Below, piece after piece: positions 1-64,000 of a stretch of DNA of 64,000 nt. The notes beneath the pieces are model-generated. The model was not told the DNA's origin and searched no databases. It was given only the letters and a program-made list of their open reading frames with translations. The DNA is from Paenibacillus aceti. Its GTDB lineage: Bacteria > Bacillota > Bacilli > Paenibacillales > Paenibacillaceae. Where the stretch lies: assembly GCF_003614185.1 (NCBI RefSeq), contig NZ_KZ987724.1:4214568-4278567 (forward strand), in the 5' to 3' direction. The stretch's first letter is position 1; every line of letters begins with the position of its first letter. A program made the position numbers and the translations under genes.

Positions 1-250
1 CCCGGTAATAAGGCACCATATTCGCCTCAACATATTGTTGACCTGCAAAATAAACCGTACCCGCAAGCGCGATAGTCGCAACCGCACTAATAGCAATAAT
101 GCGGGTCTTGCTGCGGCGACGGCCTGCATCAGGATTGGCCTCTTGGTGCTCGGACATCTCTTGATCGCTTTCCGGGCGACTATGATCTATGGACGCACCT
201 TCTTGCTTCCCGCGCCATAGTTGCCACCGTTTTCCCCTGAAACCTCTCAT
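1..250 (-). CDS. M23 family metallopeptidase, N-terminal fragment
   Basis: The gene runs off the left edge; only about 83 N-terminal residues are present. After a basic, charged cytoplasmic segment there is one membrane anchor (about residues 50-70, ISAVATIALAGTVYFAG) followed by QQYVEANMVPYYR. The pattern GxQYxxANxxPYY just after a signal anchor is what I recall from Paenibacillus M23 peptidoglycan endopeptidases with LysM/G5 domains encoded beside the walRK locus near purA; the catalytic part is outside the window. The start is the ATG at 250, preceded by GGAG eight bases upstream. The family assignment rests on this short segment and on position, not on catalytic residues. Confidence 0.55.
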   Translation of the reverse strand, partial: MRGFRGKRWQLWRGKQEGASIDHSRPESDQEMSEHQEANPDAGRRRSKTRIIAISAVATIALAGTVYFAGQQYVEANMVPYYR

Positions 251-362
251 ATTGATCTCCTTTTCAATCGACTATATACGACATCAAATAGTATCAAAAT
301 TTTAACCATTTACAACTATTTAATACTTTATCATAGCCAGGTAAGGGATTTCAACTCGCGCC

Positions 363-407
363 AAAAACACCGAAACCCCACATACAATGCGGGTTTTCAG
401 TGTTTTT
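363..407 (-). terminator. Terminator of the 489-1265 gene
   Basis: Inverted repeat AAAACAC/GTGTTTT extended by GAAA-CCC/GGGTTTTC, followed on the minus strand by TTTTTGG. It lies between the 3' end of the minus-strand gene at 489 and the start of the peptidase gene at 250. Confidence 0.65.
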
Positions 408-488
408 CATATAATTGGCATGTTTAATATATAATTTACAATTGTGCTAACATTGTCGAGATCCCCGGCCAAAAAATCCATAAATAAG

Positions 489-1265
489 CTATTTTTTTAA
501 TATATTCATCATTTTCGTATATTCCGTCTTATCCAAGTATTTGGACAAAATTTGCTCGATCTCTATCAATTCCTTCTCCGTTAACCCATCTTCCATCGAC
601 TCGGTCAACTTCTGCATCTCTTCCTGAGGAAGTCTCGTCATTAAGATCTTGAACACTTCCTCCTTCTCCTGATCTGGAATTTCATCCTTCTTCGCAATCA
701 GGTCCTCCGGCGTAACCAGCACATTGCCCTGCTGTCCTGCGGCATTCTGCTCCGCTTGAGAGGATATACCTCCCATCGCAGCTACCGAATCTTCCGGCGG
801 CTGATCCGTCTGATCCTGATCCGCCCCCGCTGGCTTGTCAGCTCCAGCTTGATCACCTCCGGTAGTCCCGCCGCCGTCGGATGCCCCTGCATGCGAATCA
901 GAGCCACCACCAGAGCCCGTCTCTAAGCCGCCCACCGCTTCTCCGCCATTACTAGTACCGGAGGACTTTTTCGGGTCAGAATCCCCCCCTACCGTGCTTC
1001 TATGGAGATCAGCTAGCGAATCCTGGGCAACCTCCTTCTTATTGCTTATATTACTACCACCCTTGCTATCTCCCTTACTTCCGAACCCAAGCATTCCTTT
1101 GACCATACCGCCCAAAGTCGGAGCTTCATTGGCCATCGGTATATTATAGCTGCTCAGCAATGACTGAACATACGAATTGACGACATAGCCTGTCGTCATC
1201 ACCGTCAGCAAGCTTATGACAATAGCTGTAATAGATAACTTGAATAGCCGCCACATCCACTTCAT
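489..1265 (-). CDS. Hypothetical membrane-anchored protein with low-complexity linker
   Basis: A 258-residue protein. Start chosen at the ATG at 1265 because AGGAGG stands six bases upstream; the frame stays open about 20 codons further but has no ribosome site there. It has one N-terminal membrane segment (about residues 6-27), a Gly/Ser/Asp/Gln-rich disordered stretch (about 55-175) and an acidic, helical C-terminus (about 180-258, EEVFKILMTRLPQEEM...). Most of it is therefore expected outside the membrane. It sits between purA and the M23 peptidase, so a cell-envelope role is possible, but I do not recognise a family. Confidence 0.7.
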   Translation of the reverse strand: MKWMWRLFKLSITAIVISLLTVMTTGYVVNSYVQSLLSSYNIPMANEAPTLGGMVKGMLGFGSKGDSKGGSNISNKKEVAQDSLADLHRSTVGGDSDPKKSSGTSNGGEAVGGLETGSGGGSDSHAGASDGGGTTGGDQAGADKPAGADQDQTDQPPEDSVAAMGGISSQAEQNAAGQQGNVLVTPEDLIAKKDEIPDQEKEEVFKILMTRLPQEEMQKLTESMEDGLTEKELIEIEQILSKYLDKTEYTKMMNILKK

Positions 1266-1460
1266 TCTCTTTCCTCCTTCTAGCCTACCTACCGCCCTAT
1301 TCTTCTGTTCTCGGCATTCTATCATCAGTATGGACGGCAGATGGAGAATTCAACCGCTAGGATTCAACATTAAATCCTGACGATCGTCTCAGGGACATGG
1401 CGCATGAAGTCTAAGGAAACTCCATATCTCTATTCTCGCCAAAACATGAGTAAATCAAAT

Positions 1461-1595
1461 CTAACGAAATTACAGATCGTTATTGGCGCTAAAAACGGGC
1501 ACAAAGTAGCTAAATCCGCTATATAGCGATGCCCTGTTTCGTTACGATTTTTAATCGGCCTTTTGGGCGTAAATAGCGATATCCAGTTTCGTTAG
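1461..1595. repeat. Dispersed intergenic repeat, TAGCGAT...GTTTCGTTA family
   Basis: Three related copies of an approximately 21-bp motif lie in the purA 3' intergenic region: CTAACGAAATTACAGATCGT at 1461 (inverted), TAGCGATGCCCTGTTTCGTT at 1524 and TAGCGATATCCAGTTTCGTT at 1574. The first two face each other and so form an imperfect inverted repeat. Related copies occur at 18691-18775. Nothing coding is evident in 1326-1626. Confidence 0.7.
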
Positions 1596-1626
1596 AAGCG
1601 GCCGCCACGGCACACAGGACCATGCC

Positions 1627-1671
1627 AAAAAGCCGCTCCAAGAGAGGACTAATCCCCCCCTTGAAGCGGCT
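1627..1671 (-). terminator. purA terminator
   Basis: AGCCGCTCCAAG (1631) pairs with CTTGAAGCGGCT (1660) with one mismatch; the minus strand then reads TTTTTGG. It lies directly downstream of purA. Confidence 0.75.
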
Positions 1672-1698
1672 ATAAAAGTACCCTTGTATCGCGCTCGC

Positions 1699-3144
<1,446 letters not shown>

Positions 3145-3198
3145 GGATTATGGAAGATGTTCACTATTCATATATTATTATACCCTGAATTAACCTAT

Positions 3199-4563
3199 TT
3201 ATCCGGCAAACGCATCCGAATGGGCACGTTCATAATTTGCAAATTTATTGAAGTTCTTCAAGAACACAAGCTCTACCGTACCGACAGGGCCATTCCGCTG
3301 CTTCGCGATAATGATCTCGATAATATTCTTCTTCTCCGTCTCCTGATTGTAGTAATCATCACGGTATAAGAAGGCAACGATATCGGCATCCTGCTCGATG
3401 GAACCCGATTCCCGAAGGTCAGACATCATCGGACGCTTGTCCTGACGCTGCTCCACACCCCGGCTTAGCTGAGACAGAGCGATGACCGGAACCTCTAGCT
3501 CCCGGGCAATCTGCTTCAGCGTACGGGAAATTTCCGAGACCTCCTGCTGGCGATTCTCGCCGGGCTTGCCCCGCCCATGAATGAGCTGGAGATAATCGAT
3601 CACGATCATACCAAGCCCCTTCTCTTTCTTCAAACGGCGGCATTTGGAGCGTATATCCGCTACCGTGACCCCCGGGGTATCATCGATATAAATCTCGGCC
3701 TCAGACAGGGCTGCAATCCCCATCGTCAGCTTGGACCAATCTTCATCGCTCTTGAAATCTCCGGTCCGCATCACGCCCGCATCAAGATTGGCTTCAGCGC
3801 AGATCATCCGCTGAACCAGCTGAGGGGCCGACATTTCCAGACTGAATATAGCCACGGTCTCCTTGGCCCGTACCGCCACGTTCTGGGCGATGTTCAGGGC
3901 GAAGGCCGTCTTCCCGACAGAAGGACGAGCCGCCACGATAATGAGATCGTTGCGCTGGAAGCCGGAGGTCATCTTATCCAGATCGACGAAGCCGGAAGGA
4001 ATTCCTGTCGTCGTCCCTTTATTCTGATGCAGTACCTCTACACGGTCGAATACTTCCATCAATACATCGCGGATGGCAATGAAGCCACTGCCTGAACGGC
4101 GGTTTGATATTTCCAGAATACGCCGCTCGGCATCGCTTAATAGCGCTGAGACATCCTCACCGCCGGTATATCCCTCGCTCACGATCTGAGTTGCCGTCCG
4201 GATCAGGCGCCGGAGCATCGACTTCTCTTCAATAATCCGTGCATAATATTCCACATTCGCGGCTGTAGGAACGGCATGAGCAAGCTTCGCTAAATAGCTC
4301 ACACCGCCGGTATCCTCGAGTTCACCCCGGTCCTGCAGGCGTGAGGTCAGCGTGACCAGGTCGATCGGCTGACCTTCCTCGCCCAGCTGTACCATCGCCT
4401 CATAGATCAATTGATGGGGCTTATCATAGAAATCCTCGGTCCTCACCCGCTCCATGGCGGTAATTAACGCTTCGGACTGAAGCAGTATCGCTCCGAGCAC
4501 GGCCTGTTCTGCCTCCAGATTTTGCGGGGGGATCCGGTCGTAAAACAGATCTGTGCTGCTCAT
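3199..4563 (-). CDS. dnaB: Replicative DNA helicase DnaB
   Basis: Hexameric 5'-3' helicase of the replication fork (called dnaC in B. subtilis). The 454 residues show the N-terminal helical domain (about 12-115) with the IPPQNLEAEQAVLGAIL opening, then the RecA-like domain: Walker A ARPSVGKT at about 212-219, the MIVIDYLQLI Walker B strand and the LSQLSRGVE(Q)R motif. It starts one base from the rplI stop and is co-oriented with rplI and gdpP, the conserved Bacillales arrangement. Length and motifs are normal. Confidence 0.97.
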   Translation of the reverse strand: MSSTDLFYDRIPPQNLEAEQAVLGAILLQSEALITAMERVRTEDFYDKPHQLIYEAMVQLGEEGQPIDLVTLTSRLQDRGELEDTGGVSYLAKLAHAVPTAANVEYYARIIEEKSMLRRLIRTATQIVSEGYTGGEDVSALLSDAERRILEISNRRSGSGFIAIRDVLMEVFDRVEVLHQNKGTTTGIPSGFVDLDKMTSGFQRNDLIIVAARPSVGKTAFALNIAQNVAVRAKETVAIFSLEMSAPQLVQRMICAEANLDAGVMRTGDFKSDEDWSKLTMGIAALSEAEIYIDDTPGVTVADIRSKCRRLKKEKGLGMIVIDYLQLIHGRGKPGENRQQEVSEISRTLKQIARELEVPVIALSQLSRGVEQRQDKRPMMSDLRESGSIEQDADIVAFLYRDDYYNQETEKKNIIEIIIAKQRNGPVGTVELVFLKNFNKFANYERAHSDAFAG

Positions 4564-4564
4564 T

Positions 4565-5008
4565 TTATTCCTCCGTTACATGAACCTTAAATGTTGCCTT
4601 TACCTCAGGATGAAGCTTCACACTAACCTGGGTTACACCAAGGTTGCGGATCGGCTCATCCAGCTCAATCTTACGCTTGTCTATCTTCACGCCAGCCTTG
4701 CCCATCGCTTCGGCTACCTGCTTGCTCGTTATAGCGCCGAACAACCGACCGCCTTCGCCAGCCTTCGCCTTCAGCTCTACGGTCATTTCCTCCAGCTTCT
4801 TACCAAGCGTGATCGCCTCTTGCTTCTCCTGCTCCTTGCGCTTCTGCTCAGCCGCTGTCTGGTGCTCCAGTGTTTTCACATTACCTTCCGTCGCGGGACG
4901 AACGAGTCCGCGCGGGATTAGAAAATTCGTTGCGTAGCCTTCTGAGACTTCCTTGATTTCCCCTTTTTTGCCTTGGCCCTTAACATCCTTCAAGAATATA
5001 ACCTTCAT
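4565..5008 (-). CDS. rplI: 50S ribosomal protein L9
   Basis: 147 residues with the typical [22 protein letters not shown]-terminus that binds 23S rRNA, a long connecting helix (about 40-75) and the C-terminal domain. Its ATG overlaps the gdpP stop (5005-5008, ATGA), suggesting translational coupling. It lies directly before dnaB. Confidence 0.97.
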
Positions 5009-6984
5009 TCGAATAACCCCTCTTCCTGATCTATTTGCTCCAGTACCTCAAGCAGCCTCTTCTCTGCATCGGCCTGGGTACCCTCTAACTGTGCTGCGGC
5101 GTTCGTTAAATGACCGCCGCCGCCAAGCCGCTCCATGACGACCTGGACATTCATACTCCCGAGTGAACGGGCGCTGATTCCTATCAGACCATCCGGGCGC
5201 TCGCTAATGACAAAGGAGGCGAGCACATTGGTCATATTCAGCAGCGTATCCGCTACTTGGGCAATCAGCATCTGCGGTATTTTGCGGTTAGGCTCGGTCA
5301 CAGCCAGAGCGACATGACCATAGATGATCTGCGCATGCTTGATAATATCCGCCTTGGCGATATATTCCTGCAGATCCTCCTTCAACAGCCGCTGTACCAT
5401 GACTGTATCTGCGCCCATGCGGCGCAGGAAGGCCGCGGCCTCAAATGTACGGGAGCCGGTATGAAGCGCAAAATGCTTCGTATCGACAGTAATCCCGGCC
5501 AGTAAAGCTGTAGCCTCCAGTTGACTGAGCTCTACCTTCTCATGGATATACTGTAGCAGCTCTGTCACTAGCTCAGAGGCCGAGGAAGCATACGGCTCCA
5601 GATATACCAATACCGCATCATTAATAAATTCTTCGCCGCGGCGATGGTGATCCACGACGACGACCCGCTTCGCGGTATGCACAAGCCTTGGCTCGATGGT
5701 CAAGGACGGCTTATGCGTATCCACCAGCACGAGCAAGGTGTTCGGCGTCATCATGCTCAACGCCTGCTCTGGCGTAGCGAAGCGCCTCACCAAGGATTCA
5801 TCCTGCTGAATCCGGTCAAGAAGGCGCTTGATGCCCGGGTTCGGGCCGTCGAGGACGATATGGGACTCGACATTGAACATATCGGCGGCCTTCAGCACGC
5901 CGATCGAGGCGCCGATCACGTCAAAGTCAGGGACGCGATGGCCCATAATAATGACGCGGTCGCTCTCCTGCATCAGATCGCGCAGCGCATGCGCGATCAC
6001 CCGTGCGCGGACCCGCGTCCGCTTCTCTACGGCGCCGGTCTTGCCGCCGTAGAAGGACATGCGTTGACCCGCCTTCACAGCGGCTTGGTCACCGCCCCGG
6101 CCGAGAGCCATATCCAGACTGGACTGGGCTAATTCGCCCAGTTCACTCAGGCTCTCGGTGCCGAAGGCCAGGCCGATGCTCAGCGTCATCGGCACCTTCA
6201 GGTCCGCAGTCATCTCGCGGACCTCGTCCAGAATCACGAACCGGCTCTGTTCGAGCTGGTTCAGCGATTTCTGATTCATGACCATCAGATAACGCTCGGA
6301 GGACAGTCTGCGCAGATAGAGGCGATAATGCTTCGCCCAATCGGTGATCGCAGTCGCTACGCGAGCGATCAGAGCCGCTCGCTGCTGATCATCCATGCCC
6401 TGCGTAGCTTCATCGAGATTATCCAGCATCACGATGCCAAGCGCGACCTTCTCATTCTCGTAGCGCTCGCGCAGCCCAGCCAGCTCGGTCATGTCATGAA
6501 TATAGATGAGCCGCTCATCGGCATCGATGGTCAGCTCATAATGCCGCTCATTTACGACCACCTCGACCAGCGATTTACCATGATGATCCTTCTTATCATG
6601 CGTAAGCTGTGGCAGCGGGGGCAATAGCTCCGTTAGAGACGCCCCGACGACGCTATCCCGCCCGAACATTCCATTCACGAAGCGGTTATGCCATTCGACT
6701 GTGCGATCCTCGCCATAGAGCAGAAGGCCAAACGGCAAGCGACTCACCGCTTCGCCTTCTACCCGCTTGATCCGATAAGTCAGATCCGTCACATATTTCA
6801 CTAGCTCCTTGCGGAAGCGCCGCTCCGCTTGGAGCATCGTATAAGCTAATGCACCAACCAGGCAAAGGCTGACCAGACCGAGAATCCAGTTGTAATAAGA
6901 GATAAATATGACGAGCAGCAGCTCGAGCATAAATACCCATACCGTCTGATACCCATACCAACGTTTTTGCAGAAGATTAGGCAT
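5005..6984 (-). CDS. gdpP: Cyclic-di-AMP phosphodiesterase GdpP
   Basis: Membrane phosphodiesterase that hydrolyses c-di-AMP to 5'-pApA (YybT family). In the 659 residues I see two N-terminal membrane segments (about 12-50), a PAS-like region (about 70-165), a degenerate GGDEF domain (about 170-310) and a DHH/DHHA1 module. DHH motif residues are GHRVPDFD (348-355), VDTHKP (421-426) and VVDHHRRG (443-450); the C-terminal GGGGHxxAA-type loop is [12 protein letters not shown]. All metal-binding positions look intact. Co-oriented upstream is a YybS-like gene (12-bp gap), as in B. subtilis. A two-CBS protein 1.4 kb upstream could be a c-di-AMP receptor, which is inference. Confidence 0.95.
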
Positions 6985-6995
6985 TCCTTTTCACC

Positions 6996-7922
6996 CTATC
7001 GTTTTGATTTCGTAATCATGTCACGCAGTGGAAAAGCAATGTCCGCGATCCCGATAAGCCATAGTGGCAGCAGCGGTATGAATACCATAACAATGACGAG
7101 CAGGACGGGGAATACTGGATTCCACTTACGTTGATAAGCTATGAAAAAGAAGAGGCTAGCCGCCTGAATCATAAATAAGAACTGTAATAATGGTATTAAA
7201 TTAAGTATAATCGTGCCCAGAAATCCTTGTCTGATCGCTGCGCCGCCCAATAATTCAAGCAATAGAGCGATTAAATAATACCAAATCAGAGAGCGCGGCA
7301 ACCGCCAATTTCGGAATGCCGGCATTTTTGGAACGATCAGCCCCATGCTGCCGAGCGTCGGGCGTGAAATCGCCTGAGTTACAGCCGAAATAGCGAGCGA
7401 GCAAACAATCAGTGTAAACGGAAGCAAGCGTACGGTTAAACTGGAGAATTGCTGAATCATCTCCTGCGACCATACGATACTGCTACCCAGCGAGCTATCC
7501 GCCATATTCCTGAACGGGTCCATCGCTGTATTAATCATATCTTCAATAGCCCATGACAAATTAAAATTAAACATGACCGTACTAATTAGCAGCACCAGCA
7601 GAAATTCTACCAATATCGTGCCTGCTCCCATCATTACTGTTCGGAAAGCAGGTGCCCGCTTCTTATATAACTCTCCCATCACGATCGATGGAACGATAAA
7701 ATACAGGGCCTGCAATAGAATGATCGGTCCGCACAGAAGAGCCGCCAGAATCCATGCCGGTACGATATGCAGCAGGAACGACCGCCTCGATAAAATGGAA
7801 TAGAGCAGAACGGTCGGAACCAAGAGAAAAAATACCGTAACCACAGCAAGTGGAGTAGCTAATGATAATAGGAGCAGTAAATAAACAACGCTCCAAGCGA
7901 CCGATGTCCAGCGCAGTTTCAA
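6996..7922 (-). CDS. YybS family membrane protein (DUF2232)
   Basis: 308 residues, almost wholly hydrophobic with about eight membrane segments, matching the YybS/DUF2232 family found beside gdpP in Bacillales. Its function is not established. I chose the TTG at 7922 (MKLRWTSVAWS...) because AGGTGA stands seven bases upstream and the upstream gene ends at 7930; an earlier TTG eleven codons upstream lies inside that gene and lacks a ribosome site. It is one of several TTG/GTG starts in this window. Confidence 0.85.
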   Translation of the reverse strand: MKLRWTSVAWSVVYLLLLLSLATPLAVVTVFFLLVPTVLLYSILSRRSFLLHIVPAWILAALLCGPIILLQALYFIVPSIVMGELYKKRAPAFRTVMMGAGTILVEFLLVLLISTVMFNFNLSWAIEDMINTAMDPFRNMADSSLGSSIVWSQEMIQQFSSLTVRLLPFTLIVCSLAISAVTQAISRPTLGSMGLIVPKMPAFRNWRLPRSLIWYYLIALLLELLGGAAIRQGFLGTIILNLIPLLQFLFMIQAASLFFFIAYQRKWNPVFPVLLVIVMVFIPLLPLWLIGIADIAFPLRDMITKSKR

Positions 7923-7929
7923 AATAGGT

Positions 7930-8232
7930 TCACCTCTTACGCATATGATCTTCAAGTGTAGAAATATCCTGATACCAATCCTCGAGCTGATGTCCGTCTT
8001 GTTGATGCTTCTTTAACTTCTCCAAAATCGAATCATCTAAATCCCGATAAGAAATCCCCAGCCTGCGTCCCAGTACATAACTGCTGACGACCAAGCTAGC
8101 CAGGCTATCCGTTATCCGTGTCGTGCTGCCTTCCCACAATGCCTTGAATAAACGGGATACGTGATCGACTACTTCCGTTTTGAGCCATTCAATCACCTTG
8201 GCGCGTTTGGCCACATCCATTTCCTTGTGCAT
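7930..8232 (-). CDS. MazG-like family protein
   Basis: 100 residues (MHKEMDVAKRAKVIEWLKTE...). The helical pattern with VDHVSRLFKALWEGS and SLASLVVSSYVLGRRLGI matches the MazG-like family (Pfam12643 type) that Paenibacillus and Bacillus carry next to yybS. MazG proteins hydrolyse nucleoside triphosphates, but this short version lacks a clear EExxE metal-binding set, so activity is unproven. Start: ATG 8232, nine bases after GGAGG. The gap to the yybS-like gene is 7 bp, so the two are probably co-translated. Confidence 0.8.
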   Translation of the reverse strand: MHKEMDVAKRAKVIEWLKTEVVDHVSRLFKALWEGSTTRITDSLASLVVSSYVLGRRLGISYRDLDDSILEKLKKHQQDGHQLEDWYQDISTLEDHMRKR

Positions 8233-8334
8233 GGCAGACAGCCTCCACCCTTCCCCCAAAAAACTTGTACTCTTCATTATAGCATAATGCAATTAGGCCT
8301 ATCGTTGCAAACCGTATAAGAGGTGCCATGTGAT

Positions 8335-8763
8335 TTATTTATTGACTACAGAATCATCTCTGGTGACGAATTTCTCGCAATATTCTATGATCTGGCTGCG
8401 GCGAACAATACCGATGAATCGCCCCATATCATCAACGACAGGGACAAAATTTTGCACCTTGGCCAGATTAATTAAATCCTCCATATCGGCATCAATCGAG
8501 ACAGGCTTATTATCCATCCGCAGCGGCACATCCTCCAGATAGAATTTTGAAGCGTTCTCAAAATTAACCTTGCCGTCCGAATTTTTCATATACCAGAGCA
8601 GATCGCCCTCCGTGACCGTTCCGACATATTCTCCATTGTGACCGATAATTGGAACCGCCGTATACCTGTGATATTCCATCCGCTCCAATGTCTGCCTTAG
8701 CGTTGAATCTACTCTCACCGCAGCTACATCATTCTTCGGCAATAGAAAAAACGCGATATTCAT
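8335..8763 (-). CDS. Two-CBS-domain protein
   Basis: 142 residues made of two CBS motifs: residues about 10-60 (DVAAVRVDSTLRQTLERMEY ... YVGTVTEGDLL) and about 75-135 (VSIDADMEDLINLAKVQNFVPVVDDMGRFIGIVRRSQII). CBS pairs bind adenine nucleotides. The length and layout resemble the DarB/CbpB c-di-AMP receptors of Bacillus and Listeria; with gdpP in the same gene cluster this is a reasonable but untested idea. Start: ATG 8763 behind GGAGG; an upstream in-frame ATG was rejected for lack of a ribosome site. Confidence 0.8.
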   Translation of the reverse strand: MNIAFFLLPKNDVAAVRVDSTLRQTLERMEYHRYTAVPIIGHNGEYVGTVTEGDLLWYMKNSDGKVNFENASKFYLEDVPLRMDNKPVSIDADMEDLINLAKVQNFVPVVDDMGRFIGIVRRSQIIEYCEKFVTRDDSVVNK

Positions 8764-8887
8764 ACGAGTGAAATCCTCCTCTATTCTCTTCATACTCCCC
8801 AGTTTAGGGATGATTATAAGCATTAGCAATACGTATTAATACAATCTTCGCTCCGATTATTTCAATGGGCTCTCCATCGCGACAAAT

Positions 8888-8911
8888 CGGCAGCCGGGAA
8901 CCGGACTGCCG
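8888..8911 (-). terminator. Hairpin downstream of the LCP gene
   Basis: CGGCAG-CCGG ... CCGG-A-CTGCCG forms a strong stem 58 bp after the LCP stop. The minus-strand U-tract is weak (ATTTGT), so termination is only probable. Confidence 0.45.
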
Positions 8912-8968
8912 AAATATAAAGTTGCTTATAAGAATAGATATGATTACTGTGATGCTGAAATGTGCTTA

Positions 8969-10051
8969 TTATTGCGCTGCTGCAGAATTATCCGCTTCAG
9001 ATTCAGATTCATTACGGGACTCCGGTAAGAGCAATTGCTCCGGCTTCGTATCTGGGTCCGCCCAACTGTCGATCATTTGCTTGGCGAACTCAAGATCCTC
9101 TTTATTTACAGCATCATAATAAACGCCATTCTTGCGGAAGCCCTCGCCCATGATCGTGAACCCTTTGATCGTCGGCGAATCGCCTAACATGACTTGCTTG
9201 GACAGATCGATAATCTGGCTCGGCATCATATCGGTCTTGAAATTCTCGCCCATCAGATCCATTAAATCAGGAATCTTCGAGACCTGGTCCAGCTTCATCA
9301 TCCGATTCACAATCGCATTCAGGAAGATTTGATGCCGCCCTGTCCGGTTGAAGTCACTATCCTCGCGGTATCTTACATAATTCAAGGCCTCTTCCCCGCT
9401 ATAAATCGGTTTATTCGCCTTGATTGTGAACTTCTCGTGATACTTCTGCTTATTGACGATATCCTTCGTAATCGGCAGTTCAACTCCGCCTAAAGCGTCA
9501 ACCACATCACGCAGTCCATGGAAATTGATCGCGGCATAATAATCCACGGGATGATCTAGCAGTCCTGTAACGGTGTCTTTGGCCATTTTCGCTCCGCCGA
9601 AGGCATAAGCATGGTTGATTTTATCCTCACTGCCTTTACCTACAATCTCGGTATAAGTATCCCGAGGGATCGAGACGAGCAGCACCCGGGATTCCTCTGG
9701 ACGGACGACCGCATAGATCATCGTATCCGAACGAGCCGGTTCATTATCCCGCTGGTCCACGCCCAGAAGCAGCATGCTGAACGGCTTGAACTTCTCCTCG
9801 ACTGACACCTGTTGAGGCTCCTTCTCCTCCTCGACCGGAGCGTAGGATTTCTCCAGCTTCTTCTCCACCTGGCCCGACAGGAACAGATCGAAGGCCACGA
9901 CCGTCAGCTCTTTCCTGAAGATATATCCTCCTACCCCAACGACTAGAAGCACCGCCAGTGCAATCAGCGCCCGTTTACCTAGATTACGCTTTTTGGACTT
10001 GGCCTTGGATGATTTGGCTTTATTTTTTAAATGTTGTTTTCGTTCTAGCAT
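8969..10051 (-). CDS. LytR-CpsA-Psr (LCP) family cell-wall ligase
   Basis: LCP enzymes attach teichoic acids or other anionic polymers to peptidoglycan at the outer membrane face. The 360-residue protein has a Lys/Ser-rich cytoplasmic tail (1-26), one membrane segment (about 28-44) and an LCP domain (about 90-250) with LLLGVDQRDNEPARSDTMI, VSIPRDTYTEI, KINHAYAFGG and LNYVRYREDSDFNRTGRHQ, which carry the conserved Asp/Arg residues that bind the pyrophosphate lipid. A glutamate/asparagine-rich tail ends the protein. Start: ATG 10051 with GGAGG ten bases upstream. It is monocistronic between two terminator-like hairpins. Confidence 0.93.
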   Translation of the reverse strand: MLERKQHLKNKAKSSKAKSKKRNLGKRALIALAVLLVVGVGGYIFRKELTVVAFDLFLSGQVEKKLEKSYAPVEEEKEPQQVSVEEKFKPFSMLLLGVDQRDNEPARSDTMIYAVVRPEESRVLLVSIPRDTYTEIVGKGSEDKINHAYAFGGAKMAKDTVTGLLDHPVDYYAAINFHGLRDVVDALGGVELPITKDIVNKQKYHEKFTIKANKPIYSGEEALNYVRYREDSDFNRTGRHQIFLNAIVNRMMKLDQVSKIPDLMDLMGENFKTDMMPSQIIDLSKQVMLGDSPTIKGFTIMGEGFRKNGVYYDAVNKEDLEFAKQMIDSWADPDTKPEQLLLPESRNESESEADNSAAAQ

Positions 10052-10284
10052 CTTTGCCTCCAGATTTAAAAAAGTTAAATTAGACCGCTCATGATCTCTT
10101 CTTAATTACTGCGCACCCTAATCCTTATTATTGTAAACGGATATCTAGCGAAAAAAGCTACAAAAAAGACACGTTCCTCTTTTAAAGCAAAAAAATATTC
10201 TATCGTCTCGTAATATATCATATTTTGGAATTTGGATACAACTTCGCTTATTACACTGAGCTTACAATCTGCATAATAATAGCA

Positions 10285-10315
10285 AAGGCCTTGCTCTATT
10301 AATAGAGTAGGCCTT
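10285..10315 (-). terminator. opp operon terminator (possibly bidirectional)
   Basis: AAGGCCT ... AGGCCTT with inner CTCTA/TAGAG stem and TTAA loop, 54 bp after the ATPase gene. U-rich runs follow on both sides. The rest of 10052-10284 contains no gene and must hold the LCP promoter; a TACAAT -10-like hexamer is visible near 10131 without a good -35. Confidence 0.7.
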
Positions 10316-10368
10316 ATCTCTTTTCCATAAATTTTATGTTGTCTAACTATGAAACTGGCTTCGCTTCA

Positions 10369-11364
10369 TTATCCCAGTGGATAATGGCAAGCTACCTGCC
10401 GTCCGGGAACAACCTCAGTTAATTGAGGCTCTACTTCAGAGCATTTGCTCTGGGCGAAGGGACAGCGGGTATGAAAACGGCACCCGGAAGGCGGATTCGC
10501 TGGCGAAGGGACATCTCCCTGTAGCACGATCCGTTCCCGGCGATCACTAATTCTCGGCTTCGGAATTGCAGAGAGAAGCGCGGCGGTGTATGGATGCAGC
10601 GGCTTTGCGAATAAGCTCTCTGTCTCCCCGACCTCGACCAATTTACCGAGATACATCACACCAACCCGATCCGAAATATGTCGAACTACATTCAGACCGT
10701 GAGCGATAAATAGATAAGTCAGGCCCAAATCCTTCTGCAGCCTCATCAGCAGATTAATAACCTGGGACTGCACAGACACGTCCAAAGCTGATACAGCTTC
10801 ATCCGCTACGATAAACTTGGGATTCAGGGCAATTGCCCGGGCAATACCGATCCGCTGCCGTTGACCGCCGGAGAATTCATGCGGATACCGATTTCGTCTT
10901 GAAGCGTCAAGACCTACGAGCTCCATTAACCGTACGACCTCTCGATCGATCTCGTTACTGGACATACCGCGATGAATACGCAAAGGCTCACCGATAATAT
11001 TACGGACGTGGAAGCGCGGATTAAGCGATCCAAACGGATCTTGGAATATAATCTGCATTTCCTCACGCAAAGCTCTAAGCTCTCTAGAATTCATTGTCAG
11101 TAAATCCTGTCCATCGAAGTGGAGTTCGCCGCCCGTGGCATGCTGAAGCTGGAGAATCACCCGGCCCAGCGTGGATTTTCCACAGCCAGATTCACCCACC
11201 AAGCCGAAGGTCTCCCCTTGCTTGATCGTCAGCGAGACACCATCTACCGCCTTCACATGTCCTACAGTACGATTTAATATGCCTTTACGGATCGGAAAAT
11301 ATTTCTTGAGATTCTTGATTTCCACCAAATCTTTGGCCGGGGTCTCTTTCGTGACAATACTCAT
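10369..11364 (-). CDS. Oligopeptide/dipeptide ABC transporter ATP-binding protein (OppF/DppF type)
   Basis: 331-residue cytoplasmic ATPase of a peptide importer. Walker [10 protein letters not shown] at about 57-65, signature [14 protein letters not shown], Walker [13 protein letters not shown]. The C-terminal oligopeptide-transporter extension with [14 protein letters not shown] (cysteines that can hold an Fe-S cluster in this subfamily) is present. Last gene of a five-gene operon oppA-B-C-D-F, 4 bp after oppD. Substrate (oligo- or dipeptide) cannot be told from sequence. Confidence 0.93.
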
Positions 11365-11368
11365 CTAT

Positions 11369-12388
11369 CTATACCCCTCCTTTTACCTTACGCTGATTAG
11401 ATTTGTTCACCTTGTTATCTTCGAACAGCCAGCATGCTGCGCGATGATCCTGCGTAATCCAATAATCGCTCGGCTCTTGGCTTCGGCATATATCCATAGC
11501 ATGGGGGCAACGCGGATGAAAACGGCAGCCGGTTGGAATCTGCCCTAATCCCGGAATACTCCCTTGAATTGTAAATAACTCTTTGCCGCGGTCCCCATCC
11601 AATCCCGGGATCGATTGAAGCAATCCAACGGTGTACGGATGAGACGGGTTATTAAAGATCTCCTGAACGGTACCTTCTTCTACGATCACTCCCGCATACA
11701 TAACCGCGATCCGGTCAGCCATCTCCGCAGCCACACCCATGTCATGGGTAATGAGAATAATCGACATCCCCAGCTCGTCTTTTAAGTTCCGCAGAAGGTC
11801 CAGAATTTGTGCTTGAACCGTTACATCGAGCGCAGTTGTCGGCTCATCGGCAATTAGCAAGTCCGGTCTGCAAGCCAGAGCGATCGCGATCACGACCCGC
11901 TGACACATACCTCCTGACAGCTCATGCGAGTACTGCTTAGCCCTAAGAGCGGGGTCTGGTATGCCGACCAGCCTTAACAGCTCCACCGCTTCCTTCCAGG
12001 CTGCACTATCGCTTAATCCGCGGTGAAGTCTAAGACTCTCTGCAATCTGATCTCCAATGGTGAATACAGGGTTCAAGGCGGACATTGGGTCTTGGAAGAT
12101 CATCGCTATTTTATCGCCGCGAATTTTACGCAGCTCATCCTGACCTATCTGAGCCAAATCCTTGCCATGGAACTCAATGCTTCCTTCTAATACCATGCCT
12201 CCGGCATAATCAATCAATCGCATAATCGACAGCGCCGTCACACTCTTACCGCTACCTGACTCACCAACCAGACATAAGGTTTGCCCCTTCTCTAACTGTA
12301 GCGATACCTTGTCGGTCGCTTTGACAATTCCCTTCTCAGTTACAAAGCCGGTTGTTAAATCTCGGATTTGTAGTATTCTTCCCGCCAT
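11369..12388 (-). CDS. Oligopeptide/dipeptide ABC transporter ATP-binding protein (OppD/DppD type)
   Basis: 339 residues; Walker A GESGSGKS at about 42-49, signature [16 protein letters not shown], Walker [13 protein letters not shown], and the C-terminal [14 protein letters not shown] motif. It pairs with the OppF-type ATPase to power the permease. Its start lies inside the 3' end of the oppC gene (34-bp overlap), so the two are translationally coupled. Confidence 0.93.
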
Positions 12389-13335
12389 TTGTCCAGCCTC
12401 CTCCGGGATATCATAACTTTATGTCTAGGGTCCATGGCATCACGAATCCCGTCGCCGATAAAGTTCACTGCCAATACCACAATCAGAATACATAAACCAG
12501 GGTAAACCGCCTGCATAGGATCAACCAGCATAAACTCCTGAGCATTGCTGAGCATAATCCCCCAGCTTGTCATAGGAGCTTGGATTCCTAATCCAAGGAA
12601 CGAAAGAGCTGATTCAGCCAAGATGGCGCCGCCTACCATCAATGTTGCGTTAACGATAATCGGAAAGCTTGCATTGCGTAGCAGATGACGGAAAATAATC
12701 CCCCAGTTGGAGACACCAATCGCTTTAGCTGCTTCAACATATTGCATTTCACGCAACTGCAGGAATACGCCGCGTACAAGCCGTGCTACACCCATCCAGC
12801 TGGTCAAGGAAAGAATCAAGATCATATAAACAAACTTCGATCCGAATATAGCTAGCACCAGTATGTTAATAAATAAAGTCGGAAGCGAGTACATCACATC
12901 GATGATACGCATAAAGATCGTATCGATAATACCGCCAAAATACCCTGAAATGGCCCCGAGTATGGATCCAATACAGACAGCAGCTACAGCTACAGAAAAT
13001 CCAACCATCAACGAAGTTTGACTACTATAAACAAGCCTGGAGAAAATGTCTCGGCCCAGTTCATCTGTCCCTAGAAGATGCCCTTCAGATCCTGCTGGTA
13101 AATTAGCGAACATATAATCGATATAAGTTGGATCATGTGGAGCAATCAGACGGGCAAATAAAGCGACTAAAATAAAGAAGCCAAGCACGATCAATCCGAT
13201 AACAGCAAATCGGTTACGAGAGAATTTGCTCCAGAATAGACGCCATGCACTTGATGGAGCGTCTGCAGCCTTGGTAGCTTCTCCCGAACCCAGCTCAGGA
13301 GTACCGAGAGATGGATCCAAATTAAGCTCTGTCAT
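12355..13335 (-). CDS. Peptide ABC transporter permease (OppC/DppC type)
   Basis: 326 residues with a 30-residue cytoplasmic N-terminus, an OppC N-terminal membrane segment (about 42-62) and five more membrane segments. The EAA-type loop is EAAKAIGVSNWGIIFRHLLRNA (about 200-222), the contact site for the ATPases. The ATG overlaps the oppB stop by four bases (ATGA). Confidence 0.93.
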   Translation of the reverse strand: MTELNLDPSLGTPELGSGEATKAADAPSSAWRLFWSKFSRNRFAVIGLIVLGFFILVALFARLIAPHDPTYIDYMFANLPAGSEGHLLGTDELGRDIFSRLVYSSQTSLMVGFSVAVAAVCIGSILGAISGYFGGIIDTIFMRIIDVMYSLPTLFINILVLAIFGSKFVYMILILSLTSWMGVARLVRGVFLQLREMQYVEAAKAIGVSNWGIIFRHLLRNASFPIIVNATLMVGGAILAESALSFLGLGIQAPMTSWGIMLSNAQEFMLVDPMQAVYPGLCILIVVLAVNFIGDGIRDAMDPRHKVMISRRRLDKWREEYYKSEI

Positions 13336-14303
13336 GCCGCTCTCCCCCCCTTACGTCCCAGCTGTACACGGGGATCAACAATCGCGTATAGAATATCAGC
13401 AACAAGATTCCCAATAATGACCATGACAGCGGTTACTATAGTGATGGCCATTAACACTGAATATTCCCGCGCCAGAGCCATCTCAATAAATAAACGCCCC
13501 ATCCCTGGCCAGTTAAATACCCGCTCTGTTAAAGTCGCTCCGCCAACAAGAATTGGCAGATCCAAACCGAGAACCGTTATAATCGGAATTAGCGCATTGC
13601 GCAGGGCATGACGAAATACCACCTTCCGCTCCGGAACCCCCTTCGCACGAGCTGTACGAATATAGTCCTGATCCAGCACTTCAAGCATGCTTGAACGTGA
13701 ATATTTCACATAGGAAGCAAGGAAGCCCAAAGAAAGAACCGTTACAGGCATGAGTAAATGCAGGATCAAATTGCCGATGTTGCCTTCCTCCCCCATGGTC
13801 CACATATCGGATAAAGGCAGTAAATTCAGCTTAAGCGCAAATAGCTCCTGTAATAGAATCCCGAACCAGAACGCCGGCATAGCAAATCCGACATAGGACA
13901 CAAAAGATGCCACCTGATCGGAGATTCCATATGCCGAGGTACTATTATAGATCCCCCAAGGGATTGCGATAATCAAGGAGAGTAGCCAAGCAACCGCCAT
14001 GAGTACCAGCGTATTGCCTACCGTTGGCCAGAGAATATCACCTACTGGAAGGTTATTCTTAAAGGTATAGCCAAGATCCCCCTTCAGCATGTCACCCAGC
14101 CAACGGATATATTGAATATGTAATGGCTGGTCAAGCCCAAGGTTATGAGCTTGTACTTTAAGAGCTTCCGGAGATAGACCCGGGGATAGCATAATCTGCG
14201 TCGGACCGCCTGGTGCTGCATGGATCAGACCGAAGGCGACTAATGTAATCAGAAACAATACTAGGACAGATTGAAGTAAACGCCGAACCAAATACTCTGT
14301 CAT
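13332..14303 (-). CDS. Peptide ABC transporter permease (OppB/DppB type)
   Basis: 323 residues, six predicted membrane segments, N-terminus MTEYLVRRLLQSVLVLFLIT and the EAA loop RTARAKGVPERKVVFRHALRNA (about 205-226). Start set at ATG 14303, six bases after GGAGG; the TTG five codons upstream is part of that Shine-Dalgarno and was rejected. Confidence 0.93.
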   Translation of the reverse strand: MTEYLVRRLLQSVLVLFLITLVAFGLIHAAPGGPTQIMLSPGLSPEALKVQAHNLGLDQPLHIQYIRWLGDMLKGDLGYTFKNNLPVGDILWPTVGNTLVLMAVAWLLSLIIAIPWGIYNSTSAYGISDQVASFVSYVGFAMPAFWFGILLQELFALKLNLLPLSDMWTMGEEGNIGNLILHLLMPVTVLSLGFLASYVKYSRSSMLEVLDQDYIRTARAKGVPERKVVFRHALRNALIPIITVLGLDLPILVGGATLTERVFNWPGMGRLFIEMALAREYSVLMAITIVTAVMVIIGNLVADILYAIVDPRVQLGRKGGRAA

Positions 14304-14362
14304 GTCTTTCCTCCTCAAGTTTTAGAGGTTACCCATCTTCGTCACTCCCAAGTATGGAAATA

Positions 14363-14390
14363 GAGGAAGGAGATTGGTCTCCTCCCCCTC
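14363..14390 (-). terminator. Attenuator-like hairpin between oppA and oppB
   Basis: GGAGGAGA ... TCTCCTTCC with a CCAA loop on the minus strand, followed by TCTATTTCC. A leaky terminator after the binding-protein gene is common in peptide transport operons and would give more OppA than permease; that role is inference. Confidence 0.5.
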
Positions 14391-14423
14391 CACACTGACA
14401 CCGGTGGCGTAACCGCTGCTATA

Positions 14424-16175
14424 TTATTCGACCCACCATTTAATAATATGGAAGAAGTATCCGTGAGCTCTTGTAGGCTCTGGAGCATCCTCCTCTGCAT
14501 ATTTAACCCGCGGGCCGAGTCCTTGAGGTGTTCCGTATTGATAGAGGAATACATATGGCAAATCGGTGGACAGCTCTTGAGCAGCTTCGGCATAGACTTC
14601 TTTACGTTTGTTCTGATCTACGGTCGAGTAGCCATCGACCCACAATTGATCCAGTTTCTCATTCTTATACCAGCCCATATTCTGACCTGCTTCCGGGAAG
14701 TAGTTGGATGAGAAGATACTCTCTTGGTCAGGGTCCGGATTCGTCAGGGACCAACCGAGCAAGATAGCCTCAAATTTACCCGGTGTCAGATTCTGTTCGG
14801 CCCATGCCGAGAAATCAATCGCCTTCGGAATCAACTCGATGCCCACTTCCTTCAGGCTTTGCTGAGCGATCGCTGTAACTTGCTCACGACGGCTGTTACC
14901 TGTGTTGTATTGTAATTCGAATGAGAAGCGATGTCCGTCTTTTTCTAAAATTCCATCTTTACCAGCGACCCAGCCATCTTCTGCGAGCAGCTTCTTGGCG
15001 GCCTCTATATCATAAGCATAGTTCACTGCCTTATCGCCTGGATCAGCCCAGGAGCCCGGCAGGAATGGCGCGTTCATCAGAATAGCGGTTCCCTTCAGTA
15101 CATTATCGACCATACCTTGACGGTTAAGCGCGTGAGCAATCGCCTGTCTGGCCTTCTGGCTTTCGAATGGAATGAACTTATCCTTGAAGTTATTCTTATC
15201 GAAGTTGAAACCGATGAATTCATAGGATGCGCCTGGTTTATTGGAGATTGTAATCCCCTTCTGCTTCTTCACTGCATCCAATTGAGTCAATGGAATAGAT
15301 GTGACAGTATCTACATCACCCTTGAGCAAGGCTTGAACCTCTGTATTCTGATCCGCATAAATCTTGTATATTACCTTACCGATATGCGGCTTAACTTCGC
15401 CCCAATAGCTTGGATCTGCTTCAAATGTCAAGTATTGCTTCTGCTTCCACTCAGTCCACTTCCAAGGACCATTCGTTACGGTCTGGGCCGGATCTACACC
15501 GTACTTGCTCTTCTTCAGTTCTGTAGGAGGAACATCCTTCAGAACATGAGCCGGCACCAACGAGAAGTTAAGCGCATAACCGAACGGAGCATAGACTTCT
15601 TTCATATGAATCTTTACAGTCTTCTCATCAACCTTCTCGATCTTGTCTACTTTGTCATATTGGCTGATGCCTGGTGCACCAACTTCTGGATTACTAATGG
15701 TATTAATCGTAAAGATAAGGTCATCGGCAGAAACAGGCTTGCCGTCATTCCATGTTGCCGCTTCCTTTAATTTAACCGTGTAAGTCTTCCCATCCTCCGA
15801 GATTTCTGGAAGGCTCTCTGCGAGAGACCAAGGCTCCACGACAAGATTACCAGCGCGGTCCAAATCATAAACTTTCGCGAAAATTAATAGCTCAGTATCT
15901 GCTGAAGGCGTATCATTGATAAATATTGGGTTAATACTTACGATGTCCGAAGGGCTACTGAACGTGAACGTTCCTCCATCCTTAGGTGTACCTGTATCCC
16001 CTGTGTTCTCGACCTCACCCTGCTTATTATTATCTGTCTGCTGATTCGTGTTCTGCGGCTTATTATTGCCTTCCCCGGACTCGGTCTTCGAGCCCCCGCA
16101 GCCTGCCAGTAAAGCACCGAATAATGAGAGTACCATGAATAGAGATAACCAATACCTTTTCCTTTTCTTCGCCAT
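14424..16175 (-). CDS. Peptide-binding lipoprotein (OppA/DppA type)
   Basis: 583-residue extracellular solute-binding protein. Basic N-terminus, hydrophobic segment and lipobox LLAGC with the lipidated cysteine at 26, then an Asn/Gln/Gly-rich linker (to about 60) and an SBP_bac_5 fold. Family features include the segment AATWNDGKPVSADDLIFT and the C-terminal LPYVFLYQYGTPQGL. First gene of the operon; it delivers peptides to the OppBC channel. Confidence 0.93.
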   Translation of the reverse strand: MAKKRKRYWLSLFMVLSLFGALLAGCGGSKTESGEGNNKPQNTNQQTDNNKQGEVENTGDTGTPKDGGTFTFSSPSDIVSINPIFINDTPSADTELLIFAKVYDLDRAGNLVVEPWSLAESLPEISEDGKTYTVKLKEAATWNDGKPVSADDLIFTINTISNPEVGAPGISQYDKVDKIEKVDEKTVKIHMKEVYAPFGYALNFSLVPAHVLKDVPPTELKKSKYGVDPAQTVTNGPWKWTEWKQKQYLTFEADPSYWGEVKPHIGKVIYKIYADQNTEVQALLKGDVDTVTSIPLTQLDAVKKQKGITISNKPGASYEFIGFNFDKNNFKDKFIPFESQKARQAIAHALNRQGMVDNVLKGTAILMNAPFLPGSWADPGDKAVNYAYDIEAAKKLLAEDGWVAGKDGILEKDGHRFSFELQYNTGNSRREQVTAIAQQSLKEVGIELIPKAIDFSAWAEQNLTPGKFEAILLGWSLTNPDPDQESIFSSNYFPEAGQNMGWYKNEKLDQLWVDGYSTVDQNKRKEVYAEAAQELSTDLPYVFLYQYGTPQGLGPRVKYAEEDAPEPTRAHGYFFHIIKWWVE

Positions 16176-16679
16176 TCTTACATTCCTCCCCTTAAATGAA
16201 TGATCTTCTTACAACCATGCTTCGTTGCTTCCGATTCTCTGTGTACTACTCAAGCCCCCTCGGTAGAATCATTGCATCTTCGATGGTTATACAATGAAGA
16301 AATATATTATAAAATAATATATCCGATAAGTATGATGCACTAACTTGGTTTTGTATTTTTGAAAAAAGCTGTTGTTTGTTAAATTTTATTAAGAGTTGTA
16401 GGGAACGAGAAATCGATAAATCATACATAATCTAAAGTGTGGGTATCACATAAGATGTAAAGAAAGGTAAGAGTTTCGTGGATGTATATTGCATAAATAA
16501 ACCAAAGGTCAATTGAATATGCAGTCATATCTTAGAAGGTATTCGCAACTTTTTTTAATTTAGTTAATAATATAACCTAATTCCCCTAATATTCCAAGTC
16601 TTTTATTATATTTTTTAACGCTTCATTTTAAATATTTTCTATATATTAACACCGCTTGCGTAAGAGAGCCTCAAATCAC
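16176..16679. other. Gene-free opp promoter region
   Basis: About 500 AT-rich bases between oppA and the rpsR terminator with no supported gene. It must carry the opp promoter. A 21-bp AT palindrome (ATATATTAT-aaa-ATAATATAT near 16303) contains a minus-strand TATAAT, but no convincing -35 accompanies it. Confidence 0.5.
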
Positions 16680-16713
16680 AAAAAAAGTGCCAAACGCTAA
16701 GCGTCTGACACTT
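16680..16713 (-). terminator. rpsF-ssb-rpsR terminator
   Basis: AGTGTCAGACGC / GCGTTTGGCACT stem (two G-U pairs) with TTA loop, followed on the minus strand by TTTTTTTG, 14 bp after rpsR. Confidence 0.9.
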
Positions 16714-16726
16714 TGGTATTTCTATA

Positions 16727-16996
16727 TTACTCCGTAGTGTACGGAAGCAATGCGACTTGACGAGCGCGTTTGATCGCAACTGTCAAGAGGCGTTGGTATT
16801 TTGCGCTAGTGCCGGTTACACGGCGTGGCAAAATTTTACCGCGTTCGCTGATGAATTTCTTCAACAGCTCAGTATCTTTATAGTCAATGTGAGTAATCTT
16901 ATTCACAGTGAAGTAGCACACTTTACGACGTTTGTTACGTCCGCCGCGGCGAGCCGGTCTCTTGTCGTCTCCGCCTTCTCTTTGCTTGAAGCTCAT
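16727..16996 (-). CDS. rpsR: 30S ribosomal protein S18
   Basis: 89 residues; basic N-terminal extension, then [45 protein letters not shown], the S18 core that pairs with S6 on 16S rRNA. Last gene of the conserved rpsF-ssb-rpsR operon. Confidence 0.97.
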
Positions 16997-17015
16997 GCTT
17001 TTCAGTCCTTCCTAA

Positions 17016-17498
17016 TTAAAATGGCAAATCGTCATCCGATATATCGATCGGTTTCCCGTCGTCAGAGAATGGATCATCCTGTTGATTGCCGCGCGAATAA
17101 TTACTATTATTGCTACGGCCTGCGTTACCGCCTCCAAAAGGATTATCCTCCCGTTGTCCACCACCAGCTCCGGCTTCACGGTTTGATTCCAAGAAACGGA
17201 CATTATCAGCAATGACTTCGGTGACGTAGACACGTTTACCTTCGTTATTTTCATAATTCCGCACTTGAATGCGTCCTTCTACAGCAACCAGACGACCTTT
17301 ACGCAAGTAATTCGCACACGTCTCAGCAAGCTGTCTCCAGGTTACAACTGGAATAAAGTCTGCTTCGCGTTCGCCACTTTGCGAGGTGAAGGGTCTGTCA
17401 ACAGCTACAGTAAACTGAGTAACAGCCACTCCGGATGGTGTATATCTTAGCTCCGGATCCCGGGTAAGACGTCCGATTAGAATAACACGGTTCAACAA
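17016..17498 (-). CDS. ssb: Single-stranded DNA-binding protein
   Basis: 160 residues: OB-fold (1-105) with [20 protein letters not shown], a Gly/Asn/Arg-rich linker (about 110-150) and the acidic C-terminal tip DDDLPF that recruits replication and repair partners. Central gene of rpsF-ssb-rpsR. Confidence 0.97.
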
Positions 17499-17547
17499 TC
17501 AAATCCCCTCCTTCGGGCAAATGTTCTTTACTAAACTGGATTACGTA

Positions 17548-17832
17548 TTAGGCTACGTCTTTTGTAATGAGATAACGGATAACCTCGTCGGAAATCTTCA
17601 AAATCCGTTCAAGTTCTGCAACAACATCAGGAGTTGCTGTGAAATTCACGAGCACGTAAATTCCATCACGAATTTTGTTAATCTCATACGCAAGCCGGCG
17701 TTTGCCCATTACGTCATGCTTAGTAATTTCACCGCCGTTTTGGATGATGCCTTGGAATTTCTCGACTGTAGCTTGAACAGCTTCTTGTTCAAGATCTGGA
17801 CGAAGAATGTACATCACTTCGTATTTGCGCAT
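17548..17832 (-). CDS. rpsF: 30S ribosomal protein S6
   Basis: 94 residues beginning MRKYEVMYILRPDLEQEAVQ, with the RRLAYEINKIRDGIYVLVNF core. Start ATG 17832 follows AGGAGG nine bases upstream; an 11-codon upstream extension was rejected. First gene of the rpsF-ssb-rpsR operon. Confidence 0.97.
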   Translation of the reverse strand: MRKYEVMYILRPDLEQEAVQATVEKFQGIIQNGGEITKHDVMGKRRLAYEINKIRDGIYVLVNFTATPDVVAELERILKISDEVIRYLITKDVA

Positions 17833-17912
17833 TTGTGTCACCTCCTCTTGGACTATGGCCCCCAAATCACTTCGCTTGGGAGCAAGGAACGAGCATAAAC
17901 TCGAACTATACT

Positions 17913-17941
17913 AATATACCAAATCAGAAGCGCCAACGCAA
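17913..17941 (-). promoter_or_regulatory. Candidate rpsF operon promoter
   Basis: Minus strand TTGCGT (17941-17936), 17-bp spacer, TATATT (17918-17913). The predicted leader to the rpsF start is about 75 nt. A second possible pair overlaps it (TTGGCG ... TAGTAT). Confidence 0.5.
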
Positions 17942-18077
17942 GCTCACACATGATTACGGGTCAGCCTGCGCACAATAAAATGCAAGCTCAAAAATGAGGG
18001 TTTCAGCATCAAGAAGTTTGAAGCCAGCTGGGACTGCATCATTTTTGAAACAACCTATAGAAAGGAGAATTTTACCT

Positions 18078-18275
18078 ATGGGCGAGAAAACCGAATATGA
18101 AGAAGGGGACAAGGCTCCAAACCCGGGAATGTACACGGAGGTGGGCGAAGCACGGAGCTTTCATACCCAGATTCAGAATCCGAAGCGGATCAGAATGGAG
18201 AAGGGCGACACTTTCCCAGAGACAAGCAATAAGAACCGCAAATGGAAAAAGGCCGAAAAAGCCCGTGTCCATTGA
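18078..18275 (+). CDS. YjzC family protein
   Basis: 65 residues, MGEKTEYEEGDKAPNPGMYT..., with KAPNPGMYTEVGEA, NPKRIRMEKGDTFPETSNKNRKW. This matches the small YjzC family of Bacillales (PG-APNxGxYxExGE and GDxFPExxNxNRxW), whose role is unknown. Start ATG 18078 follows AAAGGAG ten bases upstream. It is divergent from rpsF. Confidence 0.8.
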   Translation: MGEKTEYEEGDKAPNPGMYTEVGEARSFHTQIQNPKRIRMEKGDTFPETSNKNRKWKKAEKARVH

Positions 18276-18577
18276 TCTTGTCCCCATTGCGGCCTAGCGT
18301 AAATGGAATATCCGAAATTTTATTTGTCCAAACCGCATAAAAAGGGGTAGGCCCGAGCATAATACACTCAGACGGCGTTGCGCAGAGAGGTGTGGTTCCG
18401 TTGGGCCAATCAGCGAGTAACAACGCTTTAGGAGTCTTATTCACTGTCGAGAGTAGAAACCAAGATAATAACGGGTTATTGAAGACCCCTCTTCGATAAG
18501 ACGTGCTGCGATTCATCGCATATCGACGTTTCTGAGTTCGTTAGAAAAAGAATTCCATTAAGCTTCGCCGTCAACCA
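18276..18577. other. Gene-free stretch after yjzC
   Basis: About 300 bases without a supported gene. A plus-strand open stretch ending at about 18498 reads like protein (GVVPLGQSASNNALGVLFTV) but has no start codon with a ribosome site and no family I recognise; it may be a gene remnant. Confidence 0.4.
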
Positions 18578-18613
18578 GAAAAGGACCTGTAAAAAGGGTC
18601 CTTTTCTTTTTTG
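18578..18613 (+). terminator. Rho-independent terminator
   Basis: GAAAAGGACC / GGGTCCTTTTC hairpin followed by TTTTTT on the plus strand. Probably ends transcription from yjzC or from the remnant just upstream. Confidence 0.75.
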
Positions 18614-18690
18614 CGTTTATCGTTTGGGCTGGCCCGTATGGCCCGTGGCATTTGCGTTTTGGCCTGGCGCGTACCGGCCTATGGCTGTGG

Positions 18691-18775
18691 CTAACGAAAC
18701 TGGGGATCGCTATTGCCCTGCTTTACTCCCTTTTCACCTGAATTTGCCACGAATAAGGTTATGGTGTTTCGTTAG
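18691..18775. repeat. Dispersed intergenic repeat, inverted pair
   Basis: CTAACGAAACTGGGGATCGC at 18691 is the reverse complement of the 1574 copy with two differences; GTGTTTCGTTAG at 18764 faces it, giving an 85-bp inverted arrangement. Same family as 1461-1595. Confidence 0.65.
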
Positions 18776-18789
18776 AGATATCAGATATC

Positions 18790-18823
18790 AAAAAACCTCC
18801 TACGTTTAATTCACGTAGAAGGT
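18790..18823 (-). terminator. Original tRNA-Ser terminator
   Basis: ACCTTCTACGT / ACGTAGGAGGT stem on the minus strand followed by TTTTTT. It lies 16 bp outside attL, where the 3' end of tRNA-Ser was before the island inserted. A close copy is found at the island's other end (35289-35325). Confidence 0.8.
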
Positions 18824-18838
18824 CATTATTGGTTGTAT

Positions 18839-18902
18839 CTATGGCGGAGAGGGTGGGATTCGAACCCACGCACGCCTTGCGACGCCTAGTTGATTTCGAG
18901 TC
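18839..18902 (-). repeat. attL: 64-bp direct repeat, 3' part of tRNA-Ser
   Basis: These 64 bases are identical to 35425-35488. They hold the tRNA-Ser 3' part from CCA through the T arm and variable arm to the anticodon loop (18842-18902), then diverge (GCATA versus AACCC). This is the displaced original 3' end of the gene. Confidence 0.95.
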
Positions 18903-18946
18903 GCATACCTGCGTATTGATTTCGGAAATTGTCCGAACTATCAACG

Positions 18947-18974
18947 TTCAGTTTGCGAACACATACCGGACTGA
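18947..18974 (+). repeat. Candidate integrase arm-type site, left
   Basis: 28-bp segment (core CAGTTTGCGAACACATACCG) that matches 35370-35397 at 23 of 28 positions in the same orientation. It lies 45 bp inside attL. Confidence 0.5.
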
Positions 18975-19082
18975 CTCCGATACTGCTACGTTGTTCCAAT
19001 TATCTACTATTATAATAGAAGAAACTAATCAGTCAAGCGTAGCATTTTACATTTTATACCTTCGAGTCGTGGAAACTATCTA

Positions 19083-19457
19083 GATTTAGCGAGTGCCTGT
19101 CGACGGCCCCTCGACGGTACCCCTTGGGGGTAATGCGTTACCGCGATAAAGCATACGGATGATACCTAGGTGATTGATAATCATGTAGATGTAACCCACA
19201 CCGCCGGAACCCGCGCCCCGTCTAAGTTCTCGCCATTTGTCCGCGTATACAGAGCGTAGGATAAGCGATTATTTGCACTATTATACATAATTCTGGCGCA
19301 CCCAGCCGCTTGACCCCCGAGTTTGCAGGCGCGTGTCTGCCGGGAGCTGCGTGCAGGTGAATCGCGTTATTAGTCCGATTTAATCCGAAAATAAAGCGCC
19401 TGTAACACGCATGATTACACGTTATCACAGGCGCACATATCTCGGACTCCCTACGTC
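19083..19457. other. Gene-free left end of the island
   Basis: No supported gene. It holds a terminator for the leftward operon at 19388-19434: GCGCCTGT (19396) pairs with ACAGGCGC (19427) and is followed on the minus strand by TTTATTTT. A short CCCCTTGGGG palindrome lies near 19119. Confidence 0.55.
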
Positions 19458-19922
19458 TTAGCTCGCTTTTTCTCCGTTAATCATCGCATCTAATTCGCTG
19501 ATCTCCGCGCGAATCTCTTCGTCAGTCTTAACTCGCGTCTGAACGGTATCACGCATATCCTCAACGACAGTACGATCGGTGAGCAATCCGTATCGACGAA
19601 AGAATAAGTCGAGCGCTTTAACGGAAGGAACTCCGTTTGCTCCTCCGCGAATCAATTTCATTAATTGAACGTAAGCTTCCGAACGCATTGCGTCGAGATT
19701 ACGTTCAGATAAGTAGTTAACGTAAGCTGCGAAATGCTCTTGCGATTTCCATTCGAATAAAGTCGAGCGAGCAATTCCTAACTCGTCCGCGAGCTCCTGC
19801 ATTGTCTTCTTCTTTCCACCCTCGCCTAGCAACTCGCCCCATTCGTTCTGAACAAATAGCTGCGCGGCCTTCTCTTGCTGCGGTGTGAGCTGCGCCTCTA
19901 ATACCTTTCGTTGTCTACTCAT
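19458..19922 (-). CDS. phBC6A51-type helix-turn-helix protein, small-terminase-like
   Basis: 154 residues. LTPQQEKAAQLFV (14-26), a helix-turn-helix MQELADELGIARSTLFEWKSQ (about 41-61) and KALDLFFRRYGLLTDRTVVEDM match the phBC6A51 HTH family, whose members in Bacillus phages usually precede the large terminase and are regarded as small terminase subunits (DNA recognition for packaging). Here no large terminase follows: the operon ends and attL is 0.55 kb away. The ATG at 19922 overlaps the upstream stop. A solitary terS-like gene at the distal end is a hallmark of satellites that redirect a helper phage's packaging; that function is inferred. Confidence 0.7.
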   Translation of the reverse strand: MSRQRKVLEAQLTPQQEKAAQLFVQNEWGELLGEGGKKKTMQELADELGIARSTLFEWKSQEHFAAYVNYLSERNLDAMRSEAYVQLMKLIRGGANGVPSVKALDLFFRRYGLLTDRTVVEDMRDTVQTRVKTDEEIRAEISELDAMINGEKAS

Positions 19923-20493
19923 CAATATCGTCCTCCTCTATAATCTTGTTCGCGGCATCAATCGCAGCCTGTAACGCGTCCGGATCGGCCAATAGGCGCC
20001 TGGCTTCCTTCTTCGCGTCCATATCGTATTTACCGTATTGATCGAGCAAGTCATGATCTAAGCTGTCATCCTTCGTCATCCATTCGATATAAATACGAAT
20101 CTTGCGCATCTCGTCGCTTACGTTAATTTCTTCGGTTCTGCCCGCGTCAATCATTTCGGTAATATGCTTCATCGTATCCAGTACAGCCCCGGCCCCAAGC
20201 GCATGTACTCCACAGAAAAAGCCGACGGAGTGATCCAGCAATCGAACCGCCTCAACGTATTCGCCAAGCTTACCCGTATCAATCCGCGTCACTTGTCCGG
20301 CCGCTAGGATCGACGCATATTTAACCGCGATTGCTCGGAACGGCTGCAGGCGCTCCACTAGCGCAAGCGATAACGGAATATCTACGAAATCTTCTCGCTC
20401 CGGCGGATCGGGCGTAAGTCCCTGTTCGATACGGATTTGACGCAGGCGCTCCGTTAATGCCGCGATGTCAACACGAAGCTCATCATTCGTCAT
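19915..20493 (-). CDS. Hypothetical island protein
   Basis: 192 residues, soluble, mostly helical, rich in Asp/Glu, with no motif I recognise (LDHSVGFFCGVHALGAGAVLDTM in the middle). Start ATG 20493, six bases after GGAGGTG; overlaps both neighbours (11 bp upstream, 8 bp downstream), so it is co-translated with the terS-like gene and may assist it. Confidence 0.75.
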   Translation of the reverse strand: MTNDELRVDIAALTERLRQIRIEQGLTPDPPEREDFVDIPLSLALVERLQPFRAIAVKYASILAAGQVTRIDTGKLGEYVEAVRLLDHSVGFFCGVHALGAGAVLDTMKHITEMIDAGRTEEINVSDEMRKIRIYIEWMTKDDSLDHDLLDQYGKYDMDAKKEARRLLADPDALQAAIDAANKIIEEDDIDE

Positions 20494-20674
20494 CCTCTTC
20501 ACCTCCCTCTAACGCAAGCAGCGCAGTCGTTACCGCGTCGTCCAGCGCTCGTAAAACGGATAGTCGCGTATCGGCATCAGGCAACGCGGATATAACTGCG
20601 CTGATAGTTGCGGTAAGCTCCGTGTATGGTTGCGCGAGGTCTATCGTACATTCGATTAAATTACGTTGAATCAT
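20483..20674 (-). CDS. Small hypothetical island protein
   Basis: 63 residues beginning MIQRNLIECTIDLAQ; acidic C-terminus. GGAGGG stands six bases before the ATG. First of three overlapping genes ending with the terS-like gene. No family recognised. Confidence 0.65.
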   Translation of the reverse strand: MIQRNLIECTIDLAQPYTELTATISAVISALPDADTRLSVLRALDDAVTTALLALEGGEEDDE

Positions 20675-20701
20675 GCGATTCCCTCCGTTTTTAAACACAC
20701 G

Positions 20702-20729
20702 AAAAAGAGCCCGCATAATTGCGAGCCCC
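20702..20729 (-). terminator. Terminator after the stalk-domain gene
   Basis: Minus-strand GGGCTCGCA / TGCGGGCTC stem (two wobbles), ATTA loop, then TTTTTCG. Only about 30 bp separate it from the next gene, so some read-through would be needed to express the terS-like operon unless a promoter overlaps it. Confidence 0.65.
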
Positions 20730-20747
20730 TTTCGAATATGTTCGTTA

Positions 20748-21314
20748 TTATTTTCCGAGCTGCGCTTCTAATTTCGCGATTTCCGCCTCGGCTGCGGTTA
20801 TTTTCGCTTGAATATCGGCGATTTCATCCTGTGCCTTTTTTAGCTTTTCTTCCGCGCCAGATGTATCCATCTTTATAACGTCTTCACCGGCTTCTTTATT
20901 CCAGGCTTCGGCTCTTTCGATTGCTGATTCAGCCTGTTTTATTGTTTCTTTATTACCGTCAATCGTAGCTTGCCAAAAGACGATATTATTTCGCAGTGTA
21001 TTGATTTGGTCTTTTACCTTTAGTTCCTTTACAACTTCTTCCTCTGTGCGGTTTATAGTTTCAGGCATTGTTAACTGTACCTCTCCTTTCTCAACCTTAA
21101 CCGTGTAGCCGGATGCCTCTGAAAAGCTCCGAACTGGTGCATAAGTCGTTCCGTCTATTACTACGGCATCTTTCACGGCCTTTCCGTTTACAGTAACCGC
21201 GATTACGCCCTGTACCTTCTTTCCGATTAACGAACTCGTTGCGGCGGATACAACTGCGGTCAGTGAGCCCACTAATACTATTGAAGCAACTAACGAATAA
21301 ACAAGTTTTTTCAT
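20748..21314 (-). CDS. Secreted stalk-domain (copper amine oxidase-like N-terminal) protein with coiled coil
   Basis: 188 residues. Signal peptide MKKLVYSLVASIVLVGSLTAVVSA (1-24), then a copper-amine-oxidase-N-like domain (about 30-85: IAVTVNGKAVKDAVVIDGTTYAPVRSFSEASGY), a module used by Paenibacillus surface proteins. A charged heptad-rich coiled coil follows (about 95-188). It has no enzyme domain, so it is probably a cell-surface or envelope protein. Start ATG 21314, six bases after GGAGGT. An exported protein inside a satellite-like element could modify the host surface, but that is speculation. Confidence 0.75.
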   Translation of the reverse strand: MKKLVYSLVASIVLVGSLTAVVSAATSSLIGKKVQGVIAVTVNGKAVKDAVVIDGTTYAPVRSFSEASGYTVKVEKGEVQLTMPETINRTEEEVVKELKVKDQINTLRNNIVFWQATIDGNKETIKQAESAIERAEAWNKEAGEDVIKMDTSGAEEKLKKAQDEIADIQAKITAAEAEIAKLEAQLGK

Positions 21315-21361
21315 AATTCTACCTCCGCTATCATGTTTATCCGTAGTATACATCATAATTG

Positions 21362-22528
21362 CTATTTTGGGATGTTTACTATCGCGAGTGTTTGGCCGGT
21401 TGTACTATATAACTTTAAGTTTCGCGTAGAAGTATCAAACGTCATATTTGTCGCCGTCTCGCTCTTACTCGGTTTATCGCTTATTAAGCTTCGTAAACTA
21501 TACAATTCGCTTTGCAACCCGTCGACATTCGAAATAGAGATACCTGTCGCGCCTCTTCCAAATTCTACGGGGTCCGAAAAATATGTTCTTCCTTGTACTT
21601 GAACCGTCCCTCCGACAGCCGCGAGAAAAAGGTTTCCGGAAGCGGCTAACGTCATTAGGCCCGGCTGCCCGTTCAAATAGCCATCAAGCCCTCTGGAACT
21701 CGAAAAGTGAATTGCATTTGATCCGTGTTGATTATTTTGGCTTATCGAAATGCGGACGGTATTACTCGAATCGTATACGCGCCATCCTCGAGAGTCCGTC
21801 TCCACACGCTCCCCACTCAGGGCCGTCCTCATGAGCGCGCCAGTTATTGTGCCACCAGTCAGCCCGCCCGACATGCTTTCCATATCAATAATTGGATACT
21901 TAACGACCTCATTGATTTTTTCTCGACTTAGCAACTTTGCTCCGAACGCATCCATACGGTATAAAGTAAGATCGCCCCCAATATCCCCGCCGGCCAAACT
22001 TTCAAACACGCCTTTAATTAATGTCCTCGGGTTTTTAACACCCGCAAGATTTGACGCAGTAGCTAATTCAAGCGCTTTGTCAGACTTACATCCACCTGCA
22101 ACAAGGTGTGTGAAACCCTTCTTACCTATTCTCTTTTCATCCTTAAACCCGGTATTATAATTAAATGAGTGGGAAACGGTTCGTCCACGCGAATCAATCT
22201 CAAAGCAAGCCACCCCGAGCAAAGACTCCCCTACTTCTTCTGCTGCTTTAACTTTCTCTGGCGTCTCCATCAGGATTTGACGGTATCTTTGTTTTATAAT
22301 CCGCTGTAAATTAAAAATTGATTTCACTTTTTCGCGTCTAAATGAACTAACCACGTCAAGCGCGGCGGATAGGTCGCCACATATAAACAGCAAATACTGG
22401 TCAACCTGCACCAATTTTTCAATCCCTTTAGCGCCTCTGCACCGTTTTCCGTCAATAGTGTGTGAAATTGCAGTATCCGCTCCGACAATAATGTGATCCT
22501 CGCTTTGCAAAAATACGCATAAGCTCAA
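21362..22528 (-). CDS. Proteasome-like Ntn-domain protein with phage-tail-like C-terminus
   Basis: 388 residues from a TTG start (22528) five bases after GGGAGGGG. The first 200 residues look like a proteasome beta/HslV-type Ntn fold: SLCVFLQSEDHIIVGADTAI aligns without gaps to the beta-subunit N-terminal strand, placing Ser2 at the catalytic Thr1 position and Asp at position 17; a Lys (KGIEKL) near position 33 and GDIGGDLTLYRMD near the end also fit. Removal of fMet would expose Ser. Residues about 210-388 (GTITGALMRTALSGERVETD, WRVYDSSNTVRISIS, GNLFLAAVGGTVQVQGRTYF) are Gly/Ser-rich beta repeats like phage tail-fibre or spike proteins. Enzymatic activity is not shown by sequence. Confidence 0.65.
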   Translation of the reverse strand: MSLCVFLQSEDHIIVGADTAISHTIDGKRCRGAKGIEKLVQVDQYLLFICGDLSAALDVVSSFRREKVKSIFNLQRIIKQRYRQILMETPEKVKAAEEVGESLLGVACFEIDSRGRTVSHSFNYNTGFKDEKRIGKKGFTHLVAGGCKSDKALELATASNLAGVKNPRTLIKGVFESLAGGDIGGDLTLYRMDAFGAKLLSREKINEVVKYPIIDMESMSGGLTGGTITGALMRTALSGERVETDSRGWRVYDSSNTVRISISQNNQHGSNAIHFSSSRGLDGYLNGQPGLMTLAASGNLFLAAVGGTVQVQGRTYFSDPVEFGRGATGISISNVDGLQSELYSLRSLISDKPSKSETATNMTFDTSTRNLKLYSTTGQTLAIVNIPK

Positions 22529-22602
22529 ATAAACCCCTCCCAAATTAAAGTAAAAGCGGACCCAAAGGCCCGCCAATTCATCCGTTTAATCAATTTAATA
22601 GT

Positions 22603-23463
22603 CTATTCTGTAGCCTTACTAGCTTCACGCTCACGGGCATCCTGGTTTATCCTCCGCCAAAAATCCCTTTGTTCTTCTGTCCACTCAAACGGGTCATTCT
22701 GTTGCTTTGGGTTTGCATCCTTCTTGATTTCTTCTTTCGGTCGCTCGTCTTCGTGAGCTGCGAAATAATCGTCTGTCCGATTTATATAAGACCCGTAATA
22801 AGTTCCCAATGTATCGTTAACCGCACCGCGTACAATTTCGTTAAAAAAGGCCGTCTGATCCAAGGCGGTGGCTGTCTCTAACGAGTCTCTAGCTGCCCCG
22901 GCTTCCGGAGATTCGTATTTCGAGGTTAATCCGCTAAATTGCTGCGATAAAGCATACCGAGTTTTGGCGAGTTCACCAGGCTCCTCTACTGCGAGAATCG
23001 ATCCAGCCAACTCCCCGAACTGTTCAGAAACTTTATGCGCGAAGTAAGGTTCTTCGATTCCTTCGATAAACGCCGTTAGTTTGGCCGCCGCTGATTTCGC
23101 GTTATGTGTTAGCATAATCTCCGTTTTAAGTACGCGCAGGGCTTCGTCGAAACGATCGATCTTCGTTGCGTCCGGCTTCGGAATCTTTGTATAAATTACT
23201 TCCTCGGCGTGCTTTCTAGCTTCGGACAAGTGCGCGCGGAACTCTTGGCGACGCTTATATACTTGCTGCATAAGTTCTTTACCGCGCTTTTCCTTAATCT
23301 CAGAGACTTTGTTTGTTTGGCCTTCCGGAGATAGATTGCGGTCTTCTTTAACTGCGGTGATCTCTTTGCGGATAGCGTCGTTAAACTCTCGATAAAAACG
23401 TGTATTGTCATTCCGTAATTCGTGCGCTTTCAAGATACTTTCTTTAGCTTTTTGCTGGCTCAT
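22603..23463 (-). CDS. Hypothetical island protein, helical
   Basis: 286 residues, highly charged, long helices throughout (for example ELMQQVYKRRQEFRAHLSEA), acidic and Lys-rich C-terminus with DPFEWTEEQRDFWRRINQ. AAGGA precedes the ATG by about ten bases. It could be a scaffold- or structural-type protein from its composition, but no family is recognised. Confidence 0.7.
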   Translation of the reverse strand: MSQQKAKESILKAHELRNDNTRFYREFNDAIRKEITAVKEDRNLSPEGQTNKVSEIKEKRGKELMQQVYKRRQEFRAHLSEARKHAEEVIYTKIPKPDATKIDRFDEALRVLKTEIMLTHNAKSAAAKLTAFIEGIEEPYFAHKVSEQFGELAGSILAVEEPGELAKTRYALSQQFSGLTSKYESPEAGAARDSLETATALDQTAFFNEIVRGAVNDTLGTYYGSYINRTDDYFAAHEDERPKEEIKKDANPKQQNDPFEWTEEQRDFWRRINQDAREREASKATE

Positions 23464-23494
23464 TGATCATTTTCCTTTCTTATTTGGATTGTAG

Positions 23495-24100
23495 TTATTT
23501 CCGTTTAATACCGTCCGGTAACTCACGTCGATTTTTGATATTTCTTATGTCCATCTCTTTTACGAGTGGAAGGTTATAGTCCTGTTCAATCTCTGTAATG
23601 TAACGTGTCGTTCGTCTCTCTGCGTTACTTTCTCGATCTTCAAGTTCGGCAATTTCGCGACGAAGAGGGTCATATTTGTCAACCAATTCGTAAAAATCAA
23701 GTAATGCGTTGTACATATCACTCCGGGCGGACGCGAGTCTCCCAACAATAGGCGCAAGCTCTTTTTCGCGAACGCCATTAATAAAGTTTTCATTCCAATC
23801 AAGCGCAAGATCGAGCGCCTTAACTCGTCCCTCTTTCGACTTCTCAACTGTATAAGCAAATGCAGCGTCACGGAGTTCCTTCGCTTCCTGGACGGCCTTT
23901 TCTGCCTTATCAATAGCTGCCGTCGATTTTGCACGCTCTGCGGACAAGTCTACTCCTTCCTCAAACTCTCTCCGCAATAACTCCTGTTTCTGTGCGAGTT
24001 CCTCTGCTAGTTTATCCTCTGCGGCCTTCACGCTGGCCTCATGTTTGGCGCGCAATTCCATAAAGCGTCCTGCGTATCGTATTTCTCTTTCAGTTCCCAT
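23495..24100 (-). CDS. Hypothetical coiled-coil island protein
   Basis: 201 residues, predominantly coiled coil (about 10-100: LRAKHEASVKAAEDKLAEEL) and a second charged helix (about 115-175). Ends in a basic tail. Adjacent to and co-oriented with the 286-residue helical protein. Function unknown. Confidence 0.7.
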   Translation of the reverse strand: MGTEREIRYAGRFMELRAKHEASVKAAEDKLAEELAQKQELLRREFEEGVDLSAERAKSTAAIDKAEKAVQEAKELRDAAFAYTVEKSKEGRVKALDLALDWNENFINGVREKELAPIVGRLASARSDMYNALLDFYELVDKYDPLRREIAELEDRESNAERRTTRYITEIEQDYNLPLVKEMDIRNIKNRRELPDGIKRK

Positions 24101-24104
24101 TTAA

Positions 24105-24545
24105 TCATTGTTTGAACACTCCTCTAATAAAGTTAATAATTCGGGCCCACCTGTTCGGATTCTCTGGCATCGGTTCCTCGGTATCTTCTGCTCCCTCTTC
24201 TTCCTCCGGTTCGTATAACTCCGCAAGTATTGGGTAAATAGGGGAGTCCGGCTCGAATTGCCGATATAACGCGCTTAGATTATGACGGGAGGTAAGCGAA
24301 ACGTTCACGCCCGGCACCGCCAAAAACAGCTTAAATAGCGTGTCGTTGTCGGTTTCTATATCCACCGTATCGAGCTTATGAACGTGCACTGTACCTAACA
24401 CCGCATCAATCAACGCCAGTTCCTCATCGTCGCCCACTGCTCCGATATGTTGGTCCGCGTGTGCCCCGTTTTCGTCAAAATAATTAATTGCGACGAGCTT
24501 CTCCGGCCCGAAATTGACGGTTATCACCTGAAACAGCGGCCTCAT
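24105..24545 (-). CDS. Hypothetical island protein
   Basis: 146 residues; N-terminal mixed alpha/beta part (MRPLFQVITVNFGPEKLVAI), acidic linker EPEEEEGAEDTEEPMPEN (about 110-128), basic C-terminal helix. Its ATG overlaps the preceding gene's stop by four bases (24542-24545). No family recognised. Confidence 0.7.
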   Translation of the reverse strand: MRPLFQVITVNFGPEKLVAINYFDENGAHADQHIGAVGDDEELALIDAVLGTVHVHKLDTVDIETDNDTLFKLFLAVPGVNVSLTSRHNLSALYRQFEPDSPIYPILAELYEPEEEEGAEDTEEPMPENPNRWARIINFIRGVFKQ

Positions 24546-24835
24546 ACACGCACCTCGTATCCATCCGCGGCTAAATCATCTTTAAAGCCCATTAACCGCG
24601 TAATAATCACATACTGCATGACCGGCTGTGTAGTCCTAAACGATTCCGTCCGGACGACCTCGCCCGTGTTTTCGACAATGGCCTCGAGTGTCACTGTTGC
24701 GTGAATACTTCCCGGCTTCGCCTCGATCTTTCGCTGGATCGTTACGGGCTGCGCGGGCTGTTTCGACTGCGGTTGTGGTGCTGGACGCGTGACGACGCCG
24801 GACGTTTCGCTTATCAATCCGCGAGCCGTAATCAC
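24542..24835 (-). CDS. Hypothetical island protein
   Basis: 97 residues from a GTG start at 24835 (MITARGLISETSG...). That GTG overlaps the upstream stop as GTGA and has GAGG eight bases upstream, better than the alternative TTG nine codons earlier. A Pro/Gln-rich linker (about 17-32) precedes a beta-rich domain. Function unknown. Confidence 0.65.
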   Translation of the reverse strand: MITARGLISETSGVVTRPAPQPQSKQPAQPVTIQRKIEAKPGSIHATVTLEAIVENTGEVVRTESFRTTQPVMQYVIITRLMGFKDDLAADGYEVRV

Positions 24836-25158
24836 TGTGATAACCTCACTTTCTTCGCGCAAACCCGGCCCCGGCTGTCCTCACCAATCTCAAAGGTAAC
24901 GCGGTCTCCGCGCATAAATTTCTGACCGTTTGCGGCCGACTCGTTAAAATGCACGTCCTCCGCGCCATAAACCGAGATAAATCCGAACCCTTTACTCGCG
25001 TTGATAAATTTGATCCGCCCCTGCTTGCGGCTTGCTTTAGGTTTCTTCTCTTTGGGCGGCGCGACCGGCGACCGATAACCCGTCGGCACTACGCGGCTAT
25101 AAACAGCCGCCATTTCTGTAGCAGGATAGCCGCCCCAGGTCTTTGATTCAATGAACAT
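24832..25158 (-). CDS. Cold-shock-domain protein with N-terminal extension
   Basis: 108 residues. The C-terminal 60 residues form a cold-shock (OB) domain: GRIKFINASKGFGFISVYGAEDVHFNESA; KGFGFI is the RNP1 motif and DVHF the RNP2 position, which bind single-stranded RNA or DNA. The first 45 residues (Pro/Lys-rich, YRSPVAPPKEKKPKASRKQ) are unlike host Csp proteins, which are only about 66 residues. GGGAGG precedes the ATG. Likely a nucleic-acid chaperone of the island; target unknown. Confidence 0.8.
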   Translation of the reverse strand: MFIESKTWGGYPATEMAAVYSRVVPTGYRSPVAPPKEKKPKASRKQGRIKFINASKGFGFISVYGAEDVHFNESAANGQKFMRGDRVTFEIGEDSRGRVCAKKVRLSQ

Positions 25159-25162
25159 ATAA

Positions 25163-25342
25163 TTACCTCCCGTTATATTTCGCAGCTAAAAACGGCGCCC
25201 TCATTCGGATCGTCGCCTCGCTGACGCTATCCCCGTAGTAAAGCGTGTATTCCGCGCCTGTCTTCGTGTTCCGTAGCGTTACGCGCCGACGATAGTATTC
25301 GGCCGGTTCGATGGCGGTTACGACCACATGGTCGCTTTTCAT
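25163..25342 (-). CDS. Small hypothetical island protein
   Basis: 59 residues, MKSDHVVVTAIEPAEYYRRR..., beta-rich (VTLRNTKTGAEYTLYYGDSV). Start ATG 25342 seven bases after GGGAGG; a 37-codon upstream extension was rejected. Ends 4 bp before the cold-shock gene. Confidence 0.6.
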   Translation of the reverse strand: MKSDHVVVTAIEPAEYYRRRVTLRNTKTGAEYTLYYGDSVSEATIRMRAPFLAAKYNGR

Positions 25343-25464
25343 CGCATATCCTCCCCTCCGTAAAAACTGTGCATAATCGGTACGCTTTTGGTTGATTTCA
25401 CACGTTTTCAGGCACGCCAAATAATCCGGCAAGGTGTTACATCCTCCGGACATTAAGCGAGCTA

Positions 25465-25677
25465 TTATCGCGTAATATTTACGTTAAACAAATGACGCGC
25501 CGACCGCTTTCGAACGGAAGGAATACGGTACTGACGTGCGAAAATAACGCCGTTCTTCTCATACGTCGCCATTTCCACGAAGTCCGGATATGACCGCCTT
25601 ATCTTTCGCATAACCTCCGCGTCCTCTGTGTATCCGGCCAAGTTGTCCGAATCTAAACGCCAAACTACGTTACTCAA
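25465..25677 (-). CDS. Small hypothetical island protein
   Basis: 70 residues from a TTG at 25677 (MSNVVWRLDSDNLAGYTEDA...), five bases after GGGAGGGG. It overlaps the upstream gene by 8 bp. An open frame extends far upstream but is in the shadow of that gene. Function unknown; basic C-terminus. Confidence 0.55.
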   Translation of the reverse strand: MSNVVWRLDSDNLAGYTEDAEVMRKIRRSYPDFVEMATYEKNGVIFARQYRIPSVRKRSARHLFNVNITR

Positions 25678-26059
25678 GTCGGCCCCTCCCGTCCTGTACA
25701 AAGGTGTTATGCCTGATTTCGTAGGCCGTCGGCCATTCTCCGGCAGCAATACCGGCTTGTAATACAAAAAGAACGATCCCGCGAATCTCCTGTTTTGAGA
25801 CGCCCCAATTACGAAGCGGCGAGAACTTGCGGCAGGCCATGACGGACAAGCGTTCGACCAAAGCGTAAAACTTCGACTCCTCCATTTTGGCGAGGTGATG
25901 CGGCGCGTTCGATTCGCGAACCACAAAGCCCATAACTTGCTGCAGTATTTCCGAGTCTTCCTCGTATTTAATAACAAACGGCTCGATCTTTATCGGGCGC
26001 TTGTCTCCCGCGTATTGAATTATCGTGCCGTGTTGATCCTGGCTTATGGTAACAGCCAT
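25670..26059 (-). CDS. Hypothetical island protein
   Basis: 129 residues, MAVTISQDQHGTIIQYAGDK..., with a helical middle (EILQQVMGFVVRESNAPHHL). Shine-Dalgarno is weak (GGATGG), and an ATG three codons upstream is an alternative start. Follows the replication-initiator-like gene after a 116-bp gap. No family recognised. Confidence 0.6.
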   Translation of the reverse strand: MAVTISQDQHGTIIQYAGDKRPIKIEPFVIKYEEDSEILQQVMGFVVRESNAPHHLAKMEESKFYALVERLSVMACRKFSPLRNWGVSKQEIRGIVLFVLQAGIAAGEWPTAYEIRHNTFVQDGRGRLE

Positions 26060-26175
26060 TAAAACCATCCATTCAGCGGCCTAGCAGTTTTGCCGTGGAT
26101 TTTCCCTGCGTATTGACCGAGGATTATCCGCCTCGTACGGATGTTTTTGCGCAAAATAAAAAGCGCTTCAATGGC

Positions 26176-27090
26176 CTAGTTGAATAGTACTTTAATACCC
26201 GCAAGAGTCTCCGCCTTACCTGCGAACACGATACGCGGATTAACTATGATTCTGCGTTTTCGTTTATCGTTTACATCAGGAATTAATAAGAATACAGGCT
26301 TACCGTCGAGCTTGAGCGCGCCGAGTGCGGTACGCAGTTTATGCGTATCCTTATAGTTAAGCAGCGCGGCCAAATTCTCTAAATCCATGGGCTTTACCCG
26401 ATCTTCGTCAATCTCCTCCGGATTGAAACAAACGACGTTGAACGCGAAATTTATAAACGGTAGTACCGCGAAAACAATCGCCAGTTGCTTGATAGTCCGG
26501 CCGTTATATCGCTCGTATAGGTCACGAACCGTTTTCCGGAATAAGCGCGTGTGGCGATAATCATCGAGCTTATACTCCGCGTCTCCAAGTTTTCCGCGAT
26601 AAAATATCGATGGATTAATATAAATGTCGCCGTGCTCATTCTCGTCTTTTACGATCTCTTCTATGAGCAGCTTTTGATATAACTCAGAAAACCGCGCGCG
26701 ATTCATCCCGAGAAGTGCCTCAAGTGCCTTACGGTTAATCGGGCGGCCGTTGTCGTATTGGAGGCGTCCATCATAGTTCGTATATGTCCCAATAAACATC
26801 AGGCGCGCGAGATCGGATTGAGTAAGCGACGGGAAACGCTCGGCCATCGTCATACAGCCGTTAAATAGCGCGAATACGAATCCACCGTTTTCCTCCGCGT
26901 GGGTCCGGATTTCATCGAGAGACTTTTTGCCGCGGACTTGAGACTCTGGCGTTCTAAGCACAACCTCAAAATTCGCCAGACGCTCGCCAAATTCCGATTC
27001 GATCACATCTTTCTGCGCCAGTATTCCGCGCTTCGTTCGCGGTGTGAGGTTCATCCAATACCGTTGTTCTCGCATTCTATCGACTGCCAT
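26176..27090 (-). CDS. Probable replication initiator-like winged-helix protein
   Basis: 304 residues. A helical N-terminal region (YWMNLTPRTKRGILAQKDVI), PINRKALEALLGMNRARFSELYQKLL (about 122-147, HTH-like) and DIYINPSIFYRG (about 156-167), a phrase typical of Firmicute plasmid and phage Rep/RepL-type proteins. A second helical domain follows, with DLENLAALLNYKDTHKLRTALG (about 234-255). AGGAGG precedes ATG 27090. A strong promoter with two direct repeats is immediately upstream and an iteron-like array lies 0.8 kb away, which supports a replication role. Assignment is from motifs and context only. Confidence 0.5.
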   Translation of the reverse strand: MAVDRMREQRYWMNLTPRTKRGILAQKDVIESEFGERLANFEVVLRTPESQVRGKKSLDEIRTHAEENGGFVFALFNGCMTMAERFPSLTQSDLARLMFIGTYTNYDGRLQYDNGRPINRKALEALLGMNRARFSELYQKLLIEEIVKDENEHGDIYINPSIFYRGKLGDAEYKLDDYRHTRLFRKTVRDLYERYNGRTIKQLAIVFAVLPFINFAFNVVCFNPEEIDEDRVKPMDLENLAALLNYKDTHKLRTALGALKLDGKPVFLLIPDVNDKRKRRIIVNPRIVFAGKAETLAGIKVLFN

Positions 27091-27110
27091 TCTACCCCTC
27101 CTAGAATAAA

Positions 27111-27168
27111 TACACTGCTTTTCAGGAACAAAAGTGCCGAATTATACTGCTTTTCGGGAACATGCCAA
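27111..27168 (-). promoter_or_regulatory. Promoter and two direct repeats upstream of the Rep-like gene
   Basis: Minus-strand TTGGCA (27168-27163), 16-bp spacer, TATAAT (27146-27141). Two 20-bp direct repeats, TGTTCCCGAAAAGCAGTATA (27162-27143) and TGTTCCTGAAAAGCAGTGTA (27130-27111), 32 bp apart, lie over the spacer/-10 and just after the start site, as expected for an autorepressor or initiator binding site. Confidence 0.65.
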
Positions 27169-27521
27169 AAAACCGAAATCCCACGTCCTGTGTGGAGTTT
27201 CAGCTTTTCTACTGCTGCTATCCCTATTTATTAGTCCAATTATTCTTTTCTTCCGCGAAGGAAATCTATCACACTACTATAAGTTGATCCAGTAATGCTC
27301 GCCGTCACCTATCGGCTCCGTCAGTCTTGTCGCTCTCGCGCCATCGACACCATATAGTTTCTAACCGCGGCATAAATCTCAATAACTTATCTCCGCGGAT
27401 AAGAATTTGATATCCCACAAGGACACGGTTTGGTCCGCAGTGGTGAGGAACGAAGTGACGAAAGGTTGTTCGCGCTTGTTATTACGGGAACATTACGCAA
27501 TATACCGGCATTTGTAGCGTC
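27169..27521. other. Gene-free stretch in the island
   Basis: No supported gene. It starts with a short hairpin (GAAATCCCAC ... GTGTGGAGTTTC, 27175-27202). The remainder shows no clear motif and could be leader or origin sequence for the adjacent Rep-like and XRE genes. Confidence 0.4.
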
Positions 27522-27752
27522 TTACCCGGCGGTGTTAATTCTACGATTCGCTGCAACAATATCCGCAATCTGTCCGTCGGTAAGCGGAATAGCTTCCCGG
27601 ATTCTTTTCGCAACGTGCGGCAGTAGCGCCCTGTCTTCGCGCTCGATCGCACCGAGTAGCGGGCAGGAAATCGCAGCCTTTCTTGCGAGTTGTCCCTGTG
27701 ACATTCCGAGATTGACGCGGCAAATACGAATTACTTCCGGTGTTAGTGTCAT
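27522..27752 (-). CDS. XRE-family helix-turn-helix regulator
   Basis: 76 residues; MSQGQLARKAAISCPLLGAIE (about 17-37) is a Cro/CI helix-turn-helix. AAAGGAGG stands about eight bases before ATG 27752. It lies between the iteron array and the Rep-like promoter, so the direct repeats at 27111-27162 are its most obvious candidate target (inference). Confidence 0.8.
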   Translation of the reverse strand: MTLTPEVIRICRVNLGMSQGQLARKAAISCPLLGAIEREDRALLPHVAKRIREAIPLTDGQIADIVAANRRINTAG

Positions 27753-27802
27753 AGTAGTACCTCCTTTGTTTGTGGTAGATTTTTTTTCTTACATTGCTCC
27801 AA

Positions 27803-27839
27803 ATAAAAAGAACCGCGCACATACCGTCAAGCACGCGGT
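27803..27839 (-). terminator. Terminator upstream of the XRE gene
   Basis: ACCGCG ... CGCGGT stem followed on the minus strand by TCTTTTTATTT. It insulates the XRE gene from leftward transcription through the iteron region. Confidence 0.65.
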
Positions 27840-27891
27840 ACGTTTGCGATTTAGCTTATATCCCTCTATATTCTTAGTCCTGAAATCGAAC

Positions 27892-28140
27892 AAAATACAA
27901 CCTATTTACTATAACTTCCTCATAACCCGTAGACAACTGAGCGCACAAAATATAGCCTATCCACGTCAAAAAATTTCTTTCTATACCCGTAAATAACTAA
28001 AGGCGTAAAATACAACCTCACGTTGCAAAAATCTTTCTCATAACCCGTAGACACATAATGGCGCGAAATACAACCGTCCTTACAAAACTTTAAACCTTCG
28101 GTTGTAACGTAACGGCGTTAAACTACCAATAATACAACCC
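27892..28140. repeat. Iteron-like tandem array
   Basis: AAAATACAACC-type motifs begin at 27892, 27947, 28007, 28065 and 28130 (spacing 55, 60, 58, 65 bp). Each of the 2nd-4th is preceded by a CATAACCCGTAGACA-type motif (27921, 27982, 28040) and GGCG. An inverted GGTTGTA (about 28100) faces the last TACAACC. The pattern resembles iterons of a replication origin or partition site. Confidence 0.6.
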
Positions 28141-28146
28141 TTTAAA

Positions 28147-28196
28147 TAAAAAAACAGACAGGGCGTGCCTGAACCACGGAGCTACCCGCGCACCCT
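28147..28196 (-). terminator. Terminator of the leftward small-gene operon
   Basis: Minus strand AGGGTGCGC (28196) pairs imperfectly with GCACGCCCT (28168-28160) and is followed by a TTTTTTT run (28154-28147). The loop resembles a tRNA D-arm by chance. Confidence 0.5.
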
Positions 28197-28488
28197 ATCC
28201 GTGCCTATATCGATAAATGCGACTTCCCGATCCGGGCGTTGCCGCGCCCGAGCCGCAGAGATTAGCGATCGCCGGTCGATAGTTGGCGCTACCGGCCGGA
28301 AAAACGACGACGTCGTCGCATTTGCCGAGCATTTGGCGCTACTCGACGTTTGAATTACGTGGTACGTACCACGTTTAGCGCCGCGAGATACTACGGGCTT
28401 GAAACAGTGACCTGGCGTCTCCTCCCCTTTACGGTGTTAGCGCACCTTTAGCCGTGGCAGCGACGTTAGGTTCATCGGAGACGCGGAG
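28197..28488. other. Gene-free segment with perfect palindromes
   Basis: GC-rich, no supported gene. Two perfect palindromes: CGACGACGTCGTCG (28305-28318) and ACGTGGTACGTACCACGT (28357-28374). Flanking direct repeats of TTTAGCGCC/TTGGCGCTAC type are also visible. It may be part of the origin or a protein-binding site. Confidence 0.45.
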
Positions 28489-28842
28489 TTATCTAACGAC
28501 TCGAAACTCTTCGCCCGCCATCGGGTCGGACATTACGCAGTCAATAAGAAAGTCGAGCGCTGACATTCGTAATAGGCAGGCCGCAACCTCCGCAACAAGC
28601 TCGTCCGTTTGGTCGATACCTTTCGCGACCCGAACCGAATCTTTCAGTTCCTTTGCTATGTAGAGCCGCGGATGGTTAACCACGTCTGTATGACGCACGA
28701 CACACCGTAAAACTAGTTCGTCACCGATAAAATATAGTGCGAGGTCGCTGCGAATGAGCCAAGACTCCCGGAGTTCATAATCTAGCGGACCGTCTCCGAA
28801 ACAACCATCAACAACGAGGACACGTTCAAGATTGAGCTTCAT
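28489..28842 (-). CDS. Hypothetical island protein
   Basis: 117 residues, MKLNLERVLVVDGCFGDGPL..., acidic, mixed alpha/beta. Last gene of a compact leftward operon; overlaps the upstream gene by 17 bp. No family recognised. Confidence 0.6.
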   Translation of the reverse strand: MKLNLERVLVVDGCFGDGPLDYELRESWLIRSDLALYFIGDELVLRCVVRHTDVVNHPRLYIAKELKDSVRVAKGIDQTDELVAEVAACLLRMSALDFLIDCVMSDPMAGEEFRVVR

Positions 28843-29017
28843 GTAAACTACCCCTTTCGGTTATGATCTGCCGCGTTACCGCGGCCTTATAAGCAAGTAA
28901 ACGTTTATAGCGAAGTGCGGGCGGTCTCTTGGCGGAGCGGCCGCGCAAATAATCGTATCGGAGCGCCCCGTATTCGTTAGCCTTGCGTGTAAAAAATGCT
29001 ATGCGCTTAGAAATCAT
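28826..29017 (-). CDS. Small basic island protein
   Basis: 63 residues, MISKRIAFFTRKANEYGALR..., strongly basic (many Arg/Lys), so nucleic-acid binding is possible. AAGGAGG precedes the ATG. Overlaps both neighbours. Confidence 0.6.
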   Translation of the reverse strand: MISKRIAFFTRKANEYGALRYDYLRGRSAKRPPALRYKRLLAYKAAVTRQIITERGSLHEAQS

Positions 29018-29222
29018 GTGCCGGGACCTCCTTCCAGCCAACCGGTGCGAACTCGTCCGGAGTCGCTTCGATGCCGACGTGCTTCAAGTCCTCAATTGCC
29101 CCCGCAATAGCAAGCGGAAGCAGTTCATCGTTAGTTACCGGGAGCGGCGTGTATACGTCGAGTGTGATTCGCCAACCTGCGCGATCCAAGACGCAAGTGT
29201 AACGATGTTCCTCGTGTCTCAT
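29007..29222 (-). CDS. Small hypothetical island protein
   Basis: 71 residues, MRHEEHRYTCVLDRAGWRIT...; amphipathic strands then a helix. GGGGAGG before ATG 29222; overlaps the upstream stop by four bases (ATGA). Confidence 0.6.
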   Translation of the reverse strand: MRHEEHRYTCVLDRAGWRITLDVYTPLPVTNDELLPLAIAGAIEDLKHVGIEATPDEFAPVGWKEVPAHDF

Positions 29223-29521
29223 AGCGTAACCTCCCCACCTATTCCTGCAGCGACTGCCAAGAACTCAAGCGCGGTCATAGAAGCGAGCTTTTGGATTGAA
29301 ATCTTACCCGGTAATACTACGTCAAACAGTAGAGAACCTTTATAGTTACAAACGTATACCTCGCCGTCGATTTCCTCCACGCGCTCAACCACCAAATACG
29401 TACCGCTCACACTCTCGCTTCCAAGATCGACGGACACCGCGACTGATTCGGTTAACATGATACCTTCTCGAATAATCGTCTCGTCCTCGTCGCAAATCTC
29501 CGTTACCTTTACGAAATTCAT
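29219..29521 (-). CDS. Hypothetical island protein
   Basis: 100 residues, MNFVKVTEICDEDETIIREG..., beta-rich (VSGTYLVVERVEEIDGEVYV) with a helical C-terminus. Start ATG 29521 behind GGAGGG; a 44-codon upstream extension overlapping the next gene was rejected. Confidence 0.6.
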   Translation of the reverse strand: MNFVKVTEICDEDETIIREGIMLTESVAVSVDLGSESVSGTYLVVERVEEIDGEVYVCNYKGSLLFDVVLPGKISIQKLASMTALEFLAVAAGIGGEVTL

Positions 29522-29525
29522 CTCA

Positions 29526-29756
29526 TTAACCCTCCAATACAGCCATAACCAAGTCGAGTTCATTTCTCGCAGTGTGAATCTCGTGAAGTAATTTAAGAGT
29601 GAGGCGCGTCTCAAAATGTAAAAATCTGCACTCGTCGACCTTTCCTTTTTCATTGAGGCGTGTTAGAATCGCCGCCTCTTCTTCTATGTCGATAATCACA
29701 ACAAGATCACCCTTCACCACATATGCATAACAGCCTTCCATCTCAAAACTCACCAT
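29526..29756 (-). CDS. Small hypothetical island protein
   Basis: 76 residues, MVSFEMEGCYAYVVKGDLVV..., beta hairpin then a long helix (FETRLTLKLLHEIHTARNEL). Early position in the leftward operon under the CI-like switch suggests a regulatory or early function, which is inference. Confidence 0.6.
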   Translation of the reverse strand: MVSFEMEGCYAYVVKGDLVVIIDIEEEAAILTRLNEKGKVDECRFLHFETRLTLKLLHEIHTARNELDLVMAVLEG

Positions 29757-29770
29757 ATCGAAATCCCCCT

Positions 29771-29863
29771 TTAGTTATGAATTAATAGTTCCAGCGCGAT
29801 CCAATTACCGCCGCGAGTCCTTACATAAAGCCGCCCGTTGATTTGTCTACCTCCGCTGTACAT
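29771..29863 (-). CDS. Possible 30-residue leader protein
   Basis: MYSGGRQINGRLYVRTRGGN..., 30 residues; GGGGG lies seven bases before ATG 29863. It is the first possible gene of the leftward operon. The frame extends upstream but that part overlaps the promoter. Too short for certainty. Confidence 0.35.
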   Translation of the reverse strand: MYSGGRQINGRLYVRTRGGNWIALELLIHN

Positions 29864-29947
29864 GATCCGGCCCCCTTGTCCTAAAAATGGCATGACAAAC
29901 AAGCAGAAAGTTGTGGCTTTTTCTGTAAATAGACTGTATACTACAAC

Positions 29948-30007
29948 TGTACGCATTTACGTACAACCTGTGATTTGATTATAACGTACGCTTATGCGTA
30001 CAGTCAA
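29948..30007. promoter_or_regulatory. Divergent lysogeny-type switch with two operators
   Basis: Leftward promoter TTGACT (30007-30002), 18-bp spacer, TATAAT (29983-29978). The spacer contains the perfect palindrome GTACGCTTATGCGTAC (29986-30001). A second operator TGTACGCATTTACGTACA (29948-29965) overlaps another leftward pair, TTGTAC and TAGTAT. Operator centres are 37 bp apart. A weaker rightward pair (TTGATT ... TACAGT) could serve the repressor gene at 30031. Confidence 0.8.
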
Positions 30008-30030
30008 TACCTATTTTAGAGGAGATATTT

Positions 30031-30255
30031 ATGGGGATAAGAATTAAGGTTACTTTTGGCGAGTTATTAGAGCAACGGGGAATGTCTTTGAGTGAATTAT
30101 CCGAACTGTCCAACGTTAGACGCGCGGCTCTCTCCGAGTTAGTAAACGGCAAGCGCGAAAATATTAACTTTGAACACATCGTAAAAATCGCGGAAGCACT
30201 CGGGACAACTGATATTAATCAAATCATTACTATCGTGGGAGATTCCGAGGAATAA
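30031..30255 (+). CDS. CI-like XRE repressor
   Basis: 74 residues. Helix-turn-helix MSLSELSELSNVRRAALSEL (about 18-37), followed by VNGKRENINFEHIVKIAEALGT, the typical small Cro/CI or YozG-type repressor. GAGGAG precedes ATG 30031. Divergent to the leftward operon and next to two palindromic operators, so it is the best candidate for the master repressor of the island. It has no C-terminal peptidase domain, so induction by RecA-type cleavage is unlikely; an antirepressor is more probable. Confidence 0.85.
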   Translation: MGIRIKVTFGELLEQRGMSLSELSELSNVRRAALSELVNGKRENINFEHIVKIAEALGTTDINQIITIVGDSEE

Positions 30256-30278
30256 TCGCTATCCTGCGGCGATCGTTA

Positions 30279-30557
30279 TTGCCGGGACAGCGAGCAGCTA
30301 TCGTTTTGGAATTTACGGAGTTGGTCGAGGAGTTGCGGGAGAAGGCAAGGTCGCAGAGGTTTGCGAACTTAAAAAAAGGTGAGGAAGTCCCCGAAAGCCC
30401 AGCTTTGGGCGCTCGGGAGCTCCGGGGTAAAATCGCAAGAACACTCGCAGAGAGAGCAGGTATCGGAAAGTCGTCGATGGAGTACCTAATCGCAGTCCAA
30501 CGCGACGAGCCCGGATTATTCGAACGAGTAAAATCCGGAGAGATTACGATCAACTAG
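30279..30557 (+). CDS. Fragment of a ParB/KorB-like DNA-binding protein
   Basis: 92 residues from a possible TTG at 30279. GKIARTLAERAGIGKSSMEYLIAVQRDEPGLFERVKSGEITIN matches the segment of phage/plasmid ParB-like proteins that normally continues INxAYxxV; here a TAG stops it right after ITIN. The start lacks a clear ribosome site. Most likely a truncated remnant. Confidence 0.4.
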   Translation: MPGQRAAIVLEFTELVEELREKARSQRFANLKKGEEVPESPALGARELRGKIARTLAERAGIGKSSMEYLIAVQRDEPGLFERVKSGEITIN

Positions 30558-30597
30558 ATGCTCCCCATCTGAGTTCCTTCGTATAAAAGAGCGGAAT

Positions 30598-30879
30598 ATG
30601 CGCGAAATTGTCAATAGGGCATACACGGATTTGGGACGGGAGTTAAAGGAAGCACAAGATACTCTAGCGGGGAAAAATCAATATAACGGGCTGTTTGTCG
30701 CGTGGCTTGACTACATGGGCTACCCTCGGCGAACTGCTTACGAACTGATAAACAGGTACGATGAGCTTTTGCGGATTCCGCAAAACCTTAGAGATACTTT
30801 CGAGGCTCTCCCGATCAGTCTTTCAAAACAGATATCTACACCTTCGGCAGAGTCCACGGAACCAAAACGCCAGCACTAA
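30598..30879 (+). CDS. Probable truncated phage-type protein
   Basis: 93 residues, [20 protein letters not shown]..., with [29 protein letters not shown] and [16 protein letters not shown], a pattern of phage/plasmid proteins related to DUF3102. The ribosome site is weak and the C-terminus stops early where it overlaps the following DUF3102 frame, suggesting a deletion joined two related genes. Confidence 0.4.
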
Positions 30880-31445
30880 CCACCGACCTCCCGACAATCA
30901 CAGCCGAAATTAACGCATACAAACGCGTTGCAGGCGAAGCAATATTCGAGATAGGCCGTCGCTTGAAGCACGTAAAGGAGAACGACTTAGCCCATGGGTA
31001 GTACCTCGAGTGGCTACAGACCGTTGATATGACACCGCGACACGCGCAGCAGTTTGTCCAGTTGGTAGACGAGTTCAAGGTAAATGCGAAATCGGTTGCG
31101 CATTTGGGAATCGCAAAACTCCTGCAAATCGCGCAACTACCGTCTGATGTTGATCGATCTGATTTCGTATCAGAAACGCACACGATCCCGTCAACCGGCG
31201 CAACCAAAACGGTCGACGAAATGACGGTCCGTGAGCTACGCGAGGTTAAATCGGCACTCAAAGCGGAAAGGGAGGCGCGAGAAAAAGCGGAGGCGGATTA
31301 GGAAGCCGTTCGAGAAGCGTTAGATAAACGCCCTCTAGTCGAGTACATGGACATAGAGCCGCGGATTAGGGCGCGTGTTAAAATGCGAAACTGGACTCGC
31401 GCGGGGATGCTGCGGAGCCCAGTGTTTGAGAGGTTTATAATCTAG
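30830..31445 (+). pseudogene. DUF3102 family protein, interrupted by two amber codons
   Basis: One frame reads [50 protein letters not shown]-stop-YLEWLQTVDMTP, LGIAKLLQIAQLPSD, TVDEMTVREL, KAEAD-stop-EAVREALDKRP and ends at TAG 31443. This is a DUF3102 protein (phage/plasmid, function unknown) with TAG at 30999-31001 and 31299-31301. In both places the frame and family pattern continue, consistent with GAG-to-TAG point mutations. No start codon with a ribosome site is visible. Confidence 0.7.
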
Positions 31446-32092
31446 TTTTTAGTTTTTGAAGTTCTCATCTTACGGTATTCTTTAGCAAGAGATTGCTTTC
31501 TTTCTTCAAGTAGATTATGTACCTCTATGGCCCTATCGAGGCTATCCTTAATATGTTTTTCTACTTTAGAGTTATCATTTCGAGGAGACGATTTAAATAT
31601 AATTGTGTCTCCATCGAGAGTTCTAAACTTTGCATCAAGGACCTCAAATACGGACCACTCTAATTTTTCCGCCAGCTCGGGCGATTTGGTGTTTATAATA
31701 TCAATAAATTTATCTATGGCCCTCTCTTTGTACTCGAGAGTCGCGCCCTCGTCGGGAGTATCATCATAATTGACGAATTCAGTCCGCTTCACTGCTGATA
31801 TAAATTTCGTTTCACGCGTGATAACATACAACATACTAATCTCAGCGCTGTAGTTTTTTAAGAACGTATCCTTTCTTTGTTCGTCAAGTGTTTTCTTCAC
31901 ACCAAACCACGTAAATAACCCTCCAATTATTGCACCCAAAAAAGCAAGAATATCCATATCCTTAATGTTTATTATTGGACCAAGTTTAATCAACAGCGCC
32001 AGAAGAATTAAAAAACAGCAAGAACAAGCAAGTACCAGAAAAATATTAACTAAAAGATTTCTTATTGGATTAGTATAATCTTTTTTGAACAT
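31442..32092 (-). CDS. Membrane protein, two N-terminal TM segments, possible exclusion/defence cargo
   Basis: 216 residues. Two membrane segments (about 15-36 and 47-63), then a charged cytoplasmic region (about 70-216) with KKTLDEQRKDTFLKNYSAEI and a basic C-terminal helix. The gene is visibly more AT-rich than its neighbours and faces the opposite way from the decayed genes before it, which suggests separate acquisition. The TM-TM-GVKKTLDEQRK layout resembles small membrane proteins often found as accessory or abortive-infection genes, but there is no diagnostic motif. Confidence 0.65.
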   Translation of the reverse strand: MFKKDYTNPIRNLLVNIFLVLACSCCFLILLALLIKLGPIINIKDMDILAFLGAIIGGLFTWFGVKKTLDEQRKDTFLKNYSAEISMLYVITRETKFISAVKRTEFVNYDDTPDEGATLEYKERAIDKFIDIINTKSPELAEKLEWSVFEVLDAKFRTLDGDTIIFKSSPRNDNSKVEKHIKDSLDRAIEVHNLLEERKQSLAKEYRKMRTSKTKN

Positions 32093-32106
32093 AAAATGAT
32101 TTCACC

Positions 32107-32262
32107 CTACATCGCATATTTAAACGTACAACTCTCGCGGAGATATCGCTCTCCTCCGATCCTCACGCTATTTTCCGTTATGTCCTTGATCTTCCCGCTT
32201 CCGACAAGCTCGTCCGCGACGAATACAACGATTGGCGACCGGTCTCCTTTCGTATATATACC
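32107..32262 (-). pseudogene. Remnant of a small beta-rich protein gene
   Basis: The minus strand reads GIYTKGDRSPIVVFVADELV, then GSGKIKDITENSVRIGGERY and LRESCTFKYAM before TAG. It looks protein-coding, but no ATG/GTG/TTG is in frame; an ATG a few bases upstream (MVKF) is one base out of frame, as if a frameshift inactivated it. Confidence 0.4.
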
Positions 32263-32303
32263 GAAATTTTACCATATTTCGCGGAGAAATGTCTCAACGG
32301 AAA

Positions 32304-32363
32304 TTTAATACGTGCACAAGCACGTATTAAACTATTGACACGTATCATCATACGTGTTATATT
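32304..32363 (+). promoter_or_regulatory. hicAB promoter with two palindromic operators
   Basis: TTGACA (32335-32340), 17-bp spacer, TATATT (32358-32363). The spacer is inside the perfect palindrome ACACGTATCATCATACGTGT (32338-32357). A second perfect palindrome, TTTAATACGTGC-acaa-GCACGTATTAAA (32304-32331), lies just upstream; both share TACGTG. They are the expected sites for HicB's ribbon-helix-helix domain. Confidence 0.9.
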
Positions 32364-32386
32364 AGAAGTGTAAGGACGGTGTCGCT

Positions 32387-32578
32387 ATGAAAGGATACTC
32401 TTCGAGGGAATTAATAAAACTAATCGAAGCCGACGGGTGGTACTACATAAGAGCAACAGGCGACCACTACCAATTCAAACATCCTACTAAACCCGGCAAG
32501 GTTACAATCCCTCACCCGAACAAAGATTTACCGCAAAAGACAATCGCAAGTATTCTGAAACAGGCGGGGCTGAAATAA
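32387..32578 (+). CDS. hicA: HicA-type toxin (mRNA interferase)
   Basis: 63 residues. SSRELIKLIEADGWYYIRATGDHYQFKHP, VTIPHPNKDLPQKTIASILKQAGL is the complete double-stranded-RNA-binding-like HicA fold; the catalytic His is in GDHYQF. HicA cleaves mRNA when free. AAGGA precedes the ATG by ten bases. hicB follows after 23 bp under the same promoter. Confidence 0.92.
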   Translation: MKGYSSRELIKLIEADGWYYIRATGDHYQFKHPTKPGKVTIPHPNKDLPQKTIASILKQAGLK

Positions 32579-32601
32579 GCCCCTCCTAAGGAGGTTTATA
32601 T

Positions 32602-33021
32602 ATGAAAGACCGCTATGTTTACCCCGCAATTTTCGATTATGCGGCCGATGGAATTTCCGTAGAGTTCCCGGATTTGCCTGGCGCAATCACTTGCGGAGAC
32701 ACAGACGAAGAAGCGTTGTATATGGCGAAGGATTGCCTCGGCCTACACGTTTACGGAATGGAAGAAGACGGCGACGTAATCCCCGAACCATCTCGTGCAG
32801 CCGATATCGTCACAGAACCGAATCAAGTCATCGTATTAATTGATGTCTGGATGCCGCCGGTTCGTGATAACATGGCGGAACGTGCCGTTAAGAAGACGCT
32901 AACCATTCCGAAATGGCTTGATGATATCGCCGCAGAAAATAAGGTCAATTATTCGCACGTCTTACAGGACGCGTTAAAGGAATATCTCGGTGTGAGTGAT
33001 CGTAAAAAGGTGCGCGACTAA
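32602..33021 (+). CDS. hicB: HicB-type antitoxin
   Basis: 139 residues. N-terminal partial RNase H-like fold (YVYPAIFDYAADGISVEFPDLPGAITCGDT, about 4-33, to about 85) that caps HicA, and a C-terminal ribbon-helix-helix domain (KKTLTIPKWLDDIAAENKVNYSHVLQDAL, about 100-130) for operator binding. AAGGAGG precedes the ATG. Longer than minimal HicB because of the DNA-binding domain. Confidence 0.92.
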   Translation: MKDRYVYPAIFDYAADGISVEFPDLPGAITCGDTDEEALYMAKDCLGLHVYGMEEDGDVIPEPSRAADIVTEPNQVIVLIDVWMPPVRDNMAERAVKKTLTIPKWLDDIAAENKVNYSHVLQDALKEYLGVSDRKKVRD

Positions 33022-33039
33022 TCGCTCAATTTATGCGAA

Positions 33040-33075
33040 AAACCGGAGCGTTCCCCGTATGGAAACGTCTGGTTT
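33040..33075 (+). terminator. hicAB terminator
   Basis: AAACCGGAGCGTTCC ... GGAAACGTCTGGTTT imperfect hairpin followed by CATTGTTATT, 19 bp after hicB. Confidence 0.5.
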
Positions 33076-33186
33076 CATTGTTATTCCCCCACTGTTCGGC
33101 TTTCAGTATTTAGTGCTAAGTAAACTATTTGTTGATAAATCAGTCAACAATGTGTAAACTAAAATTGACAAAACCGATAACGAAAT

Positions 33187-33292
33187 TATCGTTACCGGCT
33201 AATTCGCGAGGTAAGGGTATTTAACTAAAATCGAAGAAGTAATACAAGTAGTAGTCGGTTTCTCCGCCAAGAGACCGGCTACTTTTTCTTTT
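33187..33292 (+). ncRNA. Candidate antisense antitoxin RNA
   Basis: Plus-strand TTGACA at 33165-33170 with TATCGT 16 bp on could start an RNA that ends at a strong terminator: GTAGTCGGTTTCTC / GAGACCGGCTAC hairpin (33251-33282) then TTTTTCTTTT. This end is complementary to the 3' end of the toxin-like ORF on the other strand. Gene-free otherwise (33076-33250). Confidence 0.35.
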
Positions 33293-33398
33293 CTACTGAC
33301 TTAATCAAGTCAAGGATAAACTTCATAAAAGTTAACATAAAAATCATTGCTGTAAAAATTAATGTTATTACTTGATAGGTGTCTATTACTATCACCAC
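33279..33398 (-). CDS. Holin-like type I toxin peptide
   Basis: 39 residues from a GTG at 33398: MVIVIDTYQVITLIFTAMIF followed by a second hydrophobic stretch and the tail SVEKKK. One membrane helix plus a lysine tail, with the DTYQxI opening, is the pattern of Firmicute type I toxins (TxpA/BsrG and 'putative holin-like toxin'). GAGGT stands ten bases upstream. An extended -10 (TGGTATAAT, near 33425) gives a short leader. The AAAAAGTAG end is the complement of the antisense RNA's U-tract. It kills or stops the cell by membrane damage if the family assignment is right. Confidence 0.6.
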   Translation of the reverse strand: MVIVIDTYQVITLIFTAMIFMLTFMKFILDLIKSVEKKK

Positions 33399-33494
33399 CG
33401 GGCCGCTTACCTCGCAGATATATTATACCAGACTATATCTTGTTGATGCATCTGAAAAGGACGCCATTTTTATTTTTACGAGATTTATATTTTT

Positions 33495-34262
33495 TCATTT
33501 CGCGGCCCTCTTCCGTTTGTACCGAAGCGCCTTATATTGCGCCAGCGCCGTCTTATATGCATCAACAAATAGGCCGACCGGATTTTTAACGTCGATCCGG
33601 GGCAGATTGGTGCGCATGTCTATCGTCATCATGACGTACTGCTCCGCGGCTAAATCTATTATTTCCGGATCGAGACGGTCGGGAAAATGGCGTAGAAGTG
33701 CCGCATATATATCCGCGAAATAAAAGTCACCGACTGCGTGCGTGTCGTTAAGTGGGATTGTGGATAGACGACGAGATAAGGCGGAAAGAGTAGCGTCATT
33801 CGTACAATCATTCTTAAAGTCATTATTATTTAAATCATTAATTACTAGGGGCGGTTTCACCGTAGACGGTTTTTCCATATCGGGAATTTCCGCTTGTGGA
33901 ATATCCGCACTTGGCTCCGGCTCTTGTGGCTCGATCGGCTCAACCGGGCGCTCAAATACAACCGTCTCATATCCGGTTATACGCTTCGTATCGGGGTCGC
34001 GTGTCTGGCGGCGCTCAATGTATCCCGCGGCTTCTAATTCTTTAATCGCTGAATAAACCGCGTCTTTGCCGTCTTTTGAACGTTTGACGAGGTCTGAAAC
34101 ATAAACGCGCCAGTCTGACGGTTTAGAGAGCAAATAGCCGAGCAGCCCCTTCGCTTTCCACGAAAGGCGCTCATCTGATAGAAAATATGGGTCAATAATC
34201 GCGTAAGAAGAATCACGCTTTGATACGCGGACAATACCGCCCTTACGTTGTTCTGTCGTCAT
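33495..34262 (-). CDS. Winged-helix replication-type protein
   Basis: 255 residues. IDPYFLSDERLSWKAKGLLGYLLSKPSDWRVYVSDLVKRSKDGKDAVYSAIKELEAAGYI (about 24-83) is the winged-helix domain found in Firmicute phage/plasmid replication organisers (RepA/DnaD-like). A Pro/Glu-rich linker (about 108-145) and a helical C-terminal region (about 175-245, DIYAALLRHFPDRLDPEIID) follow. Its ATG overlaps the integrase stop as TAATG, so translation is coupled to the integrase. It may act in island replication or excision control. Confidence 0.7.
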   Translation of the reverse strand: MTTEQRKGGIVRVSKRDSSYAIIDPYFLSDERLSWKAKGLLGYLLSKPSDWRVYVSDLVKRSKDGKDAVYSAIKELEAAGYIERRQTRDPDTKRITGYETVVFERPVEPIEPQEPEPSADIPQAEIPDMEKPSTVKPPLVINDLNNNDFKNDCTNDATLSALSRRLSTIPLNDTHAVGDFYFADIYAALLRHFPDRLDPEIIDLAAEQYVMMTIDMRTNLPRIDVKNPVGLFVDAYKTALAQYKALRYKRKRAAK

Positions 34263-34873
34263 TAGTGCGAGCCCTCCCGCTTCATAATCCGCGTAAGAGG
34301 CGAGTGTTTCCGATGTTCGTCAGCAATACTTTCTTCGCTAATTTGGACGTACTTCCGCGTTGTTGATATGTCCGCGTGCCCCATGATCTTCTGTAAATGA
34401 AATATACTCATCCCGTTCTCTGCCGCCATTGTCGCAAAATTGTGGCGCAGCACGTGCGGCGATACACTCCGCCCCAGCTTAGCCTTCTCCGCGTATCTAT
34501 CAAACGACTTTTGGATCGTCTTATCGCTTAATTGGTCCCCGTAATTCGTTGTAAATACATACGATGTCTCGAAATGCTCCGCGGACTCTGTTATCAACTG
34601 CTTCAATAGGCGCGCAGTTTCTGTTGACAAGGGAAGTATCCGAGATTTCCTATTCTTATTTTTCGCGGCAGGTAATAGTATGAGCTTCCGTACGAAATCA
34701 ATCTCTGACTTCTCAAGTGCGCATATTTCATTAAGTCTGAGGCCAGTGTCCAAAATTAACGTCATGATTATCGCGTCCCTCCACTGAGCCCACTGCCGTT
34801 GATCAGGCGCCTTTAAGAAACGACGCAGCTCCTCCTCTGTCAAAGGCGTAACTGTATCGACGTCCTGGCGCAT
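34262..34873 (-). CDS. Tyrosine integrase, C-terminal catalytic part
   Basis: 203 residues holding the complete catalytic set of a XerC/D-like phage integrase: Arg in TGLRLNE, the beta-hairpin Lys in NRKSRILPL, HVLRH (His and Arg), His in MGHAD and the nucleophilic Tyr in TRKYVQI. The reading frame is open upstream of the first Met as NPAANLSLMRQDVDTV, a phrase that normally follows the N-terminal domain, so this is the second half of one ancestral gene. The two halves are joined by a frame change at 34896-34900. Confidence 0.85.
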   Translation of the reverse strand: MRQDVDTVTPLTEEELRRFLKAPDQRQWAQWRDAIIMTLILDTGLRLNEICALEKSEIDFVRKLILLPAAKNKNRKSRILPLSTETARLLKQLITESAEHFETSYVFTTNYGDQLSDKTIQKSFDRYAEKAKLGRSVSPHVLRHNFATMAAENGMSIFHLQKIMGHADISTTRKYVQISEESIADEHRKHSPLTRIMKREGSH

Positions 34874-34895
34874 TAGAGACAGGTTAGCGGCCGGA

Positions 34896-35288
34896 TTACG
34901 GCTTATTCAAAACGGCAAAGAACGTCCTTAGAACGCGAATACGAACGTTTACTGATGCCGGAGAGAGGCCGCGCCGATCCTTCTCAAACTCCGCTTTATA
35001 CGGATGCCCTGCGTAATACTCCTTTTCTTTCGCGCACCATATTACATAATCGCGAAGTAAATCCGCGGTAACGTCTTGGATCGATATCTCTCCGCGATGG
35101 TCGGCTACCCATTCGATAAAGTACCGCATGTTCTTAACGTAGCCCTCGATCGTGCCTTCCTTGAGATTGTTTGCGCGCTTAACCTTTACTACGAAGTCTA
35201 CCGCCTCATTGAGCGTGTACGATGGCAGGCCAACATCCGCAATAGGCTCCCGTTGGTTCAGCGTCTTTTTTCCAGTACGTTTATCCAT
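34896..35288 (-). pseudogene. Tyrosine integrase, N-terminal DNA-binding part (frameshifted)
   Basis: 130 residues from ATG 35288 with AGGAGG nine bases upstream. LNEAVDFVVKVKRANNLKEGTIEGYVKNMRYFIEWV (about 26-61) and NVRIRVLRTFFAVLN form the SAM-like core-binding domain. It ends in CCG-TAA, and skipping the T restores the frame of the catalytic half (AAT CCG GCC: NPA). Either a mutation split the gene, or a +1 shift at the stop joins the halves; the linker is also a few residues short of the usual. Its ribosome site lies inside a terminator-like hairpin. Confidence 0.75.
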
Positions 35289-35325
35289 AACAAAAAACCT
35301 CCTACGCTTTATCAACGTAGAAGGT
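35289..35325 (-). terminator. Island-borne copy of the tRNA-Ser terminator, containing the integrase Shine-Dalgarno
   Basis: ACCTTCTACG / CGTAGGAGGT stem (one G-U), 9-nt loop, then TTTTTTG on the minus strand. The 3' arm contains AGGAGG of the integrase start. It closely matches the chromosomal terminator at 18790-18823 (16 and 12 identical bases in the two arms). Confidence 0.75.
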
Positions 35326-35369
35326 CGGAATCACTCAGGTATGTTTAAATCAACTAGCGCTCACTCGCG

Positions 35370-35397
35370 TCCAGTTTCCGTACACATAACGTACTGA
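35370..35397 (+). repeat. Candidate integrase arm-type site, right
   Basis: 28 bp (core CAGTTTCCGTACACATAACG) matching 18947-18974 at 23 of 28 positions, same orientation, 28 bp inside attR. Confidence 0.5.
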
Positions 35398-35424
35398 AAA
35401 CGTGATAATGACGCGGTATTAAAG

Positions 35425-35488
35425 CTATGGCGGAGAGGGTGGGATTCGAACCCACGCACGCCTTGCGACGCCTAGTTGATTTCGAGTC
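35425..35488 (-). repeat. attR: 64-bp direct repeat within tRNA-Ser
   Basis: Identical to 18839-18902. The element supplies this copy, which completes a full tRNA-Ser with the chromosomal 5' part (35489-35518). Confidence 0.95.
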
Positions 35489-35518
35489 AACCCCCTTGGG
35501 CCTCTTGGGTACCTCTCC
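35428..35518 (-). tRNA. tRNA-Ser (CGA anticodon)
   Basis: 91-nt gene with encoded CCA. Acceptor stem GGAGAGG/CCTCTCC, anticodon stem GTTGA/TCAAC around loop CTCGAAA (anticodon CGA, reads UCG), long variable arm typical of tRNA-Ser, T arm GTGGGTTCGAATCCCAC. The 3' part comes from the integrated island but the folded sequence is complete. Confidence 0.97.
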
Positions 35519-35530
35519 ACAGCAAAATTG

Positions 35531-35559
35531 ATTGTATCATGATTTAAAAACAATTGCAA
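35531..35559 (-). promoter_or_regulatory. tRNA-Ser promoter
   Basis: Minus-strand TTGCAA (35559-35554), 17-bp spacer, TACAAT (35536-35531), 13 bp before the tRNA. Read-through from here could also transcribe the integrase. Confidence 0.8.
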
Positions 35560-35680
35560 TAGGAACGGTTTCCATCCCAAACGGGGCGAATAGAGGGTGG
35601 AAAATACAAGGCTACAGCCCTCTCTCCCCTTCTCCTTCGTCCCGCTAGCTTAACGTACACGAACGGGTTGTACGCTCTTC

Positions 35681-35902
35681 CTATTCACTGCTCGAAGCAT
35701 CCGTCTCGGAGGCGGCGGAACGCAGCACCTTCTTCATATTCTTCTCAAACTTGGCTCGCGGAATAAGCACACTATGCTTGCATCCCACGCATTTGATCCG
35801 GATATCCATGCCCATCCGGATAATCTCCATCTCATTACTGCCGCATGGATGATTCTTCTTCATTTGAACGATGTCACCTAACTGGAACTGTTTCCGCTCC
35901 AT
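35681..35902 (-). CDS. DUF951 family protein
   Basis: 73 residues: FQLGDIVQMKKNHPCGSNEMEIIRMGMDIRIKCVGCKHSVLIPRAKFEKNMKKV. The Cys pair CVGC and HPCG are the DUF951 (YyzM) family's likely metal-binding residues. A small conserved Bacillales gene near yyaC; function unknown. The Ser/Ala-rich tail is variable. Confidence 0.9.
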   Translation of the reverse strand: MERKQFQLGDIVQMKKNHPCGSNEMEIIRMGMDIRIKCVGCKHSVLIPRAKFEKNMKKVLRSAASETDASSSE

Positions 35903-35932
35903 TTTTGCCTCCTCCTTTATATTGAAAATATA

Positions 35933-36817
35933 TTACACAGACCCAGCCGCCAATCTCCTGCTCTCCTCTTGCTCCAGCGCCTCCTTCGCATACATTTGAA
36001 TCAGCCGCTCCGCTTCGGACCTGGCCCCTGGCTGACATTCTACCGCGATCCGTATTACATATTCACTGGACGTCAAGGATTGAATCCCCAGTACATTCGG
36101 CACCTGCTCGATCTCTTCATGCTTCTCCTTCAAGTCCAACATCGCCTTCTCCAGCAATTCGATACTGTCCTCAAGCTTCCTCGTATTGCTGAAGGGCAGG
36201 TCTACAACCGCAAGTGCGGTCCCAATCGAATAATTGGTCACATTGGTAATCATACCATTAGGGATAATATGAACCTCCCCTGTCCAACTTACCAATCGCG
36301 TCGAGCGAAGCCCGATCATCTCGACCGTGCCCTTTAAAGCTCCTGTCTGAATGACGTCACCTACCGCAAACTGATCCTCTAATATGATAAAAAATCCAGT
36401 TATTACATCTTTAACCAAACTCTGTGCACCAAAAGCGATGGCCATCCCCAGCACCCCAGCCCCTGCGATCAAAGGTCCCAGCTGGAATCCCAGTTCCCCG
36501 AGTACGATCAGAACCATAATAAAGTTACTTATCACTGAGGTCATATTCTTCAACAACTCGCCCACAGTAACAAGTCTGCGCGGATTCACCTGCAGTCTAC
36601 CCTTTTCTTTCCTCTCTAATGAGCGATCAATAATCCGGTAAACAATACGTACCAATATGCGTGTTAACAGGAATATCAGTATAATCCGCAATGCGGACCA
36701 CATGAAATGCTGCCACATATCCATATCGGTGAACCAGCTTGCAACCCCATCCGTCCATTTCTTCGCAGCCTCTACCGGATCTTCTTGCGGATTCTCACTG
36801 CTTAGCCAACTTCTCAT
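35933..36817 (-). CDS. Small-conductance mechanosensitive channel (MscS family)
   Basis: 294 residues; three membrane segments, TM3 containing GPLIAGAGVLGMAIAFGAQSLVKDVITGFFI, the pore-lining Gly/Ala helix, followed by the beta domain (DQFAVGDVIQTGALKGTVEMIGLRSTRLVSWTGEVHIIPNG). Releases solutes on hypo-osmotic shock. Start ATG 36817 (MRSWLSSENP) with AGGAGAGG ten bases upstream; an upstream extension overlaps the DUF3343 gene and was rejected. Confidence 0.93.
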   Translation of the reverse strand: MRSWLSSENPQEDPVEAAKKWTDGVASWFTDMDMWQHFMWSALRIILIFLLTRILVRIVYRIIDRSLERKEKGRLQVNPRRLVTVGELLKNMTSVISNFIMVLIVLGELGFQLGPLIAGAGVLGMAIAFGAQSLVKDVITGFFIILEDQFAVGDVIQTGALKGTVEMIGLRSTRLVSWTGEVHIIPNGMITNVTNYSIGTALAVVDLPFSNTRKLEDSIELLEKAMLDLKEKHEEIEQVPNVLGIQSLTSSEYVIRIAVECQPGARSEAERLIQMYAKEALEQEESRRLAAGSV

Positions 36818-36833
36818 CAATCCAATCCCTCTC

Positions 36834-37091
36834 CTATAGGCTGATGCTATCATACTCTCCTGCTGTACTCCGCTTATAGATTCCACGGATCTCCACCTGT
36901 TCCGAAGTCACAATCTCCTTAACCAGGCGCAAGGATCCCTGAGGAAACTGAATCGATAATGCGCAGCCCGCTGTAATCTCTTTCGGGGTCGGATATAAAT
37001 CGATTTCTACCTGGGCATATTCCAGCAGCATCTCAGCACGCAGTGCCTGTTGGGTAGAGTCAAAGGCCATAACCAGCCATTCTTCTTCCAA
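36834..37091 (-). CDS. DUF3343 domain protein
   Basis: 85 residues from a TTG at 37091 preceded by GAGAGGAAGAG. WLVMAFDSTQQALRAEMLLEYAQVEIDLYPTPKEITAGCALSIQF fits the DUF3343 family, thought to be a putative Se/S-carrier-like small domain. It sits 16 bp before mscS. Confidence 0.85.
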   Translation of the reverse strand: MEEEWLVMAFDSTQQALRAEMLLEYAQVEIDLYPTPKEITAGCALSIQFPQGSLRLVKEIVTSEQVEIRGIYKRSTAGEYDSISL

Positions 37092-37243
37092 CTCTTCCTC
37101 TCTCCCTCTAATACTCCATTATTATGAATTATGACTTAAGTACGAGTATATAATCCCCTTAATTTCCATATACTATCTACTACAATAAGCGAACAGGTTC
37201 ATATCTATGTAACCTATTTTAATACTCGTGAAAGGAAGATTCC

Positions 37244-37852
37244 ATGTCTCAGATCCAACCGTCGCTGCCAAGCCAGGAGATCCCTTACTTGAAGATTGCT
37301 CACACCGAGCCTGGCATTAAATCTGTCATCATTCATCGCCTTTTGCTGCACTTTGCTAAAGTGTGCCCAGGACAGGAGATCGTCATCGTCTGCATCGGTA
37401 CAGACCGGTCTACCGGAGATTGCCTCGGACCTTTAGTAGGTACCTCACTATCGAAATGGAATAGCAAGCACTTTCACGTCTATGGCACCTTGGAGGAGCC
37501 TGTACATGCGATGAATTTAAAAGATACGCTACAACATATCAACGAAAAATTCAACCTTCCCTTTATTATCGGGATCGATGCTTGCCTTGGCCAGACCTCT
37601 AGTGTCGGCTCTATTCAAGTGGTACAGGGCCCCTTGCGTCCAGGAGCAGGCGTAAATAAAGAATTACCGCCGGTCGGCGATATCCATGTTACAGGTATCG
37701 TCAACGTCGGCGGCTTTATGGAGTATTTCGTATTGCAGAACACAAGACTCAGCCTTGTGATGCGTTTATCTGAAATCATTGCCAACAGCGTCTACGCGGC
37801 TATCAAAGAATGGAATCGCTCGTTCATTCCCCTAGGCCAGCGAGAGCAATAG
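37244..37852 (+). CDS. yyaC: Spore protease YyaC (DUF1256)
   Basis: 202 residues. IVCIGTDRSTGDCLGPLVGTSL (about 46-67) and IIGIDACLGQTSSVGSIQV (about 106-124) are the GPR-like hydrogenase-maturation-protease fold motifs of YyaC, a sporulation protein in Bacillales. GAAAGGA precedes the ATG. Its 3' end overlaps the convergent DUF4446 gene by 29 bp. Confidence 0.93.
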   Translation: MSQIQPSLPSQEIPYLKIAHTEPGIKSVIIHRLLLHFAKVCPGQEIVIVCIGTDRSTGDCLGPLVGTSLSKWNSKHFHVYGTLEEPVHAMNLKDTLQHINEKFNLPFIIGIDACLGQTSSVGSIQVVQGPLRPGAGVNKELPPVGDIHVTGIVNVGGFMEYFVLQNTRLSLVMRLSEIIANSVYAAIKEWNRSFIPLGQREQ

Positions 37853-38324
37853 CTTCCAGTTCCTCCGGGGAGAGCGCATGCGGCGACTCTCCCTTGGTCA
37901 GAGGCTTGGCATATACATAGGACCCGTCTCGATTGTAGAGTCCTGTAATGACCACACCATCTTTATCATCATTCACAATCGCAATGGAGAAGCTCAAGTC
38001 ATTTCCCCGTTCGCCAAAAGCGTTATAACGCTTGATGCCAATCTTGGACTTCTGTTTAGGCAGCCATCCCTGGATAGCTGCTATTTCTGCATCCTGCTTC
38101 GTCTGTAACTCTTCTATGCGATCCTGCCCCAGCTTCAGATCAATAAGCAAGCTCTCCAGATCTTCCACGCCGGTACCGCCCATCATTAAGTCATACTTTT
38201 TTCGCATTTTTCTCAATTTACTGCCTTGAATGAAGTTCCAAATCAACAGCCACAAGAATACTACTGCCAAACCAACAACAATCCATACCATTTGATCTAA
38301 AAATAGCTCATTCCATTCCCGCAT
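37824..38324 (-). CDS. DUF4446 family membrane-anchored protein
   Basis: 166 residues: one N-terminal membrane segment (about 10-32), coiled coil (about 45-80) and a C-terminal domain with IKRYNAFGERGNDLSFSIAIVNDDKDGVVITGLYNRDGSYVYAKPL, characteristic of DUF4446. Conserved near parB in Firmicutes. Start ATG 38324 eight bases after GGAG. Confidence 0.88.
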   Translation of the reverse strand: MREWNELFLDQMVWIVVGLAVVFLWLLIWNFIQGSKLRKMRKKYDLMMGGTGVEDLESLLIDLKLGQDRIEELQTKQDAEIAAIQGWLPKQKSKIGIKRYNAFGERGNDLSFSIAIVNDDKDGVVITGLYNRDGSYVYAKPLTKGESPHALSPEELEAIALAGLGE

Positions 38325-38350
38325 GCTACTTTCTCCTCTATGCCTAAATA

Positions 38351-39508
38351 TCACTCAGTAATCCTCTTTATAGCTAACACTAAAGCGTCAACTTCATCAA
38401 CCACAGTATTGTAACTAACACTGGCTCGGACTGCACCGCCTGCCATAGTTCCGGCCGTCATATGCCCTAATGGAGTACAATGATAGCCTGCCCTCACGGC
38501 AATTCCGTAATTCTTATCCAGTAGAAAAGCCACCTCGGAAGCATCCCGATCCTCTAACACAAAAGAAACTAGGCCGGTGCGTGGTTTCCCAATCTCCGGT
38601 CCCAGTAAGGTTACCCCTGCTATCCCAGATAGCTTCTGCATCAAATGCTGCGTAAGCTCCCACTCATACTGATAGATCTTCTCCGGGCCCTGCTCAAGAA
38701 TATACCTAACTCCTTCTCGCAAACCGGCTATGCCGACTGTATTCGCCGTTCCCGCTTCATAACGATCCGGACGTACTGCCGACTGCTCAAGCTCCTCCGA
38801 CTGACTGCCCGTACCCCCATGTAGCAGAGGAACCAGGTCAATCTTGGGGCTTATATAGAGGCCTCCTGTTCCCTGAGGGCCAAGTAAACCTTTATGTCCG
38901 GGAAAAGCAAGCATATCCACGCCCAGTTTCTCGACATCGATAGGCCAATTTCCAGCGGTCTGAGCCGCATCCAGTAAGAGCACTGCCCCATGATCATGGG
39001 CAAGCTGGCTGATCTCCTGCACAGGAGCAATGCTTCCGAGCAGGTTCGAGCTATGGGAGCATACCACTAAAGATGTATTAGATCGGAAATTCTGTTGCAT
39101 CTTCTCCAGATCTATTTTCCCTGATGGACTAACCGGCACATAATCCACTTTGATTCCTTGCGTCCTGCGCAAATATTCTAGTGGTCTCCTGACGGAATTA
39201 TGCTCGACCATCGTCGCCATCACATGATCTCCGGGCTTTAACCATCCCTTAATCGCCAGATTAAGCGCCTCGGTCGTGTTCGAAGTAAATATAACGTCAT
39301 TTGGATTGGAAATATGAAACAATTCTGCCAATAGAACTCGGGTGCTAAATAACTGCTTTGCAGCCGTTAATGCCATACCATGGCTTCCACGTCCCGAGCT
39401 GCCGATGGGTCTGTCTATCATTTCCAGCATTACCTTACCTACTCCAGGAGCCTTCGGCCATGATGTCGCGGCATGATCCAAATATATAGTGGGTTTGTCC
39501 TCCATCAT
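38351..39508 (-). CDS. Cysteine desulfurase family protein (class V aminotransferase)
   Basis: 385 residues. PLP enzyme that mobilises sulfur from cysteine. IYLDHAATSWPK start, VVCSHSSNLLGSIAPVQEI, the PLP Lys in FPGHKGLLGPQGTGGLY (about 207) and the loop AVRAGYHCTPLGHMT with the catalytic Cys (about 345). The size and GPQGTGG loop fit the CsdA-like subfamily beside parB in Bacillales. Two adjacent ATGs open the frame. Confidence 0.92.
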   Translation of the reverse strand: MMEDKPTIYLDHAATSWPKAPGVGKVMLEMIDRPIGSSGRGSHGMALTAAKQLFSTRVLLAELFHISNPNDVIFTSNTTEALNLAIKGWLKPGDHVMATMVEHNSVRRPLEYLRRTQGIKVDYVPVSPSGKIDLEKMQQNFRSNTSLVVCSHSSNLLGSIAPVQEISQLAHDHGAVLLLDAAQTAGNWPIDVEKLGVDMLAFPGHKGLLGPQGTGGLYISPKIDLVPLLHGGTGSQSEELEQSAVRPDRYEAGTANTVGIAGLREGVRYILEQGPEKIYQYEWELTQHLMQKLSGIAGVTLLGPEIGKPRTGLVSFVLEDRDASEVAFLLDKNYGIAVRAGYHCTPLGHMTAGTMAGGAVRASVSYNTVVDEVDALVLAIKRITE

Positions 39509-39567
39509 TCTCCTAGTTCGACCCCTATCAGCAAGGTAATATTTTCAAGTAGAACGCCACTTTCATT

Positions 39568-40410
39568 TTATTGACTTAGCAAATCTAGCAATCTTTGTAG
39601 ATCCTGCTTACTGTAGTAATTGATCTCAATTTTCCCTTTATCTTTGCTTTCTTTTATTTTAACCGTCGTTTTATAGCGCTCCCGCAAGCCTTCCTCTACC
39701 TCTTCGATATATGGATCACGCTTTTTAGCAGCACTTTTCTTGATTTCCATCTTTTTCTTATCCAATTGTTGGACCGCGTTTTCTAAATCACGGACGCTCC
39801 ACTCATGATCGATACATTGCTTAGCTAATTGTTTGATCATTGCGGAATCCTTCAATCCAACCAATGCTCTGGCATGGCCCATTGATAATGTTCCACGTGA
39901 AACATATTCTTTGACTTCATCAGGAAGGGATAGTAATCTCAGGAAATTCGCAATATGAGAGCGTGATTTCCCAACTTTGAGAGATAATTCCTCTTGCGTC
40001 AATTGAAATTGATCCATCAATCCTTGATATGCAACAGCTACCTCCATCGCATTCAGATTTTCACGCTGAAGGTTCTCAATTAAAGCAATTTCCATAACCT
40101 GTTGATCAGAGAAGGATTTAACAACCGCAGGAATCGTGGTATTCCCACAATATTGTGAAGCACGGAAACGCCGTTCTCCGGCAATAATTTCATAGCCCTT
40201 CAGAACACTACGAACAATAATAGGTTGAATAATGCCATGCTGACGAATGGATTCTGCCAATTCCTTAATCGATTCCTCATCAAAGGCTTTACGAGGCTGA
40301 TATGGATTAGCACGAAGCTGATTCAAAGGGATCTCAATCACTTTCTCATCTTCTTCAATAGAAAGCGACGGAATCAAAGCATCCAGTCCTTTACCCAAAC
40401 GCTTACTCAT
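39568..40410 (-). CDS. parB: Chromosome partitioning protein ParB (Spo0J)
   Basis: 280 residues. N-terminal CTP-binding ParB domain with [41 protein letters not shown]; helix-turn-helix LTQEELSLKVGKSRSHIANFLRLLSLP (about 137-163); C-terminal dimer domain. Loads as a sliding clamp at parS and recruits SMC and ParA. Overlaps parA by 8 bp. A perfect parS lies inside the gene. Confidence 0.97.
   Translation of the reverse strand: MSKRLGKGLDALIPSLSIEEDEKVIEIPLNQLRANPYQPRKAFDEESIKELAESIRQHGIIQPIIVRSVLKGYEIIAGERRFRASQYCGNTTIPAVVKSFSDQQVMEIALIENLQRENLNAMEVAVAYQGLMDQFQLTQEELSLKVGKSRSHIANFLRLLSLPDEVKEYVSRGTLSMGHARALVGLKDSAMIKQLAKQCIDHEWSVRDLENAVQQLDKKKMEIKKSAAKKRDPYIEEVEEGLRERYKTTVKIKESKDKGKIEINYYSKQDLQRLLDLLSQ
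39889..39904 (+). promoter_or_regulatory. parS site inside parB
   Basis: TGTTCCACGTGAAACA, a perfect 16-bp match to the B. subtilis parS consensus. The codons it occupies read as normal ParB sequence (VSRGTLS). Confidence 0.95.
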
Positions 40411-41164
40411 TAGAAACCACTTCCTTTGCCAACTCTAAGTATACTTCCGCCCCTTTGGATCTCGGATCATACGTTATTATCGATTGACCATGCGATGGAG
40501 CTTCGCTCAAACGTACATTCCGAGGAATAACTGTCTTGTACACTTTTTGCTGGAAATACTTCTTCACTTCTTCAATAACCTGAATTCCCAGGTTAGTACG
40601 GGCATCGAACATCGTTAATAGAACACCCTCAATTTGCAATGAAGTGTTCAAATGCTTCTGAACAAGACGTACCGTATTCAATAGCTGGCTCAGGCCTTCA
40701 AGCGCATAATATTCACACTGAATCGGAATCAATACCGAATCCGCAGCCGTCAGGGAATTCAGTGTTAAAATGCCGAGGGATGGCGGGCAATCGATCAGAA
40801 TATAATCATAGAAGCGCTTAACCTGCTCCAAAGATTTCTTAAGACGAACTTCGCGGGAAACCGTCGATACCAGCTCTATTTCAGCCCCTGCTAACTGAAT
40901 CGTCGCTGGAATAATATCCAGTCCCTCAATTTCAGTAGGTGAGATAGCATCCTTAGGGTTCACTTCATTAATAAGCACATCATAAATGCAGTTTTCCACA
41001 TCGGCCTTATTAATGCCAACACCGCTAGTCGTATTCCCCTGGGGATCGATATCTATGAGCAGTACCTTCTTACCAATTGTTGCTAGACCCGCCCCCAAAT
41101 TCACAGAAGTCGTCGTCTTCCCGACGCCGCCTTTTTGGTTAGCTATGGCAATGATTTTAGACAA
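40403..41164 (-). CDS. parA: Chromosome partitioning ATPase ParA (Soj)
   Basis: 253 residues. Deviant Walker A KGGVGKTTTSVNLG (about 10-23), Walker A' ILIDCPPSLG, and VIPRNVRLSEAPSHGQ. Small ParA/Soj type without an N-terminal DNA-binding domain. Works with ParB in origin segregation and control of DnaA. Co-transcribed with parB. Confidence 0.97.
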   Translation of the reverse strand: MSKIIAIANQKGGVGKTTTSVNLGAGLATIGKKVLLIDIDPQGNTTSGVGINKADVENCIYDVLINEVNPKDAISPTEIEGLDIIPATIQLAGAEIELVSTVSREVRLKKSLEQVKRFYDYILIDCPPSLGILTLNSLTAADSVLIPIQCEYYALEGLSQLLNTVRLVQKHLNTSLQIEGVLLTMFDARTNLGIQVIEEVKKYFQQKVYKTVIPRNVRLSEAPSHGQSIITYDPRSKGAEVYLELAKEVVSNE

Positions 41165-41315
41165 TCCATTTCACCTCAATATATAAGAAGAATCTTCTTG
41201 TAGATTTTCTATGATTGTAAGCACTTAGCTGCAGCTACAAAAAGACCAAAAAACCTTGGTTGTTTTCGCTAAGCTACAGAATTTAAATAATATTTTCATA
41301 TTTTCAGAAAATGAT

Positions 41316-41358
41316 CGAAAAAGAAGCTGACCCTCAACCCTGTCCGGTTATGGTCAGC
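41316..41358 (-). terminator. noc terminator
   Basis: GCTGACC (41326) / GGTCAGC (41352) stem, followed on the minus strand by TTCTTTTT, 13 bp after noc. Confidence 0.75.
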
Positions 41359-41370
41359 GAACATAAGAAC

Positions 41371-42189
41371 TTATCTCTTCGGAATCTGAATGACGATTTC
41401 ATAATGATCTTCATGATCCTTCTCTTCCGTCTTGATCTGCAATCCTGAACCGGACACCATATCAATCGATTGACGTATCGTATTCAAGGCCAGCCTTACA
41501 TCCTTGGTGAACGAGATCCGTTTAGATTTCTTCTTGTTCTTATTCACTTCTTTGTAAAAAGCTATTCTTGCTTCGGTTTGCTTCACATTTAATTCTTTAT
41601 CGATAATTTCCTTTAATACCTTAAGCTGTAGCTCCTCTGTATCCAGAGATAGCAAAGCTCTGGCATGGCGTTCCGTGATCTTACGCTCCATCAAAGCGGC
41701 TTTGGCAGGTTCAGGAAGATTTAACAACCTGATCTTATTAGCGATCGTAGATTGGCTCTTGCCTAACCGTTGCGCTAGGCTTTCTTGTGTCAAATGATGT
41801 AAATCAATTAAGTTCTGATAGGCTAACGCCTCTTCCAGAGCGGTCAGACCTTCCCGCTGCAGATTCTCGATCAAGGCAATCGATGCCGCCTGAGAATCAT
41901 TGAAATCCCGTAAAATAGCAGGAATACTCTCCATTCCCAACTTTTTCACAGCACGCCAGCGTCGCTCACCAGCTATAATCTCGTACTTATTATTGCGATA
42001 ACGGACAACGATCGGTTGAATAACACCATGCGTCTTAATCGTTTGGCATAGCTCATCAATCTTCTCATCATCAAATATGGTCCGGGGCTGATAAGGACTT
42101 CCAACGATGTCTCCCACCGGAATTTGCTTCACTTCATCACTACTGCTTCGTTCGGCTAAGCCAAACAATTTGGAGAATTGTTCTTTCAT
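41371..42189 (-). CDS. noc: Nucleoid occlusion protein Noc
   Basis: 272 residues. ParB paralogue: N-terminal amphipathic membrane-targeting segment [80 protein letters not shown] (about 131-157). Noc keeps the division septum off the chromosome. Start ATG 42189 rather than five codons upstream: it restores the conserved membrane-binding start and has AGGTGG upstream. Confidence 0.95.
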
Positions 42190-42427
42190 TCTGTAGATTA
42201 CCACCTAATTTCATAGTGACATAAGGCCAAACCTTACTAATAGAACTATAAAAACTCAAAATAAACACGATGAAGTATAAGGGTAGCTCTCAGCTATCAA
42301 CAGAATTGTTATGCTGATCCCTATGTAAATATTAACTCTGTAACGTTATATCTATTCTACCACTTTTTTCACTATAATCCTATTCTCTTATGAAATGTAT
42401 TTTTAAAAGATTTATCCCCCTTAACGA

Positions 42428-42443
42428 TGTTTCACGTGGAACA
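42428..42443 (-). promoter_or_regulatory. parS site between noc and rsmG
   Basis: TGTTTCACGTGGAACA, the exact reverse complement of the parS consensus, in the 280-bp gap between noc and rsmG. The rest of that gap is AT-rich and carries the noc promoter region. Confidence 0.95.
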
Positions 42444-42469
42444 TTTTGTTAAGAGGGATACAAATTTTT

Positions 42470-43192
42470 CTAAATGATTGGTGACTTTAACGGAGTACCT
42501 GCCTTGCGCGGATATTTCTTAGGAGTCGAAGCAATCTTATTAATCAGAATAATATGACGTTCAGAATTTTCCATCGGTAGTGAAAAATGCTGCGTTGCAG
42601 ACAACTTACCCTTAAGCTCAGTCATGCTCCGCGCTGCCTCCTTCACCTCTTCCTCTGGATGAACTCCCTTCATAGCAGCAAAAATACCGCCCGTGCTAAC
42701 AAATGGAAGGCAGAACTCGTTTAACACTGCCAAACGTGCAACAGCTCTGGCCGAGACCAAATCAAAGGAATCTCGAAGCTGATCTTTACGGGCCAAATCC
42801 TCAGCTCGACCATGTAGTAACTGTACATCCTGAAGACCAAGCTGATCTACAACATTTTGCAGAAATTGAATCCGTTTATTTAATGAATCGATAATGGTAA
42901 GCTTCAGATGGGGAAAACAAATTTTAAGTGGGATTCCAGGAAAACCAGCGCCAGATCCAATATCTGCCATTGTCGATATCTGATTAAAGTCCACATAGAA
43001 CGACAATGTAATCGAATCATAGAAATGCTTGATATATACCTGCTCCCGCTCCGTAATCCCCGTCAAATTCATTTTCTCATTCCAGGTTACCAATTCTTGA
43101 TAATACCTTTCAAATTGCTCCAGCTGCTCCGCAGAGAGCTGAAGCTGACGTTCACTTAATAAATTCTGAAAATTCTCCTGTACCTTATCCAA
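42470..43192 (-). CDS. rsmG: 16S rRNA (guanine527-N7)-methyltransferase
   Basis: 240 residues from a TTG at 43192, eight bases after GGAGG, which gives the usual length; a GTG nine codons earlier overlaps mnmG more. SAM-binding motif [17 protein letters not shown] (about 73-89), VSARAVARL. Methylates G527 of 16S rRNA. Overlaps the mnmG stop by 8 bp. Confidence 0.95.
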
Positions 43193-45083
43193 TCGAAGGT
43201 CCTCCTGCAGCCGTAACACGATTATAATGCTCCAAGTATACCAATAAAATGGAAATATCCGCCGGTGTCACACCCGAAATTCTCGATGCCTGACCGATGG
43301 AAATCGGGCGAATCTTGGCTAGCTTCTGTCGTGCCTCAATAGCCAAGCCCTGGATCACCTCATAATTGATATTGTCCGGGAGCTTCTTCCGTTCCATCTT
43401 CTGCAGCCGTTCCACATGCAGCAGCTGCTTCTCAATGTAACCGGCGTATTTGATTTGAATTTCAACCTGCTCCTTCATCTCGTCATCCAACCCTGCCTCA
43501 GATGGAGAGAAGGAATCGATATGAGCATAGCCCACTTCTGGACGACGCAAAATGGTCAGCAGATTGCTGCCATCTTGAATAGGGGCAGAACCAATCGAGG
43601 TGAGAAGCTCATTGATCTCCGAAGGACGCACCTTCGTTTCCTTGAGCCTGATAATCTCATTCTCTACCTTCTGCTTCTTATCCAGAAATACTTGATATCG
43701 TTCTTCACTAATCAGACCGATCTCATGTCCAATCGGTGTAAGGCGAAGATCCGCATTGTCATGGCGTAGCAACAGCCGATACTCCGCACGGGAGGTAAGC
43801 AAACGATAAGGCTCGTTCGTGCCTTTTGTAACCAGATCATCGATCAAGACGCCGATATAGCCTTGGGAACGATCGAGAATGACCGGCTCCTTACCCTGGA
43901 TCTTGCGGACTGCATTGATCCCGGCCATAATTCCTTGTGCCGCTGCCTCCTCATAACCAGAGGTACCGTTAATTTGCCCCGCAGTGAACAGACCAGCTAT
44001 ACGCTTCGTTTCCAGCGTAGGCCAGAGCTGGGTCGGCACGATCGCATCATATTCAATCGCATAACCATTGCGCATAATCTCGGCATTTTGCAGCCCTGGA
44101 ACAGAACGGACGATTTGGACCTGAACATCCTCCGGCATACTGGTCGATAAGCCTTGGACATAATACTCCGATGTACTCTTCCCTTCCGGCTCCAGGAAGA
44201 CCTGATGCTTCGGCTTATCGCTGAAGCGCACGATCTTATCCTCAATCGATGGGCAATAACGCGGTCCGGTTCCTTCTATGACGCCAGAGAACATCGGCGC
44301 GCGTTGCAGATTGGCATTGATAATGTCATGAGTTTCCGCAGAGGTGTAAGTCAACCAGCAAGGGAGCTGCTCATTATCCGAGCTCTTCGTCTCGTAAGAG
44401 AAGAATTTCGGATTTTCATCTCCAGGTTGTATCTCCATCTGCGAGAAATCAACCGTATTCTTATTCACCCGCGGCGGAGTTCCTGTCTTGAAACGCACTA
44501 ACTCGAAGCCAAGCTTCTTCAAATTATGGGACAATTGCACGGATGGCTGCTGATTGTTCGGCCCGCTCTCATACATCAGTTCACCCATAATAATTTTGCC
44601 GCGTAAATAAGTGCCTGTTGTGAGCACAACCGCCTTGGCCCGATACTCCGTCCCCGCCATCGTGATGACACCCACGCATTTATCGTCCTCAACGATCAGA
44701 TCCTCAACCATACCTTGACGAAGCGTCAAATTCGGCTGACTCTCAAGCGTCTCCTTCATCGTATGCTGGTACGAGAATTTATCGGCCTGAGCACGCAGAG
44801 CATGTACCGCAGGCCCTTTACCTGTATTTAGCATCCGCATTTGGATGAAGGTCTTGTCGATATTCCGGCCCATTTCGCCACCAAGCGCATCGATTTCCCG
44901 GACAACATGGCCCTTAGCCGGACCGCCGATCGAAGGATTGCATGGCATAAATGCAACCATATCCAAATTAATTGTAATCATCAGCGTCTTGCTGCCCATA
45001 CGAGCCGCCGCCAGAGCAGATTCACAGCCTGCATGTCCAGCACCAACGACAATGACGTCAAAATCACCGCCATAATAACCCAT
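43185..45083 (-). CDS. mnmG: tRNA uridine-5-carboxymethylaminomethyl synthase subunit MnmG (GidA)
   Basis: 632 residues. FAD site [19 protein letters not shown] (about 11-29), [23 protein letters not shown], and the C-terminal [19 protein letters not shown]. With MnmE it modifies U34 of certain tRNAs. Part of mnmE-mnmG-rsmG-noc order. Confidence 0.97.
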
Positions 45084-45154
45084 CTAACAACCCCCCTGCA
45101 TATTTGTCATCATACCATGATCTGAAGATTATAATACACGCGGCATACGCACCG

Positions 45155-46534
45155 TTATTTTCCAAGACAGAATTGTGAGAAAATCTGATCGATCAGCGCA
45201 TCCGGTGCGGAGTCGCCGACTACTTCACCAAGCTGCTCCCAAGCAAGCCGCACGTCAATCTGCATTATATCGATCGGAATTCCTGCATCTGCTGCTTCAT
45301 AAGCATCCTGCAGCGATTGCTTCGCTCGCTTCAGCAGCGCGATATGTCTCACATTGCTCACATAAGTGAGATCGCCTGACTCCAGCTCCCCGCCGAAGAA
45401 TAGCTGAGATATAGCTCCCTCTAAATGATCCAACCCTTCCTCCGTCTTCGCCGACAGCTCAACAATCGCTTCCTCAGGGAAGTAACGGTTGACCTCGCTA
45501 CGATCCAATTGCTGCGGCAGATCGATCTTATTCAAGATCACGATCACCGGCCGACCGGATAACTGCTTCAGCAACAGGATTTCATCCTCATGCAGCTCCT
45601 CCGCATTATTCAACACCAGCAGAATCAAATCTGCTTCGTCGACCGCGGCCTTCGAACGTTCTACACCGATCTTCTCCACCACATCAATCGTCTCACGAAT
45701 CCCGGCCGTATCCAGTAATTTTAGCGGAATATTGTTAATCGTCACGAACTCCTCGATCACATCGCGCGTCGTCCCTGGAATATCCGTAACAATCGCCTTA
45801 TTCTCCCGGGCCAGCGCATTAAGCAGCGAAGACTTCCCTACATTCGGTCTGCCCACGATCGCCGTCGTGATCCCTTCCCGGAGAATCTTGCCCTGACTGG
45901 CCGTCTTCAGCAGCGAATCAATCCCCTGCATCACCAGCGAGCATTTCTGCTTAATGAACTCCGTCGTCATCGACTCCACATCATGCTCCGGGTAATCGAT
46001 ATTAACCTCGATATGCGCCAGCGTCTCCACCAGCGTATGCCTAAGCTCCCCGATCTTGCGCGATAGCGCACCTTCCACCTGCTTCAGAGCTACTGAGAAC
46101 GCCCGATCCGACTTCGAGCGGATCAGATCGATCACCGCCTCCGCCTGCGACAGATCGATCCGCCCGTTCAGGAACGCCCGCTTCGTGAACTCCCCCGGCT
46201 CCGCCAAGCGAATATCACGCTGCTCCAGCAGCAAATCCATCACCCGCTTCACGGAGATAATCCCCCCGTGCGTGCTGATCTCCACCACATCCTCGGTCGT
46301 AAACGACCGTGGCGCTCTGAACAGCGACACCAGCACCTCTTCCAGCTTCTCGCCCTTCTCCGGATCTATAATAAATCCATAATGGACCGTATGACTATCC
46401 GCTTCCGTCAACTTCGTCTTCGAGCGAAATACCTTCTCGACACTTGCTATCGCCTCCGGCCCGCTCACCCGAATCACAGCGATCCCGCTCTCTCCTACCG
46501 CTGTAGAAATCGCCGCAATCGTATCACTCAACAT
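45155..46534 (-). CDS. mnmE: tRNA modification GTPase MnmE
   Basis: 459 residues from ATG 46534 ([20 protein letters not shown]), with GGGGTGAG seven bases upstream. N-terminal folate-binding domain; G domain with [12 protein letters not shown] (about 226), [24 protein letters not shown]-terminal FCLGK whose Cys is conserved. Partner of MnmG. Confidence 0.97.
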
Positions 46535-46843
46535 CTGTTCTCTCACCCCTACCTCATCAAATATCTATCCTAAACAGCGAATACTGTTATCTTCAATTAT
46601 ATGATCCTCATCCCACCCAAACCCTCCCTTACCGTAAGGAAGGGCCCCAAGGGCTGCGCCCTCTGGACACCCGCAACTGGACTAACGTGGGAGAGGGAGA
46701 GGCGCACCAAGAAGACTATGGATCGTGGAACGCTTTTCCCCCTTAGGGTACGTCTTACTAATGGAGCACCCGGGTCACCTGCACAGGTTGAAAAAAGACG
46801 CAACACAACATCCCCTAAGGAAACGTCGCTTGCGTCTCATCCA
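46535..46843. other. Gene-free GC-rich intergenic region with jag terminator
   Basis: No supported gene. CCCTCCCTTACCGTAAGGAAGGG (palindromic, from about 46620) and AAGGG/CCCTT blocks suggest a structured intergenic repeat. At 46791-46836 GACGCAA/TTGCGTC with an inner stem is followed on the minus strand by TTTTTT: the jag terminator. Confidence 0.6.
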
Positions 46844-47557
46844 TCATTTACTGTGCTTCAGTGCTATAACGACCCGCCGGTTCGGCTCTTCGCCTTTGCT
46901 GAACGTCTTAACCTCCGGATGATCCTGAAGTTTGGAATGAATCACTTTACGCTCCTGTGGCGGCATCGGTTCAAGAGCTACTTCCTTACGAGTGCGAACG
47001 ACTCGATTGGCCAGTCTAACGGCCAGATCCTCCAGCGTCTTCTTGCGTCTCTCCCGGAAATTCTCCGCATCAAGCGTGATACGAATATAACTATCAGAAT
47101 AACGATTCGCGATAATATTCGCCAGATATTGAAGCGCGTCTAGCGTCTGCCCCCGGCGCCCGATAATCATACCCAGATCGCTGCCTGATATATTGAGTAC
47201 GGTAGCATCCTTCTTCTCTACGATCTCCACATCTACTTGAAGACCCATATTCTCGCCAACGTCTCTGATGAATGACGCCGCCTCTTGATAAGGATCATGA
47301 TCGGTATGAGAGCTGAGATCCTTCCGGGATACCAGACTGCGATCCTCCGAATGATCTCCCTTTGGCGGAACTGATGGAGCTTGAGGCAATAGAGTAAGCT
47401 CTACCTTGGCCTCCTTCACTCCGATCAATCCCAGGAATCCTTTTGATGGCTGTTCTAACACATTAACGGCGACTTGATCCTCGGTGGTGCCAAGCACAGC
47501 CAATCCCTGTCTTACAGCTTCTTCAACGGTTTTCCCTGACGTCACAATTTTATTCAT
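46844..47557 (-). CDS. jag: RNA-binding protein Jag/KhpB
   Basis: 237 residues: Jag-N domain (1-50, MNKIVTSGKTVEEAVRQGLAVLG, FLGLIGVKEAKVEL), linker, KH domain (about 90-165, IIGRRGQTLDALQYLANIIAN) and R3H domain (about 170-235, RRKKTLEDLAVRLANRVVRT). RNA-binding regulator of cell division. Overlaps yidC by four bases. Confidence 0.95.
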   Translation of the reverse strand: MNKIVTSGKTVEEAVRQGLAVLGTTEDQVAVNVLEQPSKGFLGLIGVKEAKVELTLLPQAPSVPPKGDHSEDRSLVSRKDLSSHTDHDPYQEAASFIRDVGENMGLQVDVEIVEKKDATVLNISGSDLGMIIGRRGQTLDALQYLANIIANRYSDSYIRITLDAENFRERRKKTLEDLAVRLANRVVRTRKEVALEPMPPQERKVIHSKLQDHPEVKTFSKGEEPNRRVVIALKHSK

Positions 47558-48438
47558 TTCGACTTTTTGGCCTCCTTGGCACCTCTGCCGGGATGACCGG
47601 CTTTGAGATTCGAACCGCCCCGTTTCTTTCCTGATGACGTATTGCTACTGGTTGCTGCGACAGCAGGTACAGGTTCTTTCTTTCTATAAATGAAATAATT
47701 TTGACCTATCGTATACAAGTTAGAGAAAATCCAGTACAGCGGCAGTGCAGATGGGAATTTGAAAGCCATAATGAAAATCAGCACTGGATAAACCCACATC
47801 ATGAACACCATCGGGTTAGGGCCGCTCGTATTCGTATTCATATTCGACATCATCTTCGTCTGGATGAATGTCGTAAGCGCCGCTACTAACGGCAAAATAT
47901 AAGTCTTGTCCGGTTCTCCGAGCTGCAACCACAAGAATGAATGGTCACGGATCGCCGAATTATAATAAATCGAGTTATAGAGCGCGATAAATACCGGCAT
48001 CTGAATCAGCAGTGGGAAACATCCCGCCATCGGATTAACTTTATGCTCCTGGAACAGCTTCATCGTCTCCTGCTGCTGCTTCTCAGGATTATCCTTGTAA
48101 TCCTCTTTGATCTTCGCTAGCTGCGGCTGAATCGCCTGCATCGCTTTTGAACTCTTAACCTGCTTCAATGTAAGCGGAAGAATTAACGTACGAACAATAA
48201 TCACCATAATCAACACGGCGATTCCATATGCCCCATTGAACCACTTCGCAAACGTATCCAAAGCTAAAGAGAAATAGTAGACGACATTAGAAGTCCAGAA
48301 TGAACTACTATTCTTCATATCTTCAGTAGTGGTTGCCAAATGGGCGTTTTGCGTTCCACAACCAGCCAGTAATACTACGAGACCGATTGCAAGAACTAGG
48401 AGGACCAGTTTCCTCTTGTTATTGGCAATTCGCGACAC
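47554..48438 (-). CDS. yidC: Membrane protein insertase YidC (SpoIIIJ type)
   Basis: 294-residue lipoprotein insertase: lipobox VLLAGCGTQ with Cys about 27, a core of five membrane segments including AYGIAVLIMVIIVRTLILPLTLKQ (Arg in the hydrophilic groove) and NPMAGCFPLLIQMPVFIALYNSIY, and a basic C-terminal tail. Co-transcribed with rnpA and jag. Confidence 0.96.
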   Translation of the reverse strand: MSRIANNKRKLVLLVLAIGLVVLLAGCGTQNAHLATTTEDMKNSSSFWTSNVVYYFSLALDTFAKWFNGAYGIAVLIMVIIVRTLILPLTLKQVKSSKAMQAIQPQLAKIKEDYKDNPEKQQQETMKLFQEHKVNPMAGCFPLLIQMPVFIALYNSIYYNSAIRDHSFLWLQLGEPDKTYILPLVAALTTFIQTKMMSNMNTNTSGPNPMVFMMWVYPVLIFIMAFKFPSALPLYWIFSNLYTIGQNYFIYRKKEPVPAVAATSSNTSSGKKRGGSNLKAGHPGRGAKEAKKSK

Positions 48439-48506
48439 TTCAAAACCCCTCTCTTAACCTATCCGTCATCGTAAATCATAACATATTTATAGGGACAAAG
48501 AAACAA

Positions 48507-48863
48507 TCATGCTTGGCGTCCGGAAGGCTTGAGCAATGAGGCTTTACGGAGAACGTGAAGTACGCTTTTCTCCAACTCCTTATACTCCATTCCGACTGCG
48601 CTGTTACGTACAATGAGAATGATATCGACATGATCCTGAATTTCACTTTCATGCGAGCGGACGATCTCCTTCAGCAATCTACGCATGCGATTTCGGACCA
48701 CTGCATTACCGATCTTCTTACTTGCCGATATACCTAGCCGGAAACGCTCAATATCCGGTTTTCTTGACCAATAAACAACGAGTTGACGGTTAGCAAAAGA
48801 CTTTCCATGCCGGTACACCCGGCTAAAATCCGCCCGATTCCTTAATCTTAACTTTTTTTGCAC
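48507..48863 (-). CDS. rnpA: Ribonuclease P protein component
   Basis: 118 residues from a GTG at 48863, seven bases after GAGGAG (MQKKLRLRNRADFSRVYRHG...). RNP motif NAVVRNRMRRLLKEIVR. Protein subunit of RNase P for tRNA 5' processing. Upstream in-frame TTG codons overlap the ribosome site and were rejected. Confidence 0.95.
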   Translation of the reverse strand: MQKKLRLRNRADFSRVYRHGKSFANRQLVVYWSRKPDIERFRLGISASKKIGNAVVRNRMRRLLKEIVRSHESEIQDHVDIILIVRNSAVGMEYKELEKSVLHVLRKASLLKPSGRQA

Positions 48864-49022
48864 GAGCAATCTCCTCAACTCTAGACCTGCTAACTGCTAT
48901 TGTAATTATAAACCATCCATTTATGCAGTAAACCTGATTTTTTGCAAAATCGAGTTCCTTCATATTATAGTCAACCAAATTGTCACATAAAAAGGGTATT
49001 TTAATTCTTAACCATTTGGCGT

Positions 49023-49050
49023 ACAAAAAAAGACCACCGCAGTGGTCTTC
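49023..49050 (-). terminator. rpmH terminator (probably partial)
   Basis: GAAGACCACTGCGGTGGTCT hairpin then TTTTTTT on the minus strand, 10 bp after rpmH. It separates rpmH from rnpA. Confidence 0.85.
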
Positions 49051-49060
49051 ACGCACTATT

Positions 49061-49195
49061 TTACGCACTCAATACTTTTCTTCCTTTTTGGCGACGAGCA
49101 GCAAGAACCTTACGGCCATTCTTTGTGCTCATTCTTTTACGGAAACCGTGAACCTTTTTACGTTTGCTCACATTTGGTTTGAAAGTCGGTCTCAT
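49061..49195 (-). CDS. rpmH: 50S ribosomal protein L34
   Basis: 44 residues, [20 protein letters not shown] ... ending GRKVLSA; complete L34. GGGAGG lies eleven bases before ATG 49195. Marks the left edge of oriC. Confidence 0.97.
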
Positions 49196-49247
49196 CTATT
49201 GCACCTCCCTTTACAGGAATCACTCACTGTTATATTCACCATTTTCA

Positions 49248-49427
49248 TAATCCACAGAAAATGCCTTTTTACATTTAAACACAAGCACCATAAAAAGTCA
49301 ACTGAGCCCGGCATATCTGCACCCAGCCAAATTTATACACAGCCCAGGCTTCTCCCCCTTTTATATCGGTTTTCCACAGGCTGAACTATAATATCTCCCG
49401 GAATAAAGGTTATACACATGTGGAAAA
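49248..49427. other. oriC DnaA-box cluster 1 (rpmH side)
   Basis: DnaA-box-like 9-mers one base from TTATCCACA: TAATCCACA (49248), TTATACACA (49333), TTTTCCACA (49370), TTATACACA (49410) and the reverse TGTGGAAAA (49419). No gene in 49196-49452. Confidence 0.7.
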
Positions 49428-49452
49428 GTATTTTTATCTGCTTTTTTAATTA

Positions 49453-49508
49453 TTTACAGTCCCTGGGGTTCGGAGTATGATCTGTAGTGTATAGTTGTAT
49501 ACAAGTAT
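49453..49508 (+). promoter_or_regulatory. gnt operon promoter and GntR operator
   Basis: TTTACA (49453-49458), 17-bp spacer, TATGAT (49476-49481); then ATAGTTGTATACAAGTAT (49491-49508), one base from the B. subtilis GntR operator ATACTTGTATACAAGTAT. The position just after the start site fits repression relieved by gluconate. Confidence 0.85.
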
Positions 49509-49526
49509 ACTGAGAGGATGTATTTT

Positions 49527-50426
49527 ATGAAACTAGGAATGATAGGTCTAGGAAAAATGGGCCATAATCTGGTCATGAACTTGCTGCGCCACAATCACGA
49601 AGTTGCAGCCTATGATATGAATTCTGACGCAGTAAGTAAAGTGGCCGAGCACGGTGCTATCCCTGCATCCAGTCTGGAGCAGCTGGTCGCAGCCCTGGAA
49701 ACGCCGCGAATTATTTGGATTATGGTTCCGGCCGGTGCCGCCCTTCATTCGGTCATTACAAGCCTAACCCCTCTTCTGAGTGAAGGCGACATCGTCATTG
49801 ACGGAGGCAACTCTCATTATAAGAATTCCGTTCAACTGGCCGATGAGCTGGCGAAATCCGGCATCCATTTCTTCGATATTGGAACCTCCGGCGGCATTGA
49901 GGGCGCTGAACAAGGCGGCTGTTTCATGATCGGCGGAGACGAGGCGGTATTCCGCAGCATCGAACCGATATTCAAGGATATTGCCGTAGAGAACGGCTAT
50001 ATGTATACAGGCAAGCCTGGCAGCGGTCATTTCCTGAAGATGGTTCACAACGGAATTGAATATGGTATGATGCAAGCAATAGCCGAAGGTTTCGAAGTTC
50101 TGGACAAGAGTCAATATGAATACAGTTATGAAGATGTAGCCCGAGTATGGTCGAACGGATCAGTTATCCGCAGTTGGCTGATGGAGCTTATGCAGGATGC
50201 CTTCGCCAAGGATCCGAAGCTGGAGAGCATCCGCGGAGTGATGCAATCCTCGGGAGAAGGGAGATGGACTGTGGAGACAGCGCTGGAGCTGCAAGCAAGC
50301 GCACCGGTCATCGCTATGTCCCTGTTCATGCGCTATCGTTCCCTTGAGGATGACACCTTCCATGGCAAAGTCGTTGCCGCACTGCGCAATGGATTTGGTG
50401 GCCATGCTGTCGAATCAAGCAAATAA
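49527..50426 (+). CDS. gntZ: 6-phosphogluconate dehydrogenase, decarboxylating (short GntZ/YqeC type)
   Basis: 299 residues. N-terminal Rossmann motif MIGLGKMGHNL, IDGGNSHYKNSV, GTSGGIEGAEQGGCFMIGG and KMVHNGIEYGMMQAIAEGFEVL, the 6PGDH catalytic signature. The short form is usually NAD-dependent. Start at the second ATG (49527), nine bases after GAGAGG. First gene of a gntZ-gntR-gntK operon; B. subtilis has gntRKPZ. No gluconate permease gene follows. Confidence 0.92.
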   Translation: MKLGMIGLGKMGHNLVMNLLRHNHEVAAYDMNSDAVSKVAEHGAIPASSLEQLVAALETPRIIWIMVPAGAALHSVITSLTPLLSEGDIVIDGGNSHYKNSVQLADELAKSGIHFFDIGTSGGIEGAEQGGCFMIGGDEAVFRSIEPIFKDIAVENGYMYTGKPGSGHFLKMVHNGIEYGMMQAIAEGFEVLDKSQYEYSYEDVARVWSNGSVIRSWLMELMQDAFAKDPKLESIRGVMQSSGEGRWTVETALELQASAPVIAMSLFMRYRSLEDDTFHGKVVAALRNGFGGHAVESSK

Positions 50427-50438
50427 GGAGTTAGAATC

Positions 50439-51119
50439 ATGAAGTTTCCCTCAAGTTGGTTAAAGGGCAGTTCACTCGGCGAATCGATCGCCAGTGAGCT
50501 GCGCCTGCAAATTATTAGCGGATTTATTAAACCGGATACGGTTCTATCAGAGAATCGCATCGCTGCAGATTTTGGAGCCAGTCGCTCTCCTGTGCGCGAA
50601 GCCTTGAAAACGCTGTCTAATGAAGGGCTTATTACTTTGCAGAGAATGGGCGCGGTGGTGAATGGACTTCAAGTACAGGATATCGAAGAGCTGTATGATG
50701 TTCGCTACCTCATCGAGAGCTTCGCTTGGAAGCGCCTCGCTAGCGAAGATTCAGCCCCATTGATCCTGCAATTGCGGCAGATTATCGACAAAATGGAGCT
50801 GGCGGGCAAGCACCGTGATGTGGTCGAGTTCGCTTACCAGGATCTCTCTTTTCATGAAATGATCATTACCGCTGCGCATCATACCCGGATTTGGCATCTG
50901 TGGCTGAGTATCCGTCAAATTGTGATGACCGTCATGCTGATTACGACCGAGCAGGTCTTATCCCAGGATGATTACAAGGTCAATTATGTGGTCAATAAGC
51001 ATCGCAAGCTGTTAGCAGGCCTCGAATCCAAAGATCCATACATCATCGCCAGTAATGTCGAGGAATACTTCGAGGATTCCATCCAGACCTTACATACAAG
51101 CATCCCGGATTCCCATTAG
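50439..51119 (+). CDS. gntR: GntR family gluconate-operon repressor
   Basis: 226 residues. Winged helix (about 15-80: LRLQIISGFIKPDTVLSENRIAADFGASRSPVREALKTLSNEGLI) closely resembling B. subtilis GntR, and a C-terminal FCD effector domain with conserved His residues (FHEMII, NKHRKLL). Expected to bind the operator at 49491-49508 and release on gluconate. Follows gntZ after 12 bp. Confidence 0.9.
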   Translation: MKFPSSWLKGSSLGESIASELRLQIISGFIKPDTVLSENRIAADFGASRSPVREALKTLSNEGLITLQRMGAVVNGLQVQDIEELYDVRYLIESFAWKRLASEDSAPLILQLRQIIDKMELAGKHRDVVEFAYQDLSFHEMIITAAHHTRIWHLWLSIRQIVMTVMLITTEQVLSQDDYKVNYVVNKHRKLLAGLESKDPYIIASNVEEYFEDSIQTLHTSIPDSH

Positions 51120-51201
51120 AGCAATCGTATTGACTTACTAACGTAACGCCTGGATTTATGGAGCAACCTCTTATACCTCTTTTATAGAAAGAAGGGTAGT
51201 T

Positions 51202-52746
51202 ATGAATACGTCATATATGATCGGTGTTGATATCGGAACAACTAGCACGAAGGCGGTACTCTATGAGGAAAACGGTACAGTGATGGCAAGCTCAAACATA
51301 GGGTACCCACTCTACACCCCCTCTGCCGATATTGCTGAACAGGACCCGGAGGAGATCTTCGCAGCCGTCCTGCAGGCCGTGAAGCAAGTGAACGAGCAGG
51401 GTAAAATGAAGCCAGGTCAGATCATGTTCGTATCCTTCAGTACGGCAATGCATAGTGTAATTCCGGTAGACCGAGCTGGAACACCATTGATGCGCTGCCT
51501 GACATGGGCCGATAACCGCAGTGTTGGATGGTCAGACAGACTGAAGAAGGAAATGGGCGGGCATGAAATCTATCTGCGCACAGGGACCCCGATCCATCCG
51601 ATGTCGCCGCTCACGAAGATCCTGTGGCTGCGCCACGAAAAACCTGATATTTTCAATAAAACTAGCAAATTTATATCTATTAAGGAATACGTCTTCTTCA
51701 AGCTGTTTGGAAAATATATCGTCGATTATTCCATCGCTTCCGCTACGGGTCTAATGAACCTGAAGCAGCTGAATTGGGATGCAGAAGCTCTGCATATCGC
51801 CGGAATTACAGCTGAGCAGTTATCACCCCTCGTATCGCCGACGCATGTTCTGCATGGGATTGCCCCTGAATTTGCCGAGAAAATGGGGCTGCCCTCCTCT
51901 ACCCCGTTCGTCATCGGCGCCAGCGATGGAGTCCTCTCCAATCTGGGTGTCGGGGCGATTGATCCCGGGGTTGTCGCTGTAACCATCGGCACTAGCGGAG
52001 CGATCCGCACGGTCATAGATGAACCGAGAACCGACCCGAAGGGCCGGATATTCTGTTACGCTCTCACAGAGCACCATTGGGTGATCGGCGGAGCTGTGAA
52101 TAATGGCGGTGGCATCTTCCGCTGGGTCCGTGACGAGATAGCTGCCTCTGAGGTAGAAACCGCTAAACGGCTCGGAATCAGCTCTTATGATGTGCTGACC
52201 AGGATCGCCGAGCGGGTTCCGCCTGGCTCTGACGGCCTTCTCTTCCACCCTTATCTCTCGGGAGAGCGGGCTCCGCTGTGGAATCCGAATGCCCGCGGTT
52301 CCTTCTTCGGCCTCACCCTGCATCATCAGAAGGAGCATATGATTCGCGCAGTTCTGGAGGGCGTGATCTTCAACCTCTATACCGTGCTGCTAGCGATGGA
52401 GGAACAGATTGGCCAGCCTCTGAAGATTCAGGCAACGGGCGGCTTTGCCCGTTCTCCGCTATGGCGACAAATGATGGCCGATATCTTCGATCAGACCGTC
52501 ATCATCCCGGAGAGCTTCGAGAGCTCCTGTCTGGGAGCTGCCGTGCTAGGCCTCTATGCTTTGGGCAAAATTGACTCCTTCAGCCAGGTTGCTGACATGA
52601 TCGGTCAAACCCATGAGCATAAACCCCTTCGCGAGCATGCCGCCATCTACAAGGAACTGCTTCCGATCTACATCCGGATCTCCCGCAAGCTGGAGGAGGA
52701 TTATCAAGCCATTGCCGAATTTCAGCGTAATTTCCACGCTAACTGA
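51202..52746 (+). CDS. gntK: Gluconokinase (FGGY family)
   Basis: 514 residues. Phosphorylates gluconate to 6-phosphogluconate, the substrate of the neighbouring dehydrogenase. ATP-site DIGTTSTKAVLY (about 10-21), catalytic Asp region MRCLTWADNRS, GASDGVLSNLGVGAI, GERAPLWNPNARG, and the C-terminal QATGGFARSPLWRQMMADI. Complete kinase; AAGAAGGG before ATG 51202. Confidence 0.93.
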   Translation: MNTSYMIGVDIGTTSTKAVLYEENGTVMASSNIGYPLYTPSADIAEQDPEEIFAAVLQAVKQVNEQGKMKPGQIMFVSFSTAMHSVIPVDRAGTPLMRCLTWADNRSVGWSDRLKKEMGGHEIYLRTGTPIHPMSPLTKILWLRHEKPDIFNKTSKFISIKEYVFFKLFGKYIVDYSIASATGLMNLKQLNWDAEALHIAGITAEQLSPLVSPTHVLHGIAPEFAEKMGLPSSTPFVIGASDGVLSNLGVGAIDPGVVAVTIGTSGAIRTVIDEPRTDPKGRIFCYALTEHHWVIGGAVNNGGGIFRWVRDEIAASEVETAKRLGISSYDVLTRIAERVPPGSDGLLFHPYLSGERAPLWNPNARGSFFGLTLHHQKEHMIRAVLEGVIFNLYTVLLAMEEQIGQPLKIQATGGFARSPLWRQMMADIFDQTVIIPESFESSCLGAAVLGLYALGKIDSFSQVADMIGQTHEHKPLREHAAIYKELLPIYIRISRKLEEDYQAIAEFQRNFHAN

Positions 52747-52770
52747 ACTGATTCTTAATTATATAAGATG

Positions 52771-52802
52771 GGCCCTGACGAATCGTCAGGGCCTGTTTTT
52801 GT
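52771..52802 (+). terminator. gnt operon terminator
   Basis: GGCCCTGACG / CGTCAGGGCC perfect hairpin, then TGTTTTTG. Confidence 0.92.
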
Positions 52803-52873
52803 ATATCTATACAACATATACACGAAATTTGGGGCAAATAAGGGCAACTTCCCATTAGTCATCGATCAACGTA

Positions 52874-53291
52874 TTATACACACCTCTCAACTAACATTTT
52901 TCGATCCCTCGGTATAAGCTGTGCATATTTTTTTTCGTAAATTAACACCTTCTGTCGATTTTTAAACAGATTATAAACAATATATAGTGTTGTTGACGGA
53001 ATTTATACACAAGTTATTGAATTTGTGGATAAATCCGCGCATTCCATTGAAATATAAGGCTTCTTTTGCTATGATTATATTGCTTTCACTGTGAATATCT
53101 AAAAAACACTATAAAATTATCAACAGGCTGTGGATAATATTGTGAACAATTCAAAGTTATCCACTTTTATAATGATTACATTTTACTTAGCTATGGGGAT
53201 AAATCTCCCCTTTATTTATGTTTTTTCGACTTTTTTTGCATGGCTCATGCCACAATTGGATGATTTAAAAGGAGTGACAGTCTGTGGATAG
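52874..53291. other. oriC DnaA-box cluster 2 (upstream of dnaA)
   Basis: Boxes: TTATACACA (52874, 53003), reverse perfect TGTGGATAA (53024 and 53129), TTATCAACA (53117), TTATCCACT (53157) and TGTGGATAG (53283), which includes the dnaA GTG start codon. Very AT-rich; also holds the dnaA promoter. No gene in 52803-53283. Confidence 0.85.
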
Positions 53292-54630
53292 CCATACCTC
53301 TGAAATATGGCAGAACATTTTATCCATCATCAATACCAAGCTCAGCAAGCCCAGCTTCGACACTTGGTTCAAAGCAACCAAGGTCGTATCCATCGATGAT
53401 CATTCCATCGTAATCTCAGCTCCCACCACCTTTGCCGTGGAGTGGCTTGAGAGTCGGTATACGAAATTAGTTGCTACCACGGTCTATGAATATCTTGGTA
53501 AGCAGGTGGAAGTAACCTTCGTTATTGAGGAATCAGCCCCACCCGAGCAACCCCCAACCAATAAGGAACCGCAGGCCCCCGTCCAAACCGAGGAGAGCAT
53601 ATCTCATATGCTTAATCCCAAGTACACCTTCGATACTTTCGTTATTGGGTCCGGGAACCGATTTGCACACGCCGCTTCCCTTGCCGTTGCTGAAGCACCG
53701 GCGAGAGCTTACAATCCACTGTTCTTATATGGTGGTGTGGGCCTTGGCAAGACGCATCTAATGCACGCCATCGGGCACTATATTCTGGAGCATAGCCCCA
53801 GCAGCAAGGTCGTATACATTTCCTCTGAGAAATTTACGAATGAATTCATTAACGCGATCCGGGATAACCGGGCGGAGAACTTCCGCAACAAGTATCGAAA
53901 TATCGATATATTGCTGATTGATGATATTCAATTTATCGCCGGGAAAGAGTCTACACAGGAGGAGTTCTTCCACACCTTCAATGCACTTCATGAAGAGCGG
54001 AAGCAGATTATCATCTCCAGTGACCGACCGCCTAAGGAGATTCCGACCTTAGAGGAGAGGCTGAGATCCCGGTTTGAATGGGGACTTATTACCGATATTC
54101 AGCCTCCAGATCTGGAGACGCGGATCGCTATTTTGCGTAAGAAGGCCAAGGCCGAGAATCTCGATATTCCGAATGAAGCGATGGTATATATCGCCAATCA
54201 GATCGATACGAATATCCGGGAGCTGGAAGGAGCGCTAATCCGCGTCGTAGCTTACTCTTCCTTGATTAATCAGGATATTACGACTCATCTGGCTGCGGAA
54301 GCCTTAAAGGACATTATTCCTTCCAGTCGTCCGAAGATGATTACGATTCAGGATATTCAGCAGAAAGTCGGGGAATATTTCAACCTCAAGATGGAAGACT
54401 TCAAGGCACGCAAGCGGACGAAGGCCATCGCCTTCCCGCGCCAGATTGCGATGTACCTATCCAGGGAATTGACCGATTTCTCACTGCCGAAGATTGGCGA
54501 AGCCTTCGGAGGCCGCGATCATACAACCGTCATTCATGCTCATGAGAAGATATCGAAGCAGATTAAGAATGATCAGGAGCTCAACAAAGTTATCAACAAC
54601 ATCACAGAAAAAATAAAAAATTCATCCTGA
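53284..54630 (+). CDS. dnaA: Chromosomal replication initiator DnaA
   Basis: 448 residues from a GTG at 53284 behind AAAAGGAGTGAC. Domain I (1-85), linker (about 85-110), AAA+ domain with [10 protein letters not shown] (about 150), [11 protein letters not shown], and domain IV with [14 protein letters not shown] (about 413-426) that contacts DnaA boxes. The start codon overlaps a DnaA-box-like 9-mer, allowing autoregulation. Confidence 0.98.
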
Positions 54631-54663
54631 ATAAGCTATAAGCCTATGCACATGATATGCACA

Positions 54664-54750
54664 TGTGGATAGGCTTCATTTCATATGATTTGACTTGTTA
54701 TCCACATATTCAGGGTACCTACTACTACTATTACTATAAATTAATATATT
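54664..54750. other. oriC unwinding region: DnaA boxes and DnaA-trio tract
   Basis: TGTGGATAG (54664) within a hairpin after dnaA, perfect DnaA box TTATCCACA (54698-54706), then 12 bp later CTACTACTACTATTACTA (54719-54736) and an AT-only run. The complementary strand reads repeated TAG/TAA triplets, the DnaA-trio signal of B. subtilis-type unwinding. The rest of 54631-54909 holds a GCGGCA/TGCCGC hairpin and the dnaN promoter. Confidence 0.8.
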
Positions 54751-54909
54751 TCATCTTAATAATAGCGGCACTTGCCGCAACTCAAATCGGCAGGTCTGCC
54801 CCTTCCCACGGAACAAGCTAATTGTTTTACTTTTATGCTTATATGAGATGATATAGAACCGTTAAATCTTTAAAATGAGAACAAGATACTTTCCTTAGGA
54901 GTTGAATTT

Positions 54910-56052
54910 ATGAGAATCCGCGTTTTAAAACATGAATTGAATGAATCGATCCAACATGTCAACAAAGCCATTTCCAGCCGTACAACGATTCCGATTCTGA
55001 CCGGGATCAAGATTGAAGTGAATTATCAAGGAATGACGCTGACTGCCAGCGATACAGACATATCGATTCAAGCCTTTATTCCCGTTGAGGATAGTGAGAA
55101 GCAAATCGTGCAGGTAGAGCGTCCGGGGAGTGTCGTACTACCAGCCAAATTCTTCGTAGAGATTATCAAGAAGCTGCCTTCCTCAGAAATTGAGATGGAG
55201 GTTCAAGAGGGATTCCAGACAAGAATTACTTCCGGCTCAACCGATATCCAAATGGTGGGGATGGACCCTGAGGAATATCCAGTACTTCCTAGCATTGAGG
55301 AGAATGAAGTGATCTCGATCCCCGGCGAATTGCTTAAGAATATGATCAAACAGACGACTTTCTCGATTTCTACGCATGAGACTTCGCCGATTTTGACAGG
55401 TATTTTATGGGACATTCAAGGAAATGAATTTAAGCTGGTTGCCACTGACCGCCACCGGCTGGCTAGTCGCACCGCCCAAATTGATAATGCGGATGATGTG
55501 CGCGTCAGCAATGTCGTTATTTCCGGTAAGACACTCAATGAGCTGAGCAAGATCGTGCCTGACCAGAATACGATTGTGGATATCGTAGTCGCCGATAATC
55601 AGGTATTATTTAAAATTGACCGTGTACTGTTCTACACACGAATTCTGGACGGGACTTATCCGGATACCTCCCGCATTATCCCGACCAATTATAAGTCGGA
55701 GCTGATCATCGATACGAAGCAGCTGAGCGAATCCATCGATCGCGCTTATTTGCTGTCGCGTGAGGAGAAATCCAATATTGTCCGCCTGCAAACTTTCGAT
55801 AATGGTACAATAGAGATTTCCTCCAGTTCTACTGAACTCGGGAAGGTTGTTGAGCAATTGGAAGTCGCTCAGTATACCGGAGATCCGCTACGGATTTCTT
55901 TTAACTCTAAATATATGCTTGATGTGCTTAAGGTGGTTGAGAGCGAGCAGCTGCATATTGGCTTTACCGGGGCGATGAGCCCGATGATCGTCAAGCCTAT
56001 GGATGATAGCCAGAGCCTCTATCTGATCCTGCCGTACCGCACCACCAATTAA
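54910..56052 (+). CDS. dnaN: DNA polymerase III sliding clamp (beta)
   Basis: 380 residues, three clamp domains, MRIRVLKHELNESIQHVNKA start and LPYRTTN end. AGGAG before ATG 54910. Standard place after dnaA. Confidence 0.98.
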   Translation: MRIRVLKHELNESIQHVNKAISSRTTIPILTGIKIEVNYQGMTLTASDTDISIQAFIPVEDSEKQIVQVERPGSVVLPAKFFVEIIKKLPSSEIEMEVQEGFQTRITSGSTDIQMVGMDPEEYPVLPSIEENEVISIPGELLKNMIKQTTFSISTHETSPILTGILWDIQGNEFKLVATDRHRLASRTAQIDNADDVRVSNVVISGKTLNELSKIVPDQNTIVDIVVADNQVLFKIDRVLFYTRILDGTYPDTSRIIPTNYKSELIIDTKQLSESIDRAYLLSREEKSNIVRLQTFDNGTIEISSSSTELGKVVEQLEVAQYTGDPLRISFNSKYMLDVLKVVESEQLHIGFTGAMSPMIVKPMDDSQSLYLILPYRTTN

Positions 56053-56063
56053 CTTTATAGGGA

Positions 56064-56240
56064 GTTCAAAAAGATCGCTTTTGATCACGAAGTGAATCAG
56101 GATGAATCAGGAAGTGGATTCGACATCGAACCTTGAATTCAGCTGGGCCTTCCGATGCTCACGTACACACTACGTACGCTGCGCTTCTCAGTCCCAGCTT
56201 CATCCAACCTTCTCGGTGCTGAAAACCGATCTTTTTGAAC
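56064..56240. repeat. 177-bp MITE-like element
   Basis: Perfect 14-bp terminal inverted repeats GTTCAAAAAGATCG (56064-56077) and CGATCTTTTTGAAC (56227-56240). No transposase. GGGAGTTCAAAAAGA occurs at the left end and again at about 56256 before yaaA. The body is unlike the flanking coding sequence. Confidence 0.75.
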
Positions 56241-56271
56241 CTAATGAGTAGAGAGGGAGTTCAAAAAGAGG

Positions 56272-56487
56272 ATGAAGAAGATTAGCATCTCGGATGAGTA
56301 TATTAAGCTGGATCAATTTCTGAAGCTGGCTGACTGTGTGAATACAGGCGGTATGGCCAAGGCCCTCCTGCAAGATGGGGCGGTTAGCGTGAATGAGGAG
56401 CCTGAAGAGCGTCGCGGCCGCAAGCTGTACCCTGGGGATATTGTCGAAGTGCGGGATTGCGGTATTTTTCAAGTGGCCAGCAAGTAG
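56272..56487 (+). CDS. yaaA: S4-domain protein YaaA
   Basis: 71 residues; S4 RNA-binding fold (IKLDQFLKLADCVNTGGMAKALLQDGAVSVNEEPEERRGRKLYPGD). Conserved between dnaN and recF in Firmicutes. The ribosome site (GGGAG twelve bases upstream, or AGAGG adjacent) lies in the repeat of the MITE end. Confidence 0.92.
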   Translation: MKKISISDEYIKLDQFLKLADCVNTGGMAKALLQDGAVSVNEEPEERRGRKLYPGDIVEVRDCGIFQVASK

Positions 56488-56533
56488 CTCCCTGAACCTG
56501 ATCAGACGGGTGGAAATGAGGGCATGAATTATC

Positions 56534-57646
56534 GTGTTTGTAAATAAATTAAGCTTGCAGCATTATCGAAACTACGACTCACTCCATCTCGATTCCTTCG
56601 GGGATGTCAATCTCATCCTCGGCCGCAATGCCCAGGGCAAGACTAACTTGCTTGAGGCCTTGCTTGTCCTTGCCCTGACCAAATCCCATCGTACGAGCAA
56701 AGATCGCGAGCTGATCTCCTTCGGACAGGACCATGCCATTGCCTCTGCTGAGGTAGAGAAGAAGTATGGTACAGTCCAGTTGGAGCTGCGCTTCTCCAGC
56801 CAAGGCAAGAAGGCCAAGCTTAACGGACTGGAGCAGCGCAAGCTAAGCGAATTCGTCGGCGCGCTCAATGCCGTTATGTTCGCCCCGGAGGATCTGGAGA
56901 TTGTGAAGGGAACCCCTGGCGTAAGGCGCCGCTTCCTGGACATGGAGATCGGGCAGGTACAGCCTAGCTACTTATACCATCTGCAGCAATACCAGAAAGT
57001 GCTGGTCCAACGGAACAATCTGCTCAAGCAGGCTTGGGGGAAGGAAGCGGAGCTTTCGGTCATGCTGGAGATTTGGAATGAGCAATTAGCGGAGCATGGT
57101 GTTAAAATTATCAAGAAGAGGAAACAATTTATAAAGAAACTGCAAAAATGGGCGGAACAGATTCATGACGGCATTACCGGGGGGAGCGAGAAGCTGAAAC
57201 TATCCTACCTCCCTTCGTTCGGAGAGCCTGAGACGGAAGATGAAGCTGTCTTATTGCAGCAATTTATGATAAAGTTATCACAAATGAAAGATCAAGAAAT
57301 CCGCCGCGGTATGACCCTTTCGGGTCCTCATCGCGATGATATAACCTTTTATATTAATGGCAATGAAGCACAAACCTATGGTTCACAGGGACAGCAGCGG
57401 ACCACGGCATTATCACTTAAATTGGCGGAGATTGAGCTTATTAACGAGGAGATCGGCGAATATCCGATCCTGCTTCTGGATGATGTATTGTCCGAGCTTG
57501 ATCCTTTTCGTCAAACCCAATTGATTGAGACGTTTCAGAGCAAAGTGCAGACGTTCATCACGGCTACGGGAATTGAGAGTATTAACGAGAGCCGGCTTCA
57601 GAACGCCAGCATTTTTCATGTTCAAGAGGGACAAGTCCAGAGATAA
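56534..57646 (+). CDS. recF: DNA replication/repair protein RecF
   Basis: 370 residues from GTG 56534. SMC-like ATPase: Walker A LGRNAQGKTNLLEAL (about 29-43), signature LSGPHRDD, Walker B ILLLDDVLSELD. Loads RecA at gaps. Confidence 0.97.
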   Translation: MFVNKLSLQHYRNYDSLHLDSFGDVNLILGRNAQGKTNLLEALLVLALTKSHRTSKDRELISFGQDHAIASAEVEKKYGTVQLELRFSSQGKKAKLNGLEQRKLSEFVGALNAVMFAPEDLEIVKGTPGVRRRFLDMEIGQVQPSYLYHLQQYQKVLVQRNNLLKQAWGKEAELSVMLEIWNEQLAEHGVKIIKKRKQFIKKLQKWAEQIHDGITGGSEKLKLSYLPSFGEPETEDEAVLLQQFMIKLSQMKDQEIRRGMTLSGPHRDDITFYINGNEAQTYGSQGQQRTTALSLKLAEIELINEEIGEYPILLLDDVLSELDPFRQTQLIETFQSKVQTFITATGIESINESRLQNASIFHVQEGQVQR

Positions 57647-57663
57647 GGTGGGAAGATAAGGCG

Positions 57664-57912
57664 ATGTACATTCATTTAGGGGGAGAAAGGATCATTCTCT
57701 CATCGGAATTGGTAGCGATCTTTGATATATCGATTGAGAAGTCGTCGAAGATTTCCAAACAGTTCGTAAGTCATGCGATCGAGGGGAAGAATGTGGTACG
57801 AATTGGAGAGGAAGAAGCCAAATCGATCGTTGTCACCAAGAATATCGTGTACTACTCGCCGATCTCCTCCTCCACATTGAAGAAGAAGACCAACCTCAAT
57901 TATTTGGTGTGA
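57664..57912 (+). CDS. remB: Extracellular matrix regulator RemB (DUF370)
   Basis: 82 residues, MYIHLGGERIILSSELVAIF..., KNIVYYSPISSSTLKKK. RemA/B-type regulator conserved between recF and gyrB. 17 bp after recF. Confidence 0.92.
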   Translation: MYIHLGGERIILSSELVAIFDISIEKSSKISKQFVSHAIEGKNVVRIGEEEAKSIVVTKNIVYYSPISSSTLKKKTNLNYLV

Positions 57913-57918
57913 TCTTGA

Positions 57919-59862
<1,944 letters not shown>

Positions 59863-59879
59863 GCGATATAATCCCGGTG

Positions 59880-59928
59880 ACGAAGGCCGAGAAGAGGTAG
59901 TAGATCCTCAGCTCGGCCTTCGTCTATT
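59880..59928 (+). terminator. gyrB terminator
   Basis: ACGAAGGCCGAG / CTCGGCCTTCGT perfect 12-bp stem followed by CTATT. It lies between convergent gyrB and the YheC/D gene and may serve both. Confidence 0.8.
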
Positions 59929-59948
59929 CCCGTATTGATGGGGACGCT

Positions 59949-60728
59949 CTATTTTAGTGATTTCAGCCGCCCGTAGTGGACAGCGTAGCGACGAATTTTT
60001 TTATAGATACTCTTGTTATGCAGATGCTTGAACGGGAAAAGTGCGGGAAGAGTGTTAACCTCCAGAATCCAGATATGAAGCTGCTCATCGATCGCCAGGT
60101 CGAGACCGATCTCTTTCAGATTCGGAAATCTGCGGGCGAGCTGGGCGGCAACGCGCACCCCTAGTATTTTCATTTCCTTGTACACAGAAGTAAACTGCTT
60201 CGGTGTGAGATGGGGGGCGAATAAATTCTCAATCGTCATAATGGTGCCACCGCTGCGGTAGTTGGTGATGATCTTCTGCGGAGCTGCCAGCCGTCCGATA
60301 AATCCGGTCGTTTCCCAGTTCTTGTGGGGTGTCTTCTGGACGAGGGCGCGGATATCAAATTTGGAGCGCCGGAAGGTCAGAGTACGGATTCCAGTTTGAA
60401 TCAGGTACAATCTTTTGCCAATATGAGGAGTGATCGCCGCGTGTAGTTCCTCGAGCGTCGGAAACATCTCAGTGTGAATGCCATGCCTGAGTTTATAATT
60501 GGGGTTGGCACTAGAATCAAGCTCGTCACGCCACAGTTCGGCACTCATAACCCCAATCCCGTAAGTTCCGCAATCCGGCTTGATAAATACGACGCCATAA
60601 GTATTCAACATATCTCCAAGATGTTCGACAGAGTATTTTCTTGTATCTGGAATGTAAGGATGTATAAGTTCATTCTGCCGTAAAATGACGGTCTTCTCCC
60701 ATTTACTTGCTATGCGCTGTATCGCCAA
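59949..60728 (-). CDS. YheC/YheD family ATP-grasp protein
   Basis: 259 residues. FIKPDCGTYGIGV, YRSGGTIMTIENL, IGLDLAIDEQLHIWILEVNTLPALFPF (about 213-239) match YheC/YheD endospore coat-associated ATP-grasp proteins. The ligase substrate is unknown. Commonly placed between gyrB and gyrA in Paenibacillus. Opposite strand to its neighbours. Confidence 0.88.
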   Translation of the reverse strand: MAIQRIASKWEKTVILRQNELIHPYIPDTRKYSVEHLGDMLNTYGVVFIKPDCGTYGIGVMSAELWRDELDSSANPNYKLRHGIHTEMFPTLEELHAAITPHIGKRLYLIQTGIRTLTFRRSKFDIRALVQKTPHKNWETTGFIGRLAAPQKIITNYRSGGTIMTIENLFAPHLTPKQFTSVYKEMKILGVRVAAQLARRFPNLKEIGLDLAIDEQLHIWILEVNTLPALFPFKHLHNKSIYKKIRRYAVHYGRLKSLK

Positions 60729-61049
60729 CGACTTATCCTTCCTTTCTGTACCCCGGATGCTGCCCTAACGTATGAAAAACATAGGACAGGAGAGATAAAC
60801 AATGATATAATTATAAGATGCGGGGATTTTATAAGTTTTTTGATGAATCGAATAAATTGCCTATATTTTCAGTGTATGAAGATACGTAACAATGGGAATG
60901 GACACATCCCCATTTAATTGTGATCTATGAGAGATAGGATGAAAATCGTTACGTTTATGTAAGCCGTTTTTGTGCAATTATGTTAATGACTGGCTTTTTT
61001 CATAATCATCCTTGCATAGGCACATGGATAAATTTCTAGGAGGTCCAGC
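60729..61049 (+). promoter_or_regulatory. gyrA promoter region
   Basis: Gene-free. Plus-strand TTGATG (60840-60845), 16-bp spacer, TATATT (60862-60867) is the best promoter candidate for gyrA, giving a leader of about 175 nt. No clear riboswitch or attenuator seen. Confidence 0.45.
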
Positions 61050-63593
61050 ATGGCGGAGGAAAAATTTTCGCAAATCGTAGATAGGGACATTAATGTTGAA
61101 ATGCGCGAATCCTTTATGGATTATGCGATGAGCATCATTGTCAGCCGTGCTTTGCCCGATGTTAGGGATGGTTTGAAGCCTGTCCATCGGCGCATTTTGT
61201 ATGCGATGTCCGAGCTCGGTATGTATCCAGACAAGCCGTTTAAGAAATCAGCAAGAATCGTCGGCGAAGTAATCGGTAAGTACCACCCTCATGGTGATTC
61301 AGCTGTATATGAGACTATGGTACGGATGGCGCAGGATTTCTCGATGCGTTATATGCTCGTTGAAGGGCATGGTAACTTCGGCTCCATCGACGGTGACTTT
61401 GCAGCAGCGATGCGTTATACGGAGGCGCGTCTATCGAAGATAGCGATGGAAATGCTGCGCGATATTAATAAAGAGACGATCGATTTCATGCCAAACTATG
61501 ATGGTGAGGAACATGAACCGGTGGTTCTCCCAGCGCGTTACCCGAACTTGCTCGTTAATGGCGTATCGGGGATCGCTGTCGGGATGGCAACCAACATTCC
61601 ACCGCATAATTTGGGTGAGGTCATCGATGGGGTTCAGGCAATGATCGAGAACCCGGACATCGATTCCTTGGAATTGATGGAATATATCAAGGGACCGGAC
61701 TTCCCGACTGCTGGCTATATTGTCGGACGTTCCGGTATTCGTCAGGCGTATACGACGGGCCGCGGCTCGATTACGATGCGCGCTAAGACGACCATTGAAG
61801 AGAATAACAATAAGGCGCGGATTATCGTTGATGAATTGCCTTACCAGGTCAATAAAGCCCGCCTCGTCGAGAAGATCGCCGAACTGGTTCGCGAGAAGAG
61901 AATCGACGGCATCACCGATCTGCGCGATGAGTCAGACCGTAATGGAATGCGGGTTGTTATCGAGCTGCGTCGGGATGTTAATCCTAACGTTGTATTGAAT
62001 AACTTATATAAACATACTTCCTTACAGAGTACCTTTGGCATCAATATGCTGGCGATCGTAAATAATGAACCGAAGATATTGACGCTACGGGAAGTGCTTC
62101 ATCATTATCTGCTGCACCAGGTTGAGGTGATTCGCAGACGGACAGAATTCGATCTGAAGAAGGCCGAAGCTCGCGCTCATATTCTGGAAGGCTTGCGTAT
62201 TGCGCTGGATCATCTGGACGAAGTTATCGCCTTGATCCGCAGCTCGCAGACTGCCGAGATCGCCCGCAATGGCTTGATCGAACGCTTCGGTCTGAGTGAA
62301 GAGCAGGCACAGGCTATTCTGGATATGCGTCTCCAACGTCTGACCGGCTTGGAACGTGAGAAGATCGAGGCTGAATACCAGGAGCTGCTGATGAAGATCG
62401 CAGAATACCGTGAAATTCTTGCCAATGAATCGCTGGTATTGCAGATTATTAGCGATGAACTGCAGGAAATCCGCGAACGCTATTCCGATGATCGCCGTAC
62501 GGCAATTATAGTCGGCGAAGAGAGCATCTTGGATGAGGATTTGATCCCGCAGGAGGAGGTCGTCATTACGATCACTCATACGGGCTATATCAAGCGTCTG
62601 CCGGTTACGACCTATCGCAGTCAGAAACGGGGCGGCCGGGGCGTCGTCGGGATGGACACGAAGGATAATGACTTCGTCGAGCATCTGTTCGTGACGAATA
62701 CGCATCATTATCTGATGTTCTTCACCGACCGGGGCAAGGCTTACCGTCTTAAAGCTTATGAGATTCCAGAGCTTGGCCGGACAGCACGTGGGACGCCTAT
62801 TATCAATCTGATTCAGATTGAGCAAGGCGAGACGGTTAATGCTGTGATTCCTGTGGAGAAATTTGATGAGAGCAAGTATCTGTTCTTTGCGACCCGTCAC
62901 GGGATCGTGAAGAAGACGCCGCTTGAAGATTATGTTAATATTCGCAAAGGCGGGCTCATCGCGGTTAATCTCCGCGAGGATGATACTCTGATTGACGTCA
63001 GACTTACGGATGGCGAGCAGGAGCTCATCATGGGTACGGCCAAAGGGATGTCGATCCGCTTCCCAGAGAGCGATGTACGATCGATGGGACGGGCAGCTAC
63101 CGGTGTGAAGGGGATTACGCTCGATGCGGATGATGAACTGATCGGAATGGACGTGATCGTTCCAGATCAGGAGATTCTGATCGTCACGACGAAGGGCTAT
63201 GGTAAGCGTACTCCGGTATCTGACTATCGCATTCAGAACCGCGGCGGTAAAGGGATCAAGACGATCAACATTACTGACAAGAACGGCCCTGTAGTCGGCC
63301 TGAAGGTTGTTAAGGACGACGAGGATTTGATGATCATTACGAGCAGCGGAACCTTGATCAGGATGAGCATGGAGGGGATCTCCACCATGGGACGTTATGC
63401 GCAAGGGGTTAAGCTGATTAATATTCGTGACGAAGATTCCGTAGCTACGGTCTGCCGTTCCGACAAGAGCGATGACCACGATGATGAAGAGGCGGATGAA
63501 CTGAACGAGATCAATGGCGTTAGTTCCAACTTGAATTCAGAGGAAATCCCTACTGATGATGAGAGCGAAGCATCTGGAACAGACGAAGAATAA
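61050..63593 (+). CDS. gyrA: DNA gyrase subunit A
   Basis: 847 residues. Catalytic Tyr in [15 protein letters not shown], quinolone-determining [12 protein letters not shown] with the sensitive-type Ser, GyrA-box QKRGGRGV in the C-terminal domain, and a strongly acidic tail ([10 protein letters not shown]). AGGAGG precedes ATG 61050. Confidence 0.98.
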
Positions 63594-63605
63594 CAGCACG
63601 TATTT

Positions 63606-63633
63606 AAGGGGGCTTCCATCAGGAAGTCCTCTT
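63606..63633 (+). terminator. gyrA terminator
   Basis: AAGGGGGCTTCC / GGAAGTCCTCTT stem with two wobbles, ATCA loop, then TCATT. Confidence 0.65.
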
Positions 63634-63782
63634 TCATTACATTACAGCGTTAAAAAGGAGGATTGTTGGTCTAGTTAACTCGTAATATAATGACTATAGC
63701 CTTATAGTGCTTTGTAACTATAATTCGCATATTTTCACATATCATATCAATCTGAAGATTTATCCAAGGAGAGATTAAGAAC

Positions 63783-64000
63783 ATGGCGAGTATCCCTGTA
63801 GCAGATTTAAGACCTGGTCTCAAAATAGCAAATCATGTGTATACCCCACTTGGCGGGCTTTTACTGCAAAAAGGGAAGGTGCTCTTACCACGAGATTTGG
63901 ATATACTTCATGCTTTTATGGTCGGATATGTAGAGGTGGATGAGACGTCCGTGAATGGGCAACGGGAGGCCACAGGCTCCCATGCTGCAGATCTATCGAA
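63783..64000 (+). CDS. HD-GYP domain phosphohydrolase, N-terminal fragment
   Basis: First 72 residues only (MASIPVADLRPGLKIANHVY, GGLLLQKGKVLLPRDLDILHAF). This opening is typical of HD-GYP c-di-GMP phosphodiesterase-type proteins that follow gyrA in Paenibacillus; the HD-GYP domain itself would lie beyond the window. AAGGAGAG before ATG 63783. Confidence 0.7.
   Translation, partial: MASIPVADLRPGLKIANHVYTPLGGLLLQKGKVLLPRDLDILHAFMVGYVEVDETSVNGQREATGSHAADLS

Follow-up and report, generated by a model that had tools for sequence, protein, structure and literature searches.

The stretch of DNA analysed (the window, 64,000 nucleotides) belongs to contig NZ_KZ987724.1 of Paenibacillus aceti and contains, at positions 18839..35488, a 16.6-kb island inserted in the gene for tRNA-Ser(CGA). 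Its features are given below in window coordinates, and counts out of 19 refer to the related islands described in the next section; designations such as G38 are our own.

18839..18902, no strand: 64-bp exact direct repeat at the terS-side end of the island
19458..19925, minus: terS, small terminase subunit, final gene of the leftward operon (PF13022, phrog_7344)
19915..20502, minus: P195, 195 aa, upstream of terS
20483..20716, minus: P77, small protein adjoining P195, labelled in 4/19 islands
20748..21356, minus: weak copper-amine-oxidase N-terminal-like match (PF07833, slightly under the cut-off)
21362..22528, minus: 388-aa hybrid with an Ntn-hydrolase-like N part and a tail-tip-like C part
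22603..23463, minus: P286, labelled in 9/19 islands
23495..24862, minus: three small genes (201, 146 and 106 aa); other islands have homologues
24832..25158, minus: cold-shock-domain protein (PF00313), labelled in 9/19 islands
25163..26068, minus: two small genes (96 and 132 aa) common to islands
26176..27090, minus: 304-aa protein (phrog_9501)
27522..27752, minus: small HTH protein, 93% identical to the copy of island G19b
27915..28075, no strand: iteron-like array of three imperfect 43-nt copies, a candidate for an origin or a regulatory region
28489..29956, minus: early leftward genes, common to the sister island and other islands
30031..30255, plus: Cro/C1-type HTH gene, putative regulator (PF13443, PF01381)
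30279..31301, plus: three small rightward ORFs (92, 93 and 90 aa; the 93-aa protein matches phrog_1733)
31442..33021, mixed: cargo beside the integrase, a 216-aa protein (minus) and the HicA/HicB pair of the next line
32387..33021, plus: HicA/HicB toxin-antitoxin pair
33495..34262, minus: replication-initiation/DnaD-like protein (phrog_4707, 428, 186)
34262..35315, minus: tyrosine integrase, frameshifted (PF00589, PF02899)
35425..35488, no strand: second copy of the 64-bp exact direct repeat, within the tRNA gene
35428..35518, minus: tRNA-Ser(CGA), the integration target

The right repeat corresponds to the 3' part of the tRNA gene, and an empty site, in which the left flank, one att copy and the right flank are contiguous, was found in 5/5 relatives fetched, in agreement with the preliminary description of an island between att repeats in tRNA-Ser. 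That description had also placed an integrase at one end: the position stands but the gene is not intact, being interrupted and split into two ORFs in different frames (34262-34873 and 34896-35315). Both elements of a PICI-type test, an integrase and a specific att site, are present, with the integrase of the window island in this frameshifted form. Searches by tblastn for virion and packaging genes, using protein queries taken from 13 phages or prophages, returned no match in the window island for TerL, portal, minor capsid, scaffold, capsid, gp10, tail chaperone or tape measure, which upholds the absence of large terminase, portal and capsid reported earlier. The controls were three prophages which themselves supplied some of the queries: G34 matched 8/8 protein kinds, and G270 and G359, whose fetched stretches were 20 kb, matched 6/8. 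No lysis family was found by Pfam among the 23 window proteins scanned, a set outside which lie seven small ORFs.

The Cro/C1-type HTH gene is divergent to the leftward genes, as expected for the CI-like divergent switch previously proposed, and probably encodes its regulator. The proposal of replication genes with iteron-like repeats holds in part: an initiation-like gene is present, the array is imperfect and the 304-aa protein may act in replication or as a late regulator. Copies 2 and 3 of the 43-nt repeat are 63% and 77% identical to copy 1, and the core ACCCGTA occurs three times within 400 bp of the window island and at most twice per region (two in G133) among 18 other island regions. 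A family-wide conserved iteron is not supported, the core being tripled in the window island only; G19b has two 21-nt repeats at the place matching the window array. The 304-aa protein matches just one PHROG, of unknown function, and in 11 related prophages its gene precedes terS, or a gene resembling it, by 0.6–2.2 kb, which makes a function in late regulation no less likely than one in replication.

Related islands, TerS and P195

Searches with TerS or the 304-aa protein found 19 related islands of common plan in 17 Paenibacillaceae genomes of five genera; relatives with other terminases are missed by these queries. The plan seen in the sequences runs from an end with the integrase through cargo, a regulator with early genes and a variable slot to a P195-TerS end; the replication initiator/DnaD-like gene and the HTH regulator are present, their order being only partly kept between islands. 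The 17 att-bounded islands, excluding the remnant G38, measure 16,087–18,648 bp (mean 17,217, SD 666). No att repeat was found for G22, G38 is a 5.7-kb deletion remnant, and the integrases of G38, G274 and G109 are also in pieces. A sister island in the genome of the window sits at another tRNA site and encodes a different integrase; its TerS is 97% identical to that of the window island. By tblastn, portal was found in 0/19 islands, TerL in 1/19 (G056) and capsid protein in 1/19 (G274); the window island and 16 others have none of the three. The full TerL-portal-capsid set, whose presence in homologous islands would argue against a satellite, occurs in 0/19. The features looked for in a satellite with its own TerS, namely terS lacking portal and capsid, purifying selection and an integrative element, were all found, with G056 and G274 as exceptions.

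The identification of a terS-like gene ending the leftward operon was confirmed by matches of the window TerS to PF13022 (3.6e-28) and to phrog_7344, terminase small subunit (5.5e-23), and by a match of a 10-row TerS profile to PDB entry 2ao9, "phage protein" (6.2e-32), which has nine chains and which we take to be a nonameric TerS ring. Two islands depart from this end of the plan: terS is followed in both G219 and G274 by an additional ORF or two (270–401 aa) before the att repeat is reached, and its final position is therefore not universal. In G19a and G19b, the final gene encodes a short protein weakly related to the product of the terS-like gene of prophages G17/G34 (37–42%, E about 1e-6). 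TerS matches in 395 family genomes numbered 31, of which 17 are in islands (among them G056, also with TerL), 13 adjoin TerL in phage-type loci and one (G322) is on an 8.6-kb contig on which no TerL was seen.

In the TerS tree, 17 island rows and 39 phage rows were split by one branch (99/98), a division present in 100% of 200 bootstrap trees. The tree included 25 of 78 viral-contig loci (25/25 with TerL and 23/25 with portal, as checked afterwards) and excluded G322 along with the short TerS-like genes of G17, G34, G029, G19a and G19b. The tree program warned that the long G056 branch may falsely join other islands, and G109, G276, G270 and several viral rows were flagged as further long branches. 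After removal of G056 and G276 (54 rows), a single branch still set the islands apart (100/100), as it did after removal of G056, G109, G276 and L178 (52 rows; 100/100). The island TerS forms an island-only lineage.

P195 precedes terS in 16/19 islands. A search of 50,697 phage records retrieved no homologue; the protein was confirmed in no viral contig and occurs in 0/78 viral-contig loci holding a TerS relative, 78/78 of which carry TerL or portal. Its model is predicted to be all-helical (mean pLDDT 86.3), and no fold relative was retrieved at E<=0.001 from the PDB or a viral library. Between the window island and its co-resident sister, dN/dS was 0.06 for TerS and 0.17 for P195.

Variable slot and candidate helpers

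Ahead of P195-TerS, the islands have a slot of variable content in which single virion parts are encoded. Among the 19 islands, tblastn found tape measure in 10/19, scaffold-like proteins in 5/19, gp10 in 2/19 and tail chaperone in 2/19, and at least one virion-protein homologue was present by label in 18/19, the exception being the remnant G38. Pfam/PHROG matches back the virion parts of OWN2, G22 and G274: the first two combine a tail chaperone, a tape measure and a hub/tip-type gene, and G274 has scaffold plus capsid protein. We take DUF2577 to be the XkdR of PBSX-type tails.

The slot of the window island holds only the 388-aa hybrid, whose start codon is likely TTG, with N terminus M-S-L-C. 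Its last 42 aa are 57% identical to the tail protein of the sister island (PF06605), and it shows 34% identity to a prophage tail protein and matches phrog_32308, of unknown function. Its model has a mean pLDDT of 50.9, with about 55–85 over most of residues 51–220; in Foldseek searches with this low-confidence model, the N part resembled proteasome-type Ntn hydrolases, which is the likely fold of that part. The hybrid sequence gave just two matches against solved structures (E 0.13 and 0.4) and none against phages.

The window TerS is 44.5% identical to that of Bacillus phage vB_BauS_KLEB27-1 (64,960 bp), in which the TerS gene sits between terL and portal. KLEB27-1 and Paenibacillaceae prophages (G17, G34, G029, G270, G359 and others) share with the islands homologous TerS or TerS-like proteins, scaffold, tape measure and tail parts, and related prophages also share the island 304-aa protein; unlike the islands, KLEB27-1 and those prophages are phage-type loci that encode TerL, portal and capsid. 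Phages of the KLEB27-1 type are regarded as a candidate helper lineage. A matching helper TerL was found by profile in 0/1 window genome, 0/6 island-bearing genomes of the genus and 5 of 35 other genomes of the genus. The window genome has no PF03354 match and two phrog_2 TerL matches, neither of which matched the G17/G34 TerL in an all-against-all comparison (KLEB27-1 lay outside this set), and a resident matching helper was therefore rejected. The terL-positive helper prophage suggested by the preliminary description was not recovered in matching type; the genome does hold a prophage with a different TerL type.

The satellite reading and its alternatives

We propose, with a probability of roughly 0.88, that the island belongs to a Paenibacillaceae phage satellite family parasitising phages with a KLEB27-1-type packaging module. 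This reading agrees with the 0/19 count for the TerL-portal-capsid set, the separate TerS group, the uniform size and the low dN/dS. Helper infection would lead to excision and replication of the island, and the island TerS, together with P195, would direct the helper TerL and portal onto satellite DNA. The slot genes would modify the helper particle: an altered head may come from scaffold fragments, or from scaffold plus capsid protein, and chimeric tails from tape measure, tail chaperone and hub/tip proteins. Packaging, the identity of the helper and chimeric virions are inferred. The window copy is probably stranded, because its integrase is broken and its slot holds only the hybrid, with TerS and P195 conserved.

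One step of this explanation, not the whole, has a rival that we hold to be possible though doubtful, namely that the slot genes are purely dominant-negative against helper assembly and no chimeric particles form. Some islands do have a lone tape measure or a lone tip-type protein, and the scaffold fragments are partial (residues 115–188 of about 230); however, tape-measure ORFs are uninterrupted in three islands (1,332–1,454 aa), island tape measures keep 46–55% identity to island or prophage relatives, and the chaperone, tape measure and hub/tip-type gene co-occur in OWN2 and G22, as in the Vibrio satellite PLE11. It is very unlikely that the element is a defence or toxin-antitoxin island, itself unpackaged, which acquired terS and virion parts as poisons of phage assembly: the cargo found in islands (HicAB, TIR, FRG and RelA/SpoT-domain proteins) and lone virion parts that could serve as decoys would suit it, but the narrow size, the integrase-att structure, the replication-type genes and the very low TerS dN/dS fit mobilisation better, and two islands at different sites of one genome indicate spread. 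Least probable is the chief alternative of the preliminary description, a prophage that lost terL, portal and capsid by deletion, to which the broken integrase, the tail-tip-like gene, several genes homologous to prophages G17, G34 and G029 and the remnant G38 lend some colour, and which was rejected in view of one plan and a narrow size shared by 19 islands across five genera, none with the complete set inside its att sites, a TerS lineage separate from 39 phage TerS, a P195 not seen in phages and low dN/dS for both proteins.

Comparison with known satellites

The proposed satellite family shares with PICIs/SaPIs (SaPIbov1 type with operon I) a terminal integrase, a divergent HTH regulator, a replication-type gene, its own terS and a size not far from 15 kb, and in some islands a scaffold-like gene, comparable with the switchers CpmB and Rcm in the portion of PMC12409344 consulted. 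The names Stl, Pti and Cpm are absent among the Pfam/PHROG matches of the scanned window proteins. PICIs are typically about 12–15 kb, a typical and not a strict criterion, and the islands 16.1–18.6 kb (n=17). Unlike PICIs, 16/19 islands have P195 before terS. Published PICI criteria, as given in the part of PMC6092414 used here, require the absence of structural genes, whereas genes for tape measure, tail chaperone, hub/tip and, in one case, capsid protein occur in the islands; since the family carries such virion-part genes, strict PICI membership is not claimed. Capsid-forming PICIs (cf-PICIs), according to a passage of PMC10690885, encode all of their head and packaging proteins and borrow their tails. 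Satellite-encoded capsid-related proteins are common to both, as G274 illustrates, and the complete outfit that defines cf-PICIs (capsid, portal, connector and two terminase subunits of their own) is not found in the islands, given the portal, TerL and capsid counts above.

A parallel to the slot is offered by Vibrio cholerae PLE11, in which, according to the section of PMC12987554 available, the satellite provides tape measure, tail assembly chaperone and a hub-type protein and the helper the remaining virion; that 2026 report presents chimeric tail assembly by Vibrio PLEs as a first. OWN2 and G22 also encode a tape measure, a chaperone and a hub/tip-type protein, a likeness of gene content, and the islands differ from PLEs in host phylum, in island-encoded terS and in slot content that varies between islands. 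We give even odds to the broader view of a Gram-positive family in which a replaceable slot lets chimeric virions be assembled from one exchanged part after another, with a satellite-only TerS-P195 pair redirecting the helper motor, chimeric tails independent of those of Vibrio PLEs and substitution extended to single head proteins. Such satellites can be sought by using the TerS-P195 pair as a sequence signature, and KLEB27-1-type phages offer a candidate helper lineage for testing the family. If true, the broader view would suggest that one-at-a-time replacement of helper virion parts is a general satellite strategy.

Integration site and gene content of the tRNA-Ser island

As the preliminary description had proposed, the tRNA-Ser island (16,650 bp) is bounded by 64-bp att repeats; the two are exact copies, and the right one lies in the tRNA gene. 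Its tRNA-side flank was matched in every one of the 41 genus genomes, and in all five relatives' sites fetched the left flank, one repeat copy and the right flank were contiguous, with the island absent. Because of these empty sites and their single repeat copy, the island is identified as an insertion through site-specific recombination. A 40-nt sequence just beyond the left att copy (18785–18824) recurs at 88% identity within the island, near the integrase start (35287–35326), and may be a terminator or the trace of an older insertion.

18839–18902, left 64-bp repeat
21362–22528, minus strand, Ntn-hydrolase/tail-tip hybrid (388 aa)
26176–27090, minus strand, 304-aa protein (phrog_9501)
32387–33021, HicAB
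35425–35488, right 64-bp repeat, equal to the 3' part of tRNA-Ser(CGA) (35428–35518, minus strand)

The claimed integrase at one end is a tyrosine integrase (PF00589 and PF02899) at the right end, but it is interrupted: two ORFs in different frames align to residues 4–143 and 149–361 of an intact 362-aa relative (G04), and the gene carries a frameshift. Its broken integrase has probably left the window copy stranded; the integrase of G38, a 5.7-kb remnant island, is likewise split over two frames. Adjoining the integrase are a replication-initiation/DnaD-like gene, then HicB and HicA, then an HTH regulator divergent to a leftward operon ending in terS. This divergent regulator and terminal terS-like gene had both been noted before, and the latter is supported by matches to PF13022 (3.6e-28) and phrog_7344 (5.5e-23). 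A ten-sequence TerS profile matched 2ao9 in the PDB (6.2e-32; 'phage protein', nine chains, one entry), and a homologue (44.5%) sits between terL and portal in Bacillus phage vB_BauS_KLEB27-1 (64,960 bp). The reported lack of large terminase, portal and capsid was borne out by tblastn with proteins of 13 phages and prophages, which found no TerL, portal, minor capsid, scaffold, capsid, gp10, tail-chaperone or tape-measure match in the island; as controls, three prophages that had supplied some of the query proteins gave matches for all 8 protein kinds in one case and for 6 in the other two.

A second island of the same genome, OWN2, lies in tRNA-Thr(CGT) near 4.98–4.995 Mb of G000:C1 (L012). 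Its TerS is 97% identical to that of the window island and its integrase differs, sharing 40% and 33% identity with the two integrase ORFs of the window island. Since two DNA blocks are shared (88% over 1.4 kb and 86% over 1.2 kb), the co-resident islands seem to exchange modules. Beside OWN2 (L013, joined OWN2 positions 21340–24171) is a two-gene transposase in two near-identical close copies, with a short N stretch.

An island family with variable virion-part genes

Searched with the TerS profile, 395 family genomes yielded 31 matches, spread over 29 of them. By context, 17 lay in islands, G056 with its TerL among them, and 13 beside TerL in phage-type loci; the remaining one (G322) came from a short contig that showed no TerL. 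Two islands of genome G019 (G19a and G19b) were added through a search with the 304-aa protein, and the suggested search for similar islands in other genomes thus yielded 19, in 17 genomes of five genera. Scanning genome contigs for P195, the 195-aa protein encoded before terS, gave six loci (Paenibacillus bouchesdurhonensis, whose ORF is the same as that of G004, P. timonensis, P. amylolyticus, P. xylanivorans, P. caui and Paenibacillus sp. JCM 10914), which add no islands to the 19. Direct repeats were found for all islands except G22; leaving out the remnant G38, the 17 with repeats span 16,087–18,648 bp (mean 17,217, SD 666). Several islands have two integrase-type genes, and terS is separated from the att repeat by one extra ORF in G219 (378 aa) and two in G274 (401 and 270 aa). 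The integrase-side cargo is of defence or toxin-antitoxin type: HicAB in the window, TIR in G22 (L023), FRG in G219 (L044), and RelA/SpoT-domain and ParA-like genes in G19a (L007).

A slot upstream of P195–TerS varies in content among islands. By tblastn, a tape measure was detected in 10 of the 19, a scaffold-like gene in five (G056 at 2e-5 only), gp10 and a chaperone in two each, TerL (G056) and a capsid protein (G274) in one each, and portal and minor capsid genes in none. In the G056 island (L102–L103), TerL directly precedes TerS, and portal, capsid gene and P195 are absent. The G274 capsid protein is 54% identical to a prophage capsid protein, and that island lacks portal and TerL by tblastn.

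Virion-part genes in the slots of related islands
OWN2, scaffold fragment: PF06810 (3.4e-7, under cut-off), aligning to residues 115–188 of a 229-aa phage scaffold
OWN2, tail chaperone: phrog_1442 (1.3e-4)
OWN2, tape measure, 1,332 aa: phrog_1535 (4.6e-9); best match phrog_7078, function unknown
OWN2, tail tip: PF06605 (1.2e-25)
G22, scaffold fragment: 45% identity with the scaffold protein of a prophage
G22, XkdN-type chaperone: PF08890 (4.8e-22); 90% to prophage G17
G22, gp10-like protein: phrog_5 (8e-11)
G22, tape measure, 597 aa: phrog_58 (1e-5)
G22, DUF2577 protein: PF10844
G19b and G175, tape measures: 1,351 and 1,454 aa
G274 (L096, 15006–16574), scaffold-like gene and 364-aa full-length SU10-type major capsid protein: PF17236 (2.9e-82)

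The window slot holds the 388-aa hybrid alone. Compared as a model of mean pLDDT 50.9, its N-terminal part gave 183 PDB structure matches at E ≤ 1e-3, the best 50 of which were all proteasome or Anbu chains, and it resembles an Ntn-hydrolase of that type. Over 42 aa, its C-terminal end shares 57% identity with the tail protein of OWN2; the hybrid is 34% identical, over part, to a prophage tail protein and had no match among the phage records searched. Similar hybrids occur in loci L039, L042 and L043, with an S-L-C start, an Asp and a Lys invariant across the four aligned members. A virion part with self-processing or peptidase function is possible. A prophage region of the same genome with a different TerL type (L032–L035; G000:C1 2.205–2.285 Mb) encodes a 441-aa protein (joined position 63316) matching the Ntn-type hybrids and a 732-aa tail protein 58% identical to that of OWN2.

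TerS lineage and the deleted-prophage alternative

In a 56-sequence TerS tree, one branch (99/98; 100% of 200 bootstrap trees) parts 17 island from 39 phage sequences; the G056 branch was long, and a new tree from which this and further long-branched sequences were dropped still showed the split, at 100/100. Each of the 78 loci on viral contigs that encode a TerS relative also had TerL (76) or portal (70) within the stretch fetched; their best TerS identity was 48% over a fragment and otherwise 46%, and none holds P195. This protein precedes terS in 16 of the 19 islands and had no match among 50,697 phage records; no confirmation was obtained for any of the 55 pattern hits on viral contigs. 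When the window island was compared with OWN2, dN/dS was 0.06 for TerS and 0.17 for P195. A deleted prophage had been named the chief alternative to a satellite. None of the 19 islands has the TerL–portal–capsid set, and a recent deletion is unlikely because the separate TerS lineage, P195 absent from the phage sets searched and the low dN/dS argue strongly against it.

Candidate helpers and relation to known satellites

The 304-aa protein gene lies 0.6–2.2 kb ahead of terS or a terS-like gene in eleven prophage-type loci, most of which continue with TerL, portal, minor capsid, scaffold and capsid genes. In G19a and G19b, the terS position is taken by a short protein with weak similarity (E ~1e-6) to the product of the terS-like gene in prophage-type loci G17 and G34, which may reflect changed packaging specificity. 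The matching terL-positive helper sought in the same genome did not appear: of the 41 genus genomes, 5 encode KLEB27-1-type TerL (E ≤ 1e-20), and none of the 6 with islands is among them, numbers too small to infer exclusion.

Integration, a common plan, the TerS lineage and selection are established for the islands at the sequence level. As probable satellites, they would be excised upon helper infection, their TerS–P195 would redirect the helper TerL, and the slot genes would be used in particles. Among the listings of a largely open-access literature on phage satellites or PICIs and Paenibacillus, whose entries included one on a Bacillus pumilus phage region and one, judging from the title, on phage cocktails, there was no description of this family.

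The proposed reading as a PICI/SaPI-like satellite is supported, for an island family with its own TerS lineage. Published PICI criteria (PMC6092414) include absence of structural genes and a typical 12–15 kb; the family departs from both and is therefore not filed as PICI, yet it would work like one. It is no cf-PICI. For the scaffold fragments, a parallel is offered by SaPI CpmB and, by hypothesis, Rcm, which compete with the helper scaffold (PMC12409344). The closest demonstrated parallel to the slot genes is PLE11, whose own tape measure and hub protein are built into chimeric tails and which also encodes a chaperone. The main text of that report (PMC12987554), from which 'Paenibacillus' and 'Bacillus' are absent, presents this as the first such satellite family and mentions that PLE-like elements, as well as a sampling of cf-PICIs, have putative tmp genes.
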